Part shown: in pieces, positions 1-64,000 of the stretch
Layout: each line of letters starts with the position of its first letter
How positions within the stretch are numbered: the first letter of the stretch is position 1
Assembly: GCA_003001975.1 (NCBI GenBank)
Contig: PVUG01000004.1
Location: 248,001 to 312,000 of the forward strand
DNA length: 64,000 bases
DNA from: Martelella mediterranea
GTDB lineage: Bacteria > Pseudomonadota > Alphaproteobacteria > Rhizobiales > Rhizobiaceae
Reading direction: 5' to 3'
Position numbers and translations under genes: made by a program
Notes under the pieces: generated by a model
What the model saw: the letters and a program-made list of their open reading frames with translations, nothing else
The model's database searches: none
What the model was told of the DNA's origin: nothing

Positions 1-2
1 AC

Positions 3-1136
3 GATACGATGGGCCATTTCTTCGGCGACGATGTTCTGCGCTATGCCGCCGATATCTTCACGAAAAATCTCGGCCCGAACGACTTTCTGGCCAGAACGGG
101 CGGCGATGAATTCGTTGCCCTGATGCCCGCCGACAGCGATGCGGAGAGCTTTGCCGCAGCGGTTGAATCAGCGTTTTCGAAGCCGGTGCATATCGCCGGA
201 CGCATGTGCAGGCTCGGCGTCAGCCTCGGCATCGCGACAGCGCAGGATTCAAGGGATTCTGCCTCCGATCTGCTGATCAAGGCCGATCTTGCCCTCTACG
301 AGGCAAAGAACCGCGGACGCGGGCGCACGGTCAACTACACCAGCAATCTGATGGACAAGACATTTTCCCACAAACGTCTTGTCGATGAAATTCAGGAAGC
401 CGTCGAGGCAGGAGAAATCACCGCCCACTACCAGCCGATCTTCGATGTCGAAACCTCAACGATTGCAGGCGTCGAGGCGCTGGCCCGCTGGCAACATCCG
501 CGCCGCGGCCTGCAGGAACCGAAAATCTTCCTCGGCGTGGCCGAGCAGCTCGGCCTGCTGCATGAAATTGACGATACCGTCTTCCGAAGGGCGCTTTCGA
601 CAATGGAGCGCTGCGCGGCGGACGGCATGCCGCTATCCGGCATATCCGTCAATATTTCCGCCCAGCGCCTGCGCGATCCGCAACTCCTCGATCAGCTCTC
701 CGCTCTCGGCCTGCCGGCAGGCATCGTAAATTTCGAACTGCTGGAATCCATCCCTTTCGACAGCCCCGATTCCGAATTGATCAAGACGGTCAACGCCATC
801 AGAAAGCTTGGCATCGGCATCGATCTCGACGATTTCGGTTCGGGATACGCCTCTCTCGTCGGACTGACCCGGGTCCGACCGGACCGGCTCAAGATTGCCG
901 GACAGCTCGTGGCGCCGATCATCGATTCAGAGGAGAGCCTGCTGATTGTCGAAACGATTGCCCGCATCGCCAGATCCTTCGGCATCGAAGTCATCTGCGA
1001 AGGCGTGACATCGCAGGCTCATGCCGAGAAGCTGAAAGCGCTGGGCTGCGTTCTGCAACAGGGCTATTATTTCTCGCGGCCGATGGATGAAGATCAACTC
1101 ATTGCGTTTCTGCGCGCCCGCAGCAGCCCGGCATAA
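3..1136 (+). CDS. GGDEF-EAL domain protein, 5' end cut by window edge
   Basis: This is the C-terminal part of a cyclic-di-GMP enzyme; the reading frame is already open at base 3, so the true start lies outside the window. The GGDEF motif is intact at about 99-113. The usual inhibitory I-site RxxD just before it reads GPND, so product inhibition is probably lost. The EAL phosphodiesterase domain starts with EAL at 474-482 (GVEALARWQHP) and keeps LDDFGSGYASL, the Lys of LKIAG, CEGV and QQGYYF. The usual KID reads KIA. Known for the family: GGDEF makes and EAL degrades c-di-GMP. Both domains may be active here, but the net direction cannot be judged from sequence. Any N-terminal sensor or membrane part is not visible. 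Confidence 0.9.
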   Translation, partial: DTMGHFFGDDVLRYAADIFTKNLGPNDFLARTGGDEFVALMPADSDAESFAAAVESAFSKPVHIAGRMCRLGVSLGIATAQDSRDSASDLLIKADLALYEAKNRGRGRTVNYTSNLMDKTFSHKRLVDEIQEAVEAGEITAHYQPIFDVETSTIAGVEALARWQHPRRGLQEPKIFLGVAEQLGLLHEIDDTVFRRALSTMERCAADGMPLSGISVNISAQRLRDPQLLDQLSALGLPAGIVNFELLESIPFDSPDSELIKTVNAIRKLGIGIDLDDFGSGYASLVGLTRVRPDRLKIAGQLVAPIIDSEESLLIVETIARIARSFGIEVICEGVTSQAHAEKLKALGCVLQQGYYFSRPMDEDQLIAFLRARSSPA

Positions 1137-1289
1137 ATGGCACTGGAATTTTCAGCCTGCCGTGGCTGCATCCCGCGACATGCACGATGCGCATACCTTC
1201 TATGCCGAGATGGCACTGCACATATCACAAGAAAAAACGTATATAGAGATCAACACAGTGATTGAGCCGAAATCAAAACGATTTGATGA

Positions 1290-1451
1290 ACGTTAGATCG
1301 CTTGGCCCGGTCTCCGGGTAGAAATTCGAAGCCGCGCACTCCTCCTCCTCCCAGCGCGCTTCGATGGGTTGACGGCGCTCCTCCTCCCAGTCGTCGACCA
1401 ACGCAAATGACGCTCACCGGATCCTCCTCCCCCGGTGAGCGTTATTTTTTT
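1290..1451 (+). ncRNA. Cuckoo/CcsR-like small RNA with three CCTCCTCCC hairpins
   Basis: Three successive stem-loops each expose the nine-base anti-Shine-Dalgarno motif CCTCCTCCC, at 1344-1352, 1380-1388 and 1423-1431. Stem 1 pairs about 1327-1337 with 1354-1364 around one bulged C. Stem 2 pairs 1367-1374 with 1392-1399. Stem 3 pairs 1410-1420 with 1432-1442 over 11 perfect base pairs and runs into a T-tract (1443-1451), so it is also the terminator. A small GC hairpin (1306-1318) precedes them. Known families: cuckoo sRNAs of Rhizobiales and CcsR sRNAs of Rhodobacter carry this motif in loops, and CcsR RNAs lie next to a DUF1127 gene, as here. The 5' end is a guess; TGCACA-N17-TATATA at 1217-1245 could be a promoter and would place it near 1252. 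Inference: it binds ribosome-binding sites or titrates a regulator. Confidence 0.75.
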
Positions 1452-1581
1452 GCGCTCTTCAAAAGCTGCCTTTCACTTTCTTCACCTGTACGCATGGGCA
1501 AAACCGATCCCTTTGCGGTCGCATCCGGCCAGGCTCTGAAACGTCATGCGCTGTGTGCATGGCGGCTTTACCGTAACCCCA

Positions 1582-1610
1582 CTGACAGCCTCGCACCGAA
1601 TGAACTATAT
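1582..1610 (+). promoter_or_regulatory. Promoter of first DUF1127 gene
   Basis: CTGACA (1582-1587) and CTATAT (1605-1610) are separated by 17 bases, matching the alphaproteobacterial -35/-10 pattern CTTGAC-N17-CTATAT. Expected transcription start is near 1617, giving a leader of about 50 bases. The CTATAT form is also seen in rhizobial RpoH promoters, so heat-shock sigma factor use is possible but not shown. Confidence 0.65.
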
Positions 1611-1667
1611 CCAAGTCATCAGAGATTGAGGCGCAAAGCAGCGCCACAGAAAAGAGGAGAGAAGATC

Positions 1668-1811
1668 ATGAGCATGGCTCGTTCGTTCAATAACTGGATC
1701 AAGTATCGTCAGACCGTTTCCGAACTCGGTCGCATGAATGCACGCGAACTGTCCGACCTGGGCATCAACCGCGAAGACATTCGCCGCGTTGCTCGCAAGG
1801 CCGCATTCTAA
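1668..1811 (+). CDS. DUF1127 small protein, copy 1
   Basis: A 47-residue basic protein starting MSMARSFNNWIKYRQ and ending RRVARKAAF. It has the DUF1127 pattern: a basic first helix, then the ELxxLxxxxLxDLGIxRxDI core (SELGRMNARELSDLGINRED). The start is fixed by the Shine-Dalgarno run AAAGAGGAGAG about 6 bases upstream and by the identical second copy. A longer in-frame reading from 1302 would pass through the sRNA and promoter and is rejected. Known: short DUF1127 proteins in alphaproteobacteria act as small RNA-associated or metabolic regulators; CcaF1 of Rhodobacter works with CcsR sRNAs and RNA turnover. A similar role here is inference. It has its own promoter and terminator. Confidence 0.9.
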   Translation: MSMARSFNNWIKYRQTVSELGRMNARELSDLGINREDIRRVARKAAF

Positions 1812-1832
1812 GCGCCTTTAAACGCGATCTGC

Positions 1833-1870
1833 AAAAGCCCCACGCCGCATACCGGCGCGGGGCTTTTTTT
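1833..1870 (+). terminator. Intrinsic terminator of DUF1127 copy 1
   Basis: A GC-rich stem (AGCCCCACGCCG with CGGCGCGGGGCT, one mismatch) is followed by eight T. It begins 21 bases after the stop codon. Confidence 0.85.
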
Positions 1871-1943
1871 TGTGCCAGAAGGCCAGCAATCCGGCGCTTT
1901 CAGCGCCATGCACGCGCTGCATAGCGGCTTTACCGCAAACCCA

Positions 1944-1972
1944 CTGACTGCCGCGCACCGAATGAACTATAT
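1944..1972 (+). promoter_or_regulatory. Promoter of second DUF1127 gene
   Basis: CTGACT (1944-1949), 17-base spacer, CTATAT (1967-1972). It is the duplicate of the promoter at 1582-1610 with one change in the -35 box. Confidence 0.65.
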
Positions 1973-2029
1973 CCAAGTCATCAGAGATTGAGGCGCAAAG
2001 CAGCGCCACAGAAAAGAGGAGAGAATATC

Positions 2030-2173
2030 ATGAGCATGGCTCGTTCGTTCAACAACTGGATCAAGTATCGTCAGACCGTTTCCGAACTCGGTCGCATGAA
2101 TGCACGCGAACTGTCCGACCTCGGCATCAACCGCGAAGACATTCGTCGCGTTGCCCGCAAGGCCGCATTCTAA
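2030..2173 (+). CDS. DUF1127 small protein, copy 2
   Basis: It encodes exactly the same 47 residues as the gene at 1668-1811, with several silent third-base changes (for example in the Gly-Ile-Asn and Arg-Arg-Val codons). Silent divergence with an unchanged protein indicates purifying selection or gene conversion. It has the same AAAGAGGAGAG ribosome-binding site, its own promoter and its own terminator, so the two copies may serve as a dosage pair. Function as for copy 1: a DUF1127 protein probably linked to post-transcriptional regulation, with the sRNA upstream as a possible partner. Confidence 0.9.
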   Translation: MSMARSFNNWIKYRQTVSELGRMNARELSDLGINREDIRRVARKAAF

Positions 2174-2197
2174 GCGCCTTTAAAAACACGATTTGCA

Positions 2198-2234
2198 AAA
2201 GCCCCACGCCGAGCCTCGGCGCGGGGCTTTTTTT
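2198..2234 (+). terminator. Intrinsic terminator of DUF1127 copy 2
   Basis: Stem AAGCCCCACGCCGAG with CTCGGCGCGGGGCTT, one mismatch, followed by seven T. It is a longer stem than that of copy 1. Confidence 0.85.
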
Positions 2235-2453
2235 GGTTTGCGACACGACCGGCCTTGTATGAACTTGAATTCATCAAGTAGAGATGCCTCAAAACTGTCC
2301 ATCACGGTCAATGAGGCCGAAAAATATGCAACCTATTGCACAAATGCATGGCAGTTGCATAAAAACCGCACAAGACCTTCAGCGGGTTCCATTGTATTTT
2401 CCACTCAAAATCAATGCAGCACAAACGCTGCCGGAAAATTCGAGGAAACACCC

Positions 2454-2597
2454 ATGCATCCCTTCCACTTCACCATGAAATGGTTCAGCTACCGTCGCAC
2501 CCGTGCACAGCTGCGCAACCTGACTGCAGCCGAACTCAAGGATATCGGCCTGCTGCCGAGCGACATCGATCGTGTCGCATCGCGCGCATTTCGCTGA
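2454..2597 (+). CDS. DUF1127 small protein, third and divergent member
   Basis: A 47-residue protein starting MHPFHFTMKWFSYRR, with the DUF1127 core AQLRNLTAAELKDIGLLPSD and the tail RVASRAFR. Length matches the two upstream paralogues exactly, but sequence identity is modest, so it is an older duplication. The start at 2454 follows GAGGAAAC, about 6 bases upstream. A longer in-frame reading from 2193 overlaps the preceding terminator and is rejected. The 280 bases before it (2174-2453) hold that terminator and an AT-rich leader; I see no clear promoter. Role as inferred for the other DUF1127 genes. Confidence 0.85.
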   Translation: MHPFHFTMKWFSYRRTRAQLRNLTAAELKDIGLLPSDIDRVASRAFR

Positions 2598-2618
2598 AAT
2601 CAGCAGGAATGACGGTTT

Positions 2619-2644
2619 CTAAACGGCGCCTCAGGGCGCCGTTT
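2619..2644 (+). terminator. Intrinsic terminator of third DUF1127 gene
   Basis: A perfect GC stem (AACGGCGCC, short loop, GGCGCCGTT) is followed by a short T run, 22 bases past the stop. Confidence 0.75.
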
Positions 2645-2732
2645 TGCGTTTGGCACCGCCAGTCCGCATCTTGCCTTCCGGAGAGCAGCGACTATGTTGA
2701 GGCGCCTTTTCAAATGAACCGGAACGCATAGC

Positions 2733-3845
2733 ATGGCCGAATTCCCGCGCTTCACCACCCTGATCAAAGAGCTGCCCTCCACCGTCCCCTTTGTCGGACC
2801 GGAAGCACTTGAGCGCACCCGCAATTATCCCGTCATCGCCCGCATCGGCGCGAATGAAAGCGGCTTCGGCCCCGCGCCTTCCGTGCTTGCCGCCATTCAG
2901 GAGGCCGCCGGCGACATCTGGAAATATTCCGATTCCGAACACCTCTCGCTGCGCCAGGCATTGGCGAAGCATCATGGCTGCGAGCCGGAAAACCTGATGA
3001 TCGGCGAAGGCGTGGACGGGCTTCTGGGCATGGCCGTCAGGCTGGTCGTCTCGCCGGGCACCAAGGTTGTGACCTCGCTCGGCGCCTATCCGACCTTCAA
3101 CTATCATGTCGACGGCTTCGGCGGAGAGCGGGTCAGCATTCCCTACAACAATGACCGGGAAGACCTCGACGCGCTGCTGGCCGCCGTCAAAGAACATGAC
3201 GCGACCATGGTCTACTTTGCCAATCCCGACAATCCGATGGGCAGTTTCTGGCACGAGGATGATGTGGTCCGTTTCGTCGAGGAACTGCCGGAAACCTGCA
3301 TGATGGTGCTGGACGAGGCCTATTGCGAATGCGGCCCGGCGGAAGCCTTTCCGGGCATTGACCGCTTTCTCGACCGCCCGAACATCCTGCGTTTCCGCAC
3401 CTTCTCCAAGGCTTACGGGCTGGCCGGCGCCCGCGCCGGCTATATTATCGGCGCGGCGGACACGATTGCCGCCTTCAACAAGATCCGCAATCACTTCGGC
3501 ATGCCGCGTCTGACGCTGGTTGCCGCCGAAGCCGCCCTTGCCGATCAGGCCTATCTGCAGAGCGTTGTCGGGCGTATTCGCGAGTCGCGTGACGAAATCG
3601 CCCGGATCGCGCGCGAAAACGGGCTGGAACCGCTGCCCTCGGCAACCAATTTCGTGGCTATCGACTGCGGCCGTGACGGCGCCTATTCGCGCGCAATCGT
3701 CGATGCGCTCGGCGCACGCGGCGTGTTCATCCGCATGCCGGGCGTGGCCCCGCTTGATCGCTGCATCCGCGTTTCGACAGGGCCGAACGAGGACATGGAG
3801 CTGTTTGCGCAGGAGCTACCGGCTGTGCTTCAGGCGCTCGGCTGA
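2733..3845 (+). CDS. HisC-like class I/II aminotransferase
   Basis: A 370-residue pyridoxal-phosphate aminotransferase of fold type I, close to histidinol-phosphate aminotransferases. Visible motifs are the N-terminal GANESGFGPAP (HisC proteins have N-E-N-P-xG-P here), YSDSEH, the PLP-contacting NPDNPMG and VLDEAYCEC, and the Schiff-base lysine in RTFSKAYGLAGARAGY at about residue 226. A C-terminal Arg (RVSTGP) fits substrate-carboxylate binding. Length is normal for HisC (about 350-370). It stands alone, not in a his operon, so the true substrate (histidinol phosphate, an aromatic amino acid or another) is open; many alphaproteobacteria carry several such paralogues. Confidence 0.85.
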   Translation: MAEFPRFTTLIKELPSTVPFVGPEALERTRNYPVIARIGANESGFGPAPSVLAAIQEAAGDIWKYSDSEHLSLRQALAKHHGCEPENLMIGEGVDGLLGMAVRLVVSPGTKVVTSLGAYPTFNYHVDGFGGERVSIPYNNDREDLDALLAAVKEHDATMVYFANPDNPMGSFWHEDDVVRFVEELPETCMMVLDEAYCECGPAEAFPGIDRFLDRPNILRFRTFSKAYGLAGARAGYIIGAADTIAAFNKIRNHFGMPRLTLVAAEAALADQAYLQSVVGRIRESRDEIARIARENGLEPLPSATNFVAIDCGRDGAYSRAIVDALGARGVFIRMPGVAPLDRCIRVSTGPNEDMELFAQELPAVLQALG

Positions 3846-3920
3846 GACAAGCGCCTGAAACATTGCTAGGGATGGCGGGCGCTCAGCGCGCCTCAGACTG
3901 CTGACAAGCCTATCCTTTTT

Positions 3921-4080
3921 ATACAGACGTCATCCTCGGGCTTGACCCGAGGATCTAATCACAGTTCCGCGCGAGCGGCGTTGGCGTTTCGTAGTATGTT
4001 GTATTTAAACAGATTTTCATTCGACACGCTTGTCGCATTGATGCGTGTTTAGATGCTCGGGACAAGCCCGAGCATGACGA
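3921..4080. repeat. RIME-like palindromic element 1
   Basis: The element has two long palindromes at its ends. ATCCTCGGG-CTTGA-CCCGAGGAT lies at 3932-3954 and ATGCTCGGG-ACAAG-CCCGAGCAT near 4053-4075, with about 100 bases of weakly conserved interior. The same arrangement returns at 6476-6640 and in shorter form at 46761-46872. Structure and sequence fit the Rhizobium intergenic mosaic elements (RIME). It lies between convergent genes and may act as a bidirectional terminator or mRNA end. Confidence 0.75.
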
Positions 4081-4118
4081 AAGAGGATGAAGCAACCATC
4101 GTTGACAAACCGACGCCC

Positions 4119-4817
4119 TCAGCGCGCCTTCTGGCCGAAGAGCACCGACTGGGCATCCTTGTCCGAGGCAAGGTTCATCTTCTCGCGCTCCTCCTGACCG
4201 ACGGCGAGCCCGGCCTTGACCGCAGGGCGGGCCGTAACAGCCTCGAACCAACGCTTCAGGTTCGGGAAATCGTCGAGGTTCTGGCCCTGCGCCTCGTATG
4301 ACTTGACCCACCCGACCGATGCCATGTCGGCGATCGAATAATCGCCGCCGAGATAGTCGACATCCCCCAAACGTTTGTCCATCACGCCGTAGAGCCGGTT
4401 GACTTCGTTGGTGTAGCGGTCGATGCCATAGGCAATCTTTTCGGGCGCATAATTGCGGAAGTGATGGGCCTGGCCCGCCATTGGCCCGAGACCGCCGACC
4501 TGCCAGAACAGCCATTCCTCCACGGCGATGCGCGCGCGCTCGGTCTCGGGATAGAATTTTTTGAACTTGCGGCCGAGATATTGAAGGATCGCGCCGGATT
4601 CGAACACCGAGACCGGTTCGCCGCCGGGGCCTTCGGGATCGATGATCGCCGGCATCCGGTTATTGGGCGAAATCTTCAGAAACTCCGGCTTGAACTGGTC
4701 GCCCTTGCCGATATTCACATAATTGACGTTATAGGGAACGCCCGCCTCTTCCAGATAAATCGTGATCTTGTAGCCGTTGGGGGTCGGCCAGTAAAAAAGT
4801 TCGATCGGTGCGGTCAT
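4119..4817 (-). CDS. Nu-class glutathione S-transferase (YfcG/YghU type)
   Basis: A 232-residue cytosolic protein with a thioredoxin-fold N-terminal half and a helical C-terminal half. The N-terminus ELFYWPTPNGYKITIYLEE has the TPNG(x)K signature of Nu-class enzymes such as E. coli YfcG. RMPAIIDPEG (cis-Pro loop) and FESGAILQYLGRK (glutathione gamma-glutamyl contact) are intact, as is SIADMASVGW (N-capping box) in the C-terminal domain. Known for the class: low transferase activity but strong disulfide-bond reductase activity with bound GSH or GSSG. The start at 4817 has a plausible AGAGGA site upstream. It is a single gene, divergent from amn. Confidence 0.88.
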   Translation of the reverse strand: MTAPIELFYWPTPNGYKITIYLEEAGVPYNVNYVNIGKGDQFKPEFLKISPNNRMPAIIDPEGPGGEPVSVFESGAILQYLGRKFKKFYPETERARIAVEEWLFWQVGGLGPMAGQAHHFRNYAPEKIAYGIDRYTNEVNRLYGVMDKRLGDVDYLGGDYSIADMASVGWVKSYEAQGQNLDDFPNLKRWFEAVTARPAVKAGLAVGQEEREKMNLASDKDAQSVLFGQKAR

Positions 4818-4946
4818 GAAAATTCATCCTCTTCGTGTCGCAAAACACTGTTGTGTTCGATATAGATCGAATCTCAGCGCAAAAAAGGCAGGCGCGAACC
4901 TGCCGTGCTGCGGTTTTGACCGTAACCTGTCTCAACGAGGGTCGCC

Positions 4947-6443
4947 ATGCACGATAACGAATCTTTGACCGCAAACATCATTGCCCCCGACCCGGCGGAA
5001 CCGCAGAGCTTCACCGATCCGAGCGCGGCCGTGAAAGCGCTTCAGGTGCTCTACAAGCGCAACACCCGCTTCATTATCGACGCCTTTATCGAGCTTGCCG
5101 GCGGTGCGCCGATCAAGGGGCGTTACCGCGCCTGCTATCCGCAGGTCAGGATAGAGACCGGCAGTTACGGGCTGACCGATTCGCGTCTCTCCTTCGGCCA
5201 TGTGGCAACGCCGGGCACATATGCCACGACCATCAGCCATCCGGTGCTGTTCGAGGATTATCTGATCGAACAGCTCGGCCTGCTGATCAAGAATCACGGC
5301 GTTCCGGTGGTGGTCGAAGAATCCGAGACCCCCATTCCGCTGCATTTCGCCTTCGGCGAGAACACCCATGTCGAGGCCGATCTGGCCGCCCTTGCCGATG
5401 TGCCGCTGCGCGACATCTTCGACACGCCCGACCTCAACACCACCGACGACCAGATTGCCAATGGCGAATACGAGCCGGAGCCGGGCAAGCCGCAACCGCT
5501 GGCGCCGTTTACCGCCCAGCGCATCGATTATTCGCTGGCGCGCCTCAGCCACTATACGGCAACGAGCTCGGCGCATTTCCAGAACTTCGTGCTGTTTACC
5601 AATTACCAGTTCTATATCGATGAATTCTGTGCCTATGCCCGCGAGGTCATGGCCAAGGGCGGCGAAGGCTACAGCGCGTTCGTGGAGCCGGGCAACAATA
5701 TCACGCTTCCCGGCGAGGTTGAGCCGGAAGGCGGGCATACCGGCGTGCGCATGCCGCAGATGCCGGCCTATCATCTCAAGCGCGCCGACAATTCCGGCAT
5801 CTCCATGGTCAATATCGGCGTCGGCCCTTCCAACGCCAAGACGATTACCGACCACATCGCCGTTCTGCGCCCCCATGCCTGGTTGATGCTCGGCCATTGC
5901 GCCGGCCTGCGCAACAGCCAGAAGCTCGGCGATTATGTGCTCGCCCATGCCTATGTGCGCGAGGATCATGTTCTCGACAATGACCTGCCGGTATGGGTTC
6001 CGATTCCGGCACTGGCGGAAGTGCAGCAGGCACTCGAATCGGCCGTTGCCGAGGTGACCGGCCTTGAGGGCTACGAGCTGAAACGGGTGATGCGCACCGG
6101 CACCGTGGCTACCATCGACAACCGCAACTGGGAGCTTTCCCACCAGAGCGGGCCGGTCAAGCGCCTGTCGCAGTCGCGGGCCATCGGGCTGGATATGGAA
6201 TCGGCGACAATTGCCGCCAACGGCTTCCGCTTCCGGGTGCCCTACGGCACGCTGCTCTGCGTTTCCGACCGGCCGCTTCACGGCGAGCTGAAGCTGCCCG
6301 GCATGGCGACGGCCTTTTACACCACCCAGGTGCGCCAGCATCTCAGCATCGGCATCAAGGCAGTGCAGAAACTGGCCGCCATGCCCCCGGAAAGGCTGCA
6401 TTCACGCAAACTCAGAAGCTTTTACGAAACGGCCTTCCAGTAG
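4947..6443 (+). CDS. amn: AMP nucleosidase
   Basis: A 498-residue enzyme that hydrolyses AMP to adenine and ribose 5-phosphate, a purine salvage and AMP-control step in the cytoplasm. The N-terminal half (about 1-180) is the AMP-nucleosidase-specific domain. The C-terminal half is a nucleoside-phosphorylase-like fold, with MVNIGVGPSNAKTITDH, MLGHCAGLR and the purine-site region DMESATIAANGFRFRVPYGT. Length matches E. coli Amn (484). The start follows ACGAGGGTCGCC. The divergent GST gene shares the 4818-4946 intergenic region. Confidence 0.93.
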   Translation: MHDNESLTANIIAPDPAEPQSFTDPSAAVKALQVLYKRNTRFIIDAFIELAGGAPIKGRYRACYPQVRIETGSYGLTDSRLSFGHVATPGTYATTISHPVLFEDYLIEQLGLLIKNHGVPVVVEESETPIPLHFAFGENTHVEADLAALADVPLRDIFDTPDLNTTDDQIANGEYEPEPGKPQPLAPFTAQRIDYSLARLSHYTATSSAHFQNFVLFTNYQFYIDEFCAYAREVMAKGGEGYSAFVEPGNNITLPGEVEPEGGHTGVRMPQMPAYHLKRADNSGISMVNIGVGPSNAKTITDHIAVLRPHAWLMLGHCAGLRNSQKLGDYVLAHAYVREDHVLDNDLPVWVPIPALAEVQQALESAVAEVTGLEGYELKRVMRTGTVATIDNRNWELSHQSGPVKRLSQSRAIGLDMESATIAANGFRFRVPYGTLLCVSDRPLHGELKLPGMATAFYTTQVRQHLSIGIKAVQKLAAMPPERLHSRKLRSFYETAFQ

Positions 6444-6475
6444 GCGATCAGACTGCCGACACCGCCCCGCCATCC

Positions 6476-6640
6476 ACTATACGGACGTCATCCTCGGGCT
6501 TGACCCGAGGATCTAACCACATTTCCCAATGGGTGGCGTTTTTTTGTTTTAAAACAGACGGATCGGTGACGCCTTTCCATCCGAAACGCCTGTCGTCGCG
6601 ACAGGTGCTTGGATGCTCGGGTCAAGCCCGAGCATGACGA
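6476..6640. repeat. RIME-like palindromic element 2
   Basis: Same two-palindrome structure as the element at 3921-4080. The left palindrome has identical arm and loop sequence; the right one is ATGCTCGGG-TCAAG-CCCGAGCAT. The interior differs, as expected of a mosaic element. It lies between convergent amn and the lipid kinase gene. Confidence 0.75.
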
Positions 6641-6682
6641 ATGAGGGTGGCGCGCGCTTTATCAGCCGCACCAGCAAGCCCA

Positions 6683-7588
6683 CTACTCCAGCCGGCTGTC
6701 GGCGGGCACGATCACGGGCAGCGAACGCGGATGCTGCTCGAGAACGGCATGGCGCACTTCGTCGATAGGATCGCCGTCGAAGGACTGGGCGATGTCCGCG
6801 GTGTGGAAATCCAGCGTCAGCTTTTCCGTCTCGATCACGCGGACGTTTTCATTGTTCTCGATCTGCCCGCCGAGATAGTCGAGCGCAAAGCCCAACACCG
6901 AGTCGAATTCTCCGGCCTTCAGCAGATAGAGCACAAGCTTGCCGCCCTGCGGCCGGTCGGTGAACAGCGCCGGACTGCCATGGATCCGGTTGTTGGCAAC
7001 GCCGACAAGCGCAAAAGCCCCCTCGCCGCTTGCTTCGGCGCATTCATAGCTGACGCTGATTTCCGGAATGGCGCGCAGCGTATCGATCCAGGCGCGCGTC
7101 GAGGCCGAAATCTTCCCGAGCCGTGAATCATATTCGAGCTTTTCACGGTTTCTGATCATGGTGGCGTGGAGGCCGGAGGAAAACTGGTGGATGAACGGCC
7201 GGCCGTTCATCGTCGGCACATCCACATGCGCCGGCTTGCCGCTGGCCAGCGCTCTCAGCGCATCACCGATATCGACCGGCAGGCCGAGGCTGCGGGCAAA
7301 CAGGTTCATGGTTCCCGCCGGCACCACGCCCAAAAGCTTGTCCGTGCCATACATGCAGCCGGCGGCAAGCGAGATCGAGCCATCGCCTCCGCCGACGATG
7401 AGGCCGTCAAATCCCGCCGTGTCGACGGTCTGCCGGATGGTTGTCGCAATCTCGCTGCCGCGCACGACCGCGCAGTCGAAATCATGCCCGGCATCGCGAA
7501 AGATGTTGGAGGCAAGACCCGAAAATGCGTCCATATCGGTCGTTTTGAATGTCCCGCCGTCGCGGTTGAAAATGCCTTTCAGGCGCAT
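6683..7588 (-). CDS. Diacylglycerol-kinase-family lipid kinase
   Basis: A 301-residue protein of the DAGK catalytic family. The nucleotide loop VGGGDGSIS lies at residues 65-73, the partner motif VPAGTMNLFARSLGLP at about 89-104, and the C-terminal SFDGDPI (family SxDGE/DG motif) near 270. Relatives such as YegS phosphorylate lipids (diacylglycerol, phosphatidylglycerol or sphingoid bases) at the inner membrane surface. The N-terminus here (MRLKGIFNRDGGTF) is a normal first beta strand. Substrate unknown. It is convergent with amn across a palindromic repeat. Confidence 0.85.
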   Translation of the reverse strand: MRLKGIFNRDGGTFKTTDMDAFSGLASNIFRDAGHDFDCAVVRGSEIATTIRQTVDTAGFDGLIVGGGDGSISLAAGCMYGTDKLLGVVPAGTMNLFARSLGLPVDIGDALRALASGKPAHVDVPTMNGRPFIHQFSSGLHATMIRNREKLEYDSRLGKISASTRAWIDTLRAIPEISVSYECAEASGEGAFALVGVANNRIHGSPALFTDRPQGGKLVLYLLKAGEFDSVLGFALDYLGGQIENNENVRVIETEKLTLDFHTADIAQSFDGDPIDEVRHAVLEQHPRSLPVIVPADSRLE

Positions 7589-7664
7589 GCCTCGTCCTCA
7601 ACAGATTGCCTGCAACAATGCTTCAGACAGGTAAGACGTTCCCCGCGACACGGAAAGTATTTCC

Positions 7665-8051
7665 TTAAAAATTATGCCCTTCGAGAGGCTCGACCGAGGT
7701 TTCGATCCTGTTGTCCTTACATGCCACGTGTCGAAGCCCCCAGCTGTGCAAGGCCCGCACGACCGGCTCGAGCGTCTTTCCCAGTTCGGTCAGGTCATAA
7801 TCGACATGCGGCGGCACGACGGGATAAACGGTGCGCGAAATCAGGCCGGAATCCTCCAGTTCACGAAGCTGTTTGGTGAGCATGCGCGGCGTGATGTTGG
7901 GCATCAGACGCCGCATTTCATTGAAGCGCCGCGTGCCGCCCATGAGGTGAAACAGGATCACGCCTTTCCACTTGCCATCGAGAAATCCAAGCGCGGCCTC
8001 GACCGGGCAGCCGGGGAAATCAACGGTCATTTTCTTTCGAGGCAGGGACAT
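7665..8051 (-). CDS. HxlR-family winged-helix regulator
   Basis: A 128-residue MarR/HxlR-type DNA-binding protein. It has the family N-terminal CPVEAALGFLDGKW, then the wHTH region RRFNEMRRLMPNITPRMLTK and the wing with YPVVPPHVDYDLTELG. The single N-terminal Cys can be redox-sensitive in this family (as in YodB and HypR). The start at 8051 (MSLPRKK) is preferred; a longer in-frame version from 8171 runs through the operator region. It is divergent from the oxidoreductase at 8156 and probably regulates it and itself. Confidence 0.85.
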   Translation of the reverse strand: MSLPRKKMTVDFPGCPVEAALGFLDGKWKGVILFHLMGGTRRFNEMRRLMPNITPRMLTKQLRELEDSGLISRTVYPVVPPHVDYDLTELGKTLEPVVRALHSWGLRHVACKDNRIETSVEPLEGHNF

Positions 8052-8057
8052 CAGAAC

Positions 8058-8075
8058 AGTATCCTTTTTGATACT
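8058..8075. promoter_or_regulatory. Candidate HxlR operator
   Basis: A perfect inverted repeat AGTATC-N6-GATACT lies 7 bases upstream of the HxlR start, in the intergenic region shared with the divergent oxidoreductase gene. Its size and place fit binding by an HxlR dimer. Confidence 0.55.
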
Positions 8076-8155
8076 ATATACATAATTTGTGCATTCTTGC
8101 AGAGGATGGATATTTATACAAATAGAGCGCATCGCCTTCAATCCGCAGAAAGGAA

Positions 8156-9175
8156 ATGACGATGCGTGCAATAGGTTATGAACATCCCCTGCCGGTCAGC
8201 GATCCGCAGGCGCTGATCGAAACCGATATCGCTGATCCCGTTGCCGGCGATCATGATCTGATCGTTGAAATCAAGGCCATCTCCGTCAATCCGGTCGACG
8301 TGAAAATCCGTGCATCACGGCCGGCGCCGGAAGGCAGCCCTGCCGTCATCGGCTGGGATGCAGCGGGCATCGTGCGCGAAACCGGAAGGGACGTCACCCT
8401 GTTCTGCCCCGGCGACCGCGTCTACTACGCCAGCGCCATCGACAGGCCGGGCACCAATGCACAATTTCATGCCGTCGACGAACGCATCGTCGGAAAGATG
8501 CCCGAGACCCTGTCTTTTGCCGACGCAGCGGCCCTGCCGCTCACCGCGATAACAGCCTATGAGGCTCTGTTCGACCGTTTGAAGGTGGCAAACCCCGTCG
8601 CCGGAGCAGCAAACGCCATCCTCATTATCGGCGGCGCCGGCGGTGTCGCATCCATTGCGATCCAGCTCGCGCGGCAACTGACCGATCTTCAGGTGATTGC
8701 CACGGCATCGCGCCCGGAGACCGAAGTCTGGGTTCGCAGAATGGGCGCGCATCACGTCATCAACCACCGCAATCCTCTGTCCGAGGAAATTGCCGCGCTG
8801 GGCACGGGCGCACCGGGTTTCGTGTTTTCGACCAATGGCAGCGATCACCACGCCGGAGAAATCGCAAAGCTGATTGCGCCACAGGGTCGCCTTGCGCTGA
8901 TCGACGACCCGGCACAGTTCGATATCATGCCGTTCAAGCTCAAGGCCGTTTCGGCTCACTGGGAAATGATGTTCACCCGCTCCCTGTACGGGACGTCGGA
9001 CATGATCGAACAGCACAGGCTGCTGAACGCGGTCGCAAATCTCGTCGATGACGGAAAGATCACCACGACCCTGAGCGAAAATCTGGGGCCAATGACGGCG
9101 GAGACGATGAAGAACGCCCACGCCCGGATAGAAAGCGGCAGCACGATCGGAAAGATCGTTCTCGACGGTTTCTGA
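8156..9175 (+). CDS. Zinc-type alcohol dehydrogenase-like quinone oxidoreductase
   Basis: A 339-residue medium-chain dehydrogenase/reductase. The GroES-like N-terminal part includes SVNPVDVKIR and GWDAAGIV; the Rossmann part has ILIIGGAGGVASIAIQLARQL. The zinc-ligand cysteines of true alcohol dehydrogenases are missing, as is usual for the quinone-oxidoreductase-like branch. It probably reduces quinones or enones with NADPH. The start follows AAAGGAA. The divergent HxlR gene suggests induction by reactive electrophiles or quinones; this is inferred from the family pairing. Confidence 0.85.
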   Translation: MTMRAIGYEHPLPVSDPQALIETDIADPVAGDHDLIVEIKAISVNPVDVKIRASRPAPEGSPAVIGWDAAGIVRETGRDVTLFCPGDRVYYASAIDRPGTNAQFHAVDERIVGKMPETLSFADAAALPLTAITAYEALFDRLKVANPVAGAANAILIIGGAGGVASIAIQLARQLTDLQVIATASRPETEVWVRRMGAHHVINHRNPLSEEIAALGTGAPGFVFSTNGSDHHAGEIAKLIAPQGRLALIDDPAQFDIMPFKLKAVSAHWEMMFTRSLYGTSDMIEQHRLLNAVANLVDDGKITTTLSENLGPMTAETMKNAHARIESGSTIGKIVLDGF

Positions 9176-9212
9176 GTAAACTGCCGGCGGGCGCGATGCC
9201 CGCCGGACCTCA

Positions 9213-10871
9213 TCACATGTTCGGGTAGACTGGCCCTTCGCCGCCCTGCGGCGGCACCCAGTTGATATTCTGGTTCGGGTCCTTGATGTCGCAGGTCTTG
9301 CAGTGGACGCAGTTCTGGGCGTTGATCACGAATTTCTCCGTGCCGTCCTCCTCGACCCACTCATAAACACCGGCGGGACAGTAGCGGCCGGACGGGCCGG
9401 CATAGATCTCGTATTCCGACGATTTCTGCAGCGCCATGTCCTTGACCTTGAGGTGGACCGGCTGGTCCTCCTCGTGATTGGTGTTGGACAGGAACACGGA
9501 GGACAGGCGGTCGAAGGTCAGGACGCCGTCGGGTTTGGGATAATCGATCGGCTTGTGGTCAGCGGCCGGTTCCAGCGAAGCGGCGTCGGTCTTGCCGTGT
9601 TTCAGCGTGCCGAAGAAGGAAAATCCGAACAGCGTGTTGGTCCACATGTCGAGGCCGCCGAACGCAATACCGGCCAGGGTGCCGAGCTTCGACCACAGCG
9701 GTTTGACATTGCGGACCTTCCTGAGGTCGCGGCCGATGGCGCCGTTGCGCCATTCCGCTTCGATTTCGACAATCTCGTCGTGCGCGCGGCCGGCGGCAAG
9801 CGCGTCGGCCACCTTCTCTGCGGCCAGCATGCCGGAGAACACGGCATTGTGCGACCCCTTGATGCGCGGAACATTGACGAGGCCGGCCGAACAGCCGAGC
9901 AGCGCCCCACCGGGAAAAGAGAGTTTCGGGACGGACTGATAGCCGCCTTCCGAAATCGCCCGCGCGCCGTAAGAAACGCGCTTGGCACCCTCAAAGGTCG
10001 GCGCGATTGCCGGATGGGTCTTGAAGCGCTGGAATTCCTCGAAGGGCGAAAGATAGGGGTTCCTGTAGTTCAGATGCAGCACGAAACCGACCGCGACCTG
10101 ATTGTCCTCCAGATGGTAGAGGAAGGAGCCGCCGCCGGTCCTGCCATCGAGCGGCCAGCCGAAGGAATGCTGGACGAGGCCCGGCTTGTGCTGCTCGGGA
10201 CTGACTTCCCAGAGTTCCTTGAGGCCGATGCCGAATTTCTGCGGCTCGCGGCCCTCATCGAGGCCGAATTTGGCGATCAGCTGCTTGGCGAGCGAACCGC
10301 GCACGCCCTCGCCGATCAGCACATATTTGCCGAGAAGCGCCATGCCGCGGGTATAATTGGGACCGAGCGTGCCGTCGCGTTCGACCCCCATGTCGCCGGT
10401 GGCAACACCGATGACCGCGCCGGCATCATCGTAGAGCACCTCGGCGGCGGCAAAGCCGGGATAGATCTCGACACCCAGCGCTTCGGCCTTTTCGGCCAGC
10501 CAGCGACAGACATTGCCGAGCGAGACGACATAATTGCCGTGATTGTTCATCAGCGGCGGCATGACGAAATTCGGCAGCGTGATCGAACCGGAAGCACCGA
10601 GGAGCAGGAAGCGGTCCCGTTCCACCTTGGTCTTGAAGGGATGGCCCTCCTCCTCCCGCCAGCCGGGCAGGAGAGCATCGATGCCGGATGGATCGACGAC
10701 CGCACCGGAGAGAATATGGGCGCCAACCTCGGCCCCCTTCTCCAGCACGACGACACTCAAATCCTCGTTGAGCTGCTTCAGTCGAATAGCGGCGGCGAGG
10801 CCGGAGGGACCGGCACCGACAATCACCACATCGAATTCCATGCTTTCGCGTTCCGGCAGTTCTTCAGCCAT
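9213..10871 (-). CDS. Electron transfer flavoprotein-ubiquinone oxidoreductase
   Basis: A 552-residue inner-membrane-associated flavoprotein that passes electrons from ETF to ubiquinone, linking fatty- and amino-acid oxidation to respiration. The FAD dinucleotide fold DVVIVGAGPSGLAAAIRL begins near residue 14. The C-terminal ferredoxin-like module has the [4Fe-4S] cysteines of RYCPAGVYE and NCVHCKTCDIKDP, and the protein ends in the typical GGEGPVYPNM. Length is standard for the bacterial and mitochondrial enzyme. It is divergent from the SDR gene at 11141; the 270 bases between hold no clear signal that I can name. Confidence 0.95.
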   Translation of the reverse strand: MAEELPERESMEFDVVIVGAGPSGLAAAIRLKQLNEDLSVVVLEKGAEVGAHILSGAVVDPSGIDALLPGWREEEGHPFKTKVERDRFLLLGASGSITLPNFVMPPLMNNHGNYVVSLGNVCRWLAEKAEALGVEIYPGFAAAEVLYDDAGAVIGVATGDMGVERDGTLGPNYTRGMALLGKYVLIGEGVRGSLAKQLIAKFGLDEGREPQKFGIGLKELWEVSPEQHKPGLVQHSFGWPLDGRTGGGSFLYHLEDNQVAVGFVLHLNYRNPYLSPFEEFQRFKTHPAIAPTFEGAKRVSYGARAISEGGYQSVPKLSFPGGALLGCSAGLVNVPRIKGSHNAVFSGMLAAEKVADALAAGRAHDEIVEIEAEWRNGAIGRDLRKVRNVKPLWSKLGTLAGIAFGGLDMWTNTLFGFSFFGTLKHGKTDAASLEPAADHKPIDYPKPDGVLTFDRLSSVFLSNTNHEEDQPVHLKVKDMALQKSSEYEIYAGPSGRYCPAGVYEWVEEDGTEKFVINAQNCVHCKTCDIKDPNQNINWVPPQGGEGPVYPNM

Positions 10872-11140
10872 GTTATTCCTTCCATTGCCGCATCGGCGGG
10901 ATTTCGTCGGGTCCTACAAGTCCACCTGTTATTCCTAGAGAGGTTGCGGTGAAATTAAAAGCGCCCCGACAGGGCCACGCAATAGGCGGGCCAGACCGAG
11001 TTTCCACAGGCAGTGCATGCGGCACGCCCGCGCAAGCGTCCGATAATGATTGATTGACGACATGGCTGGCGTCTATGGTGAAAGCCAAATTCTGCTGTTC
11101 ATTTTTTTGAAATCGGCCGATTCAGGCCAAGGAGTTTTTC

Positions 11141-11929
11141 ATGGATTTTGGTATTGCCGGCAAGAAAGCGATCGTGCTCGCCTCATCGCGCGGCCTCGGC
11201 GCAGGCATCGCCGAAGCGCTGGCAAAGGAAGGCGCGCATGTGCTTCTTTGCGGTCGCACCGAAGACCGGCTGGCCGCAAACTGCAAGGTGATCAACGACA
11301 CGACACCCGGAAAAGCCGATTACACGATCGCCGATCTTGCCGCGGAGGACTTCGTTGAAAAACTGATCTCTGCCGCCGATGAAAAGCTTGGCGGCGTCGA
11401 CATCCTGGTCAACAATTCCGGCGGCCCGACGCCTGGAACCGTTGCCGAGATGAGCCCTGAAAGACTCAATCGCTTTTTCCAGTCGATGGTCGCTCCGATC
11501 ATCACGCTCACCAATGCGCTTGTGCCGAAGATGCAGGAAAAGGGCTGGGGCCGGATCGTGACCGTTGCCTCCGGCGGCGTTGTCGAGCCCATCCCGAACC
11601 TTGCGCTTTCCAACACGCTGCGCTCGGCGCTTGTCGGCTGGAACAAGACGCTTTCGAGCGAGGTGGCCGCCGACGGCATTACCGCAAACCTGCTGCTGCC
11701 CGGTCGCATTCACACCGACCGGATCGAGGAACTCGACCACGCCAATGCCGAACGCAGCGGAAAAAGCCTGACCGATGTGCGCCAGGCGTCGCTGGCGACG
11801 ATCCCCGCCGGACGGCTGGGGCGCGTGGAGGAATTCGCAAGCGTTGCCGCCTTCCTGTGCTCGCGGCAGGCAAGCTATCTGACGGGAAGCCTGATCCGCT
11901 GCGACGGCGGCGCAACCCACGCCATCTGA
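11141..11929 (+). CDS. SDR-family protein with altered catalytic residues
   Basis: A 262-residue short-chain dehydrogenase/reductase-like protein. The cofactor motif reads ASSRGLGAGIA rather than TGxxxGxG. The NNSGGP strand is close to the usual NNAG. The active-site region VASGGVV...NLALSNTLRSALVG keeps the Ser, but where YxxxK is expected it reads SNTLR, so the catalytic Tyr and Lys appear replaced. This matches the 3-oxoacyl-ACP-reductase-like SDR subgroup known to lack a perfect catalytic tetrad. Activity and substrate are uncertain. The start follows AAGGAG. Confidence 0.8.
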   Translation: MDFGIAGKKAIVLASSRGLGAGIAEALAKEGAHVLLCGRTEDRLAANCKVINDTTPGKADYTIADLAAEDFVEKLISAADEKLGGVDILVNNSGGPTPGTVAEMSPERLNRFFQSMVAPIITLTNALVPKMQEKGWGRIVTVASGGVVEPIPNLALSNTLRSALVGWNKTLSSEVAADGITANLLLPGRIHTDRIEELDHANAERSGKSLTDVRQASLATIPAGRLGRVEEFASVAAFLCSRQASYLTGSLIRCDGGATHAI

Positions 11930-11979
11930 TATCAACCTGTTGCCGGGCGGCCGGGTGGTCGCCCCATGGAACCCATGAA

Positions 11980-12831
11980 ATGATGTCCGCACGGGAACTG
12001 ACAGCACACGAGGCAGCCGCCCTTCTGCATTTTTATGCCGATGCCGGGGTGGATGTGCTTGTCGAGGACGCGCCCGTCGACCTGACGGTGCGTACCGAAA
12101 CCCGTGCGGCCGCCTCTCAGTCTCCTCAGCCCCGCCCGGCCGAACCGCGGCAAAAGACGCCGGCGGTAGCATCCGCGGCCCCGCAGGCCGCGCCGGCACC
12201 ACGCGCGCCCGTCGGCACAACGACCATACCGGACGACAAGGCCGTTTCCGATGCGCAGTTTGCAGCCGAAAGCGCCCGGTCGCTTGGTGAGCTCAAAACC
12301 GTGCTGGAAGGGTTTTCGGGGTGCAATCTCAAGCATAATGCCCGCTCGACGATCACGCTGGAAGCAATGCCGGACACCGGCATTCTGGCCGTATGCGGGT
12401 TTCCCACCGGTGACGATGACCGCAACGGCGCTCCGCTTGCCGGACGGGCCGGCGGCCTGTTCGAGCGGATGCTGGCCGCCATCGGCCTGACGCGTGAGGC
12501 CGTTGCCGTTACCACCGCCCTGCCCTGGCGCACGCCCGGAGACCGCAGCCCGACCCATTCGGAAATGGATATCTGCCGGCCGTTCCTTGAACGCCAGATC
12601 GCGCTTGCCGAGCCGCGCATCCTTCTGGTTCTCGGCAATTTTGCCTGCCGGATGATGATCGACAGCAACAAAACGGTGTTCGACCTGCGTGGCAAATGGC
12701 ATACGCGTGAGATCAACGGACATGCCGTCGAGGTTCTGGTGACCTTTTCCCCGACCGAGCTTCTCGCCGCCCCCGCCAACAAGAAACCCGCATGGCAGGA
12801 CCTGCTCTCCTTCAAGGCGCGCCTCGGTTAG
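11980..12831 (+). CDS. Family-4 uracil-DNA glycosylase-like protein, degenerate
   Basis: A 283-residue protein. Residues from about 100 align with family-4 [4Fe-4S] uracil-DNA glycosylases: GCNLKHNAR, AGGLFERMLAAIGL, TPGDRSPTHSEMDICRPFL, LVLGNFACRMM, LRGKWH and ELLAAPANKKPAWQDL. Key positions are changed. The first motif GEAPG reads CGFPTG and the HPSALL motif reads FSPTELL, losing the catalytic His. Only two of four cluster Cys can be matched (SGC and DIC; RCRPP-type Cys reads PWR). An Ala/Pro-rich linker (about 30-85) follows a short N-terminal helical segment. It may be a non-catalytic DNA- or nucleotide-binding derivative. ATG at 11980 or 11983 is the likely start; the longer frame overlaps the SDR gene. 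Confidence 0.75.
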   Translation: MMSARELTAHEAAALLHFYADAGVDVLVEDAPVDLTVRTETRAAASQSPQPRPAEPRQKTPAVASAAPQAAPAPRAPVGTTTIPDDKAVSDAQFAAESARSLGELKTVLEGFSGCNLKHNARSTITLEAMPDTGILAVCGFPTGDDDRNGAPLAGRAGGLFERMLAAIGLTREAVAVTTALPWRTPGDRSPTHSEMDICRPFLERQIALAEPRILLVLGNFACRMMIDSNKTVFDLRGKWHTREINGHAVEVLVTFSPTELLAAPANKKPAWQDLLSFKARLG

Positions 12832-13035
12832 AGCTGCTCTAGTAATAGACTGAAAAGACCGGGCCGCATTGCCCGCTTACGCGCGTCAAACGCTGTTTGC
12901 CTGAGCGCAATTTACGCATCGTTTACGCCGGCATGCGTCAGGTGCATGGCTGCCCTACGGCAGGCCCCATTGCTGCTAAGGGGCATTTCGGGGATAAAGG
13001 GTCATGTCTTGGGAGGATCCACAGGAACCAAGGCA

Positions 13036-13227
13036 ATGAGACACTTACAGGATATGGACGCAACCCTTATGCAGAATACGCGCCTTTCTCTCGAACTCGG
13101 ACGCTCGACCAATGGCTACCACGGTCAGCGGGGCATCGACCGCGCGATCGCCAAGGGCTTTGCCAAGGTCATCGGACATCACGATGCCAGCACGCGCCGT
13201 CCGGCAATGCGGGCGCTCGGCGCCTGA
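13036..13227 (+). CDS. Small hypothetical protein, 63 residues
   Basis: A short reading frame starting MRHLQDMDATLMQNTR, rich in Arg, Gly and Ala, ending RRPAMRALGA. It has AGGA 9 bases before the ATG and an intrinsic terminator downstream (13302). I do not recognise the family. No signal peptide or membrane segment is visible. The internal ATG at 13054 is an alternative start. The 200 bases before it (12832-13035) show no other gene. Confidence 0.45.
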   Translation: MRHLQDMDATLMQNTRLSLELGRSTNGYHGQRGIDRAIAKGFAKVIGHHDASTRRPAMRALGA

Positions 13228-13301
13228 TTTCAGCAGGCAGGATGACGGCGCGGCAGTAATGTTGTGCGTTAGAGCTCGCTTGGATATCGCTGATTTTGAT
13301 T

Positions 13302-13331
13302 GAAAAGTCGGGATTTTTCCCGGCTTTTTCT
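13302..13331. terminator. Bidirectional intrinsic terminator
   Basis: AAAAGTCGGGA and TCCCGGCTTTTT form a stem around a T loop, with A-rich and T-rich flanks on either side. It can stop both the small plus-strand gene and the convergent PAS gene. Confidence 0.7.
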
Positions 13332-13348
13332 GTTTTTACCGCTTGTTC

Positions 13349-14644
13349 TCAATCATCCCAGTAAACTTCGACGGTCGTTCCGCTTTCGACCGCAGTCCTG
13401 ATAGCGAATTTCAGGCCGAGCTTTGAGGCCGCCTCCTGCGCACGCACGAGACATGTGTGCGAAATGCCCATGGTCAGTTCCGGCTGTTTGAAAACGGCCT
13501 CGAGTTCGCTCTCGCTCATTCCCCTGCCGATATCGGTAAACAAAGCCCTGAAGCCGTTTTGCGAGGCCGGCTCGAGCGTAACCTCTGCATCACAATAGGG
13601 CGGAGACACGGCCACCAGCCGTTCAACGAGATCCGAAAACAGCGCCGTCAGCATTTCCTCGTCGACCGGCACCATCCTTTCGCCGTCGTCAATGGCGGTT
13701 GTCAGCGTGATGCTTTCGGCCACCGCTTCGTCGCGATGACGCTGCAGCGCCGTGCGCAGACACTTGCCGGGCGCAATCAACGGAACACCCGACTGTCGCT
13801 CCTGCCTGTCGCGCTCGCTCTCGAATTCGGCATAGATATCACGCCGCAACACCGCTGATGCCGACGTCCCGGACGATTGCGCAGCCATTTCGTCGCCATG
13901 CGCGTTAGCGCTGTCAGCCTCCTGCGGCTGGCGTTGCCCGGCAGCTTCCGAATTGCTTATCCGGTCGGCGTGCAAAGAGGCCGCATCGCCGTTTGCATCG
14001 GAGACGTTGCGGGCGGAAGGCTGTGGCGAAACCGCATGTTCTGAAACAGGTTGCGGTCGCGCCGGCGCCGTTGCCGGGCGGGCGCGCGTGACAGACCAAG
14101 GCATAAGGCGTTGAGCAGGTTCTGCCCGGTCGGTTCTGCCGGAGATACTGTTTGCCGTCTCTTCCGGCTGCGCGGCCACAGCGGGCGGGGCAGAGACCGG
14201 AGGCGAAGGTGCAAATTCCGTCTCATTCACTTTCGGCATCGCAGCCGCCCGGCGCGGCACGTCCCCCGTCCCGACAGCAGGGGTGATGACGACGCAAACA
14301 GAATCGCGATGGCGCATGCGGGCAAGCGAAAGATTTGAACCGCCGCCCGGCCTGCCGGAAAAGAACGCCGAAACCTCTTCAAGGCGACTGCCCGGCTCGT
14401 CGGACAGCACCCGCACCATTGCCTTTTCGAGCTTGCTGCGGTCATCCCCGGAAAACCAGGATACCAGCCTCGATCCGCAGATATCGGCCTCGGCCGTTCC
14501 CAGAAGCGCCAGGGCAGCCTTGTTGGCAACCTCGATAACCCCTTCGGGATCGACCAGCAAAATGCATTCGGGTGCCCGATCAAGCGTCTGCACCACCGGT
14601 CTGTTGTCGGCCGTTCGTGGCAGTTCGGAATTCATCAATCGCAT
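13349..14644 (-). CDS. PAS-domain protein with degenerate histidine-kinase ATPase domain
   Basis: A 431-residue protein. A PAS domain covers about 18-125 (ECILLVDPEGVIEVANKAAL). A long Ala/Pro/Ser-rich unstructured linker follows (about 130-280). The C-terminal 110 residues resemble a histidine-kinase ATPase domain. The G1 box reads FTDIGRGMSESELEAVF and the end SGTTVEVYW matches the last strands. The N-box Asn is missing (ALFSDLVERLVAVSP) and no H-box His is seen. It is therefore probably not a kinase but a PAS sensor or adaptor. No membrane segments. Downstream of an unknown wHTH-like gene on the same strand. Confidence 0.7.
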   Translation of the reverse strand: MRLMNSELPRTADNRPVVQTLDRAPECILLVDPEGVIEVANKAALALLGTAEADICGSRLVSWFSGDDRSKLEKAMVRVLSDEPGSRLEEVSAFFSGRPGGGSNLSLARMRHRDSVCVVITPAVGTGDVPRRAAAMPKVNETEFAPSPPVSAPPAVAAQPEETANSISGRTDRAEPAQRLMPWSVTRARPATAPARPQPVSEHAVSPQPSARNVSDANGDAASLHADRISNSEAAGQRQPQEADSANAHGDEMAAQSSGTSASAVLRRDIYAEFESERDRQERQSGVPLIAPGKCLRTALQRHRDEAVAESITLTTAIDDGERMVPVDEEMLTALFSDLVERLVAVSPPYCDAEVTLEPASQNGFRALFTDIGRGMSESELEAVFKQPELTMGISHTCLVRAQEAASKLGLKFAIRTAVESGTTVEVYWDD

Positions 14645-14855
14645 CCGTTTGTCTAGTCGGGCGTTTTACACACCGAAACCGGGTCAGCCAAGATCAACAT
14701 GCCGCGGCGACCGCTGAACATACGCAAAGATACCATGAGATCATGAGAGCCCCATGAGATAAATCGCATATTGGTCAATATTTTTGTCAAATGTAGGAAC
14801 AAACGCGCGCCGACGGAATATTATTGAGAACAATCCGGCAATCGTCGGCCGGCGC

Positions 14856-15704
14856 TCAACCTCTCCCCGCAGCGACGACATGCTCAAAGGCCGCATCCAG
14901 ATGCTGCGCCTTGACGGCCTGCCAACGGCAATATTCATCGATGAAAGTGTAATCGACCCACATCCCGGTTTCAAACGGCTTGCCTGTCCAGCCAATTGCA
15001 CCGACCTCGAGGATCTTGCGCAATATGCGTTGCAGATGCGTGCGTGAAATCAGGATACGCCCGGCCATCTCGCGTGCGTTGATTGCGGGGATCATATAGC
15101 GGCCGTCACTGCACGCCTGACGCCCGGCCATGCTTACGATACTGTCCATCACCAATCCGCCCGAGATCGACTTCTGCAACAGCGCGACACGCGGCGGCGG
15201 CTCACGCCATGCCGCATCGTAAAGACAGCTCCAGGCAAGGCGGGACTGGATGGCGGGGATAGTTTCAGGCCGGGCAGCGAACGCGGACACCCGATCTGCG
15301 CCGTCAACCGCATCGAGCACCGAGAAATTTGCGCCCAACCATTGTCCGATTGCACCGCAGACGATTTCCGAGGGCGCGAAATAACGCGGGCGCAGGCTTT
15401 TATGGGCCGGATCAGGCTGAAGAAAACCGTATTTGACGGATTCGTCGACATGATTTCGGATTGTGTTGGGGCTTGCGACCCTGAAGGGCTTCAACACATC
15501 GATCAGATTGTTGACGGTCAGCTCGCCGTTTTCTCCCCAGTAGAGAGCAAGCGCCGATTGCGAAATCAGCCAGCGCCGGTGCGAAGCGAAATTGGCGCCC
15601 AGGCGCGGGTTTGCCTGATAGACACCATCCAGCCTGTCGCCATAGAGCGAAAGTGAAGCCAGAAATGAGGGATGGGTCGCGATCGTGTGTGCTGAAAGCG
15701 GCAT
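14856..15704 (-). CDS. Unknown protein with two winged-helix-like segments
   Basis: A 282-residue soluble protein I cannot assign to a named family. The N-terminal third reads like a winged helix (LTVNNLIDVLKPFRVASPNT, then an HVDESVKYGFLQ recognition-like helix and a wing). A second helix-turn-helix-like stretch is near the end (NAREMAGRILISRTHLQRIL). The middle is rich in small aliphatic residues. It could be a transcriptional regulator; that is inference from pattern only. The start at 15704 (MPLSAHT) is preferred over 15743. It is divergent from the MFS gene. Confidence 0.55.
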   Translation of the reverse strand: MPLSAHTIATHPSFLASLSLYGDRLDGVYQANPRLGANFASHRRWLISQSALALYWGENGELTVNNLIDVLKPFRVASPNTIRNHVDESVKYGFLQPDPAHKSLRPRYFAPSEIVCGAIGQWLGANFSVLDAVDGADRVSAFAARPETIPAIQSRLAWSCLYDAAWREPPPRVALLQKSISGGLVMDSIVSMAGRQACSDGRYMIPAINAREMAGRILISRTHLQRILRKILEVGAIGWTGKPFETGMWVDYTFIDEYCRWQAVKAQHLDAAFEHVVAAGRG

Positions 15705-15925
15705 TGTTCGGGTATGATGTCGGCGCTTATTGACCGGAAACAATATCGAATCCGGCTTTATTAGGGCCGGACCCTACTTGATCCGGTTTAGAAAATACAG
15801 ATGCAAAAATCCCGTGCGAACGGTTGCAGGGGCGGCGTCAAAACTTTATAGGCGGAAAATTCGCCGCGCTGGTCGTGCTTCCGGCGGAAACCAGAGACGT
15901 TCCCGAACCGCAGCGAGCGAAAACC

Positions 15926-17191
15926 ATGTTTGCCAGTCTTGTCTCTATCGCGTCCCTGATGCTCTCGACCGTCCTGATGATGGTCGGTTACGGGCTGATG
16001 AATTACCTGATTCCGGTGCGCTCGGTCGCCGAAGGCTGGACTCCGTTTCTGATTTCGGTCATCGCCACCGGCTACACGGTCGGCTTTACGCTGTCGTGCA
16101 TCATTTCGCCGAAACTGGTGCTGCGCGTCGGTCACGTCCGCGTGTTCAGCGCCTTGATCACCCTGCTGACAGCCTCGATCCTGATCAGCTCACTCGTTGT
16201 CGATTGGCGGGCCTGGGTCGTCTTCAGGGCCATTTCCGGGTTTGCCGTGGCCGGCTGCTATCTGGTGATCGAAAGCTGGCTGAATGAGCGGGTGACCAAC
16301 GAGACGCGCGGCTCGGTGTTTTCGATCTATATGATGATGACGCTGGCCGGTTCGATCGGCGGACAGTATCTGGTCCCGCTTGGCGACCCGCTGAACACCT
16401 CGCTGTTCATCGTCTGCGGCATCGTCTTTGCCATCGCCATTCTGCCGACCGCGCTTTCCACGGCGCAGTCCCCCGCCCCGATCGCACAGGTCCAGCTCGG
16501 TCTCAGAAAGCTTTATCTGCGTTCTCCCGTCGCCTTCGTCGGCGCCATACTGGCCGGCATACTGTCAGGCACGTGGTCCAGTCTCGGCGGCGTCTACACC
16601 ACACAAAGCGGCTTTACGACCGGTCAGGGCGCGACGCTGCTGGCCTTTGTGCTGGCCGGTGGCGCACTCGGACAGATCCCGATCGGGCGCATTTCCGACC
16701 TGACCGACCGGCGCTATGTGATGATCGCCTGCGGCGCCATCGGCGTTATTGCGGCTATCGCGATGTTCTTCATGTCACCGTCGACCCCGAAGCTGCTTTA
16801 CGGCTCGGCCTTCATCGTCGGCTCCATGCTCTATCCGATCTACGCGCTCAATGTCGCATACGCCAACGACCGTGCGGATCCCAGCGAGTACATTACCATC
16901 TCCAGTTCCCTGATGGTGCTCTACGGTTTCGGCACCGTCGCCGGTCCGCTGATTGGTGGTGGCGCGATGGAAGTGGCGGGCCCGCGCGGGCTGATGATCT
17001 ATCTTGCGATCGGCTTTGCGTTTTACGCATCCTATGCCGGCTGGCGCGTCATGCGCGGTAATCCGTCGGTTTCGCCGGACGATCGTGCCGACTTCCATGC
17101 CATCGCCGTTCCCATGCGCGGTACCGACCCGGCAGGCAGCATCGCCGTCGACTACGAGGCGGAATACGACCCGGCCTCGCAGAACGAATAA
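15926..17191 (+). CDS. MFS transporter (YcaD-like)
   Basis: A 421-residue major-facilitator protein with about 12 hydrophobic segments. It begins MFASLVSIASLMLSTVLMM; the first loop has LIPVRSVAEG and the central motif GRISDLTDRRYVM resembles the MFS loop 8-9 signature. The N-terminal pattern resembles YcaD-type permeases with small organic substrates, but the substrate is unknown. ATG at 15926 is preferred; upstream in-frame codons lack a hydrophobic start. The stop codon's last base is the first base of the MITE-like inverted repeat. Confidence 0.8.
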   Translation: MFASLVSIASLMLSTVLMMVGYGLMNYLIPVRSVAEGWTPFLISVIATGYTVGFTLSCIISPKLVLRVGHVRVFSALITLLTASILISSLVVDWRAWVVFRAISGFAVAGCYLVIESWLNERVTNETRGSVFSIYMMMTLAGSIGGQYLVPLGDPLNTSLFIVCGIVFAIAILPTALSTAQSPAPIAQVQLGLRKLYLRSPVAFVGAILAGILSGTWSSLGGVYTTQSGFTTGQGATLLAFVLAGGALGQIPIGRISDLTDRRYVMIACGAIGVIAAIAMFFMSPSTPKLLYGSAFIVGSMLYPIYALNVAYANDRADPSEYITISSSLMVLYGFGTVAGPLIGGGAMEVAGPRGLMIYLAIGFAFYASYAGWRVMRGNPSVSPDDRADFHAIAVPMRGTDPAGSIAVDYEAEYDPASQNE

Positions 17192-17457
17192 TACCAAGAG
17201 TCAATGATTAGGACCCATATGATGCGCGCTGGAATGGTCGTCCGAGTAGGAAAATACCGCAGAGCGATGCCGTAGCATCGCGCGAAGATTTTGACGCCCT
17301 CGGTGGCCATTCCAGCCGCACCCTACGGGCCGGGCGCTTTTGAAAGCCTGCGGCGTTGAAAATCCTCGCCGTAGCGATGGCTACGACTGCGGTTTTCGCC
17401 TGGCCGGCTTTCAAAATCGCTCCGGTCAGATGGGTCCTAATCATTGACTCTTGGTAT
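17191..17457. mobile_element. MITE-like element with 27-bp perfect terminal inverted repeats
   Basis: The ends ATACCAAGAGTCAATGATTA(GGACCCA) at 17191-17217 and its exact reverse complement at 17431-17457 bound a 267-bp non-coding element. The interior has further inverted repeats (CTGGAATGG with CCATTCCAG; TTTGAAAGCC with GGCTTTCAAA; CGTAGCGATGGCTACG). No transposase frame is present. TA flanks CCAAGAG at both ends, which fits TA target duplication as in IS630/mariner elements. It lies between convergent MFS and EamA genes and touches both 3' ends, so it may also serve as their terminator. Confidence 0.75.
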
Positions 17458-17464
17458 AAGCATT

Positions 17465-18412
17465 TCAGTTCGGCGTCTGCGATGGTGAAACGCGCCGGAT
17501 TTTCCGGCGTTCAAGGCCCAGCCTGTGCTCGCGAAAGATAATGAATATGCCGGCGCCGACGACAAAGACCGAGCCGGTCAGCGTATTCATCGTGGGAATT
17601 TCACCGAAGATGAAGAACGAAATCGCAATACCGAAAATGATCGAGCTGTAGTCGAAAGGCGCAATCGTGGACGCATCGGCAAAACGATATGATTCGGTCA
17701 TCATGATCTGCCCCACGCCGCCGAAAAGGCCGGACAGGATTAGCAGAACCATCGGCCAGACCGCAAGCGACGACCAGCCGAACGGCAACGTCGCCAGCGA
17801 AAGCAGTGCAGCGAAGCTGGAGAAATAGAGCACGATTGTCGGCCCCTTCTCCGTGATCAGCAGACGACGAACCTGGATCATCGCCAGCGCACCGAGGGTC
17901 GCACCGGCAAGCACAAGTGCTACGGCAAGCGCTTCCGTCGATCCCATCCCGCCTTCACGAAACAGGGTCAGCTTGGGCCAGGAGATGATCATGACGCCGA
18001 AAAGCCCGATGCCGACAGCCGACCAGCGATAGATGCGCACCGCCTCTCCCAACAGCAGGGCGGCGAAAACAACGGACAACAGCGGCATCGCATAGCCCAG
18101 CGCGATCACCTCCGGCAGGGGCAGATGCATCAACCCGTAAAACCCCATCCCCATGGAGGTGATTCCAATCAGCGACCGCAGGAAATGCCCGATGGGACGC
18201 TGCGTCTTGTAGGCGCCCTTCAGTTCATGCCGCCAGGACAGGTAGACAATGATGGGCGCAATTCCGAAAAACGAACGGAAAAAGGTAACCTGGCCCGGTG
18301 CAATCCCCTCTCCCGCAAGCTTGATACAGGTCTGCATGCAGAGAAAGGCAAGGATCGAGCACAGTTTGAGAACAATACCCCGCAAGGGGTTGGCATTGGC
18401 TTCGAAGGGCAT
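17465..18412 (-). CDS. EamA/DMT-superfamily permease
   Basis: A 315-residue membrane protein with ten hydrophobic segments in two EamA repeats (about 12-142 and 158-298). The first repeat has FFRSFFGIAPIIVYL, and each repeat ends in a typical glycine-rich helix (LGEAVRIYRWSAVGIGLFGV; FGEIPTMNTLTGSVFVVGAG). Relatives export amino acids, purines or other metabolites; the substrate is unknown. It is divergent from pepN; the start at 18412 is the first Met before the first helix. Confidence 0.85.
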   Translation of the reverse strand: MPFEANANPLRGIVLKLCSILAFLCMQTCIKLAGEGIAPGQVTFFRSFFGIAPIIVYLSWRHELKGAYKTQRPIGHFLRSLIGITSMGMGFYGLMHLPLPEVIALGYAMPLLSVVFAALLLGEAVRIYRWSAVGIGLFGVMIISWPKLTLFREGGMGSTEALAVALVLAGATLGALAMIQVRRLLITEKGPTIVLYFSSFAALLSLATLPFGWSSLAVWPMVLLILSGLFGGVGQIMMTESYRFADASTIAPFDYSSIIFGIAISFFIFGEIPTMNTLTGSVFVVGAGIFIIFREHRLGLERRKIRRVSPSQTPN

Positions 18413-18547
18413 GGAAGAATACGGTCTGACGTTTGGTTGACGGCAAATGTGGCCGCAAGTGTGCCCCCTCCTTACGCCAATTGCCGCTTCGATGTACAGA
18501 TTTCATGAAAATTCGGCGAAGCATTTGCAATTCTGCGGCTTCGGCGC

Positions 18548-18563
18548 TTTGTTGTGCAACAAA
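18548..18563. promoter_or_regulatory. Perfect inverted repeat upstream of pepN
   Basis: TTTGTTG-TG-CAACAAA lies 37 bases before the pepN start. A short, gap-tight palindrome in this position is a candidate operator; no cognate regulator is nearby. Confidence 0.35.
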
Positions 18564-18600
18564 CGGCACAGCCGCACAGAATTTTATAAAGAGGAAGCCC

Positions 18601-21249
18601 ATGCGTACGGACACGAACCGGACCGTTTACCTGAAGGACTATCAGCCGACCGATTTCATCATCGAGTCGATCGACCTTGTTTTCGATCTCGGCGAGACGC
18701 TGACAACTGTGGGAAGCGAGATCCGCATGCACCGGCGGCCCGGGGCAGACCCGGCAGCGCCACTGGTCTTTGCCGGCGATGGCCTGGCCCTTTCCGGCCT
18801 CGCGCTCGACGGCAAGCCACTCCTGCCCGAACGCTATGACTGCGATTCCAGCACGCTGACGATCCGCGACCTCCCCGAAGACGGCTCGTTCACACTGACG
18901 ATCAAAACGCGGATCAACCCGTCCGCCAACAGTGAACTTCTGGGGCTCTACCGGACCAGCGGCATCTACTCGACCCAGTGCGAGGCCGAGGGCTTTCGCC
19001 GTATCACCTATTTTTATGACCGGCCCGATGTGCTTGCGGTCTACACCGTCACCATCATCGCCGACAAACAGACCTGCCCGCTGCTGCTGTCCAACGGCAA
19101 CCTCGTGGAAGAGCAGGACCTTGGCGACGGCCGCCACATGGCGAAATGGCACGACCCCTTCAAGAAGCCGTCCTATCTTTTCGCACTGGTCGCCGGCGAC
19201 CTGACGACGATCGAGGACAGTTTCACGACCATGTCGGGCCGCGATGTTGCGCTCAAGATCTATGTCGAGCACGGCAAGGCGGCGCGTGCGGGCTATGCCA
19301 TGGATTCGCTCAAACGCGCCATGAAATGGGACGAGGAGCGCTTCGGACGGGAATATGATCTCGACATCTTCATGATCGTCGCCGTCTCCGACTTCAATAT
19401 GGGCGCGATGGAGAACAAGGGCCTCAACATCTTCAACGACCGGCTGATCCTCGCCGATCCCGAAACGGCGACGGATGACGACTATGCGCGGATCGAGGCT
19501 GTGGTGGCGCATGAGTATTTTCACAACTGGACCGGCAACCGCATCACCTGCCGCGACTGGTTCCAGCTGAGCCTCAAGGAAGGGCTCACGGTTTATCGCG
19601 AACACGAGTTCTCCGCCGATCAGCGTTCGCGCCCGGTCGTGCGTGTCGATGAGGTCAAGTTCCTGCGCGCCCATCAGTTTCCCGAGGATGGCGGCCCGCT
19701 CGCCCATCCCGTTCGCCCGACGCAATATCTGGAAATCGACAATTTCTACACGACCACGGTCTATGAGAAGGGGTCCGAGGTTTCCCGGATGATCGCCACG
19801 CTTCTGGGCCCGGACGGGTTCCGCAAGGGGCTCGATCTGTTTTTCGAGCGCCATGACGGCGGCGCGGTCACGATCGAGGACTATCTGAAGTGCTTCGAGG
19901 ATGCGACCGGCCACGACCTGACCCATTTTGCGCTCTGGTACCACCAGGCGGGCACACCGGTGATTTCGGTCGCAAGCTTTTATGACGAACGCAAGCAGCA
20001 GCTGAAACTGACGCTGAGCCAGACCACGCCGCCGACACCGGACGAAAAGATCAAGAAACCGCTGCATATTCCGCTGCGGGTCGGGCTGATCGGCCCGAAC
20101 GGCGCCGACATGGCACCGACAGCGATTACCGGTGGGGAATACCGCAAGGATGTGCTGGAACTGACAAAGGACGAACAGACCTTCGTATTCGAAGGGATCG
20201 GCGCGCGGCCCGCCGTCTCGGTCAATCGCGATTTTTCCGCGCCGGTAAAGGTCCGTTTTGACCAGTCGCGCGAAGACCGTCTGCGTATTGCGGGCGCAGA
20301 ACGCGATCTGGTGGCGCGCTGGGATACGGTCAATGCGCTGGCACTTGAAGTGCTGGTCAAGGCTGCGGAAGACGTCAAGGCCGGCAGGCCGGTCACGACC
20401 GATCCGGCGCTGAGCGACCTGCTGGTGGCCACGGCGGAAGACACAGCACTTGAACCCGCCTTTCGGGCGCTGGCGCTGACGCTTCCCGGCGAACTCGATA
20501 TCGGCCGGGAGATCGGTGCGGATATCGATCCGGATGCAATCCATCTGGCCCGCAATACAGTGATCGAAGCCATTGCCGAGGCGGGCGCCGACAGCTTTGC
20601 GCAGCTGACCGGAGACATGGCCAATGGCGGTTCGTTCAGCCCTGATGCACAGAGCGCCGGACGCCGAGCGCTGCGCAATGCTGCACTCGTTCTGGCGGCC
20701 GCGGCCGAAAAGTCCCCTCGCCGCGCAAGCCAGGCCTATGAGAGCGCGGACAACATGACCGACATGCTGGCGGCAATGCGGGTGCTCGCCCACCAGTTTG
20801 CCGGTTCCGCCGAGGCAGAGAATGCCCTTGCCAATTTCAGGCGTCGCTTTGCGGGTGAACCGCTGGTGCTCGACAAGTGGTTTTCCACGCTGGCGACAGT
20901 GCCCGGTGAGAACACGCTGGAGCGGGTCACCAAACTTATGGGTGATGAGGCTTTCGATGAAGGCAACCCCAACCGCGTGCGCGCGCTGATCGGCGCGTTC
21001 GCCTCCTCAAACCCGACCGGGTTCAATCGCCCTGACGGTGCGGGTTATGCGTTTTTCGCCGATTTCATTCTCACGTCCGACAAGCGCAACGCCACGCTCA
21101 CGGCCCGCCTTATGACGGCAATGCGTTCCTTCGAGGCGCTTGAACCATCAAGACGCGCACTTGCCCGCGAACAGATCGAACGCATTGCCGCGCATGACGA
21201 CCTGTCCCGCAACCTGCGCGATATTGTCGATCGGATGTTGAAAAGCTGA
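18601..21249 (+). CDS. pepN: Aminopeptidase N
   Basis: An 882-residue M1-family zinc metallopeptidase of the cytoplasm that removes N-terminal residues from peptides. The exopeptidase motif GAMENKG is near residue 269. The zinc site HEYFH is at about 304-308, followed after 18 residues by the third ligand Glu in LKEGLT. The proton-donor Tyr region TTTVYEKG is present. Length matches E. coli PepN (870). ATG at 18601 with AAAGAGGAA upstream is the start; the longer frame from 18433 has no support. Confidence 0.95.
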   Translation: MRTDTNRTVYLKDYQPTDFIIESIDLVFDLGETLTTVGSEIRMHRRPGADPAAPLVFAGDGLALSGLALDGKPLLPERYDCDSSTLTIRDLPEDGSFTLTIKTRINPSANSELLGLYRTSGIYSTQCEAEGFRRITYFYDRPDVLAVYTVTIIADKQTCPLLLSNGNLVEEQDLGDGRHMAKWHDPFKKPSYLFALVAGDLTTIEDSFTTMSGRDVALKIYVEHGKAARAGYAMDSLKRAMKWDEERFGREYDLDIFMIVAVSDFNMGAMENKGLNIFNDRLILADPETATDDDYARIEAVVAHEYFHNWTGNRITCRDWFQLSLKEGLTVYREHEFSADQRSRPVVRVDEVKFLRAHQFPEDGGPLAHPVRPTQYLEIDNFYTTTVYEKGSEVSRMIATLLGPDGFRKGLDLFFERHDGGAVTIEDYLKCFEDATGHDLTHFALWYHQAGTPVISVASFYDERKQQLKLTLSQTTPPTPDEKIKKPLHIPLRVGLIGPNGADMAPTAITGGEYRKDVLELTKDEQTFVFEGIGARPAVSVNRDFSAPVKVRFDQSREDRLRIAGAERDLVARWDTVNALALEVLVKAAEDVKAGRPVTTDPALSDLLVATAEDTALEPAFRALALTLPGELDIGREIGADIDPDAIHLARNTVIEAIAEAGADSFAQLTGDMANGGSFSPDAQSAGRRALRNAALVLAAAAEKSPRRASQAYESADNMTDMLAAMRVLAHQFAGSAEAENALANFRRRFAGEPLVLDKWFSTLATVPGENTLERVTKLMGDEAFDEGNPNRVRALIGAFASSNPTGFNRPDGAGYAFFADFILTSDKRNATLTARLMTAMRSFEALEPSRRALAREQIERIAAHDDLSRNLRDIVDRMLKS

Positions 21250-21476
21250 TTTGGCACTTGCCAAAAAGCGCAATCGGAGTCCTCGTTTCGGCCGCATGAT
21301 GCCCCCACAGGTTGTCCAGACCTGGCATCAGGCGGCCGTCAACTCACAAAAAAACCTTATTTGATATATGGTTAACAAAAGCTTCCCTCTGGGTGCTGGA
21401 CAAGCCGAATCACCTTTGATTCACTAGGGTAGATTCGCAAGGCGGTTTCGCGGATCACACGAGGGAACTTGAGCAA

Positions 21477-23342
21477 ATGAAACGATCAGATCTGTGGGAC
21501 GAGCCCGCAGTGAACGGGCGCTTGCGCGCCGGATTCACCGCGCAACAGGCCTCATCAAACCAGGAACAATCGGGTTTCCCGGCCCTTGGCGTGCTGGCGG
21601 CAGCCAACCGTCCGGCCATCGAGCAGGCCCTCAAGAAGGCCATTCCCTTTCTGATCATCGCCTTTCTCATCTGTGTCGCCGCAGCGCGCGGTTTCTCGCT
21701 GATGGCAAGCCATGCCCGGATGGAAGATGCGGTGCGCCAGGCCACCGAACTGACGTCGGCCATGGCTCTGGCCGCGCTGGAAGATCAACCGGCACTGTTT
21801 GAACCGGTAAATGCGGCCGACGCCAATGACAGGTTGCAGGCGTTGACGGCGCTCGCCACAGCCGCTCCGGATACCGACCTTCTGATGATCGACACGACGG
21901 GAACCGTGCTTGCCGCAACCGCAGCGCGTGCAGATCTTCTCGGACGCTCGCTTGCCTCGGTGTTTCCGGAACTGACATCGGCGCGGCATCCCCGCACCGC
22001 CGGACAGGTGGTTGAAACCCGGATCGACGGTGCGCCCTATCAGGTTTCGATGCATCTGGTCGGCAGCGGCGGCGGCATGGTGGTCGCACTCCACGCCATG
22101 GAGCGGATGAATGCCTTCTGGCGTGCAGAGGTCAATCTCAATGTCACCCTGTTTGCGGCGATGGCACTGCTGCTGCTCGTCGTGGTCTATGCCTATTACA
22201 CCCAGATCAGCCGTGCGGAAGCGACAACCGACCTCATGTCGACCGAACGCAGGGCCCATGATGTGATGCTGGCCAATGGCGAGGCGGGGCTGTGGTCGTT
22301 CACACCGGCGAACCGCCGGGCGGTCCTCGACGGTTCGGCAAGTGCGGCGCTCGGTCTCGGCTCGAAAGCACGCGAACTTTCCTACCGTGATCTGCTCGGC
22401 CTCGTCCATCCGGACGACCGCTGCGGACTGTCCCGGAAACTTCACCCCTGCGATGACGGACTGATCGAGGCCGACATTCGTATTCGCCAGAATGACGGTC
22501 ACTACGTCCTGTTTGCAATCCGGGCCCACGCCGCAATGAAAGCCGGCACGGTCACCGTATCGGGTGCTGCAATTCGTGTGGCTTCCGACCGGCACAGGGC
22601 GCTCGAGGCGGCAACCCGCCGCGCCGGCATGCTGGAAACGGCATTCGATGCACTTCCCCAGCCGCTTGCGCTGTGGCGCAAGGATGGAAGCCTCGATCTT
22701 GCAAACCATGCCTTCAAGGTGGCCTATGACCTTGATGGCGCCAATGCTCCGGTCCGGCGCGACCTGCTCGACACCGAGGAGCACGACCGGCCCGTCGTCG
22801 TACGACGCGCCCACGGTGACAATATCGATGCAACCGAAATCAAGACGGCTCGTGGGGAATGGATGCAGCTTGCAGAACGCTGCTTCGCAAACGGATCGTC
22901 GCTGACGGTCGGCACCGACATTACACGCTTCAAGGAAGAACAGGGCCGCCTTCAGGCGGAGCAGGAACGTCTGCGGGAAAAGGTCAGCGCCATGGCCAGC
23001 ACCCGCCGCAAGCTTGAACTGCGATGCGCCTCGCTGGAACGCGCGCAGGAAAGACACGCCGACACACCCGCCCTGACCGCCGGAACCGAAACGGCAGCCA
23101 CTCCGTGCGTTTCAGCAGAAATCCGCACATCACTCACCGCAGTCCTCGGCTTTTCGGAACTGATGATTGCCGAAACGGAAAAGACTCGTTCGCCGGACGG
23201 CAAGCTTTGCGAATATGCCCGCCACATCCACGACGGCGGCAAGGCGCTCCACGCACTGGTCGAGCGCCTCGAAAATAAAGGCGGAGAAAGAATGCAGGAC
23301 AGCAGCCAGGACGGCCCGGTCGTGCGGCGCATCGTCGCCTGA
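21477..23342 (+). CDS. Membrane PAS sensor, histidine-kinase relative without kinase core
   Basis: A 621-residue protein. One membrane helix (about 58-78) and a second (about 220-240) flank a periplasmic sensor domain. Two PAS-like domains follow (about 260-370 and 380-485), then a coiled coil (about 488-525). The last segment aligns with a HisKA dimerisation domain: SAEIRTSLTAVLGFSELM stands where kinases have SHELRTPLNAIIGFSE, so the phospho-accepting His is Ala. The frame stops soon after, and glnE follows within 16 bases, leaving no ATPase domain. It is probably a pseudokinase sensor or a decayed kinase. The intact long frame argues that it is still expressed. Confidence 0.75.
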   Translation: MKRSDLWDEPAVNGRLRAGFTAQQASSNQEQSGFPALGVLAAANRPAIEQALKKAIPFLIIAFLICVAAARGFSLMASHARMEDAVRQATELTSAMALAALEDQPALFEPVNAADANDRLQALTALATAAPDTDLLMIDTTGTVLAATAARADLLGRSLASVFPELTSARHPRTAGQVVETRIDGAPYQVSMHLVGSGGGMVVALHAMERMNAFWRAEVNLNVTLFAAMALLLLVVVYAYYTQISRAEATTDLMSTERRAHDVMLANGEAGLWSFTPANRRAVLDGSASAALGLGSKARELSYRDLLGLVHPDDRCGLSRKLHPCDDGLIEADIRIRQNDGHYVLFAIRAHAAMKAGTVTVSGAAIRVASDRHRALEAATRRAGMLETAFDALPQPLALWRKDGSLDLANHAFKVAYDLDGANAPVRRDLLDTEEHDRPVVVRRAHGDNIDATEIKTARGEWMQLAERCFANGSSLTVGTDITRFKEEQGRLQAEQERLREKVSAMASTRRKLELRCASLERAQERHADTPALTAGTETAATPCVSAEIRTSLTAVLGFSELMIAETEKTRSPDGKLCEYARHIHDGGKALHALVERLENKGGERMQDSSQDGPVVRRIVA

Positions 23343-23357
23343 TTACCGGCCAAACCG

Positions 23358-26351
23358 TTATCCGGCGGCCTCATCATCATCAGCAGCAGCCGGCAGCAAT
23401 TTTGCGAAGATCGCCCGCACCTCGCCGGCCCGGTCGGCGATCAGCGCTTCAAGTGCACTCATATCCGGGCAGTCGGCCAGCTTGCAGAGACGCTCGAGAA
23501 GACCGGAGGGCGCCGTGTCCGGCTCAAACCCCTCATTCAGGCATGTGCGGGTAAGCTGTGCGATATCGGTATAAAGGGCCAGAGCCCTGCGGACCGTTTC
23601 CAGATCACCATCTTCCATGATTTCCGGTCCGAAGCGCGCCAGCACGTCATCCGTGGTCATCACCTCGCGGCCACCGATCTCGCCGCGCGGCACATGGCAG
23701 GCCAGATGGCAATACTGTGCAATGAATTCGATATCGATCAGACCGCCCGGAATGAGTTTCAGATCCCACTGGCTTCGGGCCGGCTTGTCGCGTTCGATGC
23801 GCGCGCGCATATCGGCGATGGCACGGGCAAGCGTGTTGCGATCACGTGGCATTCCCAGAACGGCATCGATCACGCTGCCGGTATCCGCCATCAGTGACGG
23901 GTCGCCGCACAACGGATGGGCGCGTGAAAGCGCCATATGCTCCCAGGTCCAGGCCTCGTTCATCTGGTATTTTTCGAAAGCCGCCAGCCTCGTTGCAAGC
24001 GGCCCGGCCTTGCCGGAAGGCCGCAACCGCATGTCCACTTCATAAAGCACGCCTTCGGCCGTCGGCGCGCTGAGGGCGGCCACCAGGCGCTGTGTCACGC
24101 GCGCGAAATACCGCGGCACATCGAGTTGCTTCGGCCCCGAGGACATGGAAAGCGGATCGTCGCAATCGTAAAGCACGATCACGTCCACATCCGATCCCGC
24201 CGTCAGCTCCGAGCTGCCGAGCTTGCCCATGGCCAGCACGCAGGTGCGCTGTCCCTCGACCGTGCCATGCGCCTCTTCCATCTGGGCAAGCACGCCCTGC
24301 AGCGCCTCATCGATGACAAGCGTCGCCAGCATGGTTAGCGCACGGCCGGCGGCAAAACCACTGATCGATCCGGTTACCAGCCGGATGCCGATCAGGAAAC
24401 GCTGCTCGGCTGCAAATATCCTCAACCGGTCGAGGCGCTCCTCATAAATATCCGCCCCCGTCATGAAGGCTTCAAGCCGTTCAACAAGGTATTCGCGTGT
24501 CGGGATTTCCGTCATCAGCGCCGGATCGAGCATGCCATCGACGATATGGGCGCGTCGGGCAACGATTTCGGCAAGCCGGGGAGCGGCCGACATGATCTCG
24601 ACAAACAGCAGCAGAAGGTTCGGATTGTTCTTCAGCAATGAAAACAGCTGGACGCCGGCCGGCAGACCGGACAGGAACCGGTCGAACCGCAACAGCGCCT
24701 CATCGCCCCTGCGGCTTGTGCCGAAGGCTTTCAGAAGCTCGGGCATGATCTCGGTAAGTCGCTGGCGCGCATTGCCCGTCTGCGTGGCCCGATAGCGGCC
24801 GTAATGCCATGTGCGGATGACACGGGAAATATCCTCCGGCCGTTCGAAGCCGAGGTTCCTCAAGGTTTCCAGCGTGCCAGGATCGTCATCCTCGCCGGTA
24901 AACACAAGATTGCCGGCTTCGCCGGAAAGCGTGGTCTCCCGCTCGAACAGCCGGGCATAGCGCCGCTCAACGGTTTTGAGGGCATCGAGAAGCGCTTCGG
25001 AAAAGGCATCGGTCGTTTCAAACCCGCTCATCCGGGCGATCCGCAGCAGACCGTCGTCATCTTCGGGCAGCACATGGCTTTGCTCATCGCGCACCATCTG
25101 GATGCGGTGTTCGACATTGCGCAGGAACCAGTAGGCCGTGGTCAGTTCATCGGCCGTCGCCTTGTCGATCCAGCGTGCTTCGCGCAGGGCTTCCAAGGCG
25201 TCGACCGTCCTGCGGCATCTCAATTCGGGCATGCGCCCGCCGGCAATCAATTGCTGGGTCTGGACGAAAAACTCGATCTCGCGAATACCGCCGCGCCCGA
25301 GTTTGACGTTATGCCCGTGAACGGCGACAAGGCCAAACCCCTTGTGGGCATGAATCTGCCGTTTGATGGAGTGGATATCGGCAATCGCCGCATAGTCGAG
25401 ATATTTGCGGAAGATGAATGGAATCATCTCGCCCAGAAAGGTCTCGCCGGCGGCAAGATCGCCGGCAATCGGCCGCGCCTTGATATAGGCGGCACGTTCC
25501 CAGTTCTGGCCACGGCTTTCATAATAGAGAAGCGCAGCTTCCACAGGAATCGCCAGGGCCGTGGAACCGGGGTCCGGTCGCAGCCGCATATCCGTACGGA
25601 ACACATAACCATCGCCGGTGCGCTCCTGCAGAATGCGGATGAGACGCCGCATCAGGCGGGGCAAAAGCGAGCGCGGATCATCCCCTTCACTGAATATCCC
25701 GGCGTCAGGATCAAAAAAGACGACAATATCGATATCGGAAGAGTAATTCAGCTCGCAAGCGCCCAGTTTGCCCATGCCCAGAACGACGATGCCTGATTGC
25801 GCGGAGGGGGCATCCGGATCCTTCAGCGTCAGCTTGTTTTCCCCGGCGGCTGAAACCAGCAGGTGGTCGACTGTCGCGGCGACGGCCGCGCTTGCAAAAT
25901 CACTCAGAAAGGCTGTCGTTTCTTCCGGCGAGATCATTCCGGCCAGATCGGCAAGCGCCGTCAAGAATGCAATGCGCCGCTTTGCAGTCCTGAGCCGCAC
26001 CATGATGTCGCTGTCGCCGGTCTTTCCCTCCGGATCGCGCCACGCATCACGCGCCTGTTGCGTGATGCGTTCAAGCTGCGGAATGAACGGCTCGTCGATG
26101 TGCTCAAGCAGCTCCGGATGCGCGCGAAAACTGTCAAACAGGAAAGGTGAAAGTGAAAAGACGGTTGCGAGAAACGTCGTCAGCCGATCATCTCCGTCAG
26201 CGAGAAATGCCGGGAGGTCCTGTTTTTCCGCCGCAGCCGACAGCTCGCTGCGGGCAGCCATGAACAATTCGTCATTCAGCGGAAAAACAGGCTTTCCTGA
26301 AAACTCACGCAGTGTCTTGTGTGCCCGTTCGCTCATCTTTTCCTCCGCCAT
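23358..26351 (-). CDS. glnE: Bifunctional glutamine synthetase adenylyltransferase/deadenylase
   Basis: A 997-residue cytoplasmic enzyme that adenylylates and deadenylylates glutamine synthetase in response to PII, controlling nitrogen assimilation. Two nucleotidyltransferase domains are visible. The N-terminal one has GMGKLGACELNYSSDIDI at about 192-209 (deadenylylation). The C-terminal one has AMGKLGSSELTAGSDVDV near 708-725 (adenylylation). Each keeps the metal-binding DxD. A helical C-terminal domain ends the protein. E. coli GlnE has 946 residues. Minus strand, downstream of the two-component genes as in other rhizobia. Confidence 0.96.
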   Translation of the reverse strand: MAEEKMSERAHKTLREFSGKPVFPLNDELFMAARSELSAAAEKQDLPAFLADGDDRLTTFLATVFSLSPFLFDSFRAHPELLEHIDEPFIPQLERITQQARDAWRDPEGKTGDSDIMVRLRTAKRRIAFLTALADLAGMISPEETTAFLSDFASAAVAATVDHLLVSAAGENKLTLKDPDAPSAQSGIVVLGMGKLGACELNYSSDIDIVVFFDPDAGIFSEGDDPRSLLPRLMRRLIRILQERTGDGYVFRTDMRLRPDPGSTALAIPVEAALLYYESRGQNWERAAYIKARPIAGDLAAGETFLGEMIPFIFRKYLDYAAIADIHSIKRQIHAHKGFGLVAVHGHNVKLGRGGIREIEFFVQTQQLIAGGRMPELRCRRTVDALEALREARWIDKATADELTTAYWFLRNVEHRIQMVRDEQSHVLPEDDDGLLRIARMSGFETTDAFSEALLDALKTVERRYARLFERETTLSGEAGNLVFTGEDDDPGTLETLRNLGFERPEDISRVIRTWHYGRYRATQTGNARQRLTEIMPELLKAFGTSRRGDEALLRFDRFLSGLPAGVQLFSLLKNNPNLLLLFVEIMSAAPRLAEIVARRAHIVDGMLDPALMTEIPTREYLVERLEAFMTGADIYEERLDRLRIFAAEQRFLIGIRLVTGSISGFAAGRALTMLATLVIDEALQGVLAQMEEAHGTVEGQRTCVLAMGKLGSSELTAGSDVDVIVLYDCDDPLSMSSGPKQLDVPRYFARVTQRLVAALSAPTAEGVLYEVDMRLRPSGKAGPLATRLAAFEKYQMNEAWTWEHMALSRAHPLCGDPSLMADTGSVIDAVLGMPRDRNTLARAIADMRARIERDKPARSQWDLKLIPGGLIDIEFIAQYCHLACHVPRGEIGGREVMTTDDVLARFGPEIMEDGDLETVRRALALYTDIAQLTRTCLNEGFEPDTAPSGLLERLCKLADCPDMSALEALIADRAGEVRAIFAKLLPAAADDDEAAG

Positions 26352-26429
26352 GCTGTCTTAGTCCTGAAAGGCTCTAACATCGTGTGCAGCAGGCTTAAAG
26401 CAAAAGAGCAACAGAAATGCCCGGCGGGC

Positions 26430-27863
26430 TCAACCGGAACCGTGTTGCGCCTCAATGAGCGGAAAGCTCAGCATGGCTGCAAGACCGGCATAGCCATCGA
26501 CCAGATCCCTGGCCTCCCTGAGCGAGAAGACGCCGCCGTGCAAGGCCGCAACCGCGTCAACGAGGGAAAGCCCGAGACCGGTCCCGGGTTTAGAGCGGCT
26601 TTCATCCAGCCGGAAGAAACGCTGTTTGACGTCGTCCATCCGCGACGGCGGAATACCGGGACCGTTATCGGCGACGGTGAACACAGCCCGGCCCCCCTCA
26701 CGCTTCAGCGACAGATGGATCGACTGACCGCTGCCCTCGGAATATTTGATGGCATTGTCGAGAAGATTGAAGATTGCCTGACCGATCAGCTCACGATTGC
26801 CGCTGACTGACAGTTCCGGTTCGATGGCACAATCAAGTGCAAGGCCGGCCTCCTCGGCAACCGGGCCGTAAAGCTCGGCACTGTCTTCGACAATCGCAGA
26901 CAGGCTGACGGGGGACATTTCGGCAGCAACCGCCCCTGCCTCGACACGGGAAATCATCAACAACGCATTGAAGGTGCGGATGAGCTGGTCCGATTCGGCG
27001 ATGATGCCCTCAAGCGCCGTACGACGTTCTTCCGGGTTTTCCGTTGCGGCGGCGTCGGCGGCCTTGTTGCGCAGGCGCGTCAGCGGTGTCTTGAGATCGT
27101 GGGCGATATTGTCGGAGACCTGACGCAGCCCCTCGTTCAACCGTACGATCCGGTCGAGCATCAGGTTGAGGGCATTGGACAACCGGTCGAACTCATCGCC
27201 GGAACCGGCAACGGGAAGACGCTGTGAGAGATCGCCGGCCATGATCTTGCTGCTGGCGCTCGACATGCGATCCATGCGTTTGAGCGCATTGCGGCCGATT
27301 GCAAACCAGATCACCAGCGCACCGACCCCCATGATGATGAGGGCCAGCAACAGGGCCTGCCGAATGATGATGTGAAGCCGCTCGGGATCGCCCAGATCGC
27401 GTCCGATCAAAAGCCGGATACCGTTGTCGAGTTCGATGACATAGCCCGCGGCAAGGTTTTCGTGGGACCCGCTGTTGTTCTCGGCAAATCCCTCATAGCG
27501 GAAGGGCTGATCAATCCAGCCGAGCCGGCTCAGGACACCGGGCTGGAGCGAGGCGACATTGCTTGCCAGTATCTCGCCCTGCGGGCTGGCAATCACATAA
27601 AGATTGGCGCCGGGCTGACGCGCGCGTCGCTCGATAATATTGAAAACCCGCCGAATGCCGCCTTTTTCGTAGGAAAGATCAAACTGCGAAACTTCATGTT
27701 GAAGCGATTCCCGCGTCTGGCGCAAAACGAGGTCTTCGGAGACGGCCGTGACATAGAAGACCATGACTGCGGCACAAAGCCCGAACAGCAGGATATAGAC
27801 GGCCGAGAGCCGGACTGCGGTCGATTTGAACAGAAGACGCAAACGTTCTTTCATCACGCCCAA
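26430..27863 (-). CDS. Sensor histidine kinase, partner of adjacent response regulator
   Basis: A 477-residue inner-membrane kinase. The first TM (about 17-40) and the second (about 166-190) enclose a periplasmic domain. A HAMP domain follows (about 190-245), then the H-box DNIAHDLKTPLTRLRNK (His near 257), the N-box NLLDNAIKYS, and G-boxes DNGPGIPPS and GTGLGLSLV. It starts 5 bases after the response regulator stop, so both are co-transcribed. Position downstream of degP matches rhizobial genomes; a role in envelope-stress sensing is inferred from that neighbour. The internal Met at 27854 is an alternative start. Confidence 0.9.
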   Translation of the reverse strand: MGVMKERLRLLFKSTAVRLSAVYILLFGLCAAVMVFYVTAVSEDLVLRQTRESLQHEVSQFDLSYEKGGIRRVFNIIERRARQPGANLYVIASPQGEILASNVASLQPGVLSRLGWIDQPFRYEGFAENNSGSHENLAAGYVIELDNGIRLLIGRDLGDPERLHIIIRQALLLALIIMGVGALVIWFAIGRNALKRMDRMSSASSKIMAGDLSQRLPVAGSGDEFDRLSNALNLMLDRIVRLNEGLRQVSDNIAHDLKTPLTRLRNKAADAAATENPEERRTALEGIIAESDQLIRTFNALLMISRVEAGAVAAEMSPVSLSAIVEDSAELYGPVAEEAGLALDCAIEPELSVSGNRELIGQAIFNLLDNAIKYSEGSGQSIHLSLKREGGRAVFTVADNGPGIPPSRMDDVKQRFFRLDESRSKPGTGLGLSLVDAVAALHGGVFSLREARDLVDGYAGLAAMLSFPLIEAQHGSG

Positions 27864-27868
27864 CAGTG

Positions 27869-28546
27869 CTACGCGTCGTATTTGATCATATAGCCGGAAC
27901 CACGGATCGTCTTGAGCAGGGGCTTGTCGAAGTCCTTCTCGATCTTGGACCGCAACCGCGACACATGCACATCGATCACATTGGTCTGCGGATCGAAGTG
28001 ATAGTCCCAGACGTTTTCCAGAAGCATCGTCCGGGTGACGACCTGCCCGGCATTCTTCATCAGATATTCGAGCAGCCGGTATTCGCGTGGCTGAAGCGTG
28101 ATTTCGCGCCCGGCGCGGCGAACCTCGTGTGAAAGACGGTCGAGTTCCAGATCGCCGACACGGTAGACGACCTCCTGCTCCGGCGCGCCCTTGCGCCGGC
28201 CGAGCACTTCCACCCGCGCCAGAAGCTCGGAAAACGCATAGGGCTTGGGCAGATAATCATCACCGCCTGCCCGAAGACCGGTGACCCGGTCATCGACCTG
28301 GCCCAGCGCCGACAAGATGAGAACGGGGGTGTGAACGCCGCGCGCCCGCAGCGCGGAAATGACCGACAGTCCGTCGCGCCGCGGCAGCATGCGGTCGACA
28401 ACCAGCACGTCATACTCGTTTTCGCTCGCCATGAACAAACCGCTCTCGCCATCGCCCGCATGTTCGCAGGTGATGCCGGCCTCGCGAAAGGCCTTGGTCA
28501 GGTAGGCAGCTGCCTCAAGATCGTCTTCAATAACCAGTACGCGCAT
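27869..28546 (-). CDS. OmpR-family response regulator
   Basis: A 225-residue DNA-binding regulator. The receiver domain (1-120) has the acidic pair EDD, the phospho-acceptor Asp in VLVVDRMLP, the switch Ser of LILSALGQ and the Lys of YLPKPYAF. The C-terminal winged helix includes QPREYRLLEYLM and TNVIDVHVSRLRSKI. The start at 28546 (MRVLVIEDD) is the usual family N-terminus; 28558 is possible. It lies downstream of degP after a terminator and is in an operon with the kinase. Confidence 0.9.
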   Translation of the reverse strand: MRVLVIEDDLEAAAYLTKAFREAGITCEHAGDGESGLFMASENEYDVLVVDRMLPRRDGLSVISALRARGVHTPVLILSALGQVDDRVTGLRAGGDDYLPKPYAFSELLARVEVLGRRKGAPEQEVVYRVGDLELDRLSHEVRRAGREITLQPREYRLLEYLMKNAGQVVTRTMLLENVWDYHFDPQTNVIDVHVSRLRSKIEKDFDKPLLKTIRGSGYMIKYDA

Positions 28547-28638
28547 GGCGGCGACCATATCGCCATTGTCATCCGCGTTACAAGCTGCCTCATGGGTTTC
28601 ATCAAAAGACATCACAGCAACTCCACAAGGGGCTGAAC

Positions 28639-28671
28639 AAAAAGGGCGCACAGGCTTCCCCGTGCGCCCTT
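28639..28671 (-). terminator. Intrinsic terminator after degP
   Basis: On the minus strand AAGGGCGCAC and GTGCGCCCTT pair over ten bases around a ten-base loop and run into five T. It lies 22 bases past the degP stop and before the response regulator gene, so it separates the two units. Confidence 0.8.
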
Positions 28672-28692
28672 CGTTCATTTCGTCAGAGCCGG

Positions 28693-30228
28693 TCAGCCGG
28701 CATCCTCGTTGTCACTGCCGGTCGGCAATGCGGTGAACATGCTGCCGTTTTCGGTTTCCACCTGGAACAGAGCCTGCTTGCGCCCGTTGCTCGCGGCATC
28801 CTCGACCTGCTTGAGAATATCGCCGGCCGAAGCAACTTCCTTGTTGTTGACGCTCAGGATCTTCTGTCCTTCGCTCAGCCCCTTGGCCGCAGCATCGGAA
28901 TTCGGGTCAACCGCGGTAACGGTCACGCCCTTGCCGTCATCTGCCGGCCGGACCTCAAAGCCCATCTGGGTCATCAGCGAGCTTTCGGCAGGGCCGCTCT
29001 GTCCTTCGGACGCGGCGAGTTGGTCTTCGGTTGGAAACTCACCGAGTTTGACGTCGATCGTCTGGGAACTGCCATCCCGCCAGACGGAGAGCTCGACATC
29101 GTCGCCCGGTTCCATCATGCCGATCATCCGCGAGAGCGAGCGGGCATCCTCAATGACATCACCGTTAACGGCGGTAATCACATCGCCCTGCTTCAGACCG
29201 GCTTTCGCGCCGGGGCTGTCAGAGGTCGGTTCGGAGATCAGCGCGCCTTCCGGCTTGGCGAGGCCAATCGATTCGGCAATATCCTCCGTGACAGGCTGGA
29301 TGCGCACACCGAGCCAGCCGCGTTCGACCGTGCCATCGTCGATCAGATCGTTGACAACATCCTGCGCCAGATGCGCCGGGATGGCGAAGGCAATGCCGAC
29401 ATTGCCGCCCGACGGCGAGAAGATTGCGGTGTTGATACCGACAACTTCACCGTTGAGATCAAAGGTCGGACCGCCGGAATTGCCATGATTGACCGCTGCA
29501 TCGACCTGAATGTAGTCGTCATAGGGGCCGGAGGCGATATCACGTCCAAGCGCAGAGACAATGCCCGAAGTGACCGTGCCGCCAAGGCCGAATGGATTGC
29601 CGACAGCAACCACCCAGTCACCGACCCGCAGGTTGGAATCATCGGCAAAATTCACATAGGTGAAGTCACGGTCAGCATCGACCTTGAGCACGGCGAGGTC
29701 GGTGCGGGGGTCGGTTCCGACAAGCTTGGCATCGTATTCGGTTCCGTCATCCATCAGCACCGAAAAAGCATCGCCTTCGCGGACAACATGGTTGTTGGTG
29801 ACGAGGTAGCCATCCTCGGACACGAAGAAGCCCGAACCCTGGGCCACCGGACGCGGACCGCCATTGCGCGGCTGCGGCGGCTTTTGCGGCTCGATGGGCG
29901 CGCCAAAATCACGGAAGAAACGCTTGAGGGGGTGGTCGTCGGGAAGATTGTCGAAGCCGCGACCGCCGAAACCAAAGCCGAAACCATCATTCTGGGCGAC
30001 CGGCTGAACATCGCTTTCAACGACAACGGAAACAACGGCGGGCGATACCGCTTCAACCACATCGGCAAAGCCCGGTACCTTCGGCGCATCGACGTGCACC
30101 GCGTCGGCGTACGCTTCGGGAACTGTAAGCGGCGCACCTGCCGAAAACAGAACGGCGGCAACACCGGCAACCGCCGATGCTTTCAAAATCGGCTTGAACT
30201 TGTTGTGTCCGGAAGTCTGGTCGAACAT
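28693..30228 (-). CDS. degP: Do-family periplasmic serine protease DegP
   Basis: A 511-residue HtrA-type protease and chaperone that clears misfolded envelope proteins. An N-terminal signal or anchor helix (about 12-40, ending AYADAV) leads to the trypsin-like domain. Catalytic residues are His in LVTNNHVV (about 144), Asp in DLAVLKV (about 176) and Ser in GNSGGP (about 251). Two PDZ domains follow (about 300-385 and 420-505). A Gly/Phe-rich and Pro-rich stretch (about 80-115) corresponds to the LA loop. The start at 30228 has AAAGGAAAAGG upstream; the longer frame from 30324 is not needed. It follows ccmH, as in rhizobial cycHJKL-degP loci. Confidence 0.95.
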   Translation of the reverse strand: MFDQTSGHNKFKPILKASAVAGVAAVLFSAGAPLTVPEAYADAVHVDAPKVPGFADVVEAVSPAVVSVVVESDVQPVAQNDGFGFGFGGRGFDNLPDDHPLKRFFRDFGAPIEPQKPPQPRNGGPRPVAQGSGFFVSEDGYLVTNNHVVREGDAFSVLMDDGTEYDAKLVGTDPRTDLAVLKVDADRDFTYVNFADDSNLRVGDWVVAVGNPFGLGGTVTSGIVSALGRDIASGPYDDYIQVDAAVNHGNSGGPTFDLNGEVVGINTAIFSPSGGNVGIAFAIPAHLAQDVVNDLIDDGTVERGWLGVRIQPVTEDIAESIGLAKPEGALISEPTSDSPGAKAGLKQGDVITAVNGDVIEDARSLSRMIGMMEPGDDVELSVWRDGSSQTIDVKLGEFPTEDQLAASEGQSGPAESSLMTQMGFEVRPADDGKGVTVTAVDPNSDAAAKGLSEGQKILSVNNKEVASAGDILKQVEDAASNGRKQALFQVETENGSMFTALPTGSDNEDAG

Positions 30229-30256
30229 CTGGTCTACCTTTTCCTTTAGTGACTGT

Positions 30257-30274
30257 TTTGAAGCTGTCTTCAAA
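30257..30274. promoter_or_regulatory. Inverted repeat upstream of degP
   Basis: TTTGAAG-N4-CTTCAAA lies 29 bases before the degP start. It could bind the neighbouring OmpR-type regulator or form an mRNA hairpin near the ribosome-binding site. Confidence 0.4.
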
Positions 30275-30336
30275 TCGGATAAAGGCACTATAAATGTTAC
30301 GACCTTACAGAAATCTGTCCACAAAATGACGGATTG

Positions 30337-30801
30337 TTAATTCTCGTCGCCATCAGCCAGCAGACGGTTCAGGCGGGCCTCTTCGTCCTTTGAAAGCGGG
30401 CGATCCGGCGTGCGGCGGCTTGCCGAAAGCCGCCATAAAACAAGCCCTCCGAGCACGATCAGAACACCTGGCGCGCCCCATAATAGCCACGTCTTGGGCG
30501 AAAGCCGCGGCTTCAGCAGCACAAATTCGCCATAGCGGGAGACGACATAATCGAGCACTTCTTCGTCGCTGTCGCCATCGACAAGACGGGCCCTCACGAG
30601 CAGCCTAAGGTCACGCGCCAGATCCGCATTCGAATCATCGATCGACTGGTTCTGACACACCATGCAGCGCAGCTGCGCGGAAATCGCGCGCGCGCGGGCT
30701 TCCAGCGCCGGGTCGTCAAGCACCTCGTCAGGGGTCACCGCCCGGGCGGTTGCCAGCGGCAACAGCAGCAAAAGCGCGATCACAAAAACGCGGAACCTCA
30801 T
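30337..30801 (-). CDS. ccmH: Cytochrome c maturation protein CcmH (CycL)
   Basis: A 154-residue membrane thioredoxin-like protein that reduces the apocytochrome c heme-binding cysteines for haem ligation in the periplasm. It has a signal peptide (1-21), the redox motif LRCMVCQNQ (about 44-52) and one TM helix (about 103-125) with a cytoplasmic tail. Its start overlaps the ccmF stop by ATGA, so they are translationally coupled. Confidence 0.95.
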
Positions 30802-32792
30802 CCTGCCGCCCCTGCCCCTGCCTCAACTGCGCGGCGCTTGCGGCTGCGTTCCGGCGCACCAACGCGAAGCCGGCGATCCGTGAGTGAAACCACGCCGCCA
30901 AGCGCCATGGCGACACCGCCGAGCCAGATGCACAGGATGAACGGCTTCCACCACACCCGCACCACCCAGGCGCCATCGGCACGCTCGTCGCCGAGCGAGA
31001 CATAAAGCTGGCTGAGACCGAATGTGGAAATTCCGGCTTCCGTCGTCGGCATGTTGTTGGAAAGATAAACCCGTTTGGCCGAATAGCTGTTCCTGACCAC
31101 ACGGCCGTCCCGTGAGATCGTGAACATGCCCCGTTCATCGAGATAGTTCGGCCCTCTGACCGGTGTCGTGCCGTCGAAGGTCACCGTATAGCCACCGGCA
31201 TCAACGGTGGTCCCGGGTGTCATTTCCAGAACCGCTTCGGTTTCATAAAGAGACACGGCAACAATGCCCAGCACCGTCACGCCGAGGCCGAAATGGGCAA
31301 GCGCCGTACCGAAAGCGGAACGTGGCAGGCCGACAAGCCTTGGCCAGACGCGCGACAGCGGCATCCGGCCGAACCCGGAGCGATAACAGAGATCGCTCAC
31401 CGCGCCGAATATCAGGAAGAATGCGATCGCCACGCCAAAGAGAGAAAGCACAGGCCCGCCGGAATGGAAATAGATGAAGCCGGCAGCCAATACGAGCGCA
31501 AGAATGCCGGCAACCAGCAGGCGTTCGCTTGCAGCCTTCAGGTCACCCCGTTTCCAGGAAAGCATCGGACCAAAGGGAACAGCAAGCAGAAGCGGGATCA
31601 TCAGGAACCCGAAGGTCATGTTGAAGAAGGGCGGACCGACGGAAATCTTGTCGCCGGTCAGCGTTTCCAGCAGAAGCGGATAGAGGGTGCCGGTCAGAAC
31701 CGTTCCCGCAGCAACCGTCAGGATCAGGTTGTTGAAGACCAGCGCGCCCTCCCGCGAGATCGGGGAAAACAGGCCGCCCGAGCGTAAAAGCGGCGCCCGC
31801 CAGGCAAACAGCGCCAGTGACCCGCCGACGAAAAACGCCAGGATGGCCAGAATGAAAATCCCGCGCGTGGGATCGGTCGCAAAGGCATGCACGGAGGTCA
31901 GAACGCCGGAGCGGACCAGAAAGGTGCCGAGCAGAGACAGCGAAAAGGTCAGGATCGACAGCAGCACCGTCCAGATCTTCAGCGCTTCCCGCTTCTCCAT
32001 CACCAGCGCGGAATGCAGAAGTGCCGTGCCGGCGAGCCATGGCATGAACGAGGCGTTTTCAACCGGGTCCCAGAACCACCAGCCGCCCCAGCCGAGCTCG
32101 TAATAAGCCCAGTAGGAGCCCATCGCGATACCGGCTGTCAGAAACAGCCATGCCAGCAACGCCCAAGGCCGCACCCAAAGCGCCCAGGCCGCGTCGATGC
32201 GCCCGCTAACAAGAGCGGCAACCGCAAAGGAAAAACAGACCGAAAAGCCGACATAGCCGAGATAGAGCAAAGGCGGGTGGATCGCGAGACCGAAATCCTG
32301 AAGGACCGGGTTGAGATCCTGCCCTTCTCCGGGCACCGGAAACAACCGCATGAACGGGTTCGACGTCGAAAGAATGAACAGCAGAAATGCCGTCGCAATC
32401 AGCGCCTGGATCGAAAGTACATTGGCCCGAAGATCATCGGGGAGGTTCCGGCTGAAGGCCGCCACGAGCGCGCTGAACAATGTCAGGATCAGAAGCCAGA
32501 GCATCATCGATCCCTCGTGGTTCCCCCAGACACCGGAAAACTTGTAGACCAGCGGCATCAGCGAATGGGAGTTCTCCCAGACATTGCGGACCGAAAAATC
32601 AGAGACAAGATGGCTGCGGATCAGCACACCAAAGGAGAGCGCGACCAGGGCAAAGAGCGTCAGCGTGCCACTGACGGCAACCGACATCAGCTGCGGGCTG
32701 TTTCGCCTGACGCCGATCATCGGCACGATGAAGGTCGCCAGCGCAACGGCAAGTGCCAGAACCAGTGCGAAAAGTCCAAGTTCGACCGTCAC
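30798..32792 (-). CDS. ccmF: Haem lyase subunit CcmF (CycK)
   Basis: A 664-residue polytopic inner-membrane protein, the core of the CcmFHI complex that attaches haem to apocytochrome c. It has about 15 TM helices and the tryptophan-rich WWD motif ([19 protein letters not shown]) with surrounding His residues. The start is GTG at 32792, overlapping the ccmE stop as GTGA; the longer frame to 32819 would overlap ccmE more without a better site. The order ccmI-ccmE-ccmF-ccmH equals rhizobial cycHJKL. Confidence 0.96.
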
Positions 32793-33238
32793 GGAGCGGC
32801 CTCCCCTTCGCCTTCCCACACGCCGTCTTCCTTCAGACGCTCGGCAACCTCTCTGGGCATGTAGTTCTCGTCATGCTTGGCAAGCACGGTATCGGCGTGA
32901 AAGGCGCCGTCGCCGTCAAACCGGCCCTCGGTCACCACACCCTGCCCTTCGCGGAACAGGTCCGGCAATATCCCGGCATAGCGCACCTCAACGGCACCGC
33001 CACCGTCGGTCACGGTGAAAAGCACATTTGAATTTTCGACGCGCTTGATCGAGCCCTCTTCGACAAGCCCGCCAAGCCGGATGCGCGTTCCCTCGCCGAC
33101 CGGTTTTTCGGCAAGATCGGAAGGCATGTAGAAATAGGAAACGCTGCGCGAAAGCGCGAACAGCACCAGCAACACCGCTACCGCGATAAAACCGACACCG
33201 CCAGCTATGACCGCCAGCCTTTTCTTCTTGCGATTCAA
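32789..33238 (-). CDS. ccmE: Haem chaperone CcmE (CycJ)
   Basis: A 149-residue periplasmic haem carrier. It has one N-terminal TM anchor (about 9-30), then an OB fold with [13 protein letters not shown] and [20 protein letters not shown]. The covalent haem-binding His and nearby Tyr are in [10 protein letters not shown]. The start overlaps the ccmI stop (ATGA). Confidence 0.96.
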
Positions 33239-34371
33239 GGCTCTACTCCCGAAACCTGCAACGAATCCCCAAAGGCCGTCAAACGCGCGGCCGCTTCGCT
33301 TCCCTCTCCATAGTAACCGATTGCCTCTGCAAGTGCCAAAGCCGCCTTGTCCTGCTGCCCAAGCACGGTATATGAACGTATCAGACGCATCCAGCCATCG
33401 ATATCATCGGGGTTTTCATCCAGTCTCTGCTCAAGCCCCGAGACCATGCCGTCAATCATGTCCGCGCGCGCCTGCGTGGAGAGTTCGGCGGCAGCCGCGA
33501 CCGCCTCTTCATCCGGCCCGTTTGCAACAACGCCGTTGTCGGCAAGTTGCTGACTATTCTGCGCAATACGACTGGCAACCATATCCCGCCAGGGAGAACT
33601 GGCCGGCAGCGCTGCCTGCAAACGTTCGAACCGCTCGACGGCCACGGCGAAATCGCCCGATTGTTCAGCCGCAAGCGCAATGAAATAGAGCGTCCGAAGT
33701 TCGTCCGGATCGATCGTCTCGGCCTCCCGGAACACGTCCAGCGCCTCGTCGGTAACAACGCCCGCGTTCACGGCAACGATCGCTTCACCGAGCCCGGCAA
33801 GGCGTTCGGCTGTGGGACCGGAAACGCGGATCGCATTGGCATAGGCGTCCTGCGCATCCTCAAAACGGTTTTCACGAAGATAAATCGGCGCGATCACATC
33901 CCATCCGCGCCCGTCGTCGGGATGTTCCGCCAGATGTTGTTCCACGCGCGCCACCAGAACAGCAAGGTCCGGCTCATCGGCGTTCATTCGGGCAGCCAGC
34001 GGCTGATCGGAAGCGCCGGGCGTTCCCACAAGCGGGTAAACAAGCCCCCCGCCAATCATCAAAACCACGATTGCGGCAATGGCGCCCCACCGCATAAAGG
34101 ACTGATTGCCGCCGGGCCCGCCAGCCTTGCTGCTGCTATCGTCGACAGCGAGCAATCGTCTTCCGATCTCGGCCCGCGAGGCCTCATATTGCTGCTCGCT
34201 GAGCAGCCCGTCCCGACGTTCCCGCTCAATTTCCAGCAGTTGATCGCGGTAGACCGCAGCCTGGCCGGCGGCTGCGTCATCCTCGGTCAGTCCCGATTGC
34301 CGAAAAAGCGGAAGCGCAACCGCAACGGCTGCAACAAGGAGCATGACGAGGGCAACGGTGGCGAAAATCAT
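33235..34371 (-). CDS. ccmI: Cytochrome c maturation protein CcmI (CycH)
   Basis: A 378-residue apocytochrome c chaperone. The N-terminal TM (about 1-20) and a second TM (about 93-113) flank a cytoplasmic coil ([20 protein letters not shown]). The periplasmic part has TPR-like helices ([39 protein letters not shown]). The start at 34371 is the Met at the first helix. It is the first gene of the ccmIEFH operon and the site of Rhizobium cycH mutants defective in c-type cytochromes. Confidence 0.93.
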
Positions 34372-34475
34372 AACACTACCTTCGTACGCCACCCTCGCAA
34401 AATAGCCAATAGATTAAAGGCTTATTGCTCCACTCTGCCACAAAAAGTCGCAGATACGGATGCCTTGGAAACAGG

Positions 34476-34886
34476 CTAGTTCAACAATGTCCACAACCCG
34501 TCCGGTTCACGACAGGCGGCGCCGCGCCCGACATATTCGCGCCCCTGGACGATCACTTTCTGCGTATATTGCCGGCAGTTCTGGTCGCCGACCTGATAGG
34601 GACTGGCGGCAGTCACGCTGCCCTGTGCGTCTCTGCCCTGCCAGGAAACAGTTTCACCTGCCGGCGCCGAGGCAAGCGCATACTGTTCCGCCTGAAGCGC
34701 TTTTGCGTGATCGGCCGGCGAAAGCGCAACGCCGGAACGATCCACCAGACCGCCATCAAACGAGGCAGCAGGAACGGATTGCGCGGGCGTAACCGTTTGA
34801 GCCGATCCGGCTGGTCGGACAGGCTGTGTTGTTGAACAACCCGCGATCACAGATGCAACGGCGACAAGCAGAAAAATTCGTTTCAC
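34476..34886 (-). CDS. Surface-antigen-like lipoprotein
   Basis: A 136-residue predicted lipoprotein. A GTG start at 34886 gives VKRIFLLVAVASVIAGC, a signal peptide with lipobox VIAGC. After a variable stretch the C-terminus has the 17-kDa surface-antigen (RT0821-like) pattern NCRQYTQKVIV...GAACREPDGLW, with two Cys likely to form a disulfide. Probably outer-membrane attached; function unknown. It lies between ccmI and feuQ on the same strand. Confidence 0.75.
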   Translation of the reverse strand: MKRIFLLVAVASVIAGCSTTQPVRPAGSAQTVTPAQSVPAASFDGGLVDRSGVALSPADHAKALQAEQYALASAPAGETVSWQGRDAQGSVTAASPYQVGDQNCRQYTQKVIVQGREYVGRGAACREPDGLWTLLN

Positions 34887-35054
34887 GATGTTTTTGGTCC
34901 CCTGAACCTGAAAAAAGTCATCTCGGTACACGCTGCCCGATACCATGACGATGCCGTGCAGAAAACATGAAATACAACCCGGTATCGTCTGGACGTAAAA
35001 ACAGATTATGGCCAGAATTCGCCCGCAACCAACCGGATCGGAGTGTTCAACCGT

Positions 35055-36434
35055 CTATTTTCTGCACTTTGCCGGCAATACGATCCGTGCATGCAAACCG
35101 GCCCCTTCAAGGCCGGTCAGCTCAAACCGGCCACCATAAGCCTGCACAATATCATCAACGATGGAAAGCCCCAGTCCCGAGCCAGAGCCACTTTCGTCAA
35201 GGCGCTGACCGCGTTTCATCGCGGTCTGAATTTCCTCCGGCGTAAGGCCGGGACCATCGTCAACAACGGTAATCTCGGCCCAATCGCCGGCATCTTCAGG
35301 TGCTTCAAGCCGTTGTGCGCTGACCCGAACCTCGCTTTTTGCAAAACGGGCTGCATTTTCGAGCAAATTGCCGACAACCTCTTCAAGGTCCTGCTGCTCG
35401 GCCGCGAGCACAAGCCCTTTCGTACACGACAGCGAGAATTCCGTATCGGGGTTGAGACGGCGCATAACGCGAACCAGCCGTTCCAGAACCGGCCCCACCT
35501 CGCAGCGTGTCAGAACGGATTCGGTCTGTGCGGCGATCCTCGCCCGGTTGAGATAGGCCTGAACCTGCGCCTGCATCATAACCACCTGCGAGGCGATCAG
35601 CTTTCCGCCCTGCCCCTCCATGCTTTGGGCTTCATTCAGCAGCACGGCGATCGGGGTTTTCAGCGAATGCGCCAGATTGCCGACCTGCATGCGGGCACGT
35701 TCGACAATGGCACGATTATTGGCGAGAAGCGCATTGATTTCATCTGCAAGCGGCTGAATTTCAACGGCGAATTTCCCCTTCATCTCGCCTTCGCCGCGCT
35801 CGGAAATCTGGCTGAGCGCCGCCCGTGCGCTGTCGAGCGGACGCAACGCCCACAAGATGATCAGCCCGTTGAGCAGAACGCTCGCGACACCGAAGAGAGC
35901 AAGCGCAACATAAAGCCGGCGCGAAAACCAGCGGACGTCACTGTCCACCGCATTGCGGTTGCCCGAAACCCGAACCCGGGTTGCCCGGTCATTGTCGTCC
36001 ATAACGACCACGGTTTCCATGACGGCCACGTCATTGCCCTGCTCATCGCGAACCATATAGGTCCGGCGGAAATCGCCGTCATAGGGCACTTCGCTTTCAG
36101 GTCTTGTCGGCAGGTCCGTTTCGCCGAGAGAGGGAGAGCGCAGCGGGTCCTTGGTATCGTCGTAAAGCGGATCGACAACCCAGTACCACCCGGTCTGCGG
36201 CCGTTTGTATTTCAGGTCGCCGAGCTGCGGCGTGCCCTGAAGTTCTCCTTTTTCATCGATCGATACGGAATTGACAACATTGAACATTTCCGCCTGGAGA
36301 AGCTGACGGAAACCACGCTCGGCCGTGTTTCTGTATAGGGCTGAAATCACCACGGCGATCACCACAAGCGCCATGACGAACCAAACGGTCGTCAGCGCCA
36401 GAGAGCGCAGCGTGAGTGAATTCGCCCATTTCAT
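35055..36434 (-). CDS. feuQ: Sensor histidine kinase FeuQ
   Basis: A 459-residue inner-membrane kinase with TMs at about 12-34 and 172-195 around a periplasmic domain. A HAMP-like linker follows, then the H-box NLAHSLKTPIAVLLNEA, the N-box NLLENAARFA and G-boxes DDGPGLTPEE and GSGLGLSIV. It overlaps the feuP stop by ATGA. In Rhizobium leguminosarum feuPQ sit beside cycHJKL, the same order as here, which supports the name. FeuPQ have been linked to iron uptake there and to osmoadaptation and ndvA expression in Sinorhizobium. Confidence 0.85.
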   Translation of the reverse strand: MKWANSLTLRSLALTTVWFVMALVVIAVVISALYRNTAERGFRQLLQAEMFNVVNSVSIDEKGELQGTPQLGDLKYKRPQTGWYWVVDPLYDDTKDPLRSPSLGETDLPTRPESEVPYDGDFRRTYMVRDEQGNDVAVMETVVVMDDNDRATRVRVSGNRNAVDSDVRWFSRRLYVALALFGVASVLLNGLIILWALRPLDSARAALSQISERGEGEMKGKFAVEIQPLADEINALLANNRAIVERARMQVGNLAHSLKTPIAVLLNEAQSMEGQGGKLIASQVVMMQAQVQAYLNRARIAAQTESVLTRCEVGPVLERLVRVMRRLNPDTEFSLSCTKGLVLAAEQQDLEEVVGNLLENAARFAKSEVRVSAQRLEAPEDAGDWAEITVVDDGPGLTPEEIQTAMKRGQRLDESGSGSGLGLSIVDDIVQAYGGRFELTGLEGAGLHARIVLPAKCRK

Positions 36435-37093
36435 TCAGGAACCTGCATCCGGTAACCGAGACCGCGGACGGTCTCGATCAATTCGGGCCCTACCTTTTTA
36501 CGCAACCGTCCGACAAACACCTCGATCGTATTGGAATCACGGTCGAAATCCTGATCATACAGATGCTCCGTCAGTTCCGTACGCGACACGACCTCGCCCT
36601 GATGATGCATCAGATAGGACAGAAGCCTGTATTCATGTGAAGTCAGCCGCAACAACACGCCGTCAAGGGTCGCCTTCGAGGCTTTCACATCGAGTTCGAT
36701 CGGCCCGCATGTAATCGTGCCTGTCGCATGCCCCGCTGCCCGGCGGATCAACGCACGGATGCGCGCCATCACCTCCTCGATATGGAAAGGCTTGGTCACA
36801 TAATCGTCCGCGCCTGCATCGATCCCGGCAACCTTGTCGCTCCAGCGGTCACGCGCGGTAAGGATCAGGACCGGCATCTTCCGCCCGGCACTGCGCCATT
36901 TCTCCAGAATTGTCACGCCATCCATGGCCGGTAGCCCTATATCCAGGATCACCGCGTCATAGGGCTCCGTATCACCCAGAAAGTGCCCTTCGACGCCGTC
37001 ATAGGCACAGTCTACCACATAGTCGGCGTCCCTGAGCATCTGGGCCAGCTGACGGTTGAGGTTTTCGTCATCTTCGATCAGGAGGATACGCAT
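36431..37093 (-). CDS. feuP: Response regulator FeuP
   Basis: A 220-residue OmpR-family regulator. The receiver has EDDEN, the phospho-acceptor Asp in VILDIGLP, LILTARD and DYVTKPF. The winged helix includes LTSHEYRLLSYLMHH and DSNTIEVFVGRLRKK. The ATG at 37093 (MRILLIEDD) is preferred; an in-frame TTG at 37102 is weaker. It is translationally coupled to feuQ. Confidence 0.87.
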   Translation of the reverse strand: MRILLIEDDENLNRQLAQMLRDADYVVDCAYDGVEGHFLGDTEPYDAVILDIGLPAMDGVTILEKWRSAGRKMPVLILTARDRWSDKVAGIDAGADDYVTKPFHIEEVMARIRALIRRAAGHATGTITCGPIELDVKASKATLDGVLLRLTSHEYRLLSYLMHHQGEVVSRTELTEHLYDQDFDRDSNTIEVFVGRLRKKVGPELIETVRGLGYRMQVPE

Positions 37094-37155
37094 TTCGGTC
37101 AATTCACTGTTTTGCGGTCAGGATCGGCGGTACGGCACACGGGCCGCGGGTCGGA

Positions 37156-37401
37156 TCAACGCGCCGGGACACGGCGGGTAACCTTGCGCGGCATATTACC
37201 ATTGCTTGCGGGCACGATAACCGTCACCAGACAGCCGTCCCCGTCCGGCGCAGGCACAGCCGACAACAATTCGCCACCCGTGCTGTTCACGACCGCCTTG
37301 GCCGCCGCCGCGCAGGAGGCCGCATCAGCAGGCCCAACCTGCCCAGCAAACAGCAGAACGCTTGCCAACACGATCTGAATTCCATGCGTCTTTCTGAACA
37401 T
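37156..37401 (-). CDS. Small exported protein, hypothetical
   Basis: An 81-residue protein with a clear signal peptide (MFRKTHGIQIVLASVLLFAG, cleavage near ADA-AS). The mature part has two Cys (SCAAA and DGCLVTVIV) and a beta-rich GCLVTVIVP core, reminiscent of PepSY-type small periplasmic proteins found upstream of OmpR regulators. It ends just before feuP on the same strand and may be in its operon. The start at 37428 is an alternative. Confidence 0.6.
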   Translation of the reverse strand: MFRKTHGIQIVLASVLLFAGQVGPADAASCAAAAKAVVNSTGGELLSAVPAPDGDGCLVTVIVPASNGNMPRKVTRRVPAR

Positions 37402-37501
37402 CGCGCAGTTTTTCCCAAAGCAGTTCATTCAGCCACCACTCATAAGAATAGTTGGCTGAACTGCAAATGAATAGTCCCGTCCATCTTAACAAAACCGCTT
37501 G

Positions 37502-37528
37502 CCCGCCGGGTTTTCCAGCCCGGCGGGA
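37502..37528 (-). terminator. Hairpin at 3' end of GTA cluster
   Basis: CCCGCCGGG and CCCGGCGGG pair over nine bases 17 bases past the last small GTA-linked gene. The following minus-strand bases are only weakly T-rich, so this is a possible terminator. Confidence 0.4.
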
Positions 37529-37544
37529 TATTTCGTAAACAGTA

Positions 37545-37754
37545 CTATCGAACCAATGTATCCTTCGCCGAAATACGCCCGAACAGGGCGAGCAATCCAC
37601 CGGACGCACCGGCAAAGGTCGTGATCGATGTGGCCAGATCGCTCTGCATGCCCTCATCCAGATAGATTCCCCCCATCTGGAAGAGCGGAGCGGCAACCGC
37701 AAGCAGCGCGCCCCACACGGTCTTGGAGAGATACCATTTTTTTGCGTAATCCAT
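37545..37754 (-). CDS. Small phage-like membrane protein at end of GTA cluster
   Basis: A 69-residue protein starting MDYAKKWYLSKTVWGALLAV. It has two hydrophobic segments (about 11-28 and 43-60) and ends GRISAKDTLVR. Small proteins of this pattern (YLSKTVWG...YGR..AK) occur near holins and at the end of tail modules in phages. AGAAAGGAA precedes the start, 16 bases after the megatron stop, so it is co-transcribed with the GTA genes. A holin-like role in particle release is possible but unproven. Confidence 0.6.
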   Translation of the reverse strand: MDYAKKWYLSKTVWGALLAVAAPLFQMGGIYLDEGMQSDLATSITTFAGASGGLLALFGRISAKDTLVR

Positions 37755-37770
37755 GCCATTTCCTTTCTGT

Positions 37771-40700
37771 TCAGCCTGGAAGTGAAATCTGCGCATTGAG
37801 TGCCGTTCCAAGCGGCACTTTCCGACCCATCTGGCGAAGACGAATCGAAAACAGCTCGGGCCGCGCCCCGAAATCGGCAATCTGGTCGACTTCCGGATAG
37901 AGCCATTCCGGCGATGTCGTATCGACACTGCGCACGCGCGTTTCGCCGGCGAATATTTCCAGACGGTAGGCTTCCGTTTCTTCGTCGAGCGGGATTTCGG
38001 CAGCGCTCCAGTCATCGGCATCGATGCGGGAGCGTCGTATCCAGCGAAAGGCGACATCGCCCGAAGCCAGGCGCCGTCCCCTGAAGTGAACAGGCGAAAG
38101 CGGCGTTTCCGCGCGGATACCGCCGGCAAAGCTATAGGGCGCCTGCGGATCGATCTGTCCATATGCCGTTTCAACGACATAGTTGCGCGCAAGGCCGACA
38201 TGCTGAGCACTGATGCCAAGAGGAACAACCGAAGCGTTGAGCACGACGGCATCGGCACCCGCAGATGCGCCGGCGGCCATCGCATCTTCCGTACCGTGCA
38301 ATCCGCGCAGCAGGCCGCTCACCCGCCAGCGGCCGGGCGACAGTTCCGCGGCATCGAGAAATCCGACGATTTCAAACACGCCGTTGTCGGCCCGGATGGC
38401 CAGCCGGTTTTCCCCGCTCAGCACCGCGGCCTTGGTTGCCGAGGCAAGACCGCCGAAGTCCAGATCGATAACCAGTTCGCGGCTGAAATCGAAACGTCCG
38501 CTGATCCCCGGCGTCAGCGGCGATACCTGCGTAGCGGTCGCTGCCGGCCTCTCTGCGACCGCGCCGGGCTGATAGCCCTCCGTGGTCGCCGACGATGCAA
38601 TGAAGCACCGCCGCCAGGGTCTGGCAAAAACCGCAATCCGCGCGAAATCCTCCGAAGCGCCGGCCCTGTCGCGTGCCAAATCCAGAAACATGACACGCGG
38701 AGAGAAACCTTCGGAGGGCATATTATCCGGGCTATGCCATCGGTCTGTCACTCTTGCGACATTGCCTGCACCGGGCGAAAACGACCGTGCCTCAACCTTG
38801 ATCGTGTCGGCAAGTTCAAGCCTGGTCACCATGAACCGTCCGGCGGGGCCATCCTTGAGATCAAAAACGTCGCCGATTTCCACACTGCGTTCCTGTGGCG
38901 ACAGGTCAAGCTGAAGCGTGCGCACCGCGATCCGGCTTTCGCGCAACAGTGCCGACGCACGTTCGATCGCCGTTGCCTCGGGCAGAACCGTCGGCAGCCC
39001 GTATCGCAATACCCGGTCATTTGCCGCAACAGCGCGGCTCGATCGTGCGCTTGCCTGCTCGTAACGGGTTGCCGGGTCCAGATAGGTCACGGTAGCTTCA
39101 CCCGCCAGATCGCTGTCATGCAGACGCGTTTCCCGCCACAGGCCGGCGGCCTCATCGGGCTCTGCGAGGATTTCGATCTGCCGCGACGGCAGGCTTGCGC
39201 GCTGGCGCGAGCGAAATACCAGACCGCCGGCGGTTTCAATGCAGTCGGCCAGATAGAGCGAAAGCAACGGCTCGATCAGATCACGCGCTGCATCGATATC
39301 GGCTTGCTGATATCCGACCAGATCGCCGCTCAGCAAACGGGTGTCGCAGTCATGAAAACCATGATCGGCAAGCAGCGTGCGCACCGTGTCGGCAAGCGTC
39401 GTTGCCCCCAGCCTGCCGTTCAGCCAGTGCCCGGTCGCCCAGTTGTCGCCATCGCTCCACAATTCACCATTTTGCGGAAAGGCAGGGTAAGGCCGGATAT
39501 CCCAGCACCACAGGAAGATATGGTCGGGATCAACCATGCCCACGGGGGTCTGTGCACCGGCCCACCAGTCAAGATGGGTTTCCAGAAAACGGCGCTGTTC
39601 GTCATCCGAACGTCTGCCGTTTGAAAAATACGGATAGGCGGACTCCGCCGATTTCGGGTCAGCAAACACGTTCGGCTGGCCGCTGCCCTTGTCGACGGCC
39701 GGGCAACCGAGTTCGGTAAACCAGATCGGCTTGGCCATCGGCGTCCAGGAAGATGGTGTTGCCGCCTCGCTGCCGCCGACCCGGTTGTAGTGCAGATTGG
39801 TCCACCAGCCTTCAAGGTCCTTGTAGCGATAGACCCATGGCTTGCCGGCCAGCCCGTCGGTGATCGGGCTTCGGACACGCATCTTCCGGTCGGCATCGCT
39901 GGCATAATACCAGTCAAAGCCCTCACCGGCCGCAACCTGGCCCTCCAGCCCGGTCGGATCGGTCGCAGTCCGGAAACCATCCGGGTTATCGGCGGCAAGA
40001 TCGTCGTCGCGCCAGTCGGAAAGCGGCATGTAATTGTCGATACCGATGGCGGTGATATCCGGACTTGCCCAAAGCGCATCGAGATTGAAATAGACATCGC
40101 CGCTGCCATCGGCGGGGTGATAGCCGAAATATTCGCTCCAGTCGGCACCATAGGTCAGCGCCGTTTCCGGCCCCAGAATACCCCGCACGTCAGCGGCAAG
40201 CTCAACCAGCCCTTCGACAAACGGAAAGGCGTCGTTCTGGTCGCGGATCGCGGTCAGGCCGCGCAATTCCGAGCCGATGATGAAACCATCGACACCGCCG
40301 CTTGCTGCCGCCAGATGTGCATAGTGCAAGATGAGGCGCCTGTATCCGGCATCGGAACCGGCAAAGCCGACGCCATCATCCCCCGGCGTAAAATCATGCG
40401 GCTCGGCCGTGCCCAGAAACGCCTCGACATCGGCCCGCGCCTCGGCCGTACGATCCGTTGTCCCCGGTTGTCCGGCAGCGGGGTGACAGGTAATGCGTCC
40501 GCGCCAGGGATAGACCGCCTGTTGCGCGCCGCCGTAAGGGTCGGGCAGACCGTTTTCCTCGGGCACATCCATCATGATGAAAGGGTAGAGAAACACCTTC
40601 AGGCCCCGTGCCCTGAGATCGCCGATCGCCGCCATCAGCCCCGCATCGTTGGGCGTGCCGCCATAGGCCGGGCCACCCTCATGGGTGCTCACCACATAGG

Positions 40701-41628
40701 CCTCGTCGCGGGCGATTCCCGAAACCCGCCAGGGCGTGCTTTCCGCGGCCCGATGCGGCGTTTCCACTCCCGGACGGATCTTGCACGCTCCGGCCCTCAG
40801 ATCCGTTCCGAACCAGGTTACCACCAGCGCGACGCGCTCCAGATTGGGGCAAAGCGCCATCAGTTCGTCAAAGGAGGCTTCCCAGTCCGTTGTCCGCACC
40901 AGCGTGTTGCGGTTCATGATCCGTTGCTGGCCGCTGCCGAGCGATTCCGTTACCGGAAACGGACAAAGTCCGTGCTCAGTCGCGCCCGGAATGATGGCAA
41001 CGGCCTTCACCTGGTTTTCCAGCGCACCGGTGGGCCTCAGCACTTCGAACTGAAAAACCGGAATCCGGTTCCCGAACGTATCAAGCGGCAGACGTTCGAA
41101 GACGACATAGCTCAGCCCGCGATAGGCCGGCGCGTTGCCCGTTCCCTGCTTGGCCTCGATCAGAGGGTCCGGCAACTGATTGTCATCGCCGGCATAAAAG
41201 CGCATTTCGATCGTGGTAAGATCCAGCTCACGCCCGTCCGCCCAGACCCGCCGGATCGCGGCAACAGGACCTTCGCAAATCCCGAAGGCGAAATTGCCGA
41301 AATAGGAGAAGCTTTCGACCGTGGGGCCGGCGGATGCCTTGCCGCCGGTCCGTTCCTCGACCACTTCCTCCTCAAAGCGCGTCGCCCAGATCAGCGTGCC
41401 GCCGATCCGCGATGTGCCGTAGACGCGCGGTATCGCAGCGCCTTCCTCGGCTCCGCCCATACGAGCTGTTGGCAGGTGCCGCCCGCTGACCCTGCGCCCG
41501 CCGGAAAACAACGAATTGTCGACGGCAGCGCCGGCCAGCGCCCCCAGCGCCCGCCCGGCAACTGCGCCGAAGGGCCCGAAGACACTGCCGATCACGGCGC
41601 CTGCCGCCTGAAACACGATTGTCGCCAT
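37771..41628 (-). CDS. GTA megatron / host-specificity protein (RcGTA g15)
   Basis: A 1285-residue tail-tip protein. The N-terminus (1-60) has a glycine-rich hydrophobic segment (VIGSVFGPFGAVAGRALGAL). The GTA TIM-barrel glycoside-hydrolase-like domain follows (about 400-740; HYAHLAAASGGVDGFIIGSE and KPIWFTELGCPAVDKG). Then come phage-tail fibre modules, with SGLLRGLHGTEDAM and SFAGGIRAETPLSPV near the end. Known: in RcGTA it forms the central fibre and cell-wall contact. Length fits (about 1300). ATG at 41628 is the start; the longer frame to 41781 overlaps g14. A 97-base gap separates it from g14. Confidence 0.93.
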   Translation of the reverse strand: MATIVFQAAGAVIGSVFGPFGAVAGRALGALAGAAVDNSLFSGGRRVSGRHLPTARMGGAEEGAAIPRVYGTSRIGGTLIWATRFEEEVVEERTGGKASAGPTVESFSYFGNFAFGICEGPVAAIRRVWADGRELDLTTIEMRFYAGDDNQLPDPLIEAKQGTGNAPAYRGLSYVVFERLPLDTFGNRIPVFQFEVLRPTGALENQVKAVAIIPGATEHGLCPFPVTESLGSGQQRIMNRNTLVRTTDWEASFDELMALCPNLERVALVVTWFGTDLRAGACKIRPGVETPHRAAESTPWRVSGIARDEAYVVSTHEGGPAYGGTPNDAGLMAAIGDLRARGLKVFLYPFIMMDVPEENGLPDPYGGAQQAVYPWRGRITCHPAAGQPGTTDRTAEARADVEAFLGTAEPHDFTPGDDGVGFAGSDAGYRRLILHYAHLAAASGGVDGFIIGSELRGLTAIRDQNDAFPFVEGLVELAADVRGILGPETALTYGADWSEYFGYHPADGSGDVYFNLDALWASPDITAIGIDNYMPLSDWRDDDLAADNPDGFRTATDPTGLEGQVAAGEGFDWYYASDADRKMRVRSPITDGLAGKPWVYRYKDLEGWWTNLHYNRVGGSEAATPSSWTPMAKPIWFTELGCPAVDKGSGQPNVFADPKSAESAYPYFSNGRRSDDEQRRFLETHLDWWAGAQTPVGMVDPDHIFLWCWDIRPYPAFPQNGELWSDGDNWATGHWLNGRLGATTLADTVRTLLADHGFHDCDTRLLSGDLVGYQQADIDAARDLIEPLLSLYLADCIETAGGLVFRSRQRASLPSRQIEILAEPDEAAGLWRETRLHDSDLAGEATVTYLDPATRYEQASARSSRAVAANDRVLRYGLPTVLPEATAIERASALLRESRIAVRTLQLDLSPQERSVEIGDVFDLKDGPAGRFMVTRLELADTIKVEARSFSPGAGNVARVTDRWHSPDNMPSEGFSPRVMFLDLARDRAGASEDFARIAVFARPWRRCFIASSATTEGYQPGAVAERPAATATQVSPLTPGISGRFDFSRELVIDLDFGGLASATKAAVLSGENRLAIRADNGVFEIVGFLDAAELSPGRWRVSGLLRGLHGTEDAMAAGASAGADAVVLNASVVPLGISAQHVGLARNYVVETAYGQIDPQAPYSFAGGIRAETPLSPVHFRGRRLASGDVAFRWIRRSRIDADDWSAAEIPLDEETEAYRLEIFAGETRVRSVDTTSPEWLYPEVDQIADFGARPELFSIRLRQMGRKVPLGTALNAQISLPG

Positions 41629-41725
41629 TGCCAGAACCTCGATCAGGAAACGGGCCGCGCCATGCCTGAGGCAGACAGGGCCGGTCTCTTTTTTTGTATT
41701 TGAAGAATTGCGAACGCAGGCTGCG

Positions 41726-42184
41726 TCAGTCAGTGCCGGACCGCACGGGTGGAAAATCGGGAAACCGGTAGACGCCGGCAATCCGCCGCCGCCATCCGGG
41801 AACGAGTGACGAGCAGATCACCCCCGCCTGCTCGTAGGCGTGGATGAACTGATCGTCTGCGCTCAGGATCCCGGCGTGTTTGGCGGCAAACTGCGCGCGC
41901 CAGCGAAACAACAGGATATCCCCGGGGGCCATCTGTTCGAGAGCGATCGCCGTACCGCAATAACGGGCAGCGGCGTCCAGCAGCCGTTCCCGGCCGGTGC
42001 GTTCGGCCCAGTCGGCAGCATAAGGCGCGCCGATACCCGGAACCTCACCGTAAAGTCGCCCCCACACCCCCCGAATAAGCCCGAGACAATCGCAACCGAC
42101 ACCAATCTCCGAAGCCTGGTGGCGATAGGGTGTCCCGATCCACTTTTCGGCCTCGGCGACGGCGCGTGCCCCCATCGTTGTCAT
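41726..42184 (-). CDS. GTA NlpC/P60 peptidase (RcGTA g14)
   Basis: A 152-residue NlpC/P60 cysteine peptidase of the tail tip that cuts peptidoglycan so DNA can enter. The catalytic Cys is in IGVGCDCLGLIRGVW and the catalytic His in FAAKHAGIL. WIGTPYRHQA is the typical family opening. The start overlaps the g13 stop (ATGA). Confidence 0.92.
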   Translation of the reverse strand: MTTMGARAVAEAEKWIGTPYRHQASEIGVGCDCLGLIRGVWGRLYGEVPGIGAPYAADWAERTGRERLLDAAARYCGTAIALEQMAPGDILLFRWRAQFAAKHAGILSADDQFIHAYEQAGVICSSLVPGWRRRIAGVYRFPDFPPVRSGTD

Positions 42185-43071
42185 TTGAAGATCGGGCTTC
42201 CGTCATGCGTGCTTTCGCCATTCACATAGGAATAGCCGAAATCAGCACCGGGCATGTGCGGAAAGCCGCGAAAATTGAGATGATTGGCGAACTTGTTGCG
42301 GCAGGTGGAAAATGCCTTGTCGCACCCCGCCGTCAGGCGCACCTGATCTCCGGCCTCGGGCATGCTCTCAAGGGGCAACCACAGATCAATACGCATGTCG
42401 CTGGATGAAAGCGCGTTGGTTTCGATGTCGAAACGACGCCCGGCAAGATTGCCGCTTTCAAAGCTCAACACACCATGGGCGAAAAACCCTTCGGAAAAAT
42501 CGCCGCCTGCCGTCACCAAAATCCGGGTATCGGTTTCAACCGCGGCAACCGTTCCGGTCGTGAAGAAGCCGGGGCTTTGCGGGTTGAAGCCACAGGCCGT
42601 ATCCCCGAACACGGCATCGCAACGCCGGGTGAAGCTGCGCCCCTGCGGCTGTGACAACCGATGGGTGATCGCCCGCAATTCGGCACTGAAGCCGCCACCT
42701 TCGCGCGAAACTTCGCCGACCTCGTAGACCTGCATGATCTGGTGCTGATCGGGCGCTTGCCAATTCACAAGAAAAACCTCCACGCGCGCGCCGTCATAGT
42801 CGCCGGCCGCCAGTGCTTCTTCCGTAATGGCATCATTGGAAAAACCGCCGACGACCTCATTGGTGCTGGCCGCAAGGCCGTCCTCGGCCTCGAAGCCGGA
42901 GGAAGAAAAACCACTTGCCGCCAGAAAATGCGTCCCGGCAAAAACGAGATCGCGATCATGCTCGGTAAAGCCGAGAACGGTTCCGTTTTTCAACACAAGC
43001 CGCCAGCAGTGGCAGACAGTGGTTGCGTCCTGCACAAGGTGCGCCTGCAGCGCCGCATTCATTGCTCTCAT
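42181..43071 (-). CDS. GTA tail hub protein, DUF2163 (RcGTA g13)
   Basis: A 296-residue baseplate hub protein of the DUF2163/phage BR0599 family. It starts with a helix, then CHCWRLVLKNGTVLGFTEHD, the family hallmark. C-terminal Cys residues (GCDKAFSTCRNKFANHLNFRG) probably bind an iron-sulfur cluster, as found in the RcGTA hub. Starts and stops overlap g12 and g14 by four bases each. Confidence 0.92.
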   Translation of the reverse strand: MRAMNAALQAHLVQDATTVCHCWRLVLKNGTVLGFTEHDRDLVFAGTHFLAASGFSSSGFEAEDGLAASTNEVVGGFSNDAITEEALAAGDYDGARVEVFLVNWQAPDQHQIMQVYEVGEVSREGGGFSAELRAITHRLSQPQGRSFTRRCDAVFGDTACGFNPQSPGFFTTGTVAAVETDTRILVTAGGDFSEGFFAHGVLSFESGNLAGRRFDIETNALSSSDMRIDLWLPLESMPEAGDQVRLTAGCDKAFSTCRNKFANHLNFRGFPHMPGADFGYSYVNGESTHDGSPIFK

Positions 43072-43709
43072 GGCATGATCTCCACCAGCGGCACAGATGG
43101 CACACTGCCCGCATTGAAGGCTTTCATATTGATGTCGATGCGATCGATATCGAAGCGGACCGGCACATCGAAAACATATCCGGCGAATATCTCCGCTCCG
43201 TCTGCCGGCACCGCTCCGGCGTCAAAGGTGACGATCCCGGTCGTCGCATCGACGGAGAAATCCGTTTCCGGGCTCTCGATCCCGTCGACCGAAACCCGCA
43301 CGGTTTCGGCCACCGGTTTTTCGATCGTCCGCACAAACGCAGCCGCGCTGTCGCCATAGGTCTTGATCAGCTGAAACGCGGTCGTGGCGCCATCCCCTTG
43401 CCCGATCCGTTGATCCGACGGCCCGGGTTCGGCAAGCGGCCCGCAGGACTTGAAGTCGACCGGGTCGCGAAAGCGAAAACCGTAAAGCTGGCCGTTCCGC
43501 GCCTCGAAAAATGCCGTCAGTTCATACAAGTCCGCAATCGAACGAACCGCGGAACCGGCATCATAGGAGCGCCTGGAATTGCGCCAGCGCTGGTTGCGGT
43601 TTTCCCGTCCGTTGGAAAGGTTGACAATATCGGTGTGTCGCACCGGCCCGCCGCTGACGGCAAGCGACAGCCGCAACGGAAAGCGCACGTCGTGAAAGCT
43701 CGTGCTCAT
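43068..43709 (-). CDS. GTA distal tail protein, DUF2460 (RcGTA g12)
   Basis: A 213-residue protein of the DUF2460 family. It begins with FHDVRFPLRLSLAVSGGP and has LTAFFEARNGQLYGFRFRDP, both typical. AGGAGG precedes the start, 9 bases after the tape-measure gene. It links tail tube and hub. Confidence 0.93.
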   Translation of the reverse strand: MSTSFHDVRFPLRLSLAVSGGPVRHTDIVNLSNGRENRNQRWRNSRRSYDAGSAVRSIADLYELTAFFEARNGQLYGFRFRDPVDFKSCGPLAEPGPSDQRIGQGDGATTAFQLIKTYGDSAAAFVRTIEKPVAETVRVSVDGIESPETDFSVDATTGIVTFDAGAVPADGAEIFAGYVFDVPVRFDIDRIDINMKAFNAGSVPSVPLVEIMP

Positions 43710-43718
43710 GGTGCCTCC

Positions 43719-44303
43719 TCAGATATTACGCTGACCGGAGCGCACGGCTCTGGCCAGCATCGCCGAGATCTGCCCCTGGCTCTTCTGGAAGCTCGCGGCA
43801 TCCTGCGCCGTCACGTTGAAGACGATCTGCGGCCCGCCGCCGCCCGAAGCGGCAACGCCAAGCGCACCGTCGGAACCGCGCTTCAGGGGCAGGATCGCCT
43901 CGCTGCCGGCTTCTCCCATCAGCCCGAGCTCGCCGCTCACCGGAAAATAGGTCGGCCGCGAAACCACACCGCCTGAAGCAAATGGCGTAATCCGGCCCGG
44001 CACCCCGCCATTGGCATGGGTAAACACCTGAACCAGTCCTTCGGCAAGATTGCCGATCTGGCCGGAAATCGCATTTTCGAGCGGCTTCAGCGCCGAGTTC
44101 AACGCCAGTTCGGAAAGCCGCCGCCCGAGGTCCCCCAGCACGGTCTGCAACCCCTTGCCGGAGAGCGTCGCATCCTTCAGTGCGCCGGTGATCGCCCTCG
44201 AAAACCGGTCGGACTGCGCCTCAAGGTCGCCCAGAACGTCATAAAGCGCACTCGCACCGCTCACGGCATCGGCATAATTATCGCTTGTGTCAGGTTCCAT
44301 CAC
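43719..44303 (-). CDS. GTA short tape measure protein (RcGTA g11)
   Basis: A 194-residue protein in the position of the tail tape measure. The short length matches RcGTA g11 (about 220) and fits a short tail. It is helical with TVLGDLGRRLSELALNSAL, then a Gly-rich segment with the phage motif FASGGVVSRPTYFP and LMGEAGSEAILPL, common to tape measure C-termini. The start overlaps the g10.1 stop. Confidence 0.88.
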   Translation of the reverse strand: MMEPDTSDNYADAVSGASALYDVLGDLEAQSDRFSRAITGALKDATLSGKGLQTVLGDLGRRLSELALNSALKPLENAISGQIGNLAEGLVQVFTHANGGVPGRITPFASGGVVSRPTYFPVSGELGLMGEAGSEAILPLKRGSDGALGVAASGGGGPQIVFNVTAQDAASFQKSQGQISAMLARAVRSGQRNI

Positions 44304-44472
44304 CGTTCCTCGCTTGGTCGGGGTAACGCATCATCAGGTCTTCAAGGTTCGCCCGTGTCGGATAGGGCGCGACCGGCACAAAAGCCCCCGTCATCGCCGC
44401 AAATTCGACCGGTGAAAGCGCCCAGAAATCGTCAGGTTGCAGCCGCAGCAGGCAAAGCCCCGTATGAAGCAC
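44290..44472 (-). CDS. GTA tail assembly chaperone (RcGTA g10.1)
   Basis: A 60-residue product with LCLLRLQPDDFWALSPVEFA, the conserved phage tail-assembly chaperone pattern of the g10/g10.1 pair. The only start I can find is GTG at 44472, with a weak ribosome-binding site; codons upstream stay open but have no start, so ribosomal frameshifting or re-initiation from g10 (stop at 44526) is possible. It overlaps g11 by 14 bases. Confidence 0.75.
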   Translation of the reverse strand: MLHTGLCLLRLQPDDFWALSPVEFAAMTGAFVPVAPYPTRANLEDLMMRYPDQARNGDGT

Positions 44473-44525
44473 CGACCGCCAGGGGAACGGTTCGGCGCCG
44501 GGAGGTTCGGGCGCTGCCGCTGCGG

Positions 44526-44906
44526 CTAGGAAGGGTCCGGCGTGTTTCCGTCCGTTTGCGGACGAACAGCCTCTCCTCCCGAAAAGGTCACGGTCAGAAG
44601 TTCACCGGCGAGTTTCGCATAGGCCGCCACGCCGCCTTCCATGCTCATCGCCGCCACCTCGTCGTCGTCGATCGCATTGCCGCCGCCGCGCAGCCCTGCG
44701 CCAATGATGGCAATCAGGTCATGCGCTTTCAGCCGTCCCGAACCCAGCCGTTTTCCAAGATCACCGAGACCATCGGCCGAAAACGCCGTCTCAAGCTCTG
44801 CCAGCGCGCCCAGCGTGAGGCACAGAATACGGCGTTCGCCGTCAATCACCGCCTCCACCTCACCGCGATAGCGGTTGGCGCGGCCATGGGCATCGCTGCG
44901 TGTCAT
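44526..44906 (-). CDS. GTA tail tube chaperone, GTA-gp10 family
   Basis: A 126-residue protein with NRYRGEVEAVIDGERRILCL and TLGALAELETAF, the gene-transfer-agent gp10 family pattern. It probably keeps tail components soluble during assembly. The start overlaps the g9 stop (ATGA). Confidence 0.9.
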   Translation of the reverse strand: MTRSDAHGRANRYRGEVEAVIDGERRILCLTLGALAELETAFSADGLGDLGKRLGSGRLKAHDLIAIIGAGLRGGGNAIDDDEVAAMSMEGGVAAYAKLAGELLTVTFSGGEAVRPQTDGNTPDPS

Positions 44907-45316
44907 GCTCCGCCTCCAAAGCTGATCGCCCCGCCCGATTCAAGGGCGACCTCGAACTGCAGCTCGCCATTATGCTGGCCGGAATATTCGAGCGATGTGA
45001 ACTGGAACGGACCGGCAAGCGTGCCGAAACCCGGGATCACGATCTCCGCACTCACAAGCGCACCGGCAAAAAAAGCCACCCGCACCGTTTCATCGGACGC
45101 CGCATCTTTGAAAATACCGCTCGCCGTCAGCGAGGCGCGCTGAATGCCCGCGCCGCCGAGAAGTTCGCGCCAGCGTCCCGCACTTTCCGAATCGGTAATG
45201 TCCACCGTTTCGGCATTGAACGCCAGCCGCTTCGACCTGAGGCCGGCAACCGTCTCATAGGCACTTCCATTATGCAGCTTCAGCAGCAGATCCTTGGCCT
45301 TCTGGGCTGTCATCAC
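44903..45316 (-). CDS. GTA tail tube protein (RcGTA g9)
   Basis: A 137-residue major tail protein, the same length as in RcGTA. It starts MMTAQKAKDLLLKLHNG and has FNAETVDITDSESAGRWRELL, the phage major-tail (TP901-1-like) signature. It begins 32 bases after g8, with its own ribosome-binding site. Confidence 0.92.
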   Translation of the reverse strand: MMTAQKAKDLLLKLHNGSAYETVAGLRSKRLAFNAETVDITDSESAGRWRELLGGAGIQRASLTASGIFKDAASDETVRVAFFAGALVSAEIVIPGFGTLAGPFQFTSLEYSGQHNGELQFEVALESGGAISFGGGA

Positions 45317-45348
45317 ACTCTCCGTTCAGAATTGGAAAAAGGGCCGGC

Positions 45349-45756
45349 TCAGGCGGGTTCGGTCACGGCGCGAAACCGCATTTCGGCGAGGAAATAGCCG
45401 GTCCGCGTCACCCGTCGCACCCGCGTGGAGCGGTGCAGCAGGTTGATCAGCGCAAATCCGGAAAGGCTCAGATCGCTGTCATGAAGCAGCGCTTTCACCC
45501 GCGCCTCGATTGTCTGCAACGTCTTGCGACCATGCGCCTCCGACCAGATTTCAATGGTCAGAAAATGCTCGCTTCCGCTCTCCGTGGACGTCGAATAGTC
45601 GCGGGTCTCGCATTCTCCAAAGACAATGGCCGGCAAACGCGGCCGGCTGAGCAGCCGGTCAAAAATTGCATCGGCGCCGATCAGTGCCGACAGTGCCGCA
45701 TCGGAATTCAGCGTCCTGTGGATTGCGCCGAGCAGCGCGTTTTCAGCAGAACTCAT
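45349..45756 (-). CDS. GTA tail terminator, DUF3168 (RcGTA g8)
   Basis: A 135-residue DUF3168 protein. It begins SSAENALLGAIHRTLNSD and has LPAIVFGECETRDYST; HGRKTLQTIEARVKALLHD is the conserved helix. The start at 45756 overlaps the g7 stop (ATGA); the longer frame to 45774 is not needed. Confidence 0.92.
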   Translation of the reverse strand: MSSAENALLGAIHRTLNSDAALSALIGADAIFDRLLSRPRLPAIVFGECETRDYSTSTESGSEHFLTIEIWSEAHGRKTLQTIEARVKALLHDSDLSLSGFALINLLHRSTRVRRVTRTGYFLAEMRFRAVTEPA

Positions 45757-46085
45757 GTCGCCACCTCCTCGCAACGGCAGACCGTATAGCGCCCGGTCTC
45801 ATCCGGATCGCGCCAGCCGGCCAGTCTGAAAACCCGGCTGCCGCGCCGAAATCGCATGCCGGGCACGAGATCAGCGCGCGCCCTCAGCCAGATTTCGTGG
45901 GTCACCCGAAAGGTCTCGCCATTGGCCTCTTCGCTGAAGGCAATCGATACGGGTTCGATCCGGGCCCAGGCTTTTGCGAAGGCCACATAGGTGATTGTTG
46001 CACCGCCCTGCCCGTCAGAGGTGGCCTCAGGCGTCATCAAATCGAGACGCGCGGAAAATGCGCCGGGGTCGAGTGTCAGCATCAA
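45753..46085 (-). CDS. GTA head-closure (stopper) protein (RcGTA g7)
   Basis: A 110-residue protein of the phage SPP1 gp16-like head-tail joining family. LDLMTPEATSDGQGGATITY and VTHEIWLRARADLVPGMRF are typical. It overlaps g6 and g8 by four bases each. Confidence 0.9.
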   Translation of the reverse strand: MMLTLDPGAFSARLDLMTPEATSDGQGGATITYVAFAKAWARIEPVSIAFSEEANGETFRVTHEIWLRARADLVPGMRFRRGSRVFRLAGWRDPDETGRYTVCRCEEVAT

Positions 46086-46648
46086 AGCCTCCAGGCTTTC
46101 AGCGGCGCAATCAGCCGGTCATAACCATCCGGCGCACCGGCAGGCTGCTGCTCGGCGCTGACGACCCCGCGAAAGACAAACATGTGGGCGACGTGGCGCA
46201 GGATCGCCTGCCTGGCGACCTCCGGCACATCCGCCGCGGCTCCGAACCCGGCCGTAAAATCAACCTCGATCCCGTTCACGCCCGCACGCCGTCCGGCAAG
46301 CGCCGGCAGATAGAACCGCGCCGGCCGCGCCCGGCCATCCAGCCGCGCACGATCAAGCGAAACAACGGACGGCGTACCGCCGCCATCGTAGACCGTGACG
46401 GCCTCGACCGATTGCACCGGCCCGCGCGCCAGCGACACCATTCCGCTTGACGGCCAGTCGTCACGGCACAGCCGCCATTGCTGGGTCACCAGCGAAAGGC
46501 CGCTGATCGTCTCCAGATAATCCCGTGCCGTGGTGATCAGATCGCCCAGCAGCGTGTCCTCGTCACCATTGTCCAGTCGCAGAAAATCCCTGGCCTCGGA
46601 GACCGTCACCGGTTCTTCCGCTGCCGGCGTGATCAGGGCATAACTCAT
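46082..46648 (-). CDS. GTA head-tail adaptor (RcGTA g6)
   Basis: A 188-residue phage gp6-like adaptor. It begins EEPVTVSEARDFLRLDNGDED, the usual opening of this family, and has LLGDLITTARDYLETISG. Its start lies after an unusual 293-base gap from the capsid gene that holds a terminator and a RIME-like repeat. Confidence 0.92.
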   Translation of the reverse strand: MSYALITPAAEEPVTVSEARDFLRLDNGDEDTLLGDLITTARDYLETISGLSLVTQQWRLCRDDWPSSGMVSLARGPVQSVEAVTVYDGGGTPSVVSLDRARLDGRARPARFYLPALAGRRAGVNGIEVDFTAGFGAAADVPEVARQAILRHVAHMFVFRGVVSAEQQPAGAPDGYDRLIAPLKAWRL

Positions 46649-46671
46649 CGCAATCGTGTCCTTGTGCCATC

Positions 46672-46699
46672 AAAAAACCCCGGCAGAACCTGCCGGGGT
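46672..46699 (-). terminator. Intrinsic terminator T3 inside GTA cluster, after capsid
   Basis: On the minus strand ACCCCGGCAG and CTGCCGGGGT pair over ten bases with a three-base loop and run into six T. It lies between the capsid stop (46942) and g6 (46648) and is oriented to stop GTA transcription. Confidence 0.85.
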
Positions 46700-46760
46700 G
46701 CAGTTTGTTGACAAAGCCAGCGACGTGAATGTGCGGGTCGCACCCGGCTTTCCCAACGGG

Positions 46761-46872
46761 GTCATGCTCGGACTTGATCCGAGCATCCATTACGCTCAAG
46801 CAATTGAACATAAATTATTTTCAGGCACGCCTCATATCGCCATGGATCCTCCGATCAAGCCGGAGGATGACG
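46761..46872. repeat. RIME-like palindromic element inside GTA cluster
   Basis: Palindromes ATGCTCGGA-CTTGA-TCCGAGCAT and ATCCTCCG-ATCAA-GCCGGAGGAT flank an AT-rich centre. They are related to the elements at 3921-4080 and 6476-6640. It is placed between capsid and g6. Confidence 0.7.
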
Positions 46873-46941
46873 CCGAGGCGAGTGGCAGGTTTGTCAACAA
46901 CCCGGCCCGTGGTAGAGGCTGCTTCGTTTCCCTTCCGCCGC

Positions 46942-48186
46942 TTACGCTTCGCCGAACTTCACCAGCTTGATCGCCTCGAAGTTCTGCACCCCGCCGCCCA
47001 CGCGCTTGGTGGTGTAGAACAGCACGTAGGGCTTGGCGGAATAGGGATCGCGCAGCACCCGCACACCGGCGCGGTCGACAACCAGATAACCGGCGGCGAA
47101 ATCACCAAAGGCGATCGACATGCTGTCGGTCCCGACATCCGGCATGTCTTCCGCCTCGGTCACCGGAAAGCCCATCAGCGAGGCTGGCTGGCCGAGACTT
47201 GCAGGTGGCTGCCAGAGATAGTTGCCGTCATCGTCCTTGAACTTGCGGATCGCCCCTTGCGTCTTCCGGTTCATCACGAAATTTGCGTTCTGGCGGTGCG
47301 CCGCCTTCAGCGCATAGATCGTCTCGATCAGCGTATCGGAAGGATCGGCCGCCTTGAAGTCGCCATCGACGCCGGTGGCGATATAGCCGATCATATCCCA
47401 CTCCCAGGCGCTGTCGGCCACGGTGGTGTAGCTCAGGAACCCCTTGGGCGTATTCACCGTATTGCCGTTGACGAAGGCCGCCCCTTCCTGCTCGGCAAAG
47501 GCGATATCGATCTCAGAAGCGATCCAGCTTTCGACATCGACAGCCGCATCGTCAAGCAGCGAGGCGCTTGCCGCCGGCATGGCGTAAAGCTCCATCGTCG
47601 GGAAGGTCAGTTCGGAGATATCCGGCGTTGCCGTCTGGTCGCGATCGGCAATCTCGCCGACCCAGCCGGCCGTGAAGCCCGAGGCGATGAACGGCTTCTT
47701 CAGCACCGCGCCAGAAACCTGGCGCACCGTTGCCAGCCGGCGGATCGGCGAGACGGCGGAAAGCCTGCGGCCGATTTCCGTGTCGGTCTCATCCGGCACC
47801 AGATAGCCGCCATCGCTTTCCGTCGTCGAGATCGCCTTGGCCTCAAGCGCCCGGAGGCCATGCTCGTCACCACGGCGGATATAATTCTCGAACGCCGCCT
47901 TGTGCTCGCTCGCCGCAAGGCTCGTGCCGCGGCCAAGAGCTGGTCGCGCCTTCTTCAGCTGGATTTCCTCAAGTTGGCGGGCCTGTGCATCCATGGCGCG
48001 GTTGATGCGGTCGACCTTTTCGCGGGTCACCACATCCTCGCCCATCTTGCTTTCGATTTCGCCAAGCCGGCGGTCATTGGCATCCTTGAAGCTCTCGAAG
48101 CTCGACATGAACGCCTCGAACGCCTCCGAAATGCTCGCGGGCGCACTCTTGATCTCGGGCGCCGCTTTCATCTTCATATCTGTCAC
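46942..48186 (-). CDS. GTA major capsid protein (RcGTA g5)
   Basis: A 414-residue HK97-fold capsid protein. The N-terminal delta/scaffold region (about 1-110) is coiled coil (EAFMSSFESFKDANDRRLGE) and would be cut off by the g4 protease. The mature part begins near SLAASEHKAAFENYIRRGDE and contains GGYLVPDETDTEI, VNGNTVNTPKGFLSY and VMNRKTQGAIRKFKD. Length is normal (about 400). It follows g4 in the same direction. Confidence 0.95.
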   Translation of the reverse strand: MTDMKMKAAPEIKSAPASISEAFEAFMSSFESFKDANDRRLGEIESKMGEDVVTREKVDRINRAMDAQARQLEEIQLKKARPALGRGTSLAASEHKAAFENYIRRGDEHGLRALEAKAISTTESDGGYLVPDETDTEIGRRLSAVSPIRRLATVRQVSGAVLKKPFIASGFTAGWVGEIADRDQTATPDISELTFPTMELYAMPAASASLLDDAAVDVESWIASEIDIAFAEQEGAAFVNGNTVNTPKGFLSYTTVADSAWEWDMIGYIATGVDGDFKAADPSDTLIETIYALKAAHRQNANFVMNRKTQGAIRKFKDDDGNYLWQPPASLGQPASLMGFPVTEAEDMPDVGTDSMSIAFGDFAAGYLVVDRAGVRVLRDPYSAKPYVLFYTTKRVGGGVQNFEAIKLVKFGEA

Positions 48187-48214
48187 GATGAATTCCTTTC
48201 AGTGATTGAAAAGG

Positions 48215-48931
48215 TCAGGACGACATCAACCGGCGTGCACGGTTCAAAAGCCCGAGCAGCCGTTCGTCGTCGGTCTCGTCGCCGCCGGCCGCATCCCGCC
48301 CGCCGACCAGCGCGTCATAGCCGCCGGACAGAAGCCGGCGCGCCGCCTTTCGGCTCAGGCCGGCATCCCGCGTCAGCCATCGCTCGAATTCCCTGATGGT
48401 GGGAAATGCGTCACCGGCCTGCTTCACGCTGGCAATGCGTGCCGATGGCAGCATCGGAAAGGTGACGATTGAAATTTCCCAGAGATCCGCTTCCAGCACC
48501 CGGCGCACCCCGGTTTTCGCATCGGTCTTGGCGCGCACGGTCTGAAACCCGATGGAAAGCCCGTCGAGACCGCCGGATTTCATCAGCGCATGCACCTCGC
48601 GGGCCCGCGCCACATCGGCCGAAAGCACACCCTCGACATAAAGCCCGCGCCCATCCTCGCGGATCTTGCGCCAGGCGCCGATCGGCTCGGACGGATCGTG
48701 CTGGAACAGCATTCGCACGCCTTCGGCCCCACGTTTCTGCAGCGAGCGCGAAAACGCGCCGCGCTCGATCATGTCCTTGCCGAGATCGATTTCGCCGAAC
48801 AGGCTGGCATAGCCGGAAAACGAGCCGTCGCCGGCAAGATCGGTCAGCGACAGATCGGCATATTTCAGTTCATCGGCCAGCATGGTTTTCCCGCCCATAT
48901 CCGCTCCTGTTTCAGGATTTTTGTTGCTCAT
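48215..48931 (-). CDS. GTA prohead protease (RcGTA g4)
   Basis: A 238-residue HK97-family prohead protease (peptidase U35). It has the active-site His in MLFQHDPSEPIGAW and the Ser region LDGLSIGFQT, with LWEISIVTFPMLPSA downstream. The start at 48931 lies two bases after the portal stop; the longer frame to 49000 overlaps the portal gene. Confidence 0.93.
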   Translation of the reverse strand: MSNKNPETGADMGGKTMLADELKYADLSLTDLAGDGSFSGYASLFGEIDLGKDMIERGAFSRSLQKRGAEGVRMLFQHDPSEPIGAWRKIREDGRGLYVEGVLSADVARAREVHALMKSGGLDGLSIGFQTVRAKTDAKTGVRRVLEADLWEISIVTFPMLPSARIASVKQAGDAFPTIREFERWLTRDAGLSRKAARRLLSGGYDALVGGRDAAGGDETDDERLLGLLNRARRLMSS

Positions 48932-48933
48932 GC

Positions 48934-50091
48934 TCAGTACCCCACGGCCTCGCGCTTCTCTTCGTCGGTGAGGAAAGCGGCCGCAGAAACGCGGGCCCAC
49001 AGCGCATCGCGTTCGGCGGCAAGGGCCGGCACCTGATCGAGGTCGGGTTCAAGCTTCAGCCCCTCGCCGTAAACCGGCTCCAGCCAGGCCGTCAGCGAGG
49101 CGGCGGTGCGGGCAATCAGCGGCAGCACGGTCAACCGGTAGAAGGCGCGGTTGGCCTCCTGATAGTTGGAATAAGTGTTGTCACCGGGAATGCCGAGCAT
49201 CATCGGCGGCACGCCGATGGCAAGCGCGATATCACGGGCCGCCCCATTGCGCGCCTCGGTAAAATCCATGTCGCGCGGCGTCAGCCCCATCGCCTTCCAG
49301 TCGAGCCCGCCTTCCAGAAGCAGCGGCCGCCCGGCCTTCACCGGGCCGCTATAGCCCTCTTCCAGCTCCTGCTTCAGCCGCTCATACTGTTCCTCGGTCA
49401 GGTTACCGCCATCCTTGGGCTGATAGACCAGCGCGCCGGACGGTCGAGCCGAATTGTCGAGCAGCGCCTTGTTCCAGACCGATGCCGCATTGTGCAGGTC
49501 GAGCGCCCGCTGGGCAGCGGCCAGCGGCGAAAATCCCGTCTGGTCGTCGAGCGGATGAAACAGCCGCATATGAAGCAGGCTCAAACCATCACCTTCGGCG
49601 GCAAACCGGCTTACATGATTGCCGGTGCGATATTCATAAGCCTCCGGCCAGCCGTCACGCCCCTCGATGACGCGGATACGGTCAGGCCTCAGAAGATGCA
49701 GCTCGCGCAAATCCTCGCCCAGAACGATCGGTTCGACATAGGCATTGCCCGAAAGCAGCAACGCCCCGAACAGGGCTTCGAGAAAATCCGCCCCGCACAT
49801 GCGCCGGTTCGGCCGTTTCAAAAGCGAAAGCAGCGGGTGGTCGGCGACAAGCGTGCCGTTTTCGAACAATTGCCAGGGCATGTTCCCTGCCGCCTCGGCG
49901 ATCAGCCGGACAGCCCGATGGGCGACCGGGTTTTTCATGAACCCCTCGCGGGCAAGGGCGGTGTAAGAGCGGCCGGACCAGCGCGCCTCGCCGCTCAGCG
50001 CCAGCGCGGAGACCATTGTCGCCGCCTTTTTATCGGACACGCGGGCAGCGTCGGCCGGGCGCCTGCCCGGCAGATGAAAGGGCATTTTCAT
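48934..50091 (-). CDS. GTA portal protein (RcGTA g3)
   Basis: A 385-residue HK97-type portal. It has NPVAHRAVRLIAEAAGNMPW, FLEALFGALLLSGNAY, MRLFHPLDDQTGFSPL and the tail motif VPPMMLGIPGDNTYSNYQEA. Length matches RcGTA g3 (396). A terminator and a Dabb gene lie between it and the large terminase. Confidence 0.95.
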   Translation of the reverse strand: MKMPFHLPGRRPADAARVSDKKAATMVSALALSGEARWSGRSYTALAREGFMKNPVAHRAVRLIAEAAGNMPWQLFENGTLVADHPLLSLLKRPNRRMCGADFLEALFGALLLSGNAYVEPIVLGEDLRELHLLRPDRIRVIEGRDGWPEAYEYRTGNHVSRFAAEGDGLSLLHMRLFHPLDDQTGFSPLAAAQRALDLHNAASVWNKALLDNSARPSGALVYQPKDGGNLTEEQYERLKQELEEGYSGPVKAGRPLLLEGGLDWKAMGLTPRDMDFTEARNGAARDIALAIGVPPMMLGIPGDNTYSNYQEANRAFYRLTVLPLIARTAASLTAWLEPVYGEGLKLEPDLDQVPALAAERDALWARVSAAAFLTDEEKREAVGY

Positions 50092-50120
50092 GCCTCACCC
50101 CTTTTTCCTTGGCTTGAAAC

Positions 50121-50147
50121 AAAAAAGCCCCGGCGAACCGGGGCTTT
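50121..50147 (-). terminator. Intrinsic terminator T2 inside GTA cluster, before portal
   Basis: On the minus strand AAAGCCCCGG and CCGGGGCTTT pair perfectly over ten bases around a four-base loop and run into T. It lies 24 bases past the Dabb stop and 30 bases before the portal start. Confidence 0.85.
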
Positions 50148-50171
50148 GTCAGTCAAATTTCAGTTGAGACC

Positions 50172-50489
50172 TCAGTCCCTGTAGCGCGAGTGCCGCACTG
50201 CAACCGAAGAGTCAAAATCGGCGGCAATCCGCATTTCGCGGAGCGGCCGGACCAGAGAGGTCGACTTCTCATAAAGCGGGTGGGCGCGATAGGCGGCAAG
50301 CGCCGCCTCGTCCTCAAACTCGCCATAGACGATGAAATCGACTTTCTCGTCATAAAGATCGCTGCGCGCGTTGCGGCCGATCTCCAGCACTGTTGCATGC
50401 GGGTTTTCCGTCAGGATCGAAAGACCGGCCTCGACCGCATCCGCGTCACCGCCTTCCGGCACCGAAAAGAAAACGATATGTCTGATCAT
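50172..50489 (-). CDS. Dabb-domain protein inserted in GTA cluster
   Basis: A 105-residue stress-responsive alpha/beta-barrel (Dabb) protein: MIRHIVFFSVPEG, then VDFIVYGEFEDEAALAAYRAH, the family signature. Dabb proteins form dimeric ferredoxin-like barrels; most bacterial members have no known function. It is on the GTA strand between terminase and portal, where RcGTA has no such gene, and is followed by terminator T2. An 84-base gap separates it from the terminase. It looks like a cellular gene captured by the cluster. Confidence 0.85.
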   Translation of the reverse strand: MIRHIVFFSVPEGGDADAVEAGLSILTENPHATVLEIGRNARSDLYDEKVDFIVYGEFEDEAALAAYRAHPLYEKSTSLVRPLREMRIAADFDSSVAVRHSRYRD

Positions 50490-50573
50490 GCGAAAACCTC
50501 ATGCAATGCCGAAACGGCCGATAGCGGCAACCGGCTAGCATGCGGCATTGTGCGGTGCAAGCGTCAATAGCGC

Positions 50574-51905
50574 TCAAACGCCGCGCACCCGCGGCACGCC
50601 GTCGCCCTCCAGGAGCAAAGCCGTCAGTGCCCAGACCAGCGCATCCAGCCGGTCAGGCGAGCGTCCGGCGGAAAGCCCATCCGGCCCGAAATCGCACATC
50701 TGGTCGACGAGCCGGGCAAAATGCCCCGCATGGCGCACCCTGCCCTGCTCGTAGAGTGCCGCCACCGGTTCGGCGCGCAGAAACTTGCCGCGTTTGGCCC
50801 TGACCGTCGAAACCGGCAGGCGTTCGTCAACGCTTTTGAGCATTGCGGTCACCATATCGCCGCCCTGATTGATCTCCGCCACCACCCGGTCGGCATCGAA
50901 CCGGCGAAACGCCTCGACCACCGCCAGCGCCCATTGCGCCGGCGTCCCGCCCTCAACGGAACAGTCCGCCAGCACCAATGCGCCATCATTTTCCATGGCT
51001 CCGGCAACCACGATGCCGCAGACGGATCGGCGGCCGGAGCCCGAAGGCGGGTCGACGGCAACGACAATCCGCCCCGTCGCCATTGCATTGCGCGAAACGG
51101 CCGCCTCAAGCTCCATGCGCCGCCAGAGCCCGTCCTCGCGGTCCTCGATCAGCTCGCCGTCCAGTTCCTGGCGGCCAAGCCGCGTGCCGCCATAGCGGCT
51201 CGCAAGCGCCTTGATGAACCCTGGCGCCAGATTGGCGCGGTTATCCGCCGTCGCAATCCGCGTCAGCGCCGTATCATTCTCCGCCATCAGCTTTTTCAGC
51301 AGCGGCACGGCACGCGGCGTTGTCGTCACCATCTGGCACGGCGTTGCGCCGAGCCGCAGCCCGAACTGCAACATATCCCAGCATTCCTGGCCGTAACGCC
51401 ATTTCGCCAGCTCATCGCACCAGGCAAAATGAAACTGCGGCCCGCGCAGCGCCTCCGGGTCCTCGGAGGAAAACAGATAGGCCATGGCGCCATTCGGCCA
51501 AACCAGCCTGCGCCGCGTGATCTCGAAAACCGGTTTCATCCGCCGCGCCACCCGGCAAATGCCGGATACGCCGTCAATCATCACCTCGCGGGCATCGCCC
51601 AGCGTTTCGGCCACCAGCGCCATGCGCAGATCGCTTTTCGGCCCGCCGGCAAGCGCCAGCCCATGCACCCATTCCGCCCCGGCGCGGGTCTTGCCGGAAC
51701 CGCGTCCGCCCATCAAAAGCCACGTCCGCCAGTGCCCTGCCGGCGGCAGTTGTTCCGGCCGTGCCAGAAACGACCAGTCACGCGCCAGTTCGCGGACAAA
51801 GGCATAAGGATCATACGGTGCCCGGTCCGGCCCGCTCGGCGATCCGCTTTTGCGCCAGTTCCTCGGCCCGCTTTTCAATGAGGTCGAGGAAGTGGGCTTT
51901 GGCAT
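50574..51905 (-). CDS. GTA large terminase subunit TerL (RcGTA g2)
   Basis: A 443-residue DNA-packaging ATPase and nuclease. Walker A is LLMGGRGSGKTRAGAEW (about 63-79). Walker B with catalytic Glu is QFHFAWCDELAKW. The coupling motif region is MVTTTPRAVPLLKKL. The RNase-H-like nuclease begins IVVAVDPPSGSG, with VAEINQGGDMV and DRLDALVWALTALL near the end. The start is uncertain: ATG at 51905 with AGGG 9 bases upstream overlaps the end of g1 by 95 bases, and conserved sequence begins only near APYDPYAF. Confidence 0.93.
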   Translation of the reverse strand: MPKPTSSTSLKSGPRNWRKSGSPSGPDRAPYDPYAFVRELARDWSFLARPEQLPPAGHWRTWLLMGGRGSGKTRAGAEWVHGLALAGGPKSDLRMALVAETLGDAREVMIDGVSGICRVARRMKPVFEITRRRLVWPNGAMAYLFSSEDPEALRGPQFHFAWCDELAKWRYGQECWDMLQFGLRLGATPCQMVTTTPRAVPLLKKLMAENDTALTRIATADNRANLAPGFIKALASRYGGTRLGRQELDGELIEDREDGLWRRMELEAAVSRNAMATGRIVVAVDPPSGSGRRSVCGIVVAGAMENDGALVLADCSVEGGTPAQWALAVVEAFRRFDADRVVAEINQGGDMVTAMLKSVDERLPVSTVRAKRGKFLRAEPVAALYEQGRVRHAGHFARLVDQMCDFGPDGLSAGRSPDRLDALVWALTALLLEGDGVPRVRGV

Positions 51906-52311
51906 CGTCATAGTCCCTGAGGTTGAGATCGCGCTCTTCCGCATTGCGGCGGCTTTCGGCAAGCCGGCGCTGCAGTTCGTCGGCCTTTTCCAGCGTGCGG
52001 ATGATCAGCGCCACCGCGTCGGCCGCCGCCTTCACCTCGCCGCGCACATCCGTCGCATCACCGTCTTCGGCGCGGCTCTTCTTCACCGCCGCCATCCGCA
52101 GTTTGCGGAAAAAGGCAAACTGGGCCCGCATCTCGGCCGTCAGATCGTTCAGCAAAAGCCTGAGCGCATCATCGGCATCGCCACTGCGCGCCTTCGGCTC
52201 GATCACATGATAGGCCGCATCCACACGCCGCCCGGCGAGATCGCCATCATAGCGCGGGCTGCGCGGCCAAAGCCCGAACAGCGAAATATCGCATGTCTCA
52301 TGGTCAACCAC
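51811..52311 (-). CDS. GTA small terminase subunit TerS (RcGTA g1), probable
   Basis: A 166-residue protein, first in the GTA cluster. The GTG start at 52311 is fixed by a very strong AAGGAGGT site; longer readings run back through the leader terminator. The N-terminal 60 residues (DISLFGLWPRSPRYDGD) are followed by a long charged helical region (AADAVALIIRTLEKADELQR ... HFLDLIEKRAEELAQ). RcGTA g1 is the small terminase and is also small and coiled coil rich. Identification rests on position and helical pattern. Confidence 0.75.
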   Translation of the reverse strand: MVDHETCDISLFGLWPRSPRYDGDLAGRRVDAAYHVIEPKARSGDADDALRLLLNDLTAEMRAQFAFFRKLRMAAVKKSRAEDGDATDVRGEVKAAADAVALIIRTLEKADELQRRLAESRRNAEERDLNLRDYDDAKAHFLDLIEKRAEELAQKRIAERAGPGTV

Positions 52312-52349
52312 GAAACCTCCTTCCGGCGCTCCGGCAGCCGTTCGGCAAC

Positions 52350-52376
52350 AAAAAAGCCCGGTTGGAAAACCGGGCT
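52350..52376 (-). terminator. Intrinsic terminator T1 in GTA leader
   Basis: On the minus strand AGCCCGGTT and AACCGGGCT pair over nine bases with a four-base loop and run into six T. It lies downstream of the candidate GTA promoter and 39 bases before the g1 start, so transcripts from that promoter must read through it. It could also end the upstream AhpD-like gene. Confidence 0.85.
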
Positions 52377-52450
52377 GAAAAATCGGATGATGAGCCTGAA
52401 ACCGGGTTTGGTGTCGTCTCCGACCCTCACAGATTTCCGACTGTAGATAA

Positions 52451-52479
52451 AACCTATCAAACGACCGTAACGCCGTCAA
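52451..52479 (-). promoter_or_regulatory. Candidate GTA promoter
   Basis: On the minus strand TTGACG (52479-52474), a 17-base spacer and TAGGTT (52456-52451). The expected start is near 52444, giving a 130-base leader with terminator T1. The DNA just upstream is AT-rich (52483-52510), which would suit IHF-type bending; no factor site can be named with confidence. Confidence 0.55.
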
Positions 52480-52509
52480 GGATTATTTTCCTATTATGTG
52501 ATTTTTTTC

Positions 52510-52854
52510 TCATTTTGCCGAGAACTGGTCGAAGGCTTCCATCGCGTGTGCGGAATACATCAGCGACGGTCCGCCGCCCATATAGACAGCGACCCCCAGC
52601 ACTTCCTCATATTCCGCCCGGGTCACGCCAAGCTTGACCAGCGCCTTGGCATGAAAGGCGATGCAGGGCTCGCAGCGCAGCGCCACCGCCATGCCGAGCG
52701 CGATATATTCCTTGGTCTTGGCATCAAGTGCATTCGCCTTGCAGGCAGCGCCTGCCATTGCCGAAAACCCGCTCATCGTTTCGGTTATGTCCTTGCGAAG
52801 CACGGCGGTCTGCTTCGAAACATCGACGGTCATCTGAACGTAGTCGGTAGCCAT
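52510..52854 (-). CDS. AhpD-like carboxymuconolactone-decarboxylase-family protein
   Basis: A 114-residue alpha-helical protein. The family redox motif is ALRCEPCIAFHAKALVKLG, with CxxC and the downstream His of AhpD-type peroxidase partners. KTKEYIALGMAVAL and EYEEVLGVAVYMGGGP are also typical. It probably acts as a small thiol oxidoreductase. It ends just upstream of the GTA promoter, on the same strand. Confidence 0.88.
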   Translation of the reverse strand: MATDYVQMTVDVSKQTAVLRKDITETMSGFSAMAGAACKANALDAKTKEYIALGMAVALRCEPCIAFHAKALVKLGVTRAEYEEVLGVAVYMGGGPSLMYSAHAMEAFDQFSAK

Positions 52855-52963
52855 GGGAGGATTCCTTTATATTCATACTTACGAGGATGAATACATAAAA
52901 CCCGTCCATAGCCCTGCCTTGCGCTGGATCAAGCGCGCAGGGACAAACCGGAATTGGAGCCGA

Positions 52964-53443
52964 TCAGCCGGTTTTCTCACCCGTCAGCACCGGCCATTCG
53001 ATGATGTAGTCCTCATAGTCCTCCACCGGCACCTCCATCTCGCTGACCGTCCGGTCGCGCGCGGAAATGCCGGCCTGATGCACGGTTTCGCGATCGCCGG
53101 AAACGAGATAGTGCCACCAGTAAAGGTCATGGCCTTCATGCACGAGCCGATAGGCGCAGGTCGGCGGCAGCCAGGGGATTTCCTCAACGCCCGCAAGGTC
53201 GAGCTGAATACATTCCGGCACCGTTTTCCAGCGCTCCGGATAGTCCGAACACTGGCAGCTGTGGCCGTCGAGCAGGCGACAGGCAACCGAGGTATAGGCA
53301 ATCTCGCCGGTCTCCCAGTCCTCCAGCTTGTTGAGACAGCACAGCCCGCAGCCATCGCACAGGCTCTCCCATTCGCGGTTGTTCATCTGATCGAGCCGCT
53401 TTGTCCGCCAGAACGGTTGCTGTTCCTGTGCCTTGTCGACCAT
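52964..53443 (-). CDS. YcgN-family cysteine-cluster protein
   Basis: A 159-residue UPF0260 (YcgN) protein. Many Cys are arranged as in the family: [33 protein letters not shown] and [12 protein letters not shown]. The cluster probably binds zinc or an iron-sulfur centre. Function unknown; conserved in proteobacteria. It is divergent from the ABC operon. Confidence 0.9.
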
Positions 53444-53678
53444 ATCCGGATCACCTTCATGTTGAAGGCCGCTATATGCGACGGCCTGTCCCGCGGTTCA
53501 ACCCGCCATCGGCGCATATGCCGAAGGTAAGCCGGCGCTGCCTTCGACCAAGGTCTTATCACTTTCGCTCAATTGCGACAATTTGACCGCTTGTTACTGT
53601 CTTCCATGCGCTTTGGAGGAAAGCGCCGCTGCACCCTGAGGAGCGTGCAGTCATCTCTGACGACTTGGGAGGAGTCCG

Positions 53679-55025
53679 ATGTCAAAATTTATCATCAACC
53701 GACGCAGCCTGCTGCGCGCGGGTGCGGCTGCCGGTGTGACACTGGCCGCACCGATGCATTTCATGCGCGGAGCCTATGCGCAGGACATGTCGTGCAACAT
53801 GCCGACCGGCAGCACCGTCACCCTCGGCTTCAACGTGCCGCAGACCGGCCCTTACGCCGATGAGGGGGCGGATGAAATGAAGGCGCTGCAGCTTGCCGCC
53901 AAGCATCTGAACGGGGAAGGCGACGGCGGTATGCTGGCCACCTTCTCCTCCAAGGCGCTGAAGGGCAACGGCATTCTCGGCAAGAAGGTCAACTACGTCA
54001 CCGGCGACACACAGACCAAATCCGATGCCGCCCGCGACAGCGCCAAGCGCATGATCGAGAAGGAAGGCGCAGTGATGATCACCGGCGGCTCATCTTCGGG
54101 CGTGGCTGTCGCCGTCCAGAGCCTCTGCCAGGACATGGGCGTGATCTTCATGGCCGGTCTCACCCACTCCAACGACACCACCGGCAAGGACAAGCGCCGC
54201 TACGGTTTCCGTCACTTCTTCAACGCCTATCAGTCGGGCGAGGCGCTCGCGCCTGTGCTCCAGCAGGAATACGGTTCCGACCGCCGCGCCTATCACCTGA
54301 CGGCCGACTACACCTGGGGCTGGACCCAGGAGGAATCGATCAAGAACGCAACGGAGGGTCTCGGCTGGGAAACCGTCCAGACCGTCAAGACGCCGGTCGG
54401 CGCCGGCGATTTCTCGCAGTACATCACCCCGGTGCTGAACTCCGGCGCAGATGTGCTGATCCTCAACCATTACGGCGGCGACATGGTCAATTCCCTGACC
54501 CAGGCCGTGCAGTTCGGTCTGAAGGACAAGCAGGTCAACGGCAAGAATTTCGAGATCGTCGTGCCGCTGTTCTCCCGCCTGATGGCGCAGGGCGCAGGCG
54601 CGGCCGCTGAAAACATTCTCGGCTCGGCCAACTGGAACTGGTCGCTCGATGATGACGGCAGCCAGGCTTTCGTCCAATCCTTCGGCGCGGAATACGGCTT
54701 CCCGCCGTCCCAGGCCGCCCACACCTGCTATGTCCAGGCCCTGCTTTATGCCGATGCCGTGGAACGCGCCGGCACCTTCTTCGCACCGGAAGTCATCAAG
54801 GCGCTGGAAGGTTTCGAGTTCGACGGCATGGGCAACGGCCCGACGCTTTACCGCGCCGCCGATCACCAGTGCATGAAGGATGTGCTGGTGGTGCGCGGCA
54901 ATCCCGATCCGCAAAGCGAGTTCGACCTTCTGGAAGTCGTCAAGGTCGTGCCGCGTGCCGATGTCGACTACGACCCGTCGATCTTCGGCGGCGAGCTCGG
55001 CCCGGATACGGCCAAGACCTGCTGA
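53679..55025 (+). CDS. Branched-chain-type ABC transporter substrate-binding protein
   Basis: A 448-residue periplasmic binding protein of the type I (Leu/Ile/Val, urea or amide) family. The N-terminus has a twin-arginine signal (NRRSLLRAGAAAGVTLAAP), so export is likely folded via Tat. The mature part begins near AQDMSC; VTLGFNVPQTGPYADEGADE is the ligand-site opening. It is larger than LivK (about 370). First gene of a five-gene operon with permeases and ATPases; the start follows GGGAGGAG. Substrate unknown. Confidence 0.88.
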   Translation: MSKFIINRRSLLRAGAAAGVTLAAPMHFMRGAYAQDMSCNMPTGSTVTLGFNVPQTGPYADEGADEMKALQLAAKHLNGEGDGGMLATFSSKALKGNGILGKKVNYVTGDTQTKSDAARDSAKRMIEKEGAVMITGGSSSGVAVAVQSLCQDMGVIFMAGLTHSNDTTGKDKRRYGFRHFFNAYQSGEALAPVLQQEYGSDRRAYHLTADYTWGWTQEESIKNATEGLGWETVQTVKTPVGAGDFSQYITPVLNSGADVLILNHYGGDMVNSLTQAVQFGLKDKQVNGKNFEIVVPLFSRLMAQGAGAAAENILGSANWNWSLDDDGSQAFVQSFGAEYGFPPSQAAHTCYVQALLYADAVERAGTFFAPEVIKALEGFEFDGMGNGPTLYRAADHQCMKDVLVVRGNPDPQSEFDLLEVVKVVPRADVDYDPSIFGGELGPDTAKTC

Positions 55026-55049
55026 TCTGAAACGATCGCTTGCATTTTC

Positions 55050-55076
55050 GGCCGGGCGTAACAATAGCGCCCGGCC
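55050..55076 (+). terminator. Hairpin between binding-protein gene and permease genes
   Basis: GGCCGGGCG and CGCCCGGCC pair over nine bases; no T-tract follows. Such hairpins after a binding-protein gene usually protect or attenuate the message, so that more binding protein than permease is made. Confidence 0.5.
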
Positions 55077-55088
55077 CTTCCGGCAACA

Positions 55089-56120
55089 GTGGAAACGCGG
55101 TCAATGGACGCCATCATCATTCAGTTTCTGAACGGCCTCGACAAGGGCGCAGCCTATTCGCTGATCGCCCTTGGCCTGACGCTGGTCTTCGGCACGCTCG
55201 GCGTGGTCAATTTCGCCCATGGCGCGCTGTTCATGCTCGGTGCGTTTTGCGCCGTCACCTTCAATGCCCTTCTGACATGGCCGGTCCAGCCGCCCAAGGC
55301 GGAAGGCGCCCTGTTCGCACCGCGCCCCGTGCCCTACATGGAATATGCCTTCGGTGATTTCGGCGCGGCCATGATCAACTGGTCGGTTCCGCTCTCGATC
55401 CTGCTGGCCATCCCGGTCATGCTCATCATCGGGCTTGTCATGGAACGCGGGCTGATCCGCTTTTTCTACAAGCGCCCCCACGCCGACCAGATTCTGGTGA
55501 CCTTCGGGCTGGCCATCGTCCTGCAGGAGATCATCAAGAAGATCTACGGCGCCAACCCCGTGCCGCAGGCCGCCCCCGACGCCTTTGCCGGCACCGCCAA
55601 TATCGCCGCCTGGTTCGGCATGGCCGATGCCTTCATCGTCTATCCCTGGTGGCGGCTGATCTACTTCCTGTTCGCAGCCCTGGTCATCGGCGCGGTCTTT
55701 GCCTTCCTGCAATTCACCACCTACGGCATGGTGGTGCGCGCCGGCATGCGTGACCGCGAGACCGTCGGTCTGCTCGGCATCGACATCGAGAAGCGCTTCA
55801 CCGTCGTCTTCGGCATCGCCGCCGTCGTCGCAGGTCTTGCCGGCGTGATGTACACGCCGATCCTGCCGCCGAACTATCATCTCGGCATGGATTTCCTGGT
55901 GCTGAGCTTCGTCGTCGTCGTGGTCGGCGGCATGGGTTCCCTGCCCGGCGCCATCGTTGCCGGTTTCACGCTTGGCATCCTGCAATCCTTCGCCTCGATG
56001 AACGAGGTCAAATCCATCATCCCCGGTATCGACCAGGTGATCATCTACCTCGTTGCCGTCATCATTCTCTTGACCATGCCGCGCGGGCTCATGGGCCGCC
56101 GTGGCGTGATGGAGGACTAA
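55089..56120 (+). CDS. livH: ABC transporter permease, LivH type
   Basis: A 343-residue inner-membrane permease with about eight or nine TM helices. It has the family opening [20 protein letters not shown] and [13 protein letters not shown]. The coupling-helix region [17 protein letters not shown] is near 230. [16 protein letters not shown] is the typical C-terminal motif. An insertion of about 35 residues after the second helix ([15 protein letters not shown]) makes it longer than E. coli LivH (308). Start preferred at 55104 or 55089. Confidence 0.87.
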
Positions 56121-56124
56121 CCGA

Positions 56125-57270
56125 ATGTTTGCCAATCTTTCGCGCAACGACTGGCTGCTGTTCATCGTGTTTTCGGTGATCGTGCTTCTGGCGCCGATCC
56201 TGTTCATGCCGCTGGGAGCCGCCTATCCCGCATTGCTGCAGAAATTCGCGATCTTCGGGATTTTCGCCATCGGCTTCAACATCCTGTTCGGGCTGACGGG
56301 CTATCTTTCCTTCGGTCACGCCGCCTTTCTGGGCGTCGGCTCCTATGCCGCCGTCTGGTCGTTCAAGCTTTTCACCATGAACGCCATTCCGGCGATCATC
56401 TTCGCCATGATCTGTTCGGGCCTGTTTGCGGCCGTTATCGGCTATGTCAGCCTGCGCCGGTCCGGCATCTATTTCTCGATCCTCACGCTCGCCTTCGCGC
56501 AGATGAGCTACAATCTCGCCTATTCTGTGCTGACCCCGATCACCAACGGTGAAACCGGCCTGCAACTGTCGCAAAACGACCCGCGCATCATTGACCATAT
56601 GTTTCTGACACCGGGCGAAGGCCTGCCCTCACCGGATTTCTTCGGGATTGAGCTTCAGGGCTATGCCGGCTTTTACTTCTGTGCCATCGCCCTTCTGGTC
56701 TGCTTCTTCATCACGCTCAGGATCTTCCGCTCGCCCTTCGGCATGATGCTGAAGGCGGTGAAGTCCAACCAGAACCGGATGATGTATACCGGCTTCAACA
56801 CCCGCCCCTATCTGCGGTCCGCCTTCATCATCTCCGGCATGTTCGCAGGTCTTGCCGGCGCGCTGATGGCCGTCACCGATCCGCTGGCGGGTGCTGAACG
56901 CATGCAGTGGACGGCCTCGGGCGAAGTGGTGCTGATGACCATTCTCGGCGGTGTCGGCACGCTGCTCGGCCCGGTCATCGGCGCCGTCGTGATCAAATAT
57001 TTCGAAAACATCTTTTCCTCGTTCAACGATGCCGCGCTGCACGGCGCGCTGTCGGCCCTGCCCGACGTGATCGAGACGCCGCTTGTCGGACTGTTGTCGC
57101 TGTTCGTCGGCGATGGCTGGCACCTGACGCTTGGTCTCATCTTCATGGCGATCGTCATCTTCCTGCCCGGCGGCATCATGGAAGGCGCCAAACGCCTGCG
57201 TGTCCGCTTCTTCGGTGGCGGCGGCGGTCGCAAGGCGCAGTCGGCCGCAAAAATCCAGCCCGCGGAGTAG
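56125..57270 (+). CDS. livM: ABC transporter permease, LivM type
   Basis: A 381-residue permease with about ten TM helices. It has [20 protein letters not shown], the LivM hallmark, [20 protein letters not shown] (coupling region) and [16 protein letters not shown]. It starts 4 bases after livH and ends 4 bases before the ATPase gene. Confidence 0.88.
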
Positions 57271-57274
57271 AACC

Positions 57275-58042
57275 ATGGCAGAGAAAAATATCGTTTTGCA
57301 CGTTGCCGATGTTCACAAGAGCTTCGGAGGCCTGCGCGCCCTCTCCGACGTCGACCTCGAGGTTGAAAGCGGCAAGGTCCATGCCATTATCGGGCCGAAC
57401 GGCGCCGGCAAGTCGACCCTGCTCAATGTCTGCATCGGCCGCATCAAGCCAAGCCACGGCCATGTGATCTTCGACGGACAGACGCTCGACCGGCACGAAC
57501 CGCACGAAATCAACCAGATGGGTGTATCGCGCGTGTTCCAGACCCCGGAAATCTTTCCGGACCTGACGCTGATCGAAAACGTCATGATCCCGGCATTCGC
57601 CCGGCGCGACGGCGCCTTCCGGCTGAACGCCGTCAGGGCGCTTTCCGGCGAGAAGGAAATCCGCGACGAGGCGGAATTCATGCTCGAGGATATCGGCCTT
57701 TCCGCCCGCCGCCATCATGAGGCCGGCTCGCTGTCGCGCGGCGACAAGCGCCGGCTGGAACTGGCCATGTGTCTGATCCAGAAACCGAAACTGCTGCTGC
57801 TCGACGAGCCGACCGCCGGCATGGCGCGCCACGACACCAACATGACCATCGAGCTGTTGCAGCGCATCAAGGCCCGCGGCATGACCAAGGTGATCATCGA
57901 ACATGACATGCATGTCGTGTTTTCGCTTGCCGACAAGATCTCGGTTCTTGCCCAGGGCCGCATCATCGCCGAAGGTTCTCCCGATGAGGTCCGTGGCAAT
58001 CCGAAGGTCCGGGAAGCCTATCTCGGGGAGGCTCACGAATGA
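57275..58042 (+). CDS. livG: ABC transporter ATPase, LivG type
   Basis: A 255-residue ATPase. Walker A is IGPNGAGKSTLLNV (about 39-52), the signature reads LSRGDKRRLELAM (Asp for the usual Glu/Gln region) and Walker B is LLLLDEPTAGMARHD. The H-loop is in VIIEHDMHVVFSLADKI. Start at 57275; the longer frame overlaps livM. Confidence 0.9.
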   Translation: MAEKNIVLHVADVHKSFGGLRALSDVDLEVESGKVHAIIGPNGAGKSTLLNVCIGRIKPSHGHVIFDGQTLDRHEPHEINQMGVSRVFQTPEIFPDLTLIENVMIPAFARRDGAFRLNAVRALSGEKEIRDEAEFMLEDIGLSARRHHEAGSLSRGDKRRLELAMCLIQKPKLLLLDEPTAGMARHDTNMTIELLQRIKARGMTKVIIEHDMHVVFSLADKISVLAQGRIIAEGSPDEVRGNPKVREAYLGEAHE

Positions 58043-58809
58043 ACATGGCCATGGAAAAACGCAATTTCGCCGGGGAGCAGGTCAACGTGTCGGAAACAGT
58101 CAATGATGCCTTTCTGTCGGTGCGCGACATTCATGCCTGGTATGGCGAAAGCTATATCGTGCAGGGCGTGTCCTTCGACATCAGGAAGGGCGAGGTGCTT
58201 TCGCTTCTCGGCCGCAATGGTGCCGGCAAGACCACGACACTTCGAACACTCGCCCGCCTCGACAGCCCGACCCTCAGCCAGGGCGAAATCTGGCTTGACG
58301 GCGAGCCGCTGCACAACAAGCGCGCCTTTCAGGCTGCACGCGCCGGCGTCCAGCTTGTGCCGGAAGACCGGCGGATCATCGGCGGGCTTTCGGTGGAGGA
58401 AAACCTGACGCTGGCCCAGGTTGCCGGCGACAAGGGCTGGTCGGTCGAGGAAATCTATGACCGCTTTCCCCGCCTTGCCGAACGCCGCAATCAGGAAGCC
58501 GTCACCCTTTCCGGCGGCGAACAGCAGATGCTGGCGGTCGCCCGCGCGCTGGCCCGCAAGATCAAGATCCTGTTTCTGGACGAACCTTACGAAGGGCTCG
58601 CCCCGGTGATTGTCCAGGAAATCGAGAAGATCGTCGGCCAGATCCGCGATCTCGGCATCACCACCATCATCGTCGAACAGAACGCCGTTGCCGCCCTCCG
58701 ATTGTCCGACCGCGCGGTGATCATGGATACCGGCGAGGTCGTCTTTTCCGGCAGCGCCCAGGATGTGCTCGACAATGCCGAACTGCGCGAGGAATATCTG
58801 GCGATCTGA
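58039..58809 (+). CDS. livF: ABC transporter ATPase, LivF type
   Basis: A 256-residue ATPase. Walker A is LLGRNGAGKTTTLRTL, the signature TLSGGEQQMLAVARAL and Walker B ILFLDEPYEGLAP. The N-terminus is about 25 residues longer than usual (MNMAMEKRNFAGEQ). The first ATG overlaps the livG stop (ATGA); internal Met are alternatives. Confidence 0.9.
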   Translation: MNMAMEKRNFAGEQVNVSETVNDAFLSVRDIHAWYGESYIVQGVSFDIRKGEVLSLLGRNGAGKTTTLRTLARLDSPTLSQGEIWLDGEPLHNKRAFQAARAGVQLVPEDRRIIGGLSVEENLTLAQVAGDKGWSVEEIYDRFPRLAERRNQEAVTLSGGEQQMLAVARALARKIKILFLDEPYEGLAPVIVQEIEKIVGQIRDLGITTIIVEQNAVAALRLSDRAVIMDTGEVVFSGSAQDVLDNAELREEYLAI

Positions 58810-58817
58810 CCCGGTCG

Positions 58818-58849
58818 GACCGGCGGCGAGAATCGCCTTGCCGCCGGTC
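58818..58849 (+). terminator. Hairpin after livF
   Basis: GACCGGCGGC and GCCGCCGGTC pair perfectly over ten bases, 9 bases past the livF stop. There is no T-tract, so it may be a factor-dependent end or a 3' stabiliser. Confidence 0.4.
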
Positions 58850-59009
58850 AATACGAACAATCACCTATGGTTAACATCTTTCTAACGTTTTCCCCCTAAC
58901 CTCTTGTCAGATTGAAGACATCTATGCGTCGGGCGGGAAAACGACTGCCGTTTTTTCGACATCCCGGTGTGGCAGAGAAGAATGACATCATCCGGCGGAT
59001 AAGCTGCCG

Positions 59010-59966
59010 ATGGTCTCGTCGGGGAGTACGGCCTTGGTCGATCGTTACCGGGAACTTGAAGGGCTGAAGAATACGCGCAAGCTCGATGTCGTGCTGATGG
59101 CAACGGTCTCGAGTTTCGGAGCGCTTGAAAAACCAAGTGCTGCCGAACGCCGCCGCTTTGTCGAACTGTTTCCCCCGGTCTATGAGGCATCGACACCCGA
59201 AGCCCGGCGCCAGGCCGTGGCCGCCCTTTCCGGCCATCCCGATGTCCCGCAGGAGATCTGCCATTATATCGGCAGGCAGGAAATCGCCATCTCGGCGCCT
59301 TTCCTCGCCCGCTCGCCGGCAATTTCCGACGAAACCCTGACAGTGCTGATCGAAACCATGAGCGAGGAGCACATCCGCGCCATCATCCACCGCGCCGACC
59401 TGTCACAAAAGGTCATTCAGGCGCTGATCGGCTGCCACCGCCCGCAGGATGATGAAGTCCCGGAAGGCAATTTCGATGTCCGCACCGGTTCGCGCGACGA
59501 AAGCGAGGTCTTGCGCCAGACGCTGAAGGCAATGGCGGCCAAAGCGGGCAGCGCAGCCGAAGACAGACTTGGCCTTTCGACACTTTCGGAGCTGCAGACC
59601 GCACTGCTTGTCCGCTTTGCCCGGCGCGGAGAAGGCACGCTGTTTCTCGAAACATTTGCCCGCGCCCTTGGCGGCGACCGCGTGCTTGCCGCCGAAGTCC
59701 TGTCAGAGGCGAGCGGCCGGCGTCTCGGTGTCGCGCTCATCGCGCTCGGCATGACGAAGGATGATACGACCTACGTGCTGCCGCGCATCGCACCCGACCT
59801 TGCCGGCGACAGACAGAACAATGAAGATGCGGCGGAAAAACTCGTCGACAGCCTGCAGCCGACTGCCTGTATCGAGGAATTGCTGGCATGGCAGAACAGG
59901 CGCGCCGAAGAGGAAAAAGCCGCCAGCGAAAACGCCCCGCGGCGTCAGACCCGGCGCTCTGCCTGA
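59010..59966 (+). CDS. DUF2336 protein
   Basis: A 318-residue cytoplasmic protein of the alphaproteobacterial DUF2336 family. The core is a HEAT-like helical repeat region (FVELFPPVYEASTPEARRQA, ISAPFLARSPAISDETL, VLIETMSEEHIRAIIHR). No catalytic motif is visible and the function is unknown. A Lys/Arg/Glu-rich tail ends the protein. It is convergent with the DUF1491 gene. Confidence 0.8.
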   Translation: MVSSGSTALVDRYRELEGLKNTRKLDVVLMATVSSFGALEKPSAAERRRFVELFPPVYEASTPEARRQAVAALSGHPDVPQEICHYIGRQEIAISAPFLARSPAISDETLTVLIETMSEEHIRAIIHRADLSQKVIQALIGCHRPQDDEVPEGNFDVRTGSRDESEVLRQTLKAMAAKAGSAAEDRLGLSTLSELQTALLVRFARRGEGTLFLETFARALGGDRVLAAEVLSEASGRRLGVALIALGMTKDDTTYVLPRIAPDLAGDRQNNEDAAEKLVDSLQPTACIEELLAWQNRRAEEEKAASENAPRRQTRRSA

Positions 59967-59979
59967 CATTCAGGACGGC

Positions 59980-60324
59980 TCATTCATCCTCACCGGCAAC
60001 GGCGAACAGCCCCTCGACCGTTTCGGTCTCCAGCACGACGACCCAGAGATCGCTGTCAAAGCGGACTTCCTTTTCCAGCTTGCCTTCCACCTCGTCAGGC
60101 GTGGCGCGGTCCAGCCGTTTTTCGAAAAGCCGGTCCTCGGCGCTTTCTGCGGTAAAAAACTGCGGCGCAGGCATGAACAGGCATTCGCGGCCATCCCGCA
60201 TCACCTGCCGGATCGCAATCGCGCCGGCATCGGCCGCGCCCTTGCGCTCCACAACGGCAAAATCGCCGCTGGAAAACACCCGGCGCACCAGCGCCGATAC
60301 GAAGATATCCGATTTAACGCGCAT
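59980..60324 (-). CDS. DUF1491 protein
   Basis: A 114-residue protein of the DUF1491 family. It starts RVKSDIFVSALVRRVFSSGD and has FAVVERKGAADAGAIAI and DSDLWVVVLE. Predicted mixed alpha/beta; function unknown. It follows the peptidoglycan-binding gene on the same strand. Confidence 0.85.
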   Translation of the reverse strand: MRVKSDIFVSALVRRVFSSGDFAVVERKGAADAGAIAIRQVMRDGRECLFMPAPQFFTAESAEDRLFEKRLDRATPDEVEGKLEKEVRFDSDLWVVVLETETVEGLFAVAGEDE

Positions 60325-60365
60325 GGCCCGGTATCCTGTTCAAGGGGAAGTCGGACATGCGGCCG

Positions 60366-61283
60366 TCAAAGCGCGCCGATTTCCGCAAGCTTGTCACGCA
60401 CGGCCACGCTCGGCTCGCCGGTTTCCGGTAGACGATAATGCTTCTGGAACTGCAGGATCGCTGCGCGGGTATTGGCGCCGGCCACGCCGTCAACCGTAAC
60501 GTCGTCATAGGCGATATTCACCAGCCCACGCTGGATTTCCACCACCATCGGATCGGCCACAGACGCCGAGGCCGAAATGCTGCCCGTCGTATTGTCAGAT
60601 TGCGCACCGGTCGCCACCTCCGCCCGCCGCGTCGGCACCGGCGGCAAACCGGCATCGCTGCTTTTCAGGAGAGCCAGCAGACCTTCATCGGCAACACCGG
60701 TCTTGGCAATCCCCTGATCGGCCTGAAAGGCACGCACAGCCGCTTCCGTCAGCGGCCCCGTGACACCGTCGGGCTTGCCCTCGTAATAGCCGGCCGCTGC
60801 AAGACGTTCCTGAACCTGACGGATAATGGCATGATCATCGAAGGCAACTGCCTCGCGCGGCTTGGGTGCGGCCACTGAAGGTGCCGGTTTGGGGGACGCT
60901 TGCTCGACCGATTGCAGGATCGCCATCAGATCGTCACCGCCGCCGGAACGGTCAAGCGCGGCAACCTCGACCGCGCGGTCGTCATCGCCGTTTTCCAGCT
61001 CGATCCGGAAGGTTTCGAAATTCTCTTCACGCGCCATCCGTCGTCCCGGAACGGCATAGGGATCGGACGGTTGCCGGGTTTTCATCAGCGGTTCGGGATG
61101 CGGCCCCGGCTGATACCAGAGCGCGTTGGCGGAAACGAAGCTCAGAACGACGCCAAAGGCCAGCGGTCCTCCGACCCAGGACGGGTGGCGGGCGACAAAT
61201 CCCCCGATTGCAACACAACCACGCCTCAGGATGGACGGCGTCTTCTTGCCGCGTCTGCTCTGCTTTTTCCTTGCCTTTGCCAT
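60366..61283 (-). CDS. Membrane-anchored peptidoglycan-binding protein
   Basis: A 305-residue protein. It has a Lys/Arg-rich N-terminus and one TM helix (about 37-56), then a low-complexity linker. Two PG_binding_1 domains follow: about 153-210 (IIRQVQERLAAAGYYEGKPD) and about 247-303 (VEIQRGLVNIAYDDVTVDG). It probably tethers the inner membrane to peptidoglycan. Enzymatic domain absent. It shares its upstream region with the divergent DUF5330 gene. Confidence 0.82.
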   Translation of the reverse strand: MAKARKKQSRRGKKTPSILRRGCVAIGGFVARHPSWVGGPLAFGVVLSFVSANALWYQPGPHPEPLMKTRQPSDPYAVPGRRMAREENFETFRIELENGDDDRAVEVAALDRSGGGDDLMAILQSVEQASPKPAPSVAAPKPREAVAFDDHAIIRQVQERLAAAGYYEGKPDGVTGPLTEAAVRAFQADQGIAKTGVADEGLLALLKSSDAGLPPVPTRRAEVATGAQSDNTTGSISASASVADPMVVEIQRGLVNIAYDDVTVDGVAGANTRAAILQFQKHYRLPETGEPSVAVRDKLAEIGAL

Positions 61284-61675
61284 TCATCTTCACTCTTCAT
61301 ATCGCGTCCTGGCGTCAGCCGCGGCCAACGTCGCCCCCTGTCGGATCGGCGCCAAGTTAGCCGGTTCGGCTTAACGAAGGGTAATGGAAGGCAAGGCCTG
61401 CGGCCAGACAACAAAAACGGATCGGCACGGCAAAAACATGCAACATGGTTAATGCTTCGTCACAGCATACAACTTTTCCGTTCTATAAAATTCTCCGTAA
61501 CATTTTGTATTCCATCATCTTTCTTTCAAATCAAAATGGAAACACAGGCGCATTCATTGCACGACTACAGTTATGGCCGGACCTTTTAGCGGCTCATTTA
61601 CCCTCTTATAATAGAGTTTGAACGCGTGGCCGCCCGGACACGCACCACCGAAACCGACAGACGGGCAAGGAAACA
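61284..61675. other. 392-base divergent intergenic region
   Basis: I see no gene here. A TATAAT box (61607-61612) with a weak TTTTAG 17 bases upstream could be the promoter of the DUF5330 gene. The segment 61440-61560 is AT-rich. No clear hairpin or repeat. Confidence 0.4.
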
Positions 61676-62215
61676 ATGAGATTTCTGCTGAAATCGGCAT
61701 TCATGATTTTTCTGCTGCTGCTGATCGTGCCGTTCTTCGCGCCCGTTCTGCTGGGCAGCAATTCGGGACGCCATCATTCCGCCCTGCCGAATAGCAGCGA
61801 TATCGGCGGGGCCGTGTCTGCCGCCCGCGGCACGATCGATTACATGAGTGGCATGTGCGATGAGCGGCCGGACGTCTGCGATGATGGCGCCGGTCTCCTC
61901 GGCTTCCTCGGCAACAGGGCCCGCCAGGGGGCGGAAATCGTCTATCTCTATCTCGATGCACATTTTTCCGACACTACGAAGGAAAAGCCCGAAGCCCCCG
62001 CCCCGGCCGCCAGCAAAACCACCCGACCCGCCGATGTCGCACCGGCCGGAACCACGGTCTCCGACCGCATGGCAGAAGAGCCTTCCGCGCAGACCGATCT
62101 TATCCGCACCGGCGCGATCGCACAGCAAGACCGGCCGCCGTCAGCCGCCACCGAACCGGTGCGGATTTCCGGCCTGCCGGAAAACGTGCCGCTGCCCACG
62201 CCGCGCCCGCGCTGA
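61676..62215 (+). CDS. DUF5330 membrane protein
   Basis: A 179-residue protein. An N-terminal TM or signal anchor (about 4-28) is followed by a short conserved stretch with two Cys (MCDERPDVCDDGAG) typical of DUF5330. The last 90 residues are Pro/Ala-rich and end in PTPRPR, probably unstructured in the periplasm. Function unknown. It is adjacent to sufE, as in other rhizobia. Confidence 0.75.
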   Translation: MRFLLKSAFMIFLLLLIVPFFAPVLLGSNSGRHHSALPNSSDIGGAVSAARGTIDYMSGMCDERPDVCDDGAGLLGFLGNRARQGAEIVYLYLDAHFSDTTKEKPEAPAPAASKTTRPADVAPAGTTVSDRMAEEPSAQTDLIRTGAIAQQDRPPSAATEPVRISGLPENVPLPTPRPR

Positions 62216-62306
62216 CACCATCTTCCCCGGGCAAACACCGGCGCTGCCGTTTCAATCAGGACCGCATCGGACTATATGAAGCGCAGCGACAGAAAAGAGG
62301 CGCCTC

Positions 62307-62729
62307 ATGAATGAGAAACTCGACCAGATCATCGACGATTTTTCCTTTCTGGAAGACTGGGAAGACCGCTATCGATACGTGATCGAACTCGGCAAGGAAC
62401 TGCCGGACCTGCCCGATGCTGAAAAGAACGAGGAAAACCGCGTCCATGGATGCGCCAGCCAGGTCTGGCTCGTCAGCGAGAAAGAAGCGGGAGACGATCC
62501 GGTGATGCGGTTTCGCGGCGATTCGGATGCCTTCATCGTCCGCGGCCTCGTTTCGATCGTTCTGACCGTTTATTCCGGCCGGAAAGCCTCGGATATTGCC
62601 GCCACGGATGCCATCGAAACCTTCCGCCGCATCGGCCTTGTCGACCACCTCTCCGCCCAGCGCACCAACGGTCTCAATGCCATGGTGACAAAAATCCGGC
62701 AGACAGCCGCCGGAGCGCTGGCGGCCTGA
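62307..62729 (+). CDS. sufE: Cysteine desulfuration protein SufE
   Basis: A 140-residue sulfur acceptor that takes persulfide from the SufS desulfurase for Fe-S cluster assembly. The active-site Cys is in RVHGCASQVWL (about residue 50), and DDFSFLEDWEDRYRYVIELG is the typical opening. RTNGLNAMV near the end is conserved. Length is normal. The rest of the suf operon is not in this window. Confidence 0.95.
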   Translation: MNEKLDQIIDDFSFLEDWEDRYRYVIELGKELPDLPDAEKNEENRVHGCASQVWLVSEKEAGDDPVMRFRGDSDAFIVRGLVSIVLTVYSGRKASDIAATDAIETFRRIGLVDHLSAQRTNGLNAMVTKIRQTAAGALAA

Positions 62730-62732
62730 GGC

Positions 62733-63260
62733 TTACTCATCGGCAAACATGGCCGAAATATCGGGACGATACCCCTCCTCGCCCCAGTGGTGGGACACCC
62801 GGCGATGGCGCGGTGCATAGTGGCGCGCGAGCGCCATCAGGGCGGTGCGCACCATCAGCTTTGCCGAACGCACCGGCCATTGCCGCTCCCGCTCCATCTG
62901 CTCCAGCCCTTTCTCGAAACACACGAAATCGAGGATCACATCGGCCAGTTCGGGACCGACGGCCTTCAACGCCCGGGCGACATGGCGCCGCGCATCCATC
63001 GCGGTGTCGGAAAATACCGCACCGTCCTGCCGCAGCCCGGGGCCCCGACTTTCAAGGCGCGGCTGCAGCGAGGCCGTTATCTTTGGCTGCATCTGCGCCC
63101 GCATGAAATCCAACAGCAGACGCTCCCCGGCGTCATGCGCGGCAGGCGGCAGAAAGGAAGAACCATCGCGCGCCTTCAGGCGGGCCAGGGTCTCAAGCGG
63201 CGTCTTCTCGCCTGTGCGCAATGTTTTTGCAGCTCCTCGTCTTCTATCGCTCTCAGCCAT
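62733..63260 (-). CDS. gafZ: DUF6456 protein, GafZ-like candidate GTA anti-terminator
   Basis: A 175-residue soluble protein. The C-terminal half (PELADVILDFVCFEKGLEQM, RSAKLMVRTALMALARHY) matches the DUF6456 pattern, a helical domain ending with a short HTH-like segment. Its start at 63260 overlaps the stop of the DnaA-like HTH gene by 8 bases, so the two are coupled. In Caulobacter the operon gafYZ has the same order and controls the GTA cluster. GafZ acts there as an anti-terminator that lets RNA polymerase pass terminators inside the cluster. Assignment here is by architecture and context, not by alignment. Confidence 0.6.
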   Translation of the reverse strand: MAESDRRRGAAKTLRTGEKTPLETLARLKARDGSSFLPPAAHDAGERLLLDFMRAQMQPKITASLQPRLESRGPGLRQDGAVFSDTAMDARRHVARALKAVGPELADVILDFVCFEKGLEQMERERQWPVRSAKLMVRTALMALARHYAPRHRRVSHHWGEEGYRPDISAMFADE

Positions 63261-63684
63261 TTTCCCGCACCTCGGCCATGACAACGGAATAGGCAAGGCG
63301 CTCGACCGACGCCACGAATTCATCGAATTCCCGATTGTCGCGCCTGTCCTCGATCACACGGCAGGAATAGGCGACGGTCGTGCGGTCACGTCCGAATGCC
63401 GCGCCGATCTCGCTCAACGACAGCTGCAGCGAGACGTGGCAGACATACATTGCGATTTGCCGGAAATGGGAGACCGAGCGACGGCGCTCGGCTCTCAGCG
63501 TTACCCGATCTCCGGCAACCTGCGCCATTTCCCTGGTGATCAGCAGGACAATACGGCATGCCTTGCGAATGTCGGCCATCTGACCGGCGCGTTCCAGAGA
63601 CCATGTGGTGGCGCGCGGGGCCTGATGGACGAAGGACTGATGAAAATGCGCTGTCCCTGTGGGCGCTGCTTTATGTTCGTTCAT
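63253..63684 (-). CDS. gafY: DnaA-domain-IV-like HTH protein, GafY-like candidate GTA activator
   Basis: A 143-residue DNA-binding protein. Residues about 68-125 match the DnaA C-terminal helix-turn-helix: RRSVSHFRQIAMYVCHVSLQ, then LSLSEIGAAFGRDRTTV with the DnaA-type RDxTTV recognition motif, and CRVIEDRRDN. There is no ATPase domain, so it is not DnaA itself. The same domain forms the N-terminus of Rhodobacter GafA and all of Caulobacter GafY. The start at 63684 follows GGGAGATGAC. It is coupled to the DUF6456 gene. Confidence 0.62.
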   Translation of the reverse strand: MNEHKAAPTGTAHFHQSFVHQAPRATTWSLERAGQMADIRKACRIVLLITREMAQVAGDRVTLRAERRRSVSHFRQIAMYVCHVSLQLSLSEIGAAFGRDRTTVAYSCRVIEDRRDNREFDEFVASVERLAYSVVMAEVRENG

Positions 63685-64000
63685 GTCATCTCCCGGCTTG
63701 AATAGGATTTTATTCTCACACTTATCGAGATAGTGGGGACAGAAAGCGGCACCTCTAGATAGCCTATGGTTGTTTTTATTGATTTATCCCGAACTATTTT
63801 AGGATTATTTTCCTACTTCTTTCAACCACGTCCATTTACGTGTAAATTTGTAAATACACACTTAATAGGCGCATTAAATCATATGAGCGTTCGGTGGACG
63901 CCAGCGCTTACAACGGCGCGGCAACCGGTCTGACAAGGATTGCCTGATAGCGCTTTCAACAAAAAAAATGCCAGTCCGCTTTCGCGGCTGGCATTATGCA
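63685..64000. other. AT-rich region upstream of gafY-like gene
   Basis: This 316-base stretch has no gene that I can see. The segment 63740-63890 is clearly more AT-rich than the rest of the window. It has a broken palindrome around GTGTAAATTTGTAAATACAC (63840-63859), a candidate regulator site. It probably holds the promoter of the two-gene operon. Confidence 0.45.
63959..63995 (-). terminator. Intrinsic terminator of a gene beyond the right edge
   Basis: On the minus strand AATGCCAGCCGC and GCGGACTGGCATT pair with one bulge and are followed by eight T. It ends a minus-strand gene lying to the right of the window. Confidence 0.75.

Follow-up and report, generated by a model that had tools for sequence, protein, structure and literature searches.

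In our judgement, the RcGTA-like cluster of Martelella mediterranea, a set of domesticated virus genes, is very probably transcribed as a single late operon by means of Q/AlpA-type processive antitermination by GafZ. The sequence patterns described below suggest that this one regulator switches expression of the entire cluster. A dependence on GafZ-type antitermination had been proposed by a first-pass annotation of the window, the 64,000-nucleotide stretch of DNA analysed here. On comparative grounds the proposal has good support: the terminators are conserved, the promoter carries what resembles a Q/AlpA loading site, and DUF6456 co-occurs. GafZ antitermination itself is already known from Caulobacter, as reported in the available text of Tran & Le (2024, PMC11150451), while for the pause element, the leader terminator and their wide conservation we found no prior description in the literature searched. 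The conserved -10-like hexamer and the leader terminator make GafZ loading accessible to point-mutation tests in many species and can serve as a signature by which GTA master promoters are recognised in sequence. They also suggest how an operon of 15 kb may carry cargo genes and strong terminators yet remain silent until one protein is made.

Gene content and terminators of the Martelella cluster

Pfam and PHROG scans of the cluster proteins bore out the earlier description of a full structural gene set in Rhodobacter GTA order. The minus strand, which carries all features described here, holds a complete cluster reading TerL (50574..51962; PF03237/PF17289), portal (48934..50091; PF04860), S78 prohead protease (48215..49000; PF04586) and HK97-type major capsid (46942..48186; PF05065), followed by gp6 connector, head completion, gp17, tail tube, GTA-gp10, tape measure, DUF2460, BR0599, NlpC/P60 and a GTA_TIM tail protein; the connector-to-tail block, g6 to g15, spans 37771..46648. 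Upstream, g1 (51811..52308) has homologues at the same place in relatives, which we take to be the small terminase position in RcGTA-type clusters. Neither the ORF holding g1 nor a 246-aa ORF (37545-38285) matched a family in these scans, and among the cluster proteins scanned, g1 being without a match, there were no integrase, replication or lysogeny families, as had been claimed. A Dabb-domain gene (50172..50489; PF07876) is probable cargo (a moron); additional sequence is often present between TerL and portal. The cluster ends at 37545 with a small ORF of ~69 codons 3' of g15 (37545..37755), a place where many relatives also have matches, and the 246-aa ORF is not needed for this end. Judged by its genes, the cluster is a candidate GTA that would produce particles with host DNA.

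The candidate antiterminator gene, gafZ (62733..63323; PF20057, E=1.5e-39), probably has its true start within this ORF and gave the only DUF6456 match in the genome. The gafY gene (63253..63684; PF08299) encodes a candidate activator with a DnaA-type HTH. DUF6456 was found in 13/13 same-genus genomes; in one further genome (G024), whose cluster has the promoter box and a terminator at the MCP/g6 junction, it was looked for and not found.

Three strong intrinsic terminators lie on the coding strand where the first-pass annotation had put them: t1 in the leader (52350..52376; hairpin 52375-52356), t2 5' of portal (50121..50147; hairpin 50144-50127) and t3 3' of major capsid (46672..46699; hairpin 46698-46678), each with a 6-T tail. 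Their scores, on a d'Aubenton-Carafa-type scale coded for this analysis, were 33.8, 51.6 and 44.7, respectively, whereas none of 100 dinucleotide-shuffled versions of the cluster contained a hairpin scoring at least 30. Only this stringent score sets the terminators apart from chance, because a cruder scan of both strands over 19.5 kb returned 28 terminator-like sites where shuffled sequence gave 20.6 ± 4.3. With the window counted in, t1 was present in 12/12 same-genus leaders checked (and also in locus L184), t2 in the 12/12 same-genus clusters having that stretch, and t3 in 13/13 same-genus clusters, with stem changes on both sides.

Strong promoters right after each terminator had been named beforehand as a finding that would speak against antitermination. 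The distance from hairpin end to next start codon is 48 nt for t1, 36 nt for t2 and 30 nt for t3, which leaves little room (t1) or none (t2, t3) for a full promoter and ribosome site, and a sigma-70-like promoter scan listed none between the terminators and the genes that follow them. The description of the terminators as dividers between units held in part: all three are in place, but t1 sits within the leader and not between genes. Because it lies inside the leader, 69-89 nt past the predicted transcription start, t1 resembles lambda tR' or AlpA tB and not a gene divider. The second terminator, directly 3' of the Dabb gene, may have arrived together with it.

The promoter block upstream of t1

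Just 5' of t1 is a promoter that the first-pass annotation had missed, composed of an inverted repeat, a -35 element, a spacer element, a -10 element and a -10-like hexamer. The -35 (TTGACG, 52474..52479) and -10 (TAGGTT, 52451..52456) are conserved in relatives' promoters, and the 17-bp spacer between them (52457..52473) carries a conserved GCGTTACGGTC, a candidate GafZ-binding element at the ZBE position. Across 135 distinct promoters, seven spacer columns hold 1.3-1.9 bits. A related palindrome, CAGCGTgACGCTG, begins within the -35, of which it includes the final two bases; all 6/6 arm pairs are formed in 15/135 promoters and at least 4 in 89/135. Taking the start A at 52444, as predicted from -10 spacing, the hexamer TACAGT (52440..52445) falls at -1 to +5 and is a candidate sigma-dependent pause element: A+1 and T+5 occur jointly in 130/135 distinct promoters (weighted 0.94 versus 0.034 expected). 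The initial transcribed sequence (+1 to +17, 52428..52444) is conserved in the same 135 promoters, and conservation ends at about +17. Start-site preference may account for the conserved A at +1, and the other conserved transcribed positions could serve as a DNA contact for GafZ or as a signal in the RNA.

The features of a Q/AlpA-type loading site are found together here: a conserved element between -35 and -10 (the candidate binding element), a -10-like hexamer in the initial transcribed region (with the start predicted) and an intrinsic terminator shortly 3' of the promoter, t1. A terminator lies within 300 nt downstream in 59/135 promoters, versus 0 on the opposite strand and 2 in an equal length (300 nt) on the upstream side of the box; in the other 76/135, a canonical leader terminator is absent from those 300 nt.

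Anchored without its transcribed part, the block was present in 145/169 GTA stretches, scanned with a matrix built from part of the same loci; of the 24 stretches lacking an anchored match, 13 do include at least 2.4 kb upstream of TerL. In its own genome, the -35/spacer motif with up to 2 mismatches is no commoner than the control, and its sole exact match is the GTA promoter. Among 20 class-level loci outside the order, 18 gave no promoter match above the opposite-strand best; only L261 and L263 have an upstream match exceeding the opposite-strand best of all 20. By eye only, L264, L266 and L276 show a related start-site sequence. The published Caulobacter promoter elements were not found in any of 385 class genomes.

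The inverted repeat AGGAAAATAATCCT (52479..52492) overlaps the first base of the -35, belongs to the GGAA-N4-TTCC class, and is present in 12/12 same-genus leaders (window counted in) and many other loci of the order. A second copy lies upstream of gafYZ (63801..63814), where AGGANAATANTCCT occurs within 1 mismatch in 12/13 same-genus genomes, window counted in. Exact AGGANAATANTCCT copies in the genome number five: the GTA site, the gafY site, one intergenic (L132) and two inside long reading frames. We dropped an assignment as a GafY box and regard a RogA-type operator as likelier, since the RogA-bound region of Caulobacter includes GGAA-N4-TTCC repeats, according to the available text of Gozzi et al. 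(PMC9632790); the binding protein we infer by analogy. Genome-wide, AGGAANNNNTTCCT within 1 mismatch is about as frequent as the control (133 versus 125), and five S24-domain matches are candidates for the RogA gene.

Terminators across the order, alternative explanations and proposed mechanism

Internal terminators recur in GTA clusters across the order (Rhizobiales) at shifting junctions, their positions differing between lineages. In 71 clusters (81 oriented GTA loci minus 10 with TerL or g15 out of range or order) we counted 61 same-strand internal terminators versus 1 on the opposite strand; for the 59 clusters outside the genus the counts were 35 and 1, and 20 control nuo operons, bounded by nuoA and nuoN matches, had 0. 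Allowing loops up to 12 nt gave 61/1, 35/1 and, for nuo stretches at fixed coordinates, 1/0 (same/opposite strand). Internal terminators occurred in 15 of 24 families, with family labels assigned by hand, and 33/71 clusters had none at a score threshold of 15. With 76/135 leaders and 33/71 clusters lacking canonical ones, terminators are therefore common and not universal. A named set of 80 loci, which shares species with the first set and was not added to its counts, had 45 same-strand and 11 opposite-strand terminators in stretches ending at the last GTA gene inside a 10-kb flank; all 11 of the latter lie in gaps of 1.4-5 kb 3' of TerL.

Leaky attenuators could set the amounts of capsid versus connector and tail proteins with no antiterminator needed. 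Such stoichiometry control would fit the place of t3 directly 3' of the major capsid gene, where phage T7 also has its main terminator, and MCP/g6 is one of the two junctions most often carrying a terminator (36 entries, genomes partly double-counted). It is nonetheless unlikely: t1, lying ahead of all the genes, cannot tune ratios, the placing of terminators varies between lineages, and a Q/AlpA-like loading site is kept at the promoter. We consider it still less probable that the conserved +1 to +17 sequence is an RNA element controlling t1 by classical attenuation or as an RNA switch, without GafZ; no Rfam family matched in 37000-53200, conservation ends at ~+17 and would leave t2 and t3 unexplained, and the pattern fits the AlpA register.

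The least probable reading is that the hairpins are ends borrowed from neighbouring or inserted genes, ahpD for t1 and the Dabb gene for t2. The Dabb gene directly 5' of t2, the frequency of extra TerL-portal sequence and the location of all opposite-strand terminators of the named set point that way, but t3 comes after a structural gene. As the ahpD terminator, t1 was ruled out: the GTA promoter is upstream of it, it is kept in L002, L005, L007 and L008, which have no ahpD match in ~2 kb upstream, and terminators are rare upstream of the box relative to downstream.

Under GafZ antitermination, GafY-assisted RNA polymerase would initiate at 52444, and sigma region 2 would catch the -10-like hexamer, pausing the polymerase. 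From its site in the promoter spacer, GafZ would load onto the paused polymerase with Nus factors, and the modified polymerase would pass t1, then t2 and t3, to yield a ~15 kb transcript. When GafZ is absent, transcripts would stop at t1 as a leader RNA some 90-95 nt long, and leakage past t1 would be halted again at t2 and t3, so that the terminators may silence stray expression, as the first-pass annotation had proposed. Promoter and terminator elements, their positions and their conservation were computed here, and from them we infer pause, loading and read-through in Martelella.

Relation to known systems

DUF6456 proteins also occur in phages. On phage contig L302 the gene series is primase, DUF6456, small terminase and TerL, with DUF6456 directly 5' of small terminase, and the gap contains TTGACA, a -10, the hexamer CATCAT and a hairpin followed by a run of T, a layout similar to the GTA promoter, hexamer and hairpin. 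The RDJL phages have their DUF6456 gene in the early region, away from the terminase in Roseobacter phage RDJL Phi 1, and in Acidithiobacillus phage AcaML1 it follows primase and is not beside a named terminase. A GafZ model aligned to Q21 (6jny) with Z 6.6 and rmsd 3.1 over 94 residues; many sigma region 4 domains score Z 6-7, and a Z below 8 may reflect only a common arrangement. We lean slightly towards the view that GafZ/DUF6456 represents one more lineage among the Q-type antiterminators of late genes, and that it was taken over from phage along with the complete loading site (spacer binding element, sigma-dependent pause at -1 to +5 and tR'-like leader terminator). That site would be the master switch of RcGTA-like clusters in much of the order, would be duplicated where other sequence splits a cluster (L027 has three copies), and would let terminators and terminator-bearing cargo build up in the operon.

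CcGTA of Caulobacter crescentus, activated by GafY/IHF and antiterminated by GafZ, likewise has an RcGTA-like cluster, separate gafY and gafZ, a GafZ site (ZBE) between -35 and -10, and a terminator early in the cluster (PMC11150451). Its tested terminator differs, consisting of three GC-rich repeats of 150 bp that follow the first gene, with a start codon at +251; the terminators placed in reporters there were the repeats downstream of gtaT and rrnB T1 of E. coli. Martelella has simple hairpins with T tracts, t1 in the leader followed by t2 and t3, and in 37400-52900 there were no tandem repeats scoring at least 50 and no terGTA of the CcGTA type (a first gene followed by three direct repeats of 150 bp). 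In the available text of that paper, Tran & Le note no similarity between GafZ and either Q or AlpA, leave its route onto RNA polymerase to future work, and do not use "pause" or "pausing". In Rhodobacter capsulatus, the C-terminal part of GafA, a GafZ homologue, binds a fragment with the -35, -10 and TSS, which is explained by omega-subunit recruitment; antitermination and terminators have 0 occurrences in the available text (PMC9638019).

Phage 21 and lambda Q share with the Martelella promoter an element between -35 and -10, a -10-like pause sequence and control of late structural genes, going by the portion of PMC6606751 available; GafZ differs in acting with GafY, and the likeness seen is one of logic. 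AlpA of Pseudomonas aeruginosa controls the lysis genes alpBCDE, whereas GafZ is a DUF6456 protein, yet PalpB, as described in the accessible part of PMC9371919, has the same series of an element between -35 and -10, a -10-like hexamer (CACGAT) at -1 to +5 with A+1 and T+5, and a downstream intrinsic terminator.

Terminators within the Martelella cluster

Family matches bore out the first-pass annotation's claim of a complete GTA cluster: it is RcGTA-like and lies on the minus strand from 52479 to 37545. The three strong terminators that had been proposed within it were likewise recovered, all on the coding strand; t1 in the leader (52350-52376), t2 before the portal gene (50121-50147) and t3 after the major capsid gene (46672-46699) scored 33.8, 51.6 and 44.7, respectively, and when the cluster was dinucleotide-shuffled 100 times, no shuffle contained a site scoring at least 30. 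Within Martelella, window included, t1 was present in 12/12 leaders and t3 in 13/13 clusters, and t2 in all 12 clusters whose sequence covers its position; the fetched stretch of one relative (L004) stops short of t1 and t2, and a further stretch (L184) carries t1 with a score of 16.7. In the stems of t1 and t3, changes on both sides between species kept the pairing (in t3, the second, third and fifth pairs counted from the loop are examples); between-species changes in the t2 stem fell on one side only. Across the genus, 25–61 nt separate the hairpin end from the next start, the single exception (137 nt) being set by the beginning of a homology match. Because the next start is so near, there would be little space for a promoter and ribosome site after the hairpins.

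The window's cluster also contains a Dabb (stress A/B barrel) gene at 50172-50489. The gene recurs in the 11 retrieved Martelella relatives whose sequence covers this region, as well as in the GTA cluster of some further loci (L016, L022). Elsewhere in the same genome, a second, distant capsid match with 35% identity (G000:C2:212552-213523) is perhaps a prophage.

Internal terminators across the order

The survey drew on 80 GTA loci, retrieved from 24 Rhizobiales families. Terminators scoring at least 15 were counted in the 71 clusters, window included, for which TerL and g15 were both within range. The coding strand carried 61 and the other strand 1. Outside the genus (59 clusters) the counts were 35 and 1, with at least one terminator in 26/59 clusters, and none occurred in the control nuo operons, 320 kb in total, of 20 of these genomes. 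Allowing loops of up to 12 nt gave 61/1 in all clusters, 35/1 outside the genus and 1/0 in nuo. When the span was bounded by the outermost structural matches, 15/24 families had an internal terminator, 7/24 a leader terminator and 17/24 either. Terminators are frequent, not universal, and by analogy with Caulobacter, clusters lacking canonical hairpins may rely on stops of another kind.

The same-strand excess was weaker (45 vs 11) in the named set of 80 loci, which overlaps the first set in species. All 11 opposite-strand terminators there lie in 1.4–5 kb gaps after TerL, a position that would fit inserted cargo. The commonest junctions were TerL/portal, MCP/g6 and g8/tail tube (some genomes counted twice), and junctions vary. 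Because the terminators persist as a class while their places shift, general read-through would fit better than regulation of single genes.

A promoter block and its inverted repeat

Alignment of the same-genus leaders revealed a nearly invariant block upstream of t1. It consists of an inverted repeat (AGGA-N6-TCCT) touching the -35; the -35 itself, TTGAC; a conserved spacer, most commonly of the type C[A/G]GCGTGACGGTG and in some loci holding the perfect palindrome CAGCGTgACGCTG; a -10, TAGGGT; and transcribed sequence conserved to about +17. A matrix of the part from box to -10, excluding the transcribed part and derived from part of the loci it scanned, matched 145/169 stretches (first set 60/81, extra leader stretches 7/8, named set 78/80) at a threshold of 3 bits above the best score of 40 nuo strands. 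Among the 24 stretches without a match, 11 either lack the TerL start or include under 2 kb ahead of it, and 13 have at least 2.4 kb. When the complete block was used for scoring, with its transcribed part, seven of these 13 (L030, L042, L044, L057, L061, L063, L068) reached 4 to 31 bits, compared with control bests of -5.9 bits (nuo) and -17.7 (opposite strand); five (L020, L023, L029, L048, L078) did not, and L191 was left out of this scoring. These matches suggest a GTA promoter in much of the order. In L027, a cluster divided by long tracts of other sequence, the block occurs three times (476, 7755, 14081), before terminase, portal and capsid, with a leader terminator after two of the three copies; in L079 a match lies between TerL and portal. 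Three loci from records named Marinicella, Pantoea MAG and Arenimonas MAG (L180, L191, L194) have a terminase 74–91% identical to the window's, and the records look misnamed or contaminated.

The gene for the candidate antiterminator GafZ, the one DUF6456 match in the genome, adjoins gafY, a DnaA-type HTH gene and candidate activator; the pair occupies 62733-63684, some 11 kb upstream of the large terminase gene. One study already gives gafA as split in this order (PMC9638019). An identical 14-bp inverted repeat lies upstream of gafYZ (63801-63814) and in the GTA promoter (52479-52492). In contrast, Caulobacter RogA is reported to be enriched only at gafYZ and CCNA_02002 (PMC9632790). Because the repeat is common to both sites here, a RogA-like repressor might control both directly; RogA is our suggestion for the protein of this candidate operator. 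A further exact copy of the box (AGGAAAATAGTCCT; L132, G000:C1:101734-101747) sits between an ABC transporter gene, which we take to resemble LolD, and a 103-aa ORF.

GafZ and the elements of Q-type control

Searching viral contigs with an alignment of 30 GafZ domains returned 11 loci. One, L302, has the order primase, DUF6456, small terminase, TerL, head-tail adaptor. The gap between its DUF6456 and small terminase genes holds TTGACA, TAATTT and CATCAT, followed by sequence resembling that of the GTA, together with a hairpin and six T (score 13.5, just below the cut-off of 15); the composite promoter pattern occurs once among the 11 loci, in this gap. RDJL Phi 1 and AcaML1, however, carry DUF6456 among early genes with no named terminase adjoining, which counts against an L302-type layout. 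In L294 and L295, whose structural genes are 43–58% identical to the window's, DUF6456 lies just upstream of promoter-like sequence that carries CATGGTCGA at its start and has a spacer containing a palindrome. A hairpin and T run in L295 is visible by eye, uncalled by the terminator finder, which called no hairpin in L294. Both L294 and L295 may be GTAs, not phages. The fetched stretch of L306 (MW462191.1), labelled 'Bacteriophage sp.', resembles bacterial chromosome, with a pair of genes like gafYZ and a gene for a sulfur acceptor protein.

A GafZ model was built from 8 sequences; its pLDDT averaged 73.6 overall, with ten-residue means of 86–95 over residues 91–150. The model aligned with sigma region 4 domains, and among the 50 matches listed the longest alignment was to phage 21 Q. 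The Z score was 6.6 against both Q structures, 6jny (rmsd 3.1, 94 residues) and 6p18 (rmsd 6.6, 107 residues), and values below 8 may reflect a mere common arrangement. A Foldseek search of the PDB at E 0.001 found no match; in a viral library, the model matched DUF6456 proteins of phages.

Counted from the -10, the predicted start is A in 95% of promoters (weighted), preceded by C or T, and +5 is T in 94%, giving the hexamer YAYnGT at predicted -1 to +5. A+1 and T+5 occur together in 130/135 distinct promoters (weighted 0.94 vs 0.034 expected), and among offsets, only the -10 itself and the spacer element are comparable. Terminators were present in the first 300 nt downstream in 59/135 promoters (median 94 nt, predicted start to hairpin end); the opposite strand of these stretches had 0, and the 300 nt preceding the box had 2. 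The start site, the pause, the strength of termination and read-through are all inferences from sequence. One cluster (L028) lies in a genome (G024) without a DUF6456 match; its box is kept and its spacer and start-site sequence are off consensus, as if, in this one case, the loading site had decayed in the absence of GafZ.

Antitermination in the Bartonella GTA is reportedly the subject of one paper. A text search for 'pause' found nothing in PMC11150451 or PMC9638019, and the searchable literature, outside which most subscription journals and bioRxiv lie, yielded no report of a GTA pause element, leader terminator or order-wide promoter. The Caulobacter work describes GafZ as an antiterminator with its element between -35 and -10, and places terGTA after the first gene (PMC11150451). 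Antitermination by lambdoid Q depends on a -10-like sequence together with an element located between the -35 and the -10 (PMC6606751). The DNA here thus carries the full set of three sequence elements for Q-type control: a spacer element, a pause-type hexamer and a leader terminator. In Pseudomonas PalpB, the -10-like CACGAT lies at -1 to +5, and changes of A+1 or T+5 impair AlpA antitermination (PMC9371919); the GTA hexamer, counted from its predicted start, occupies the same register, with the same A+1 and T+5.
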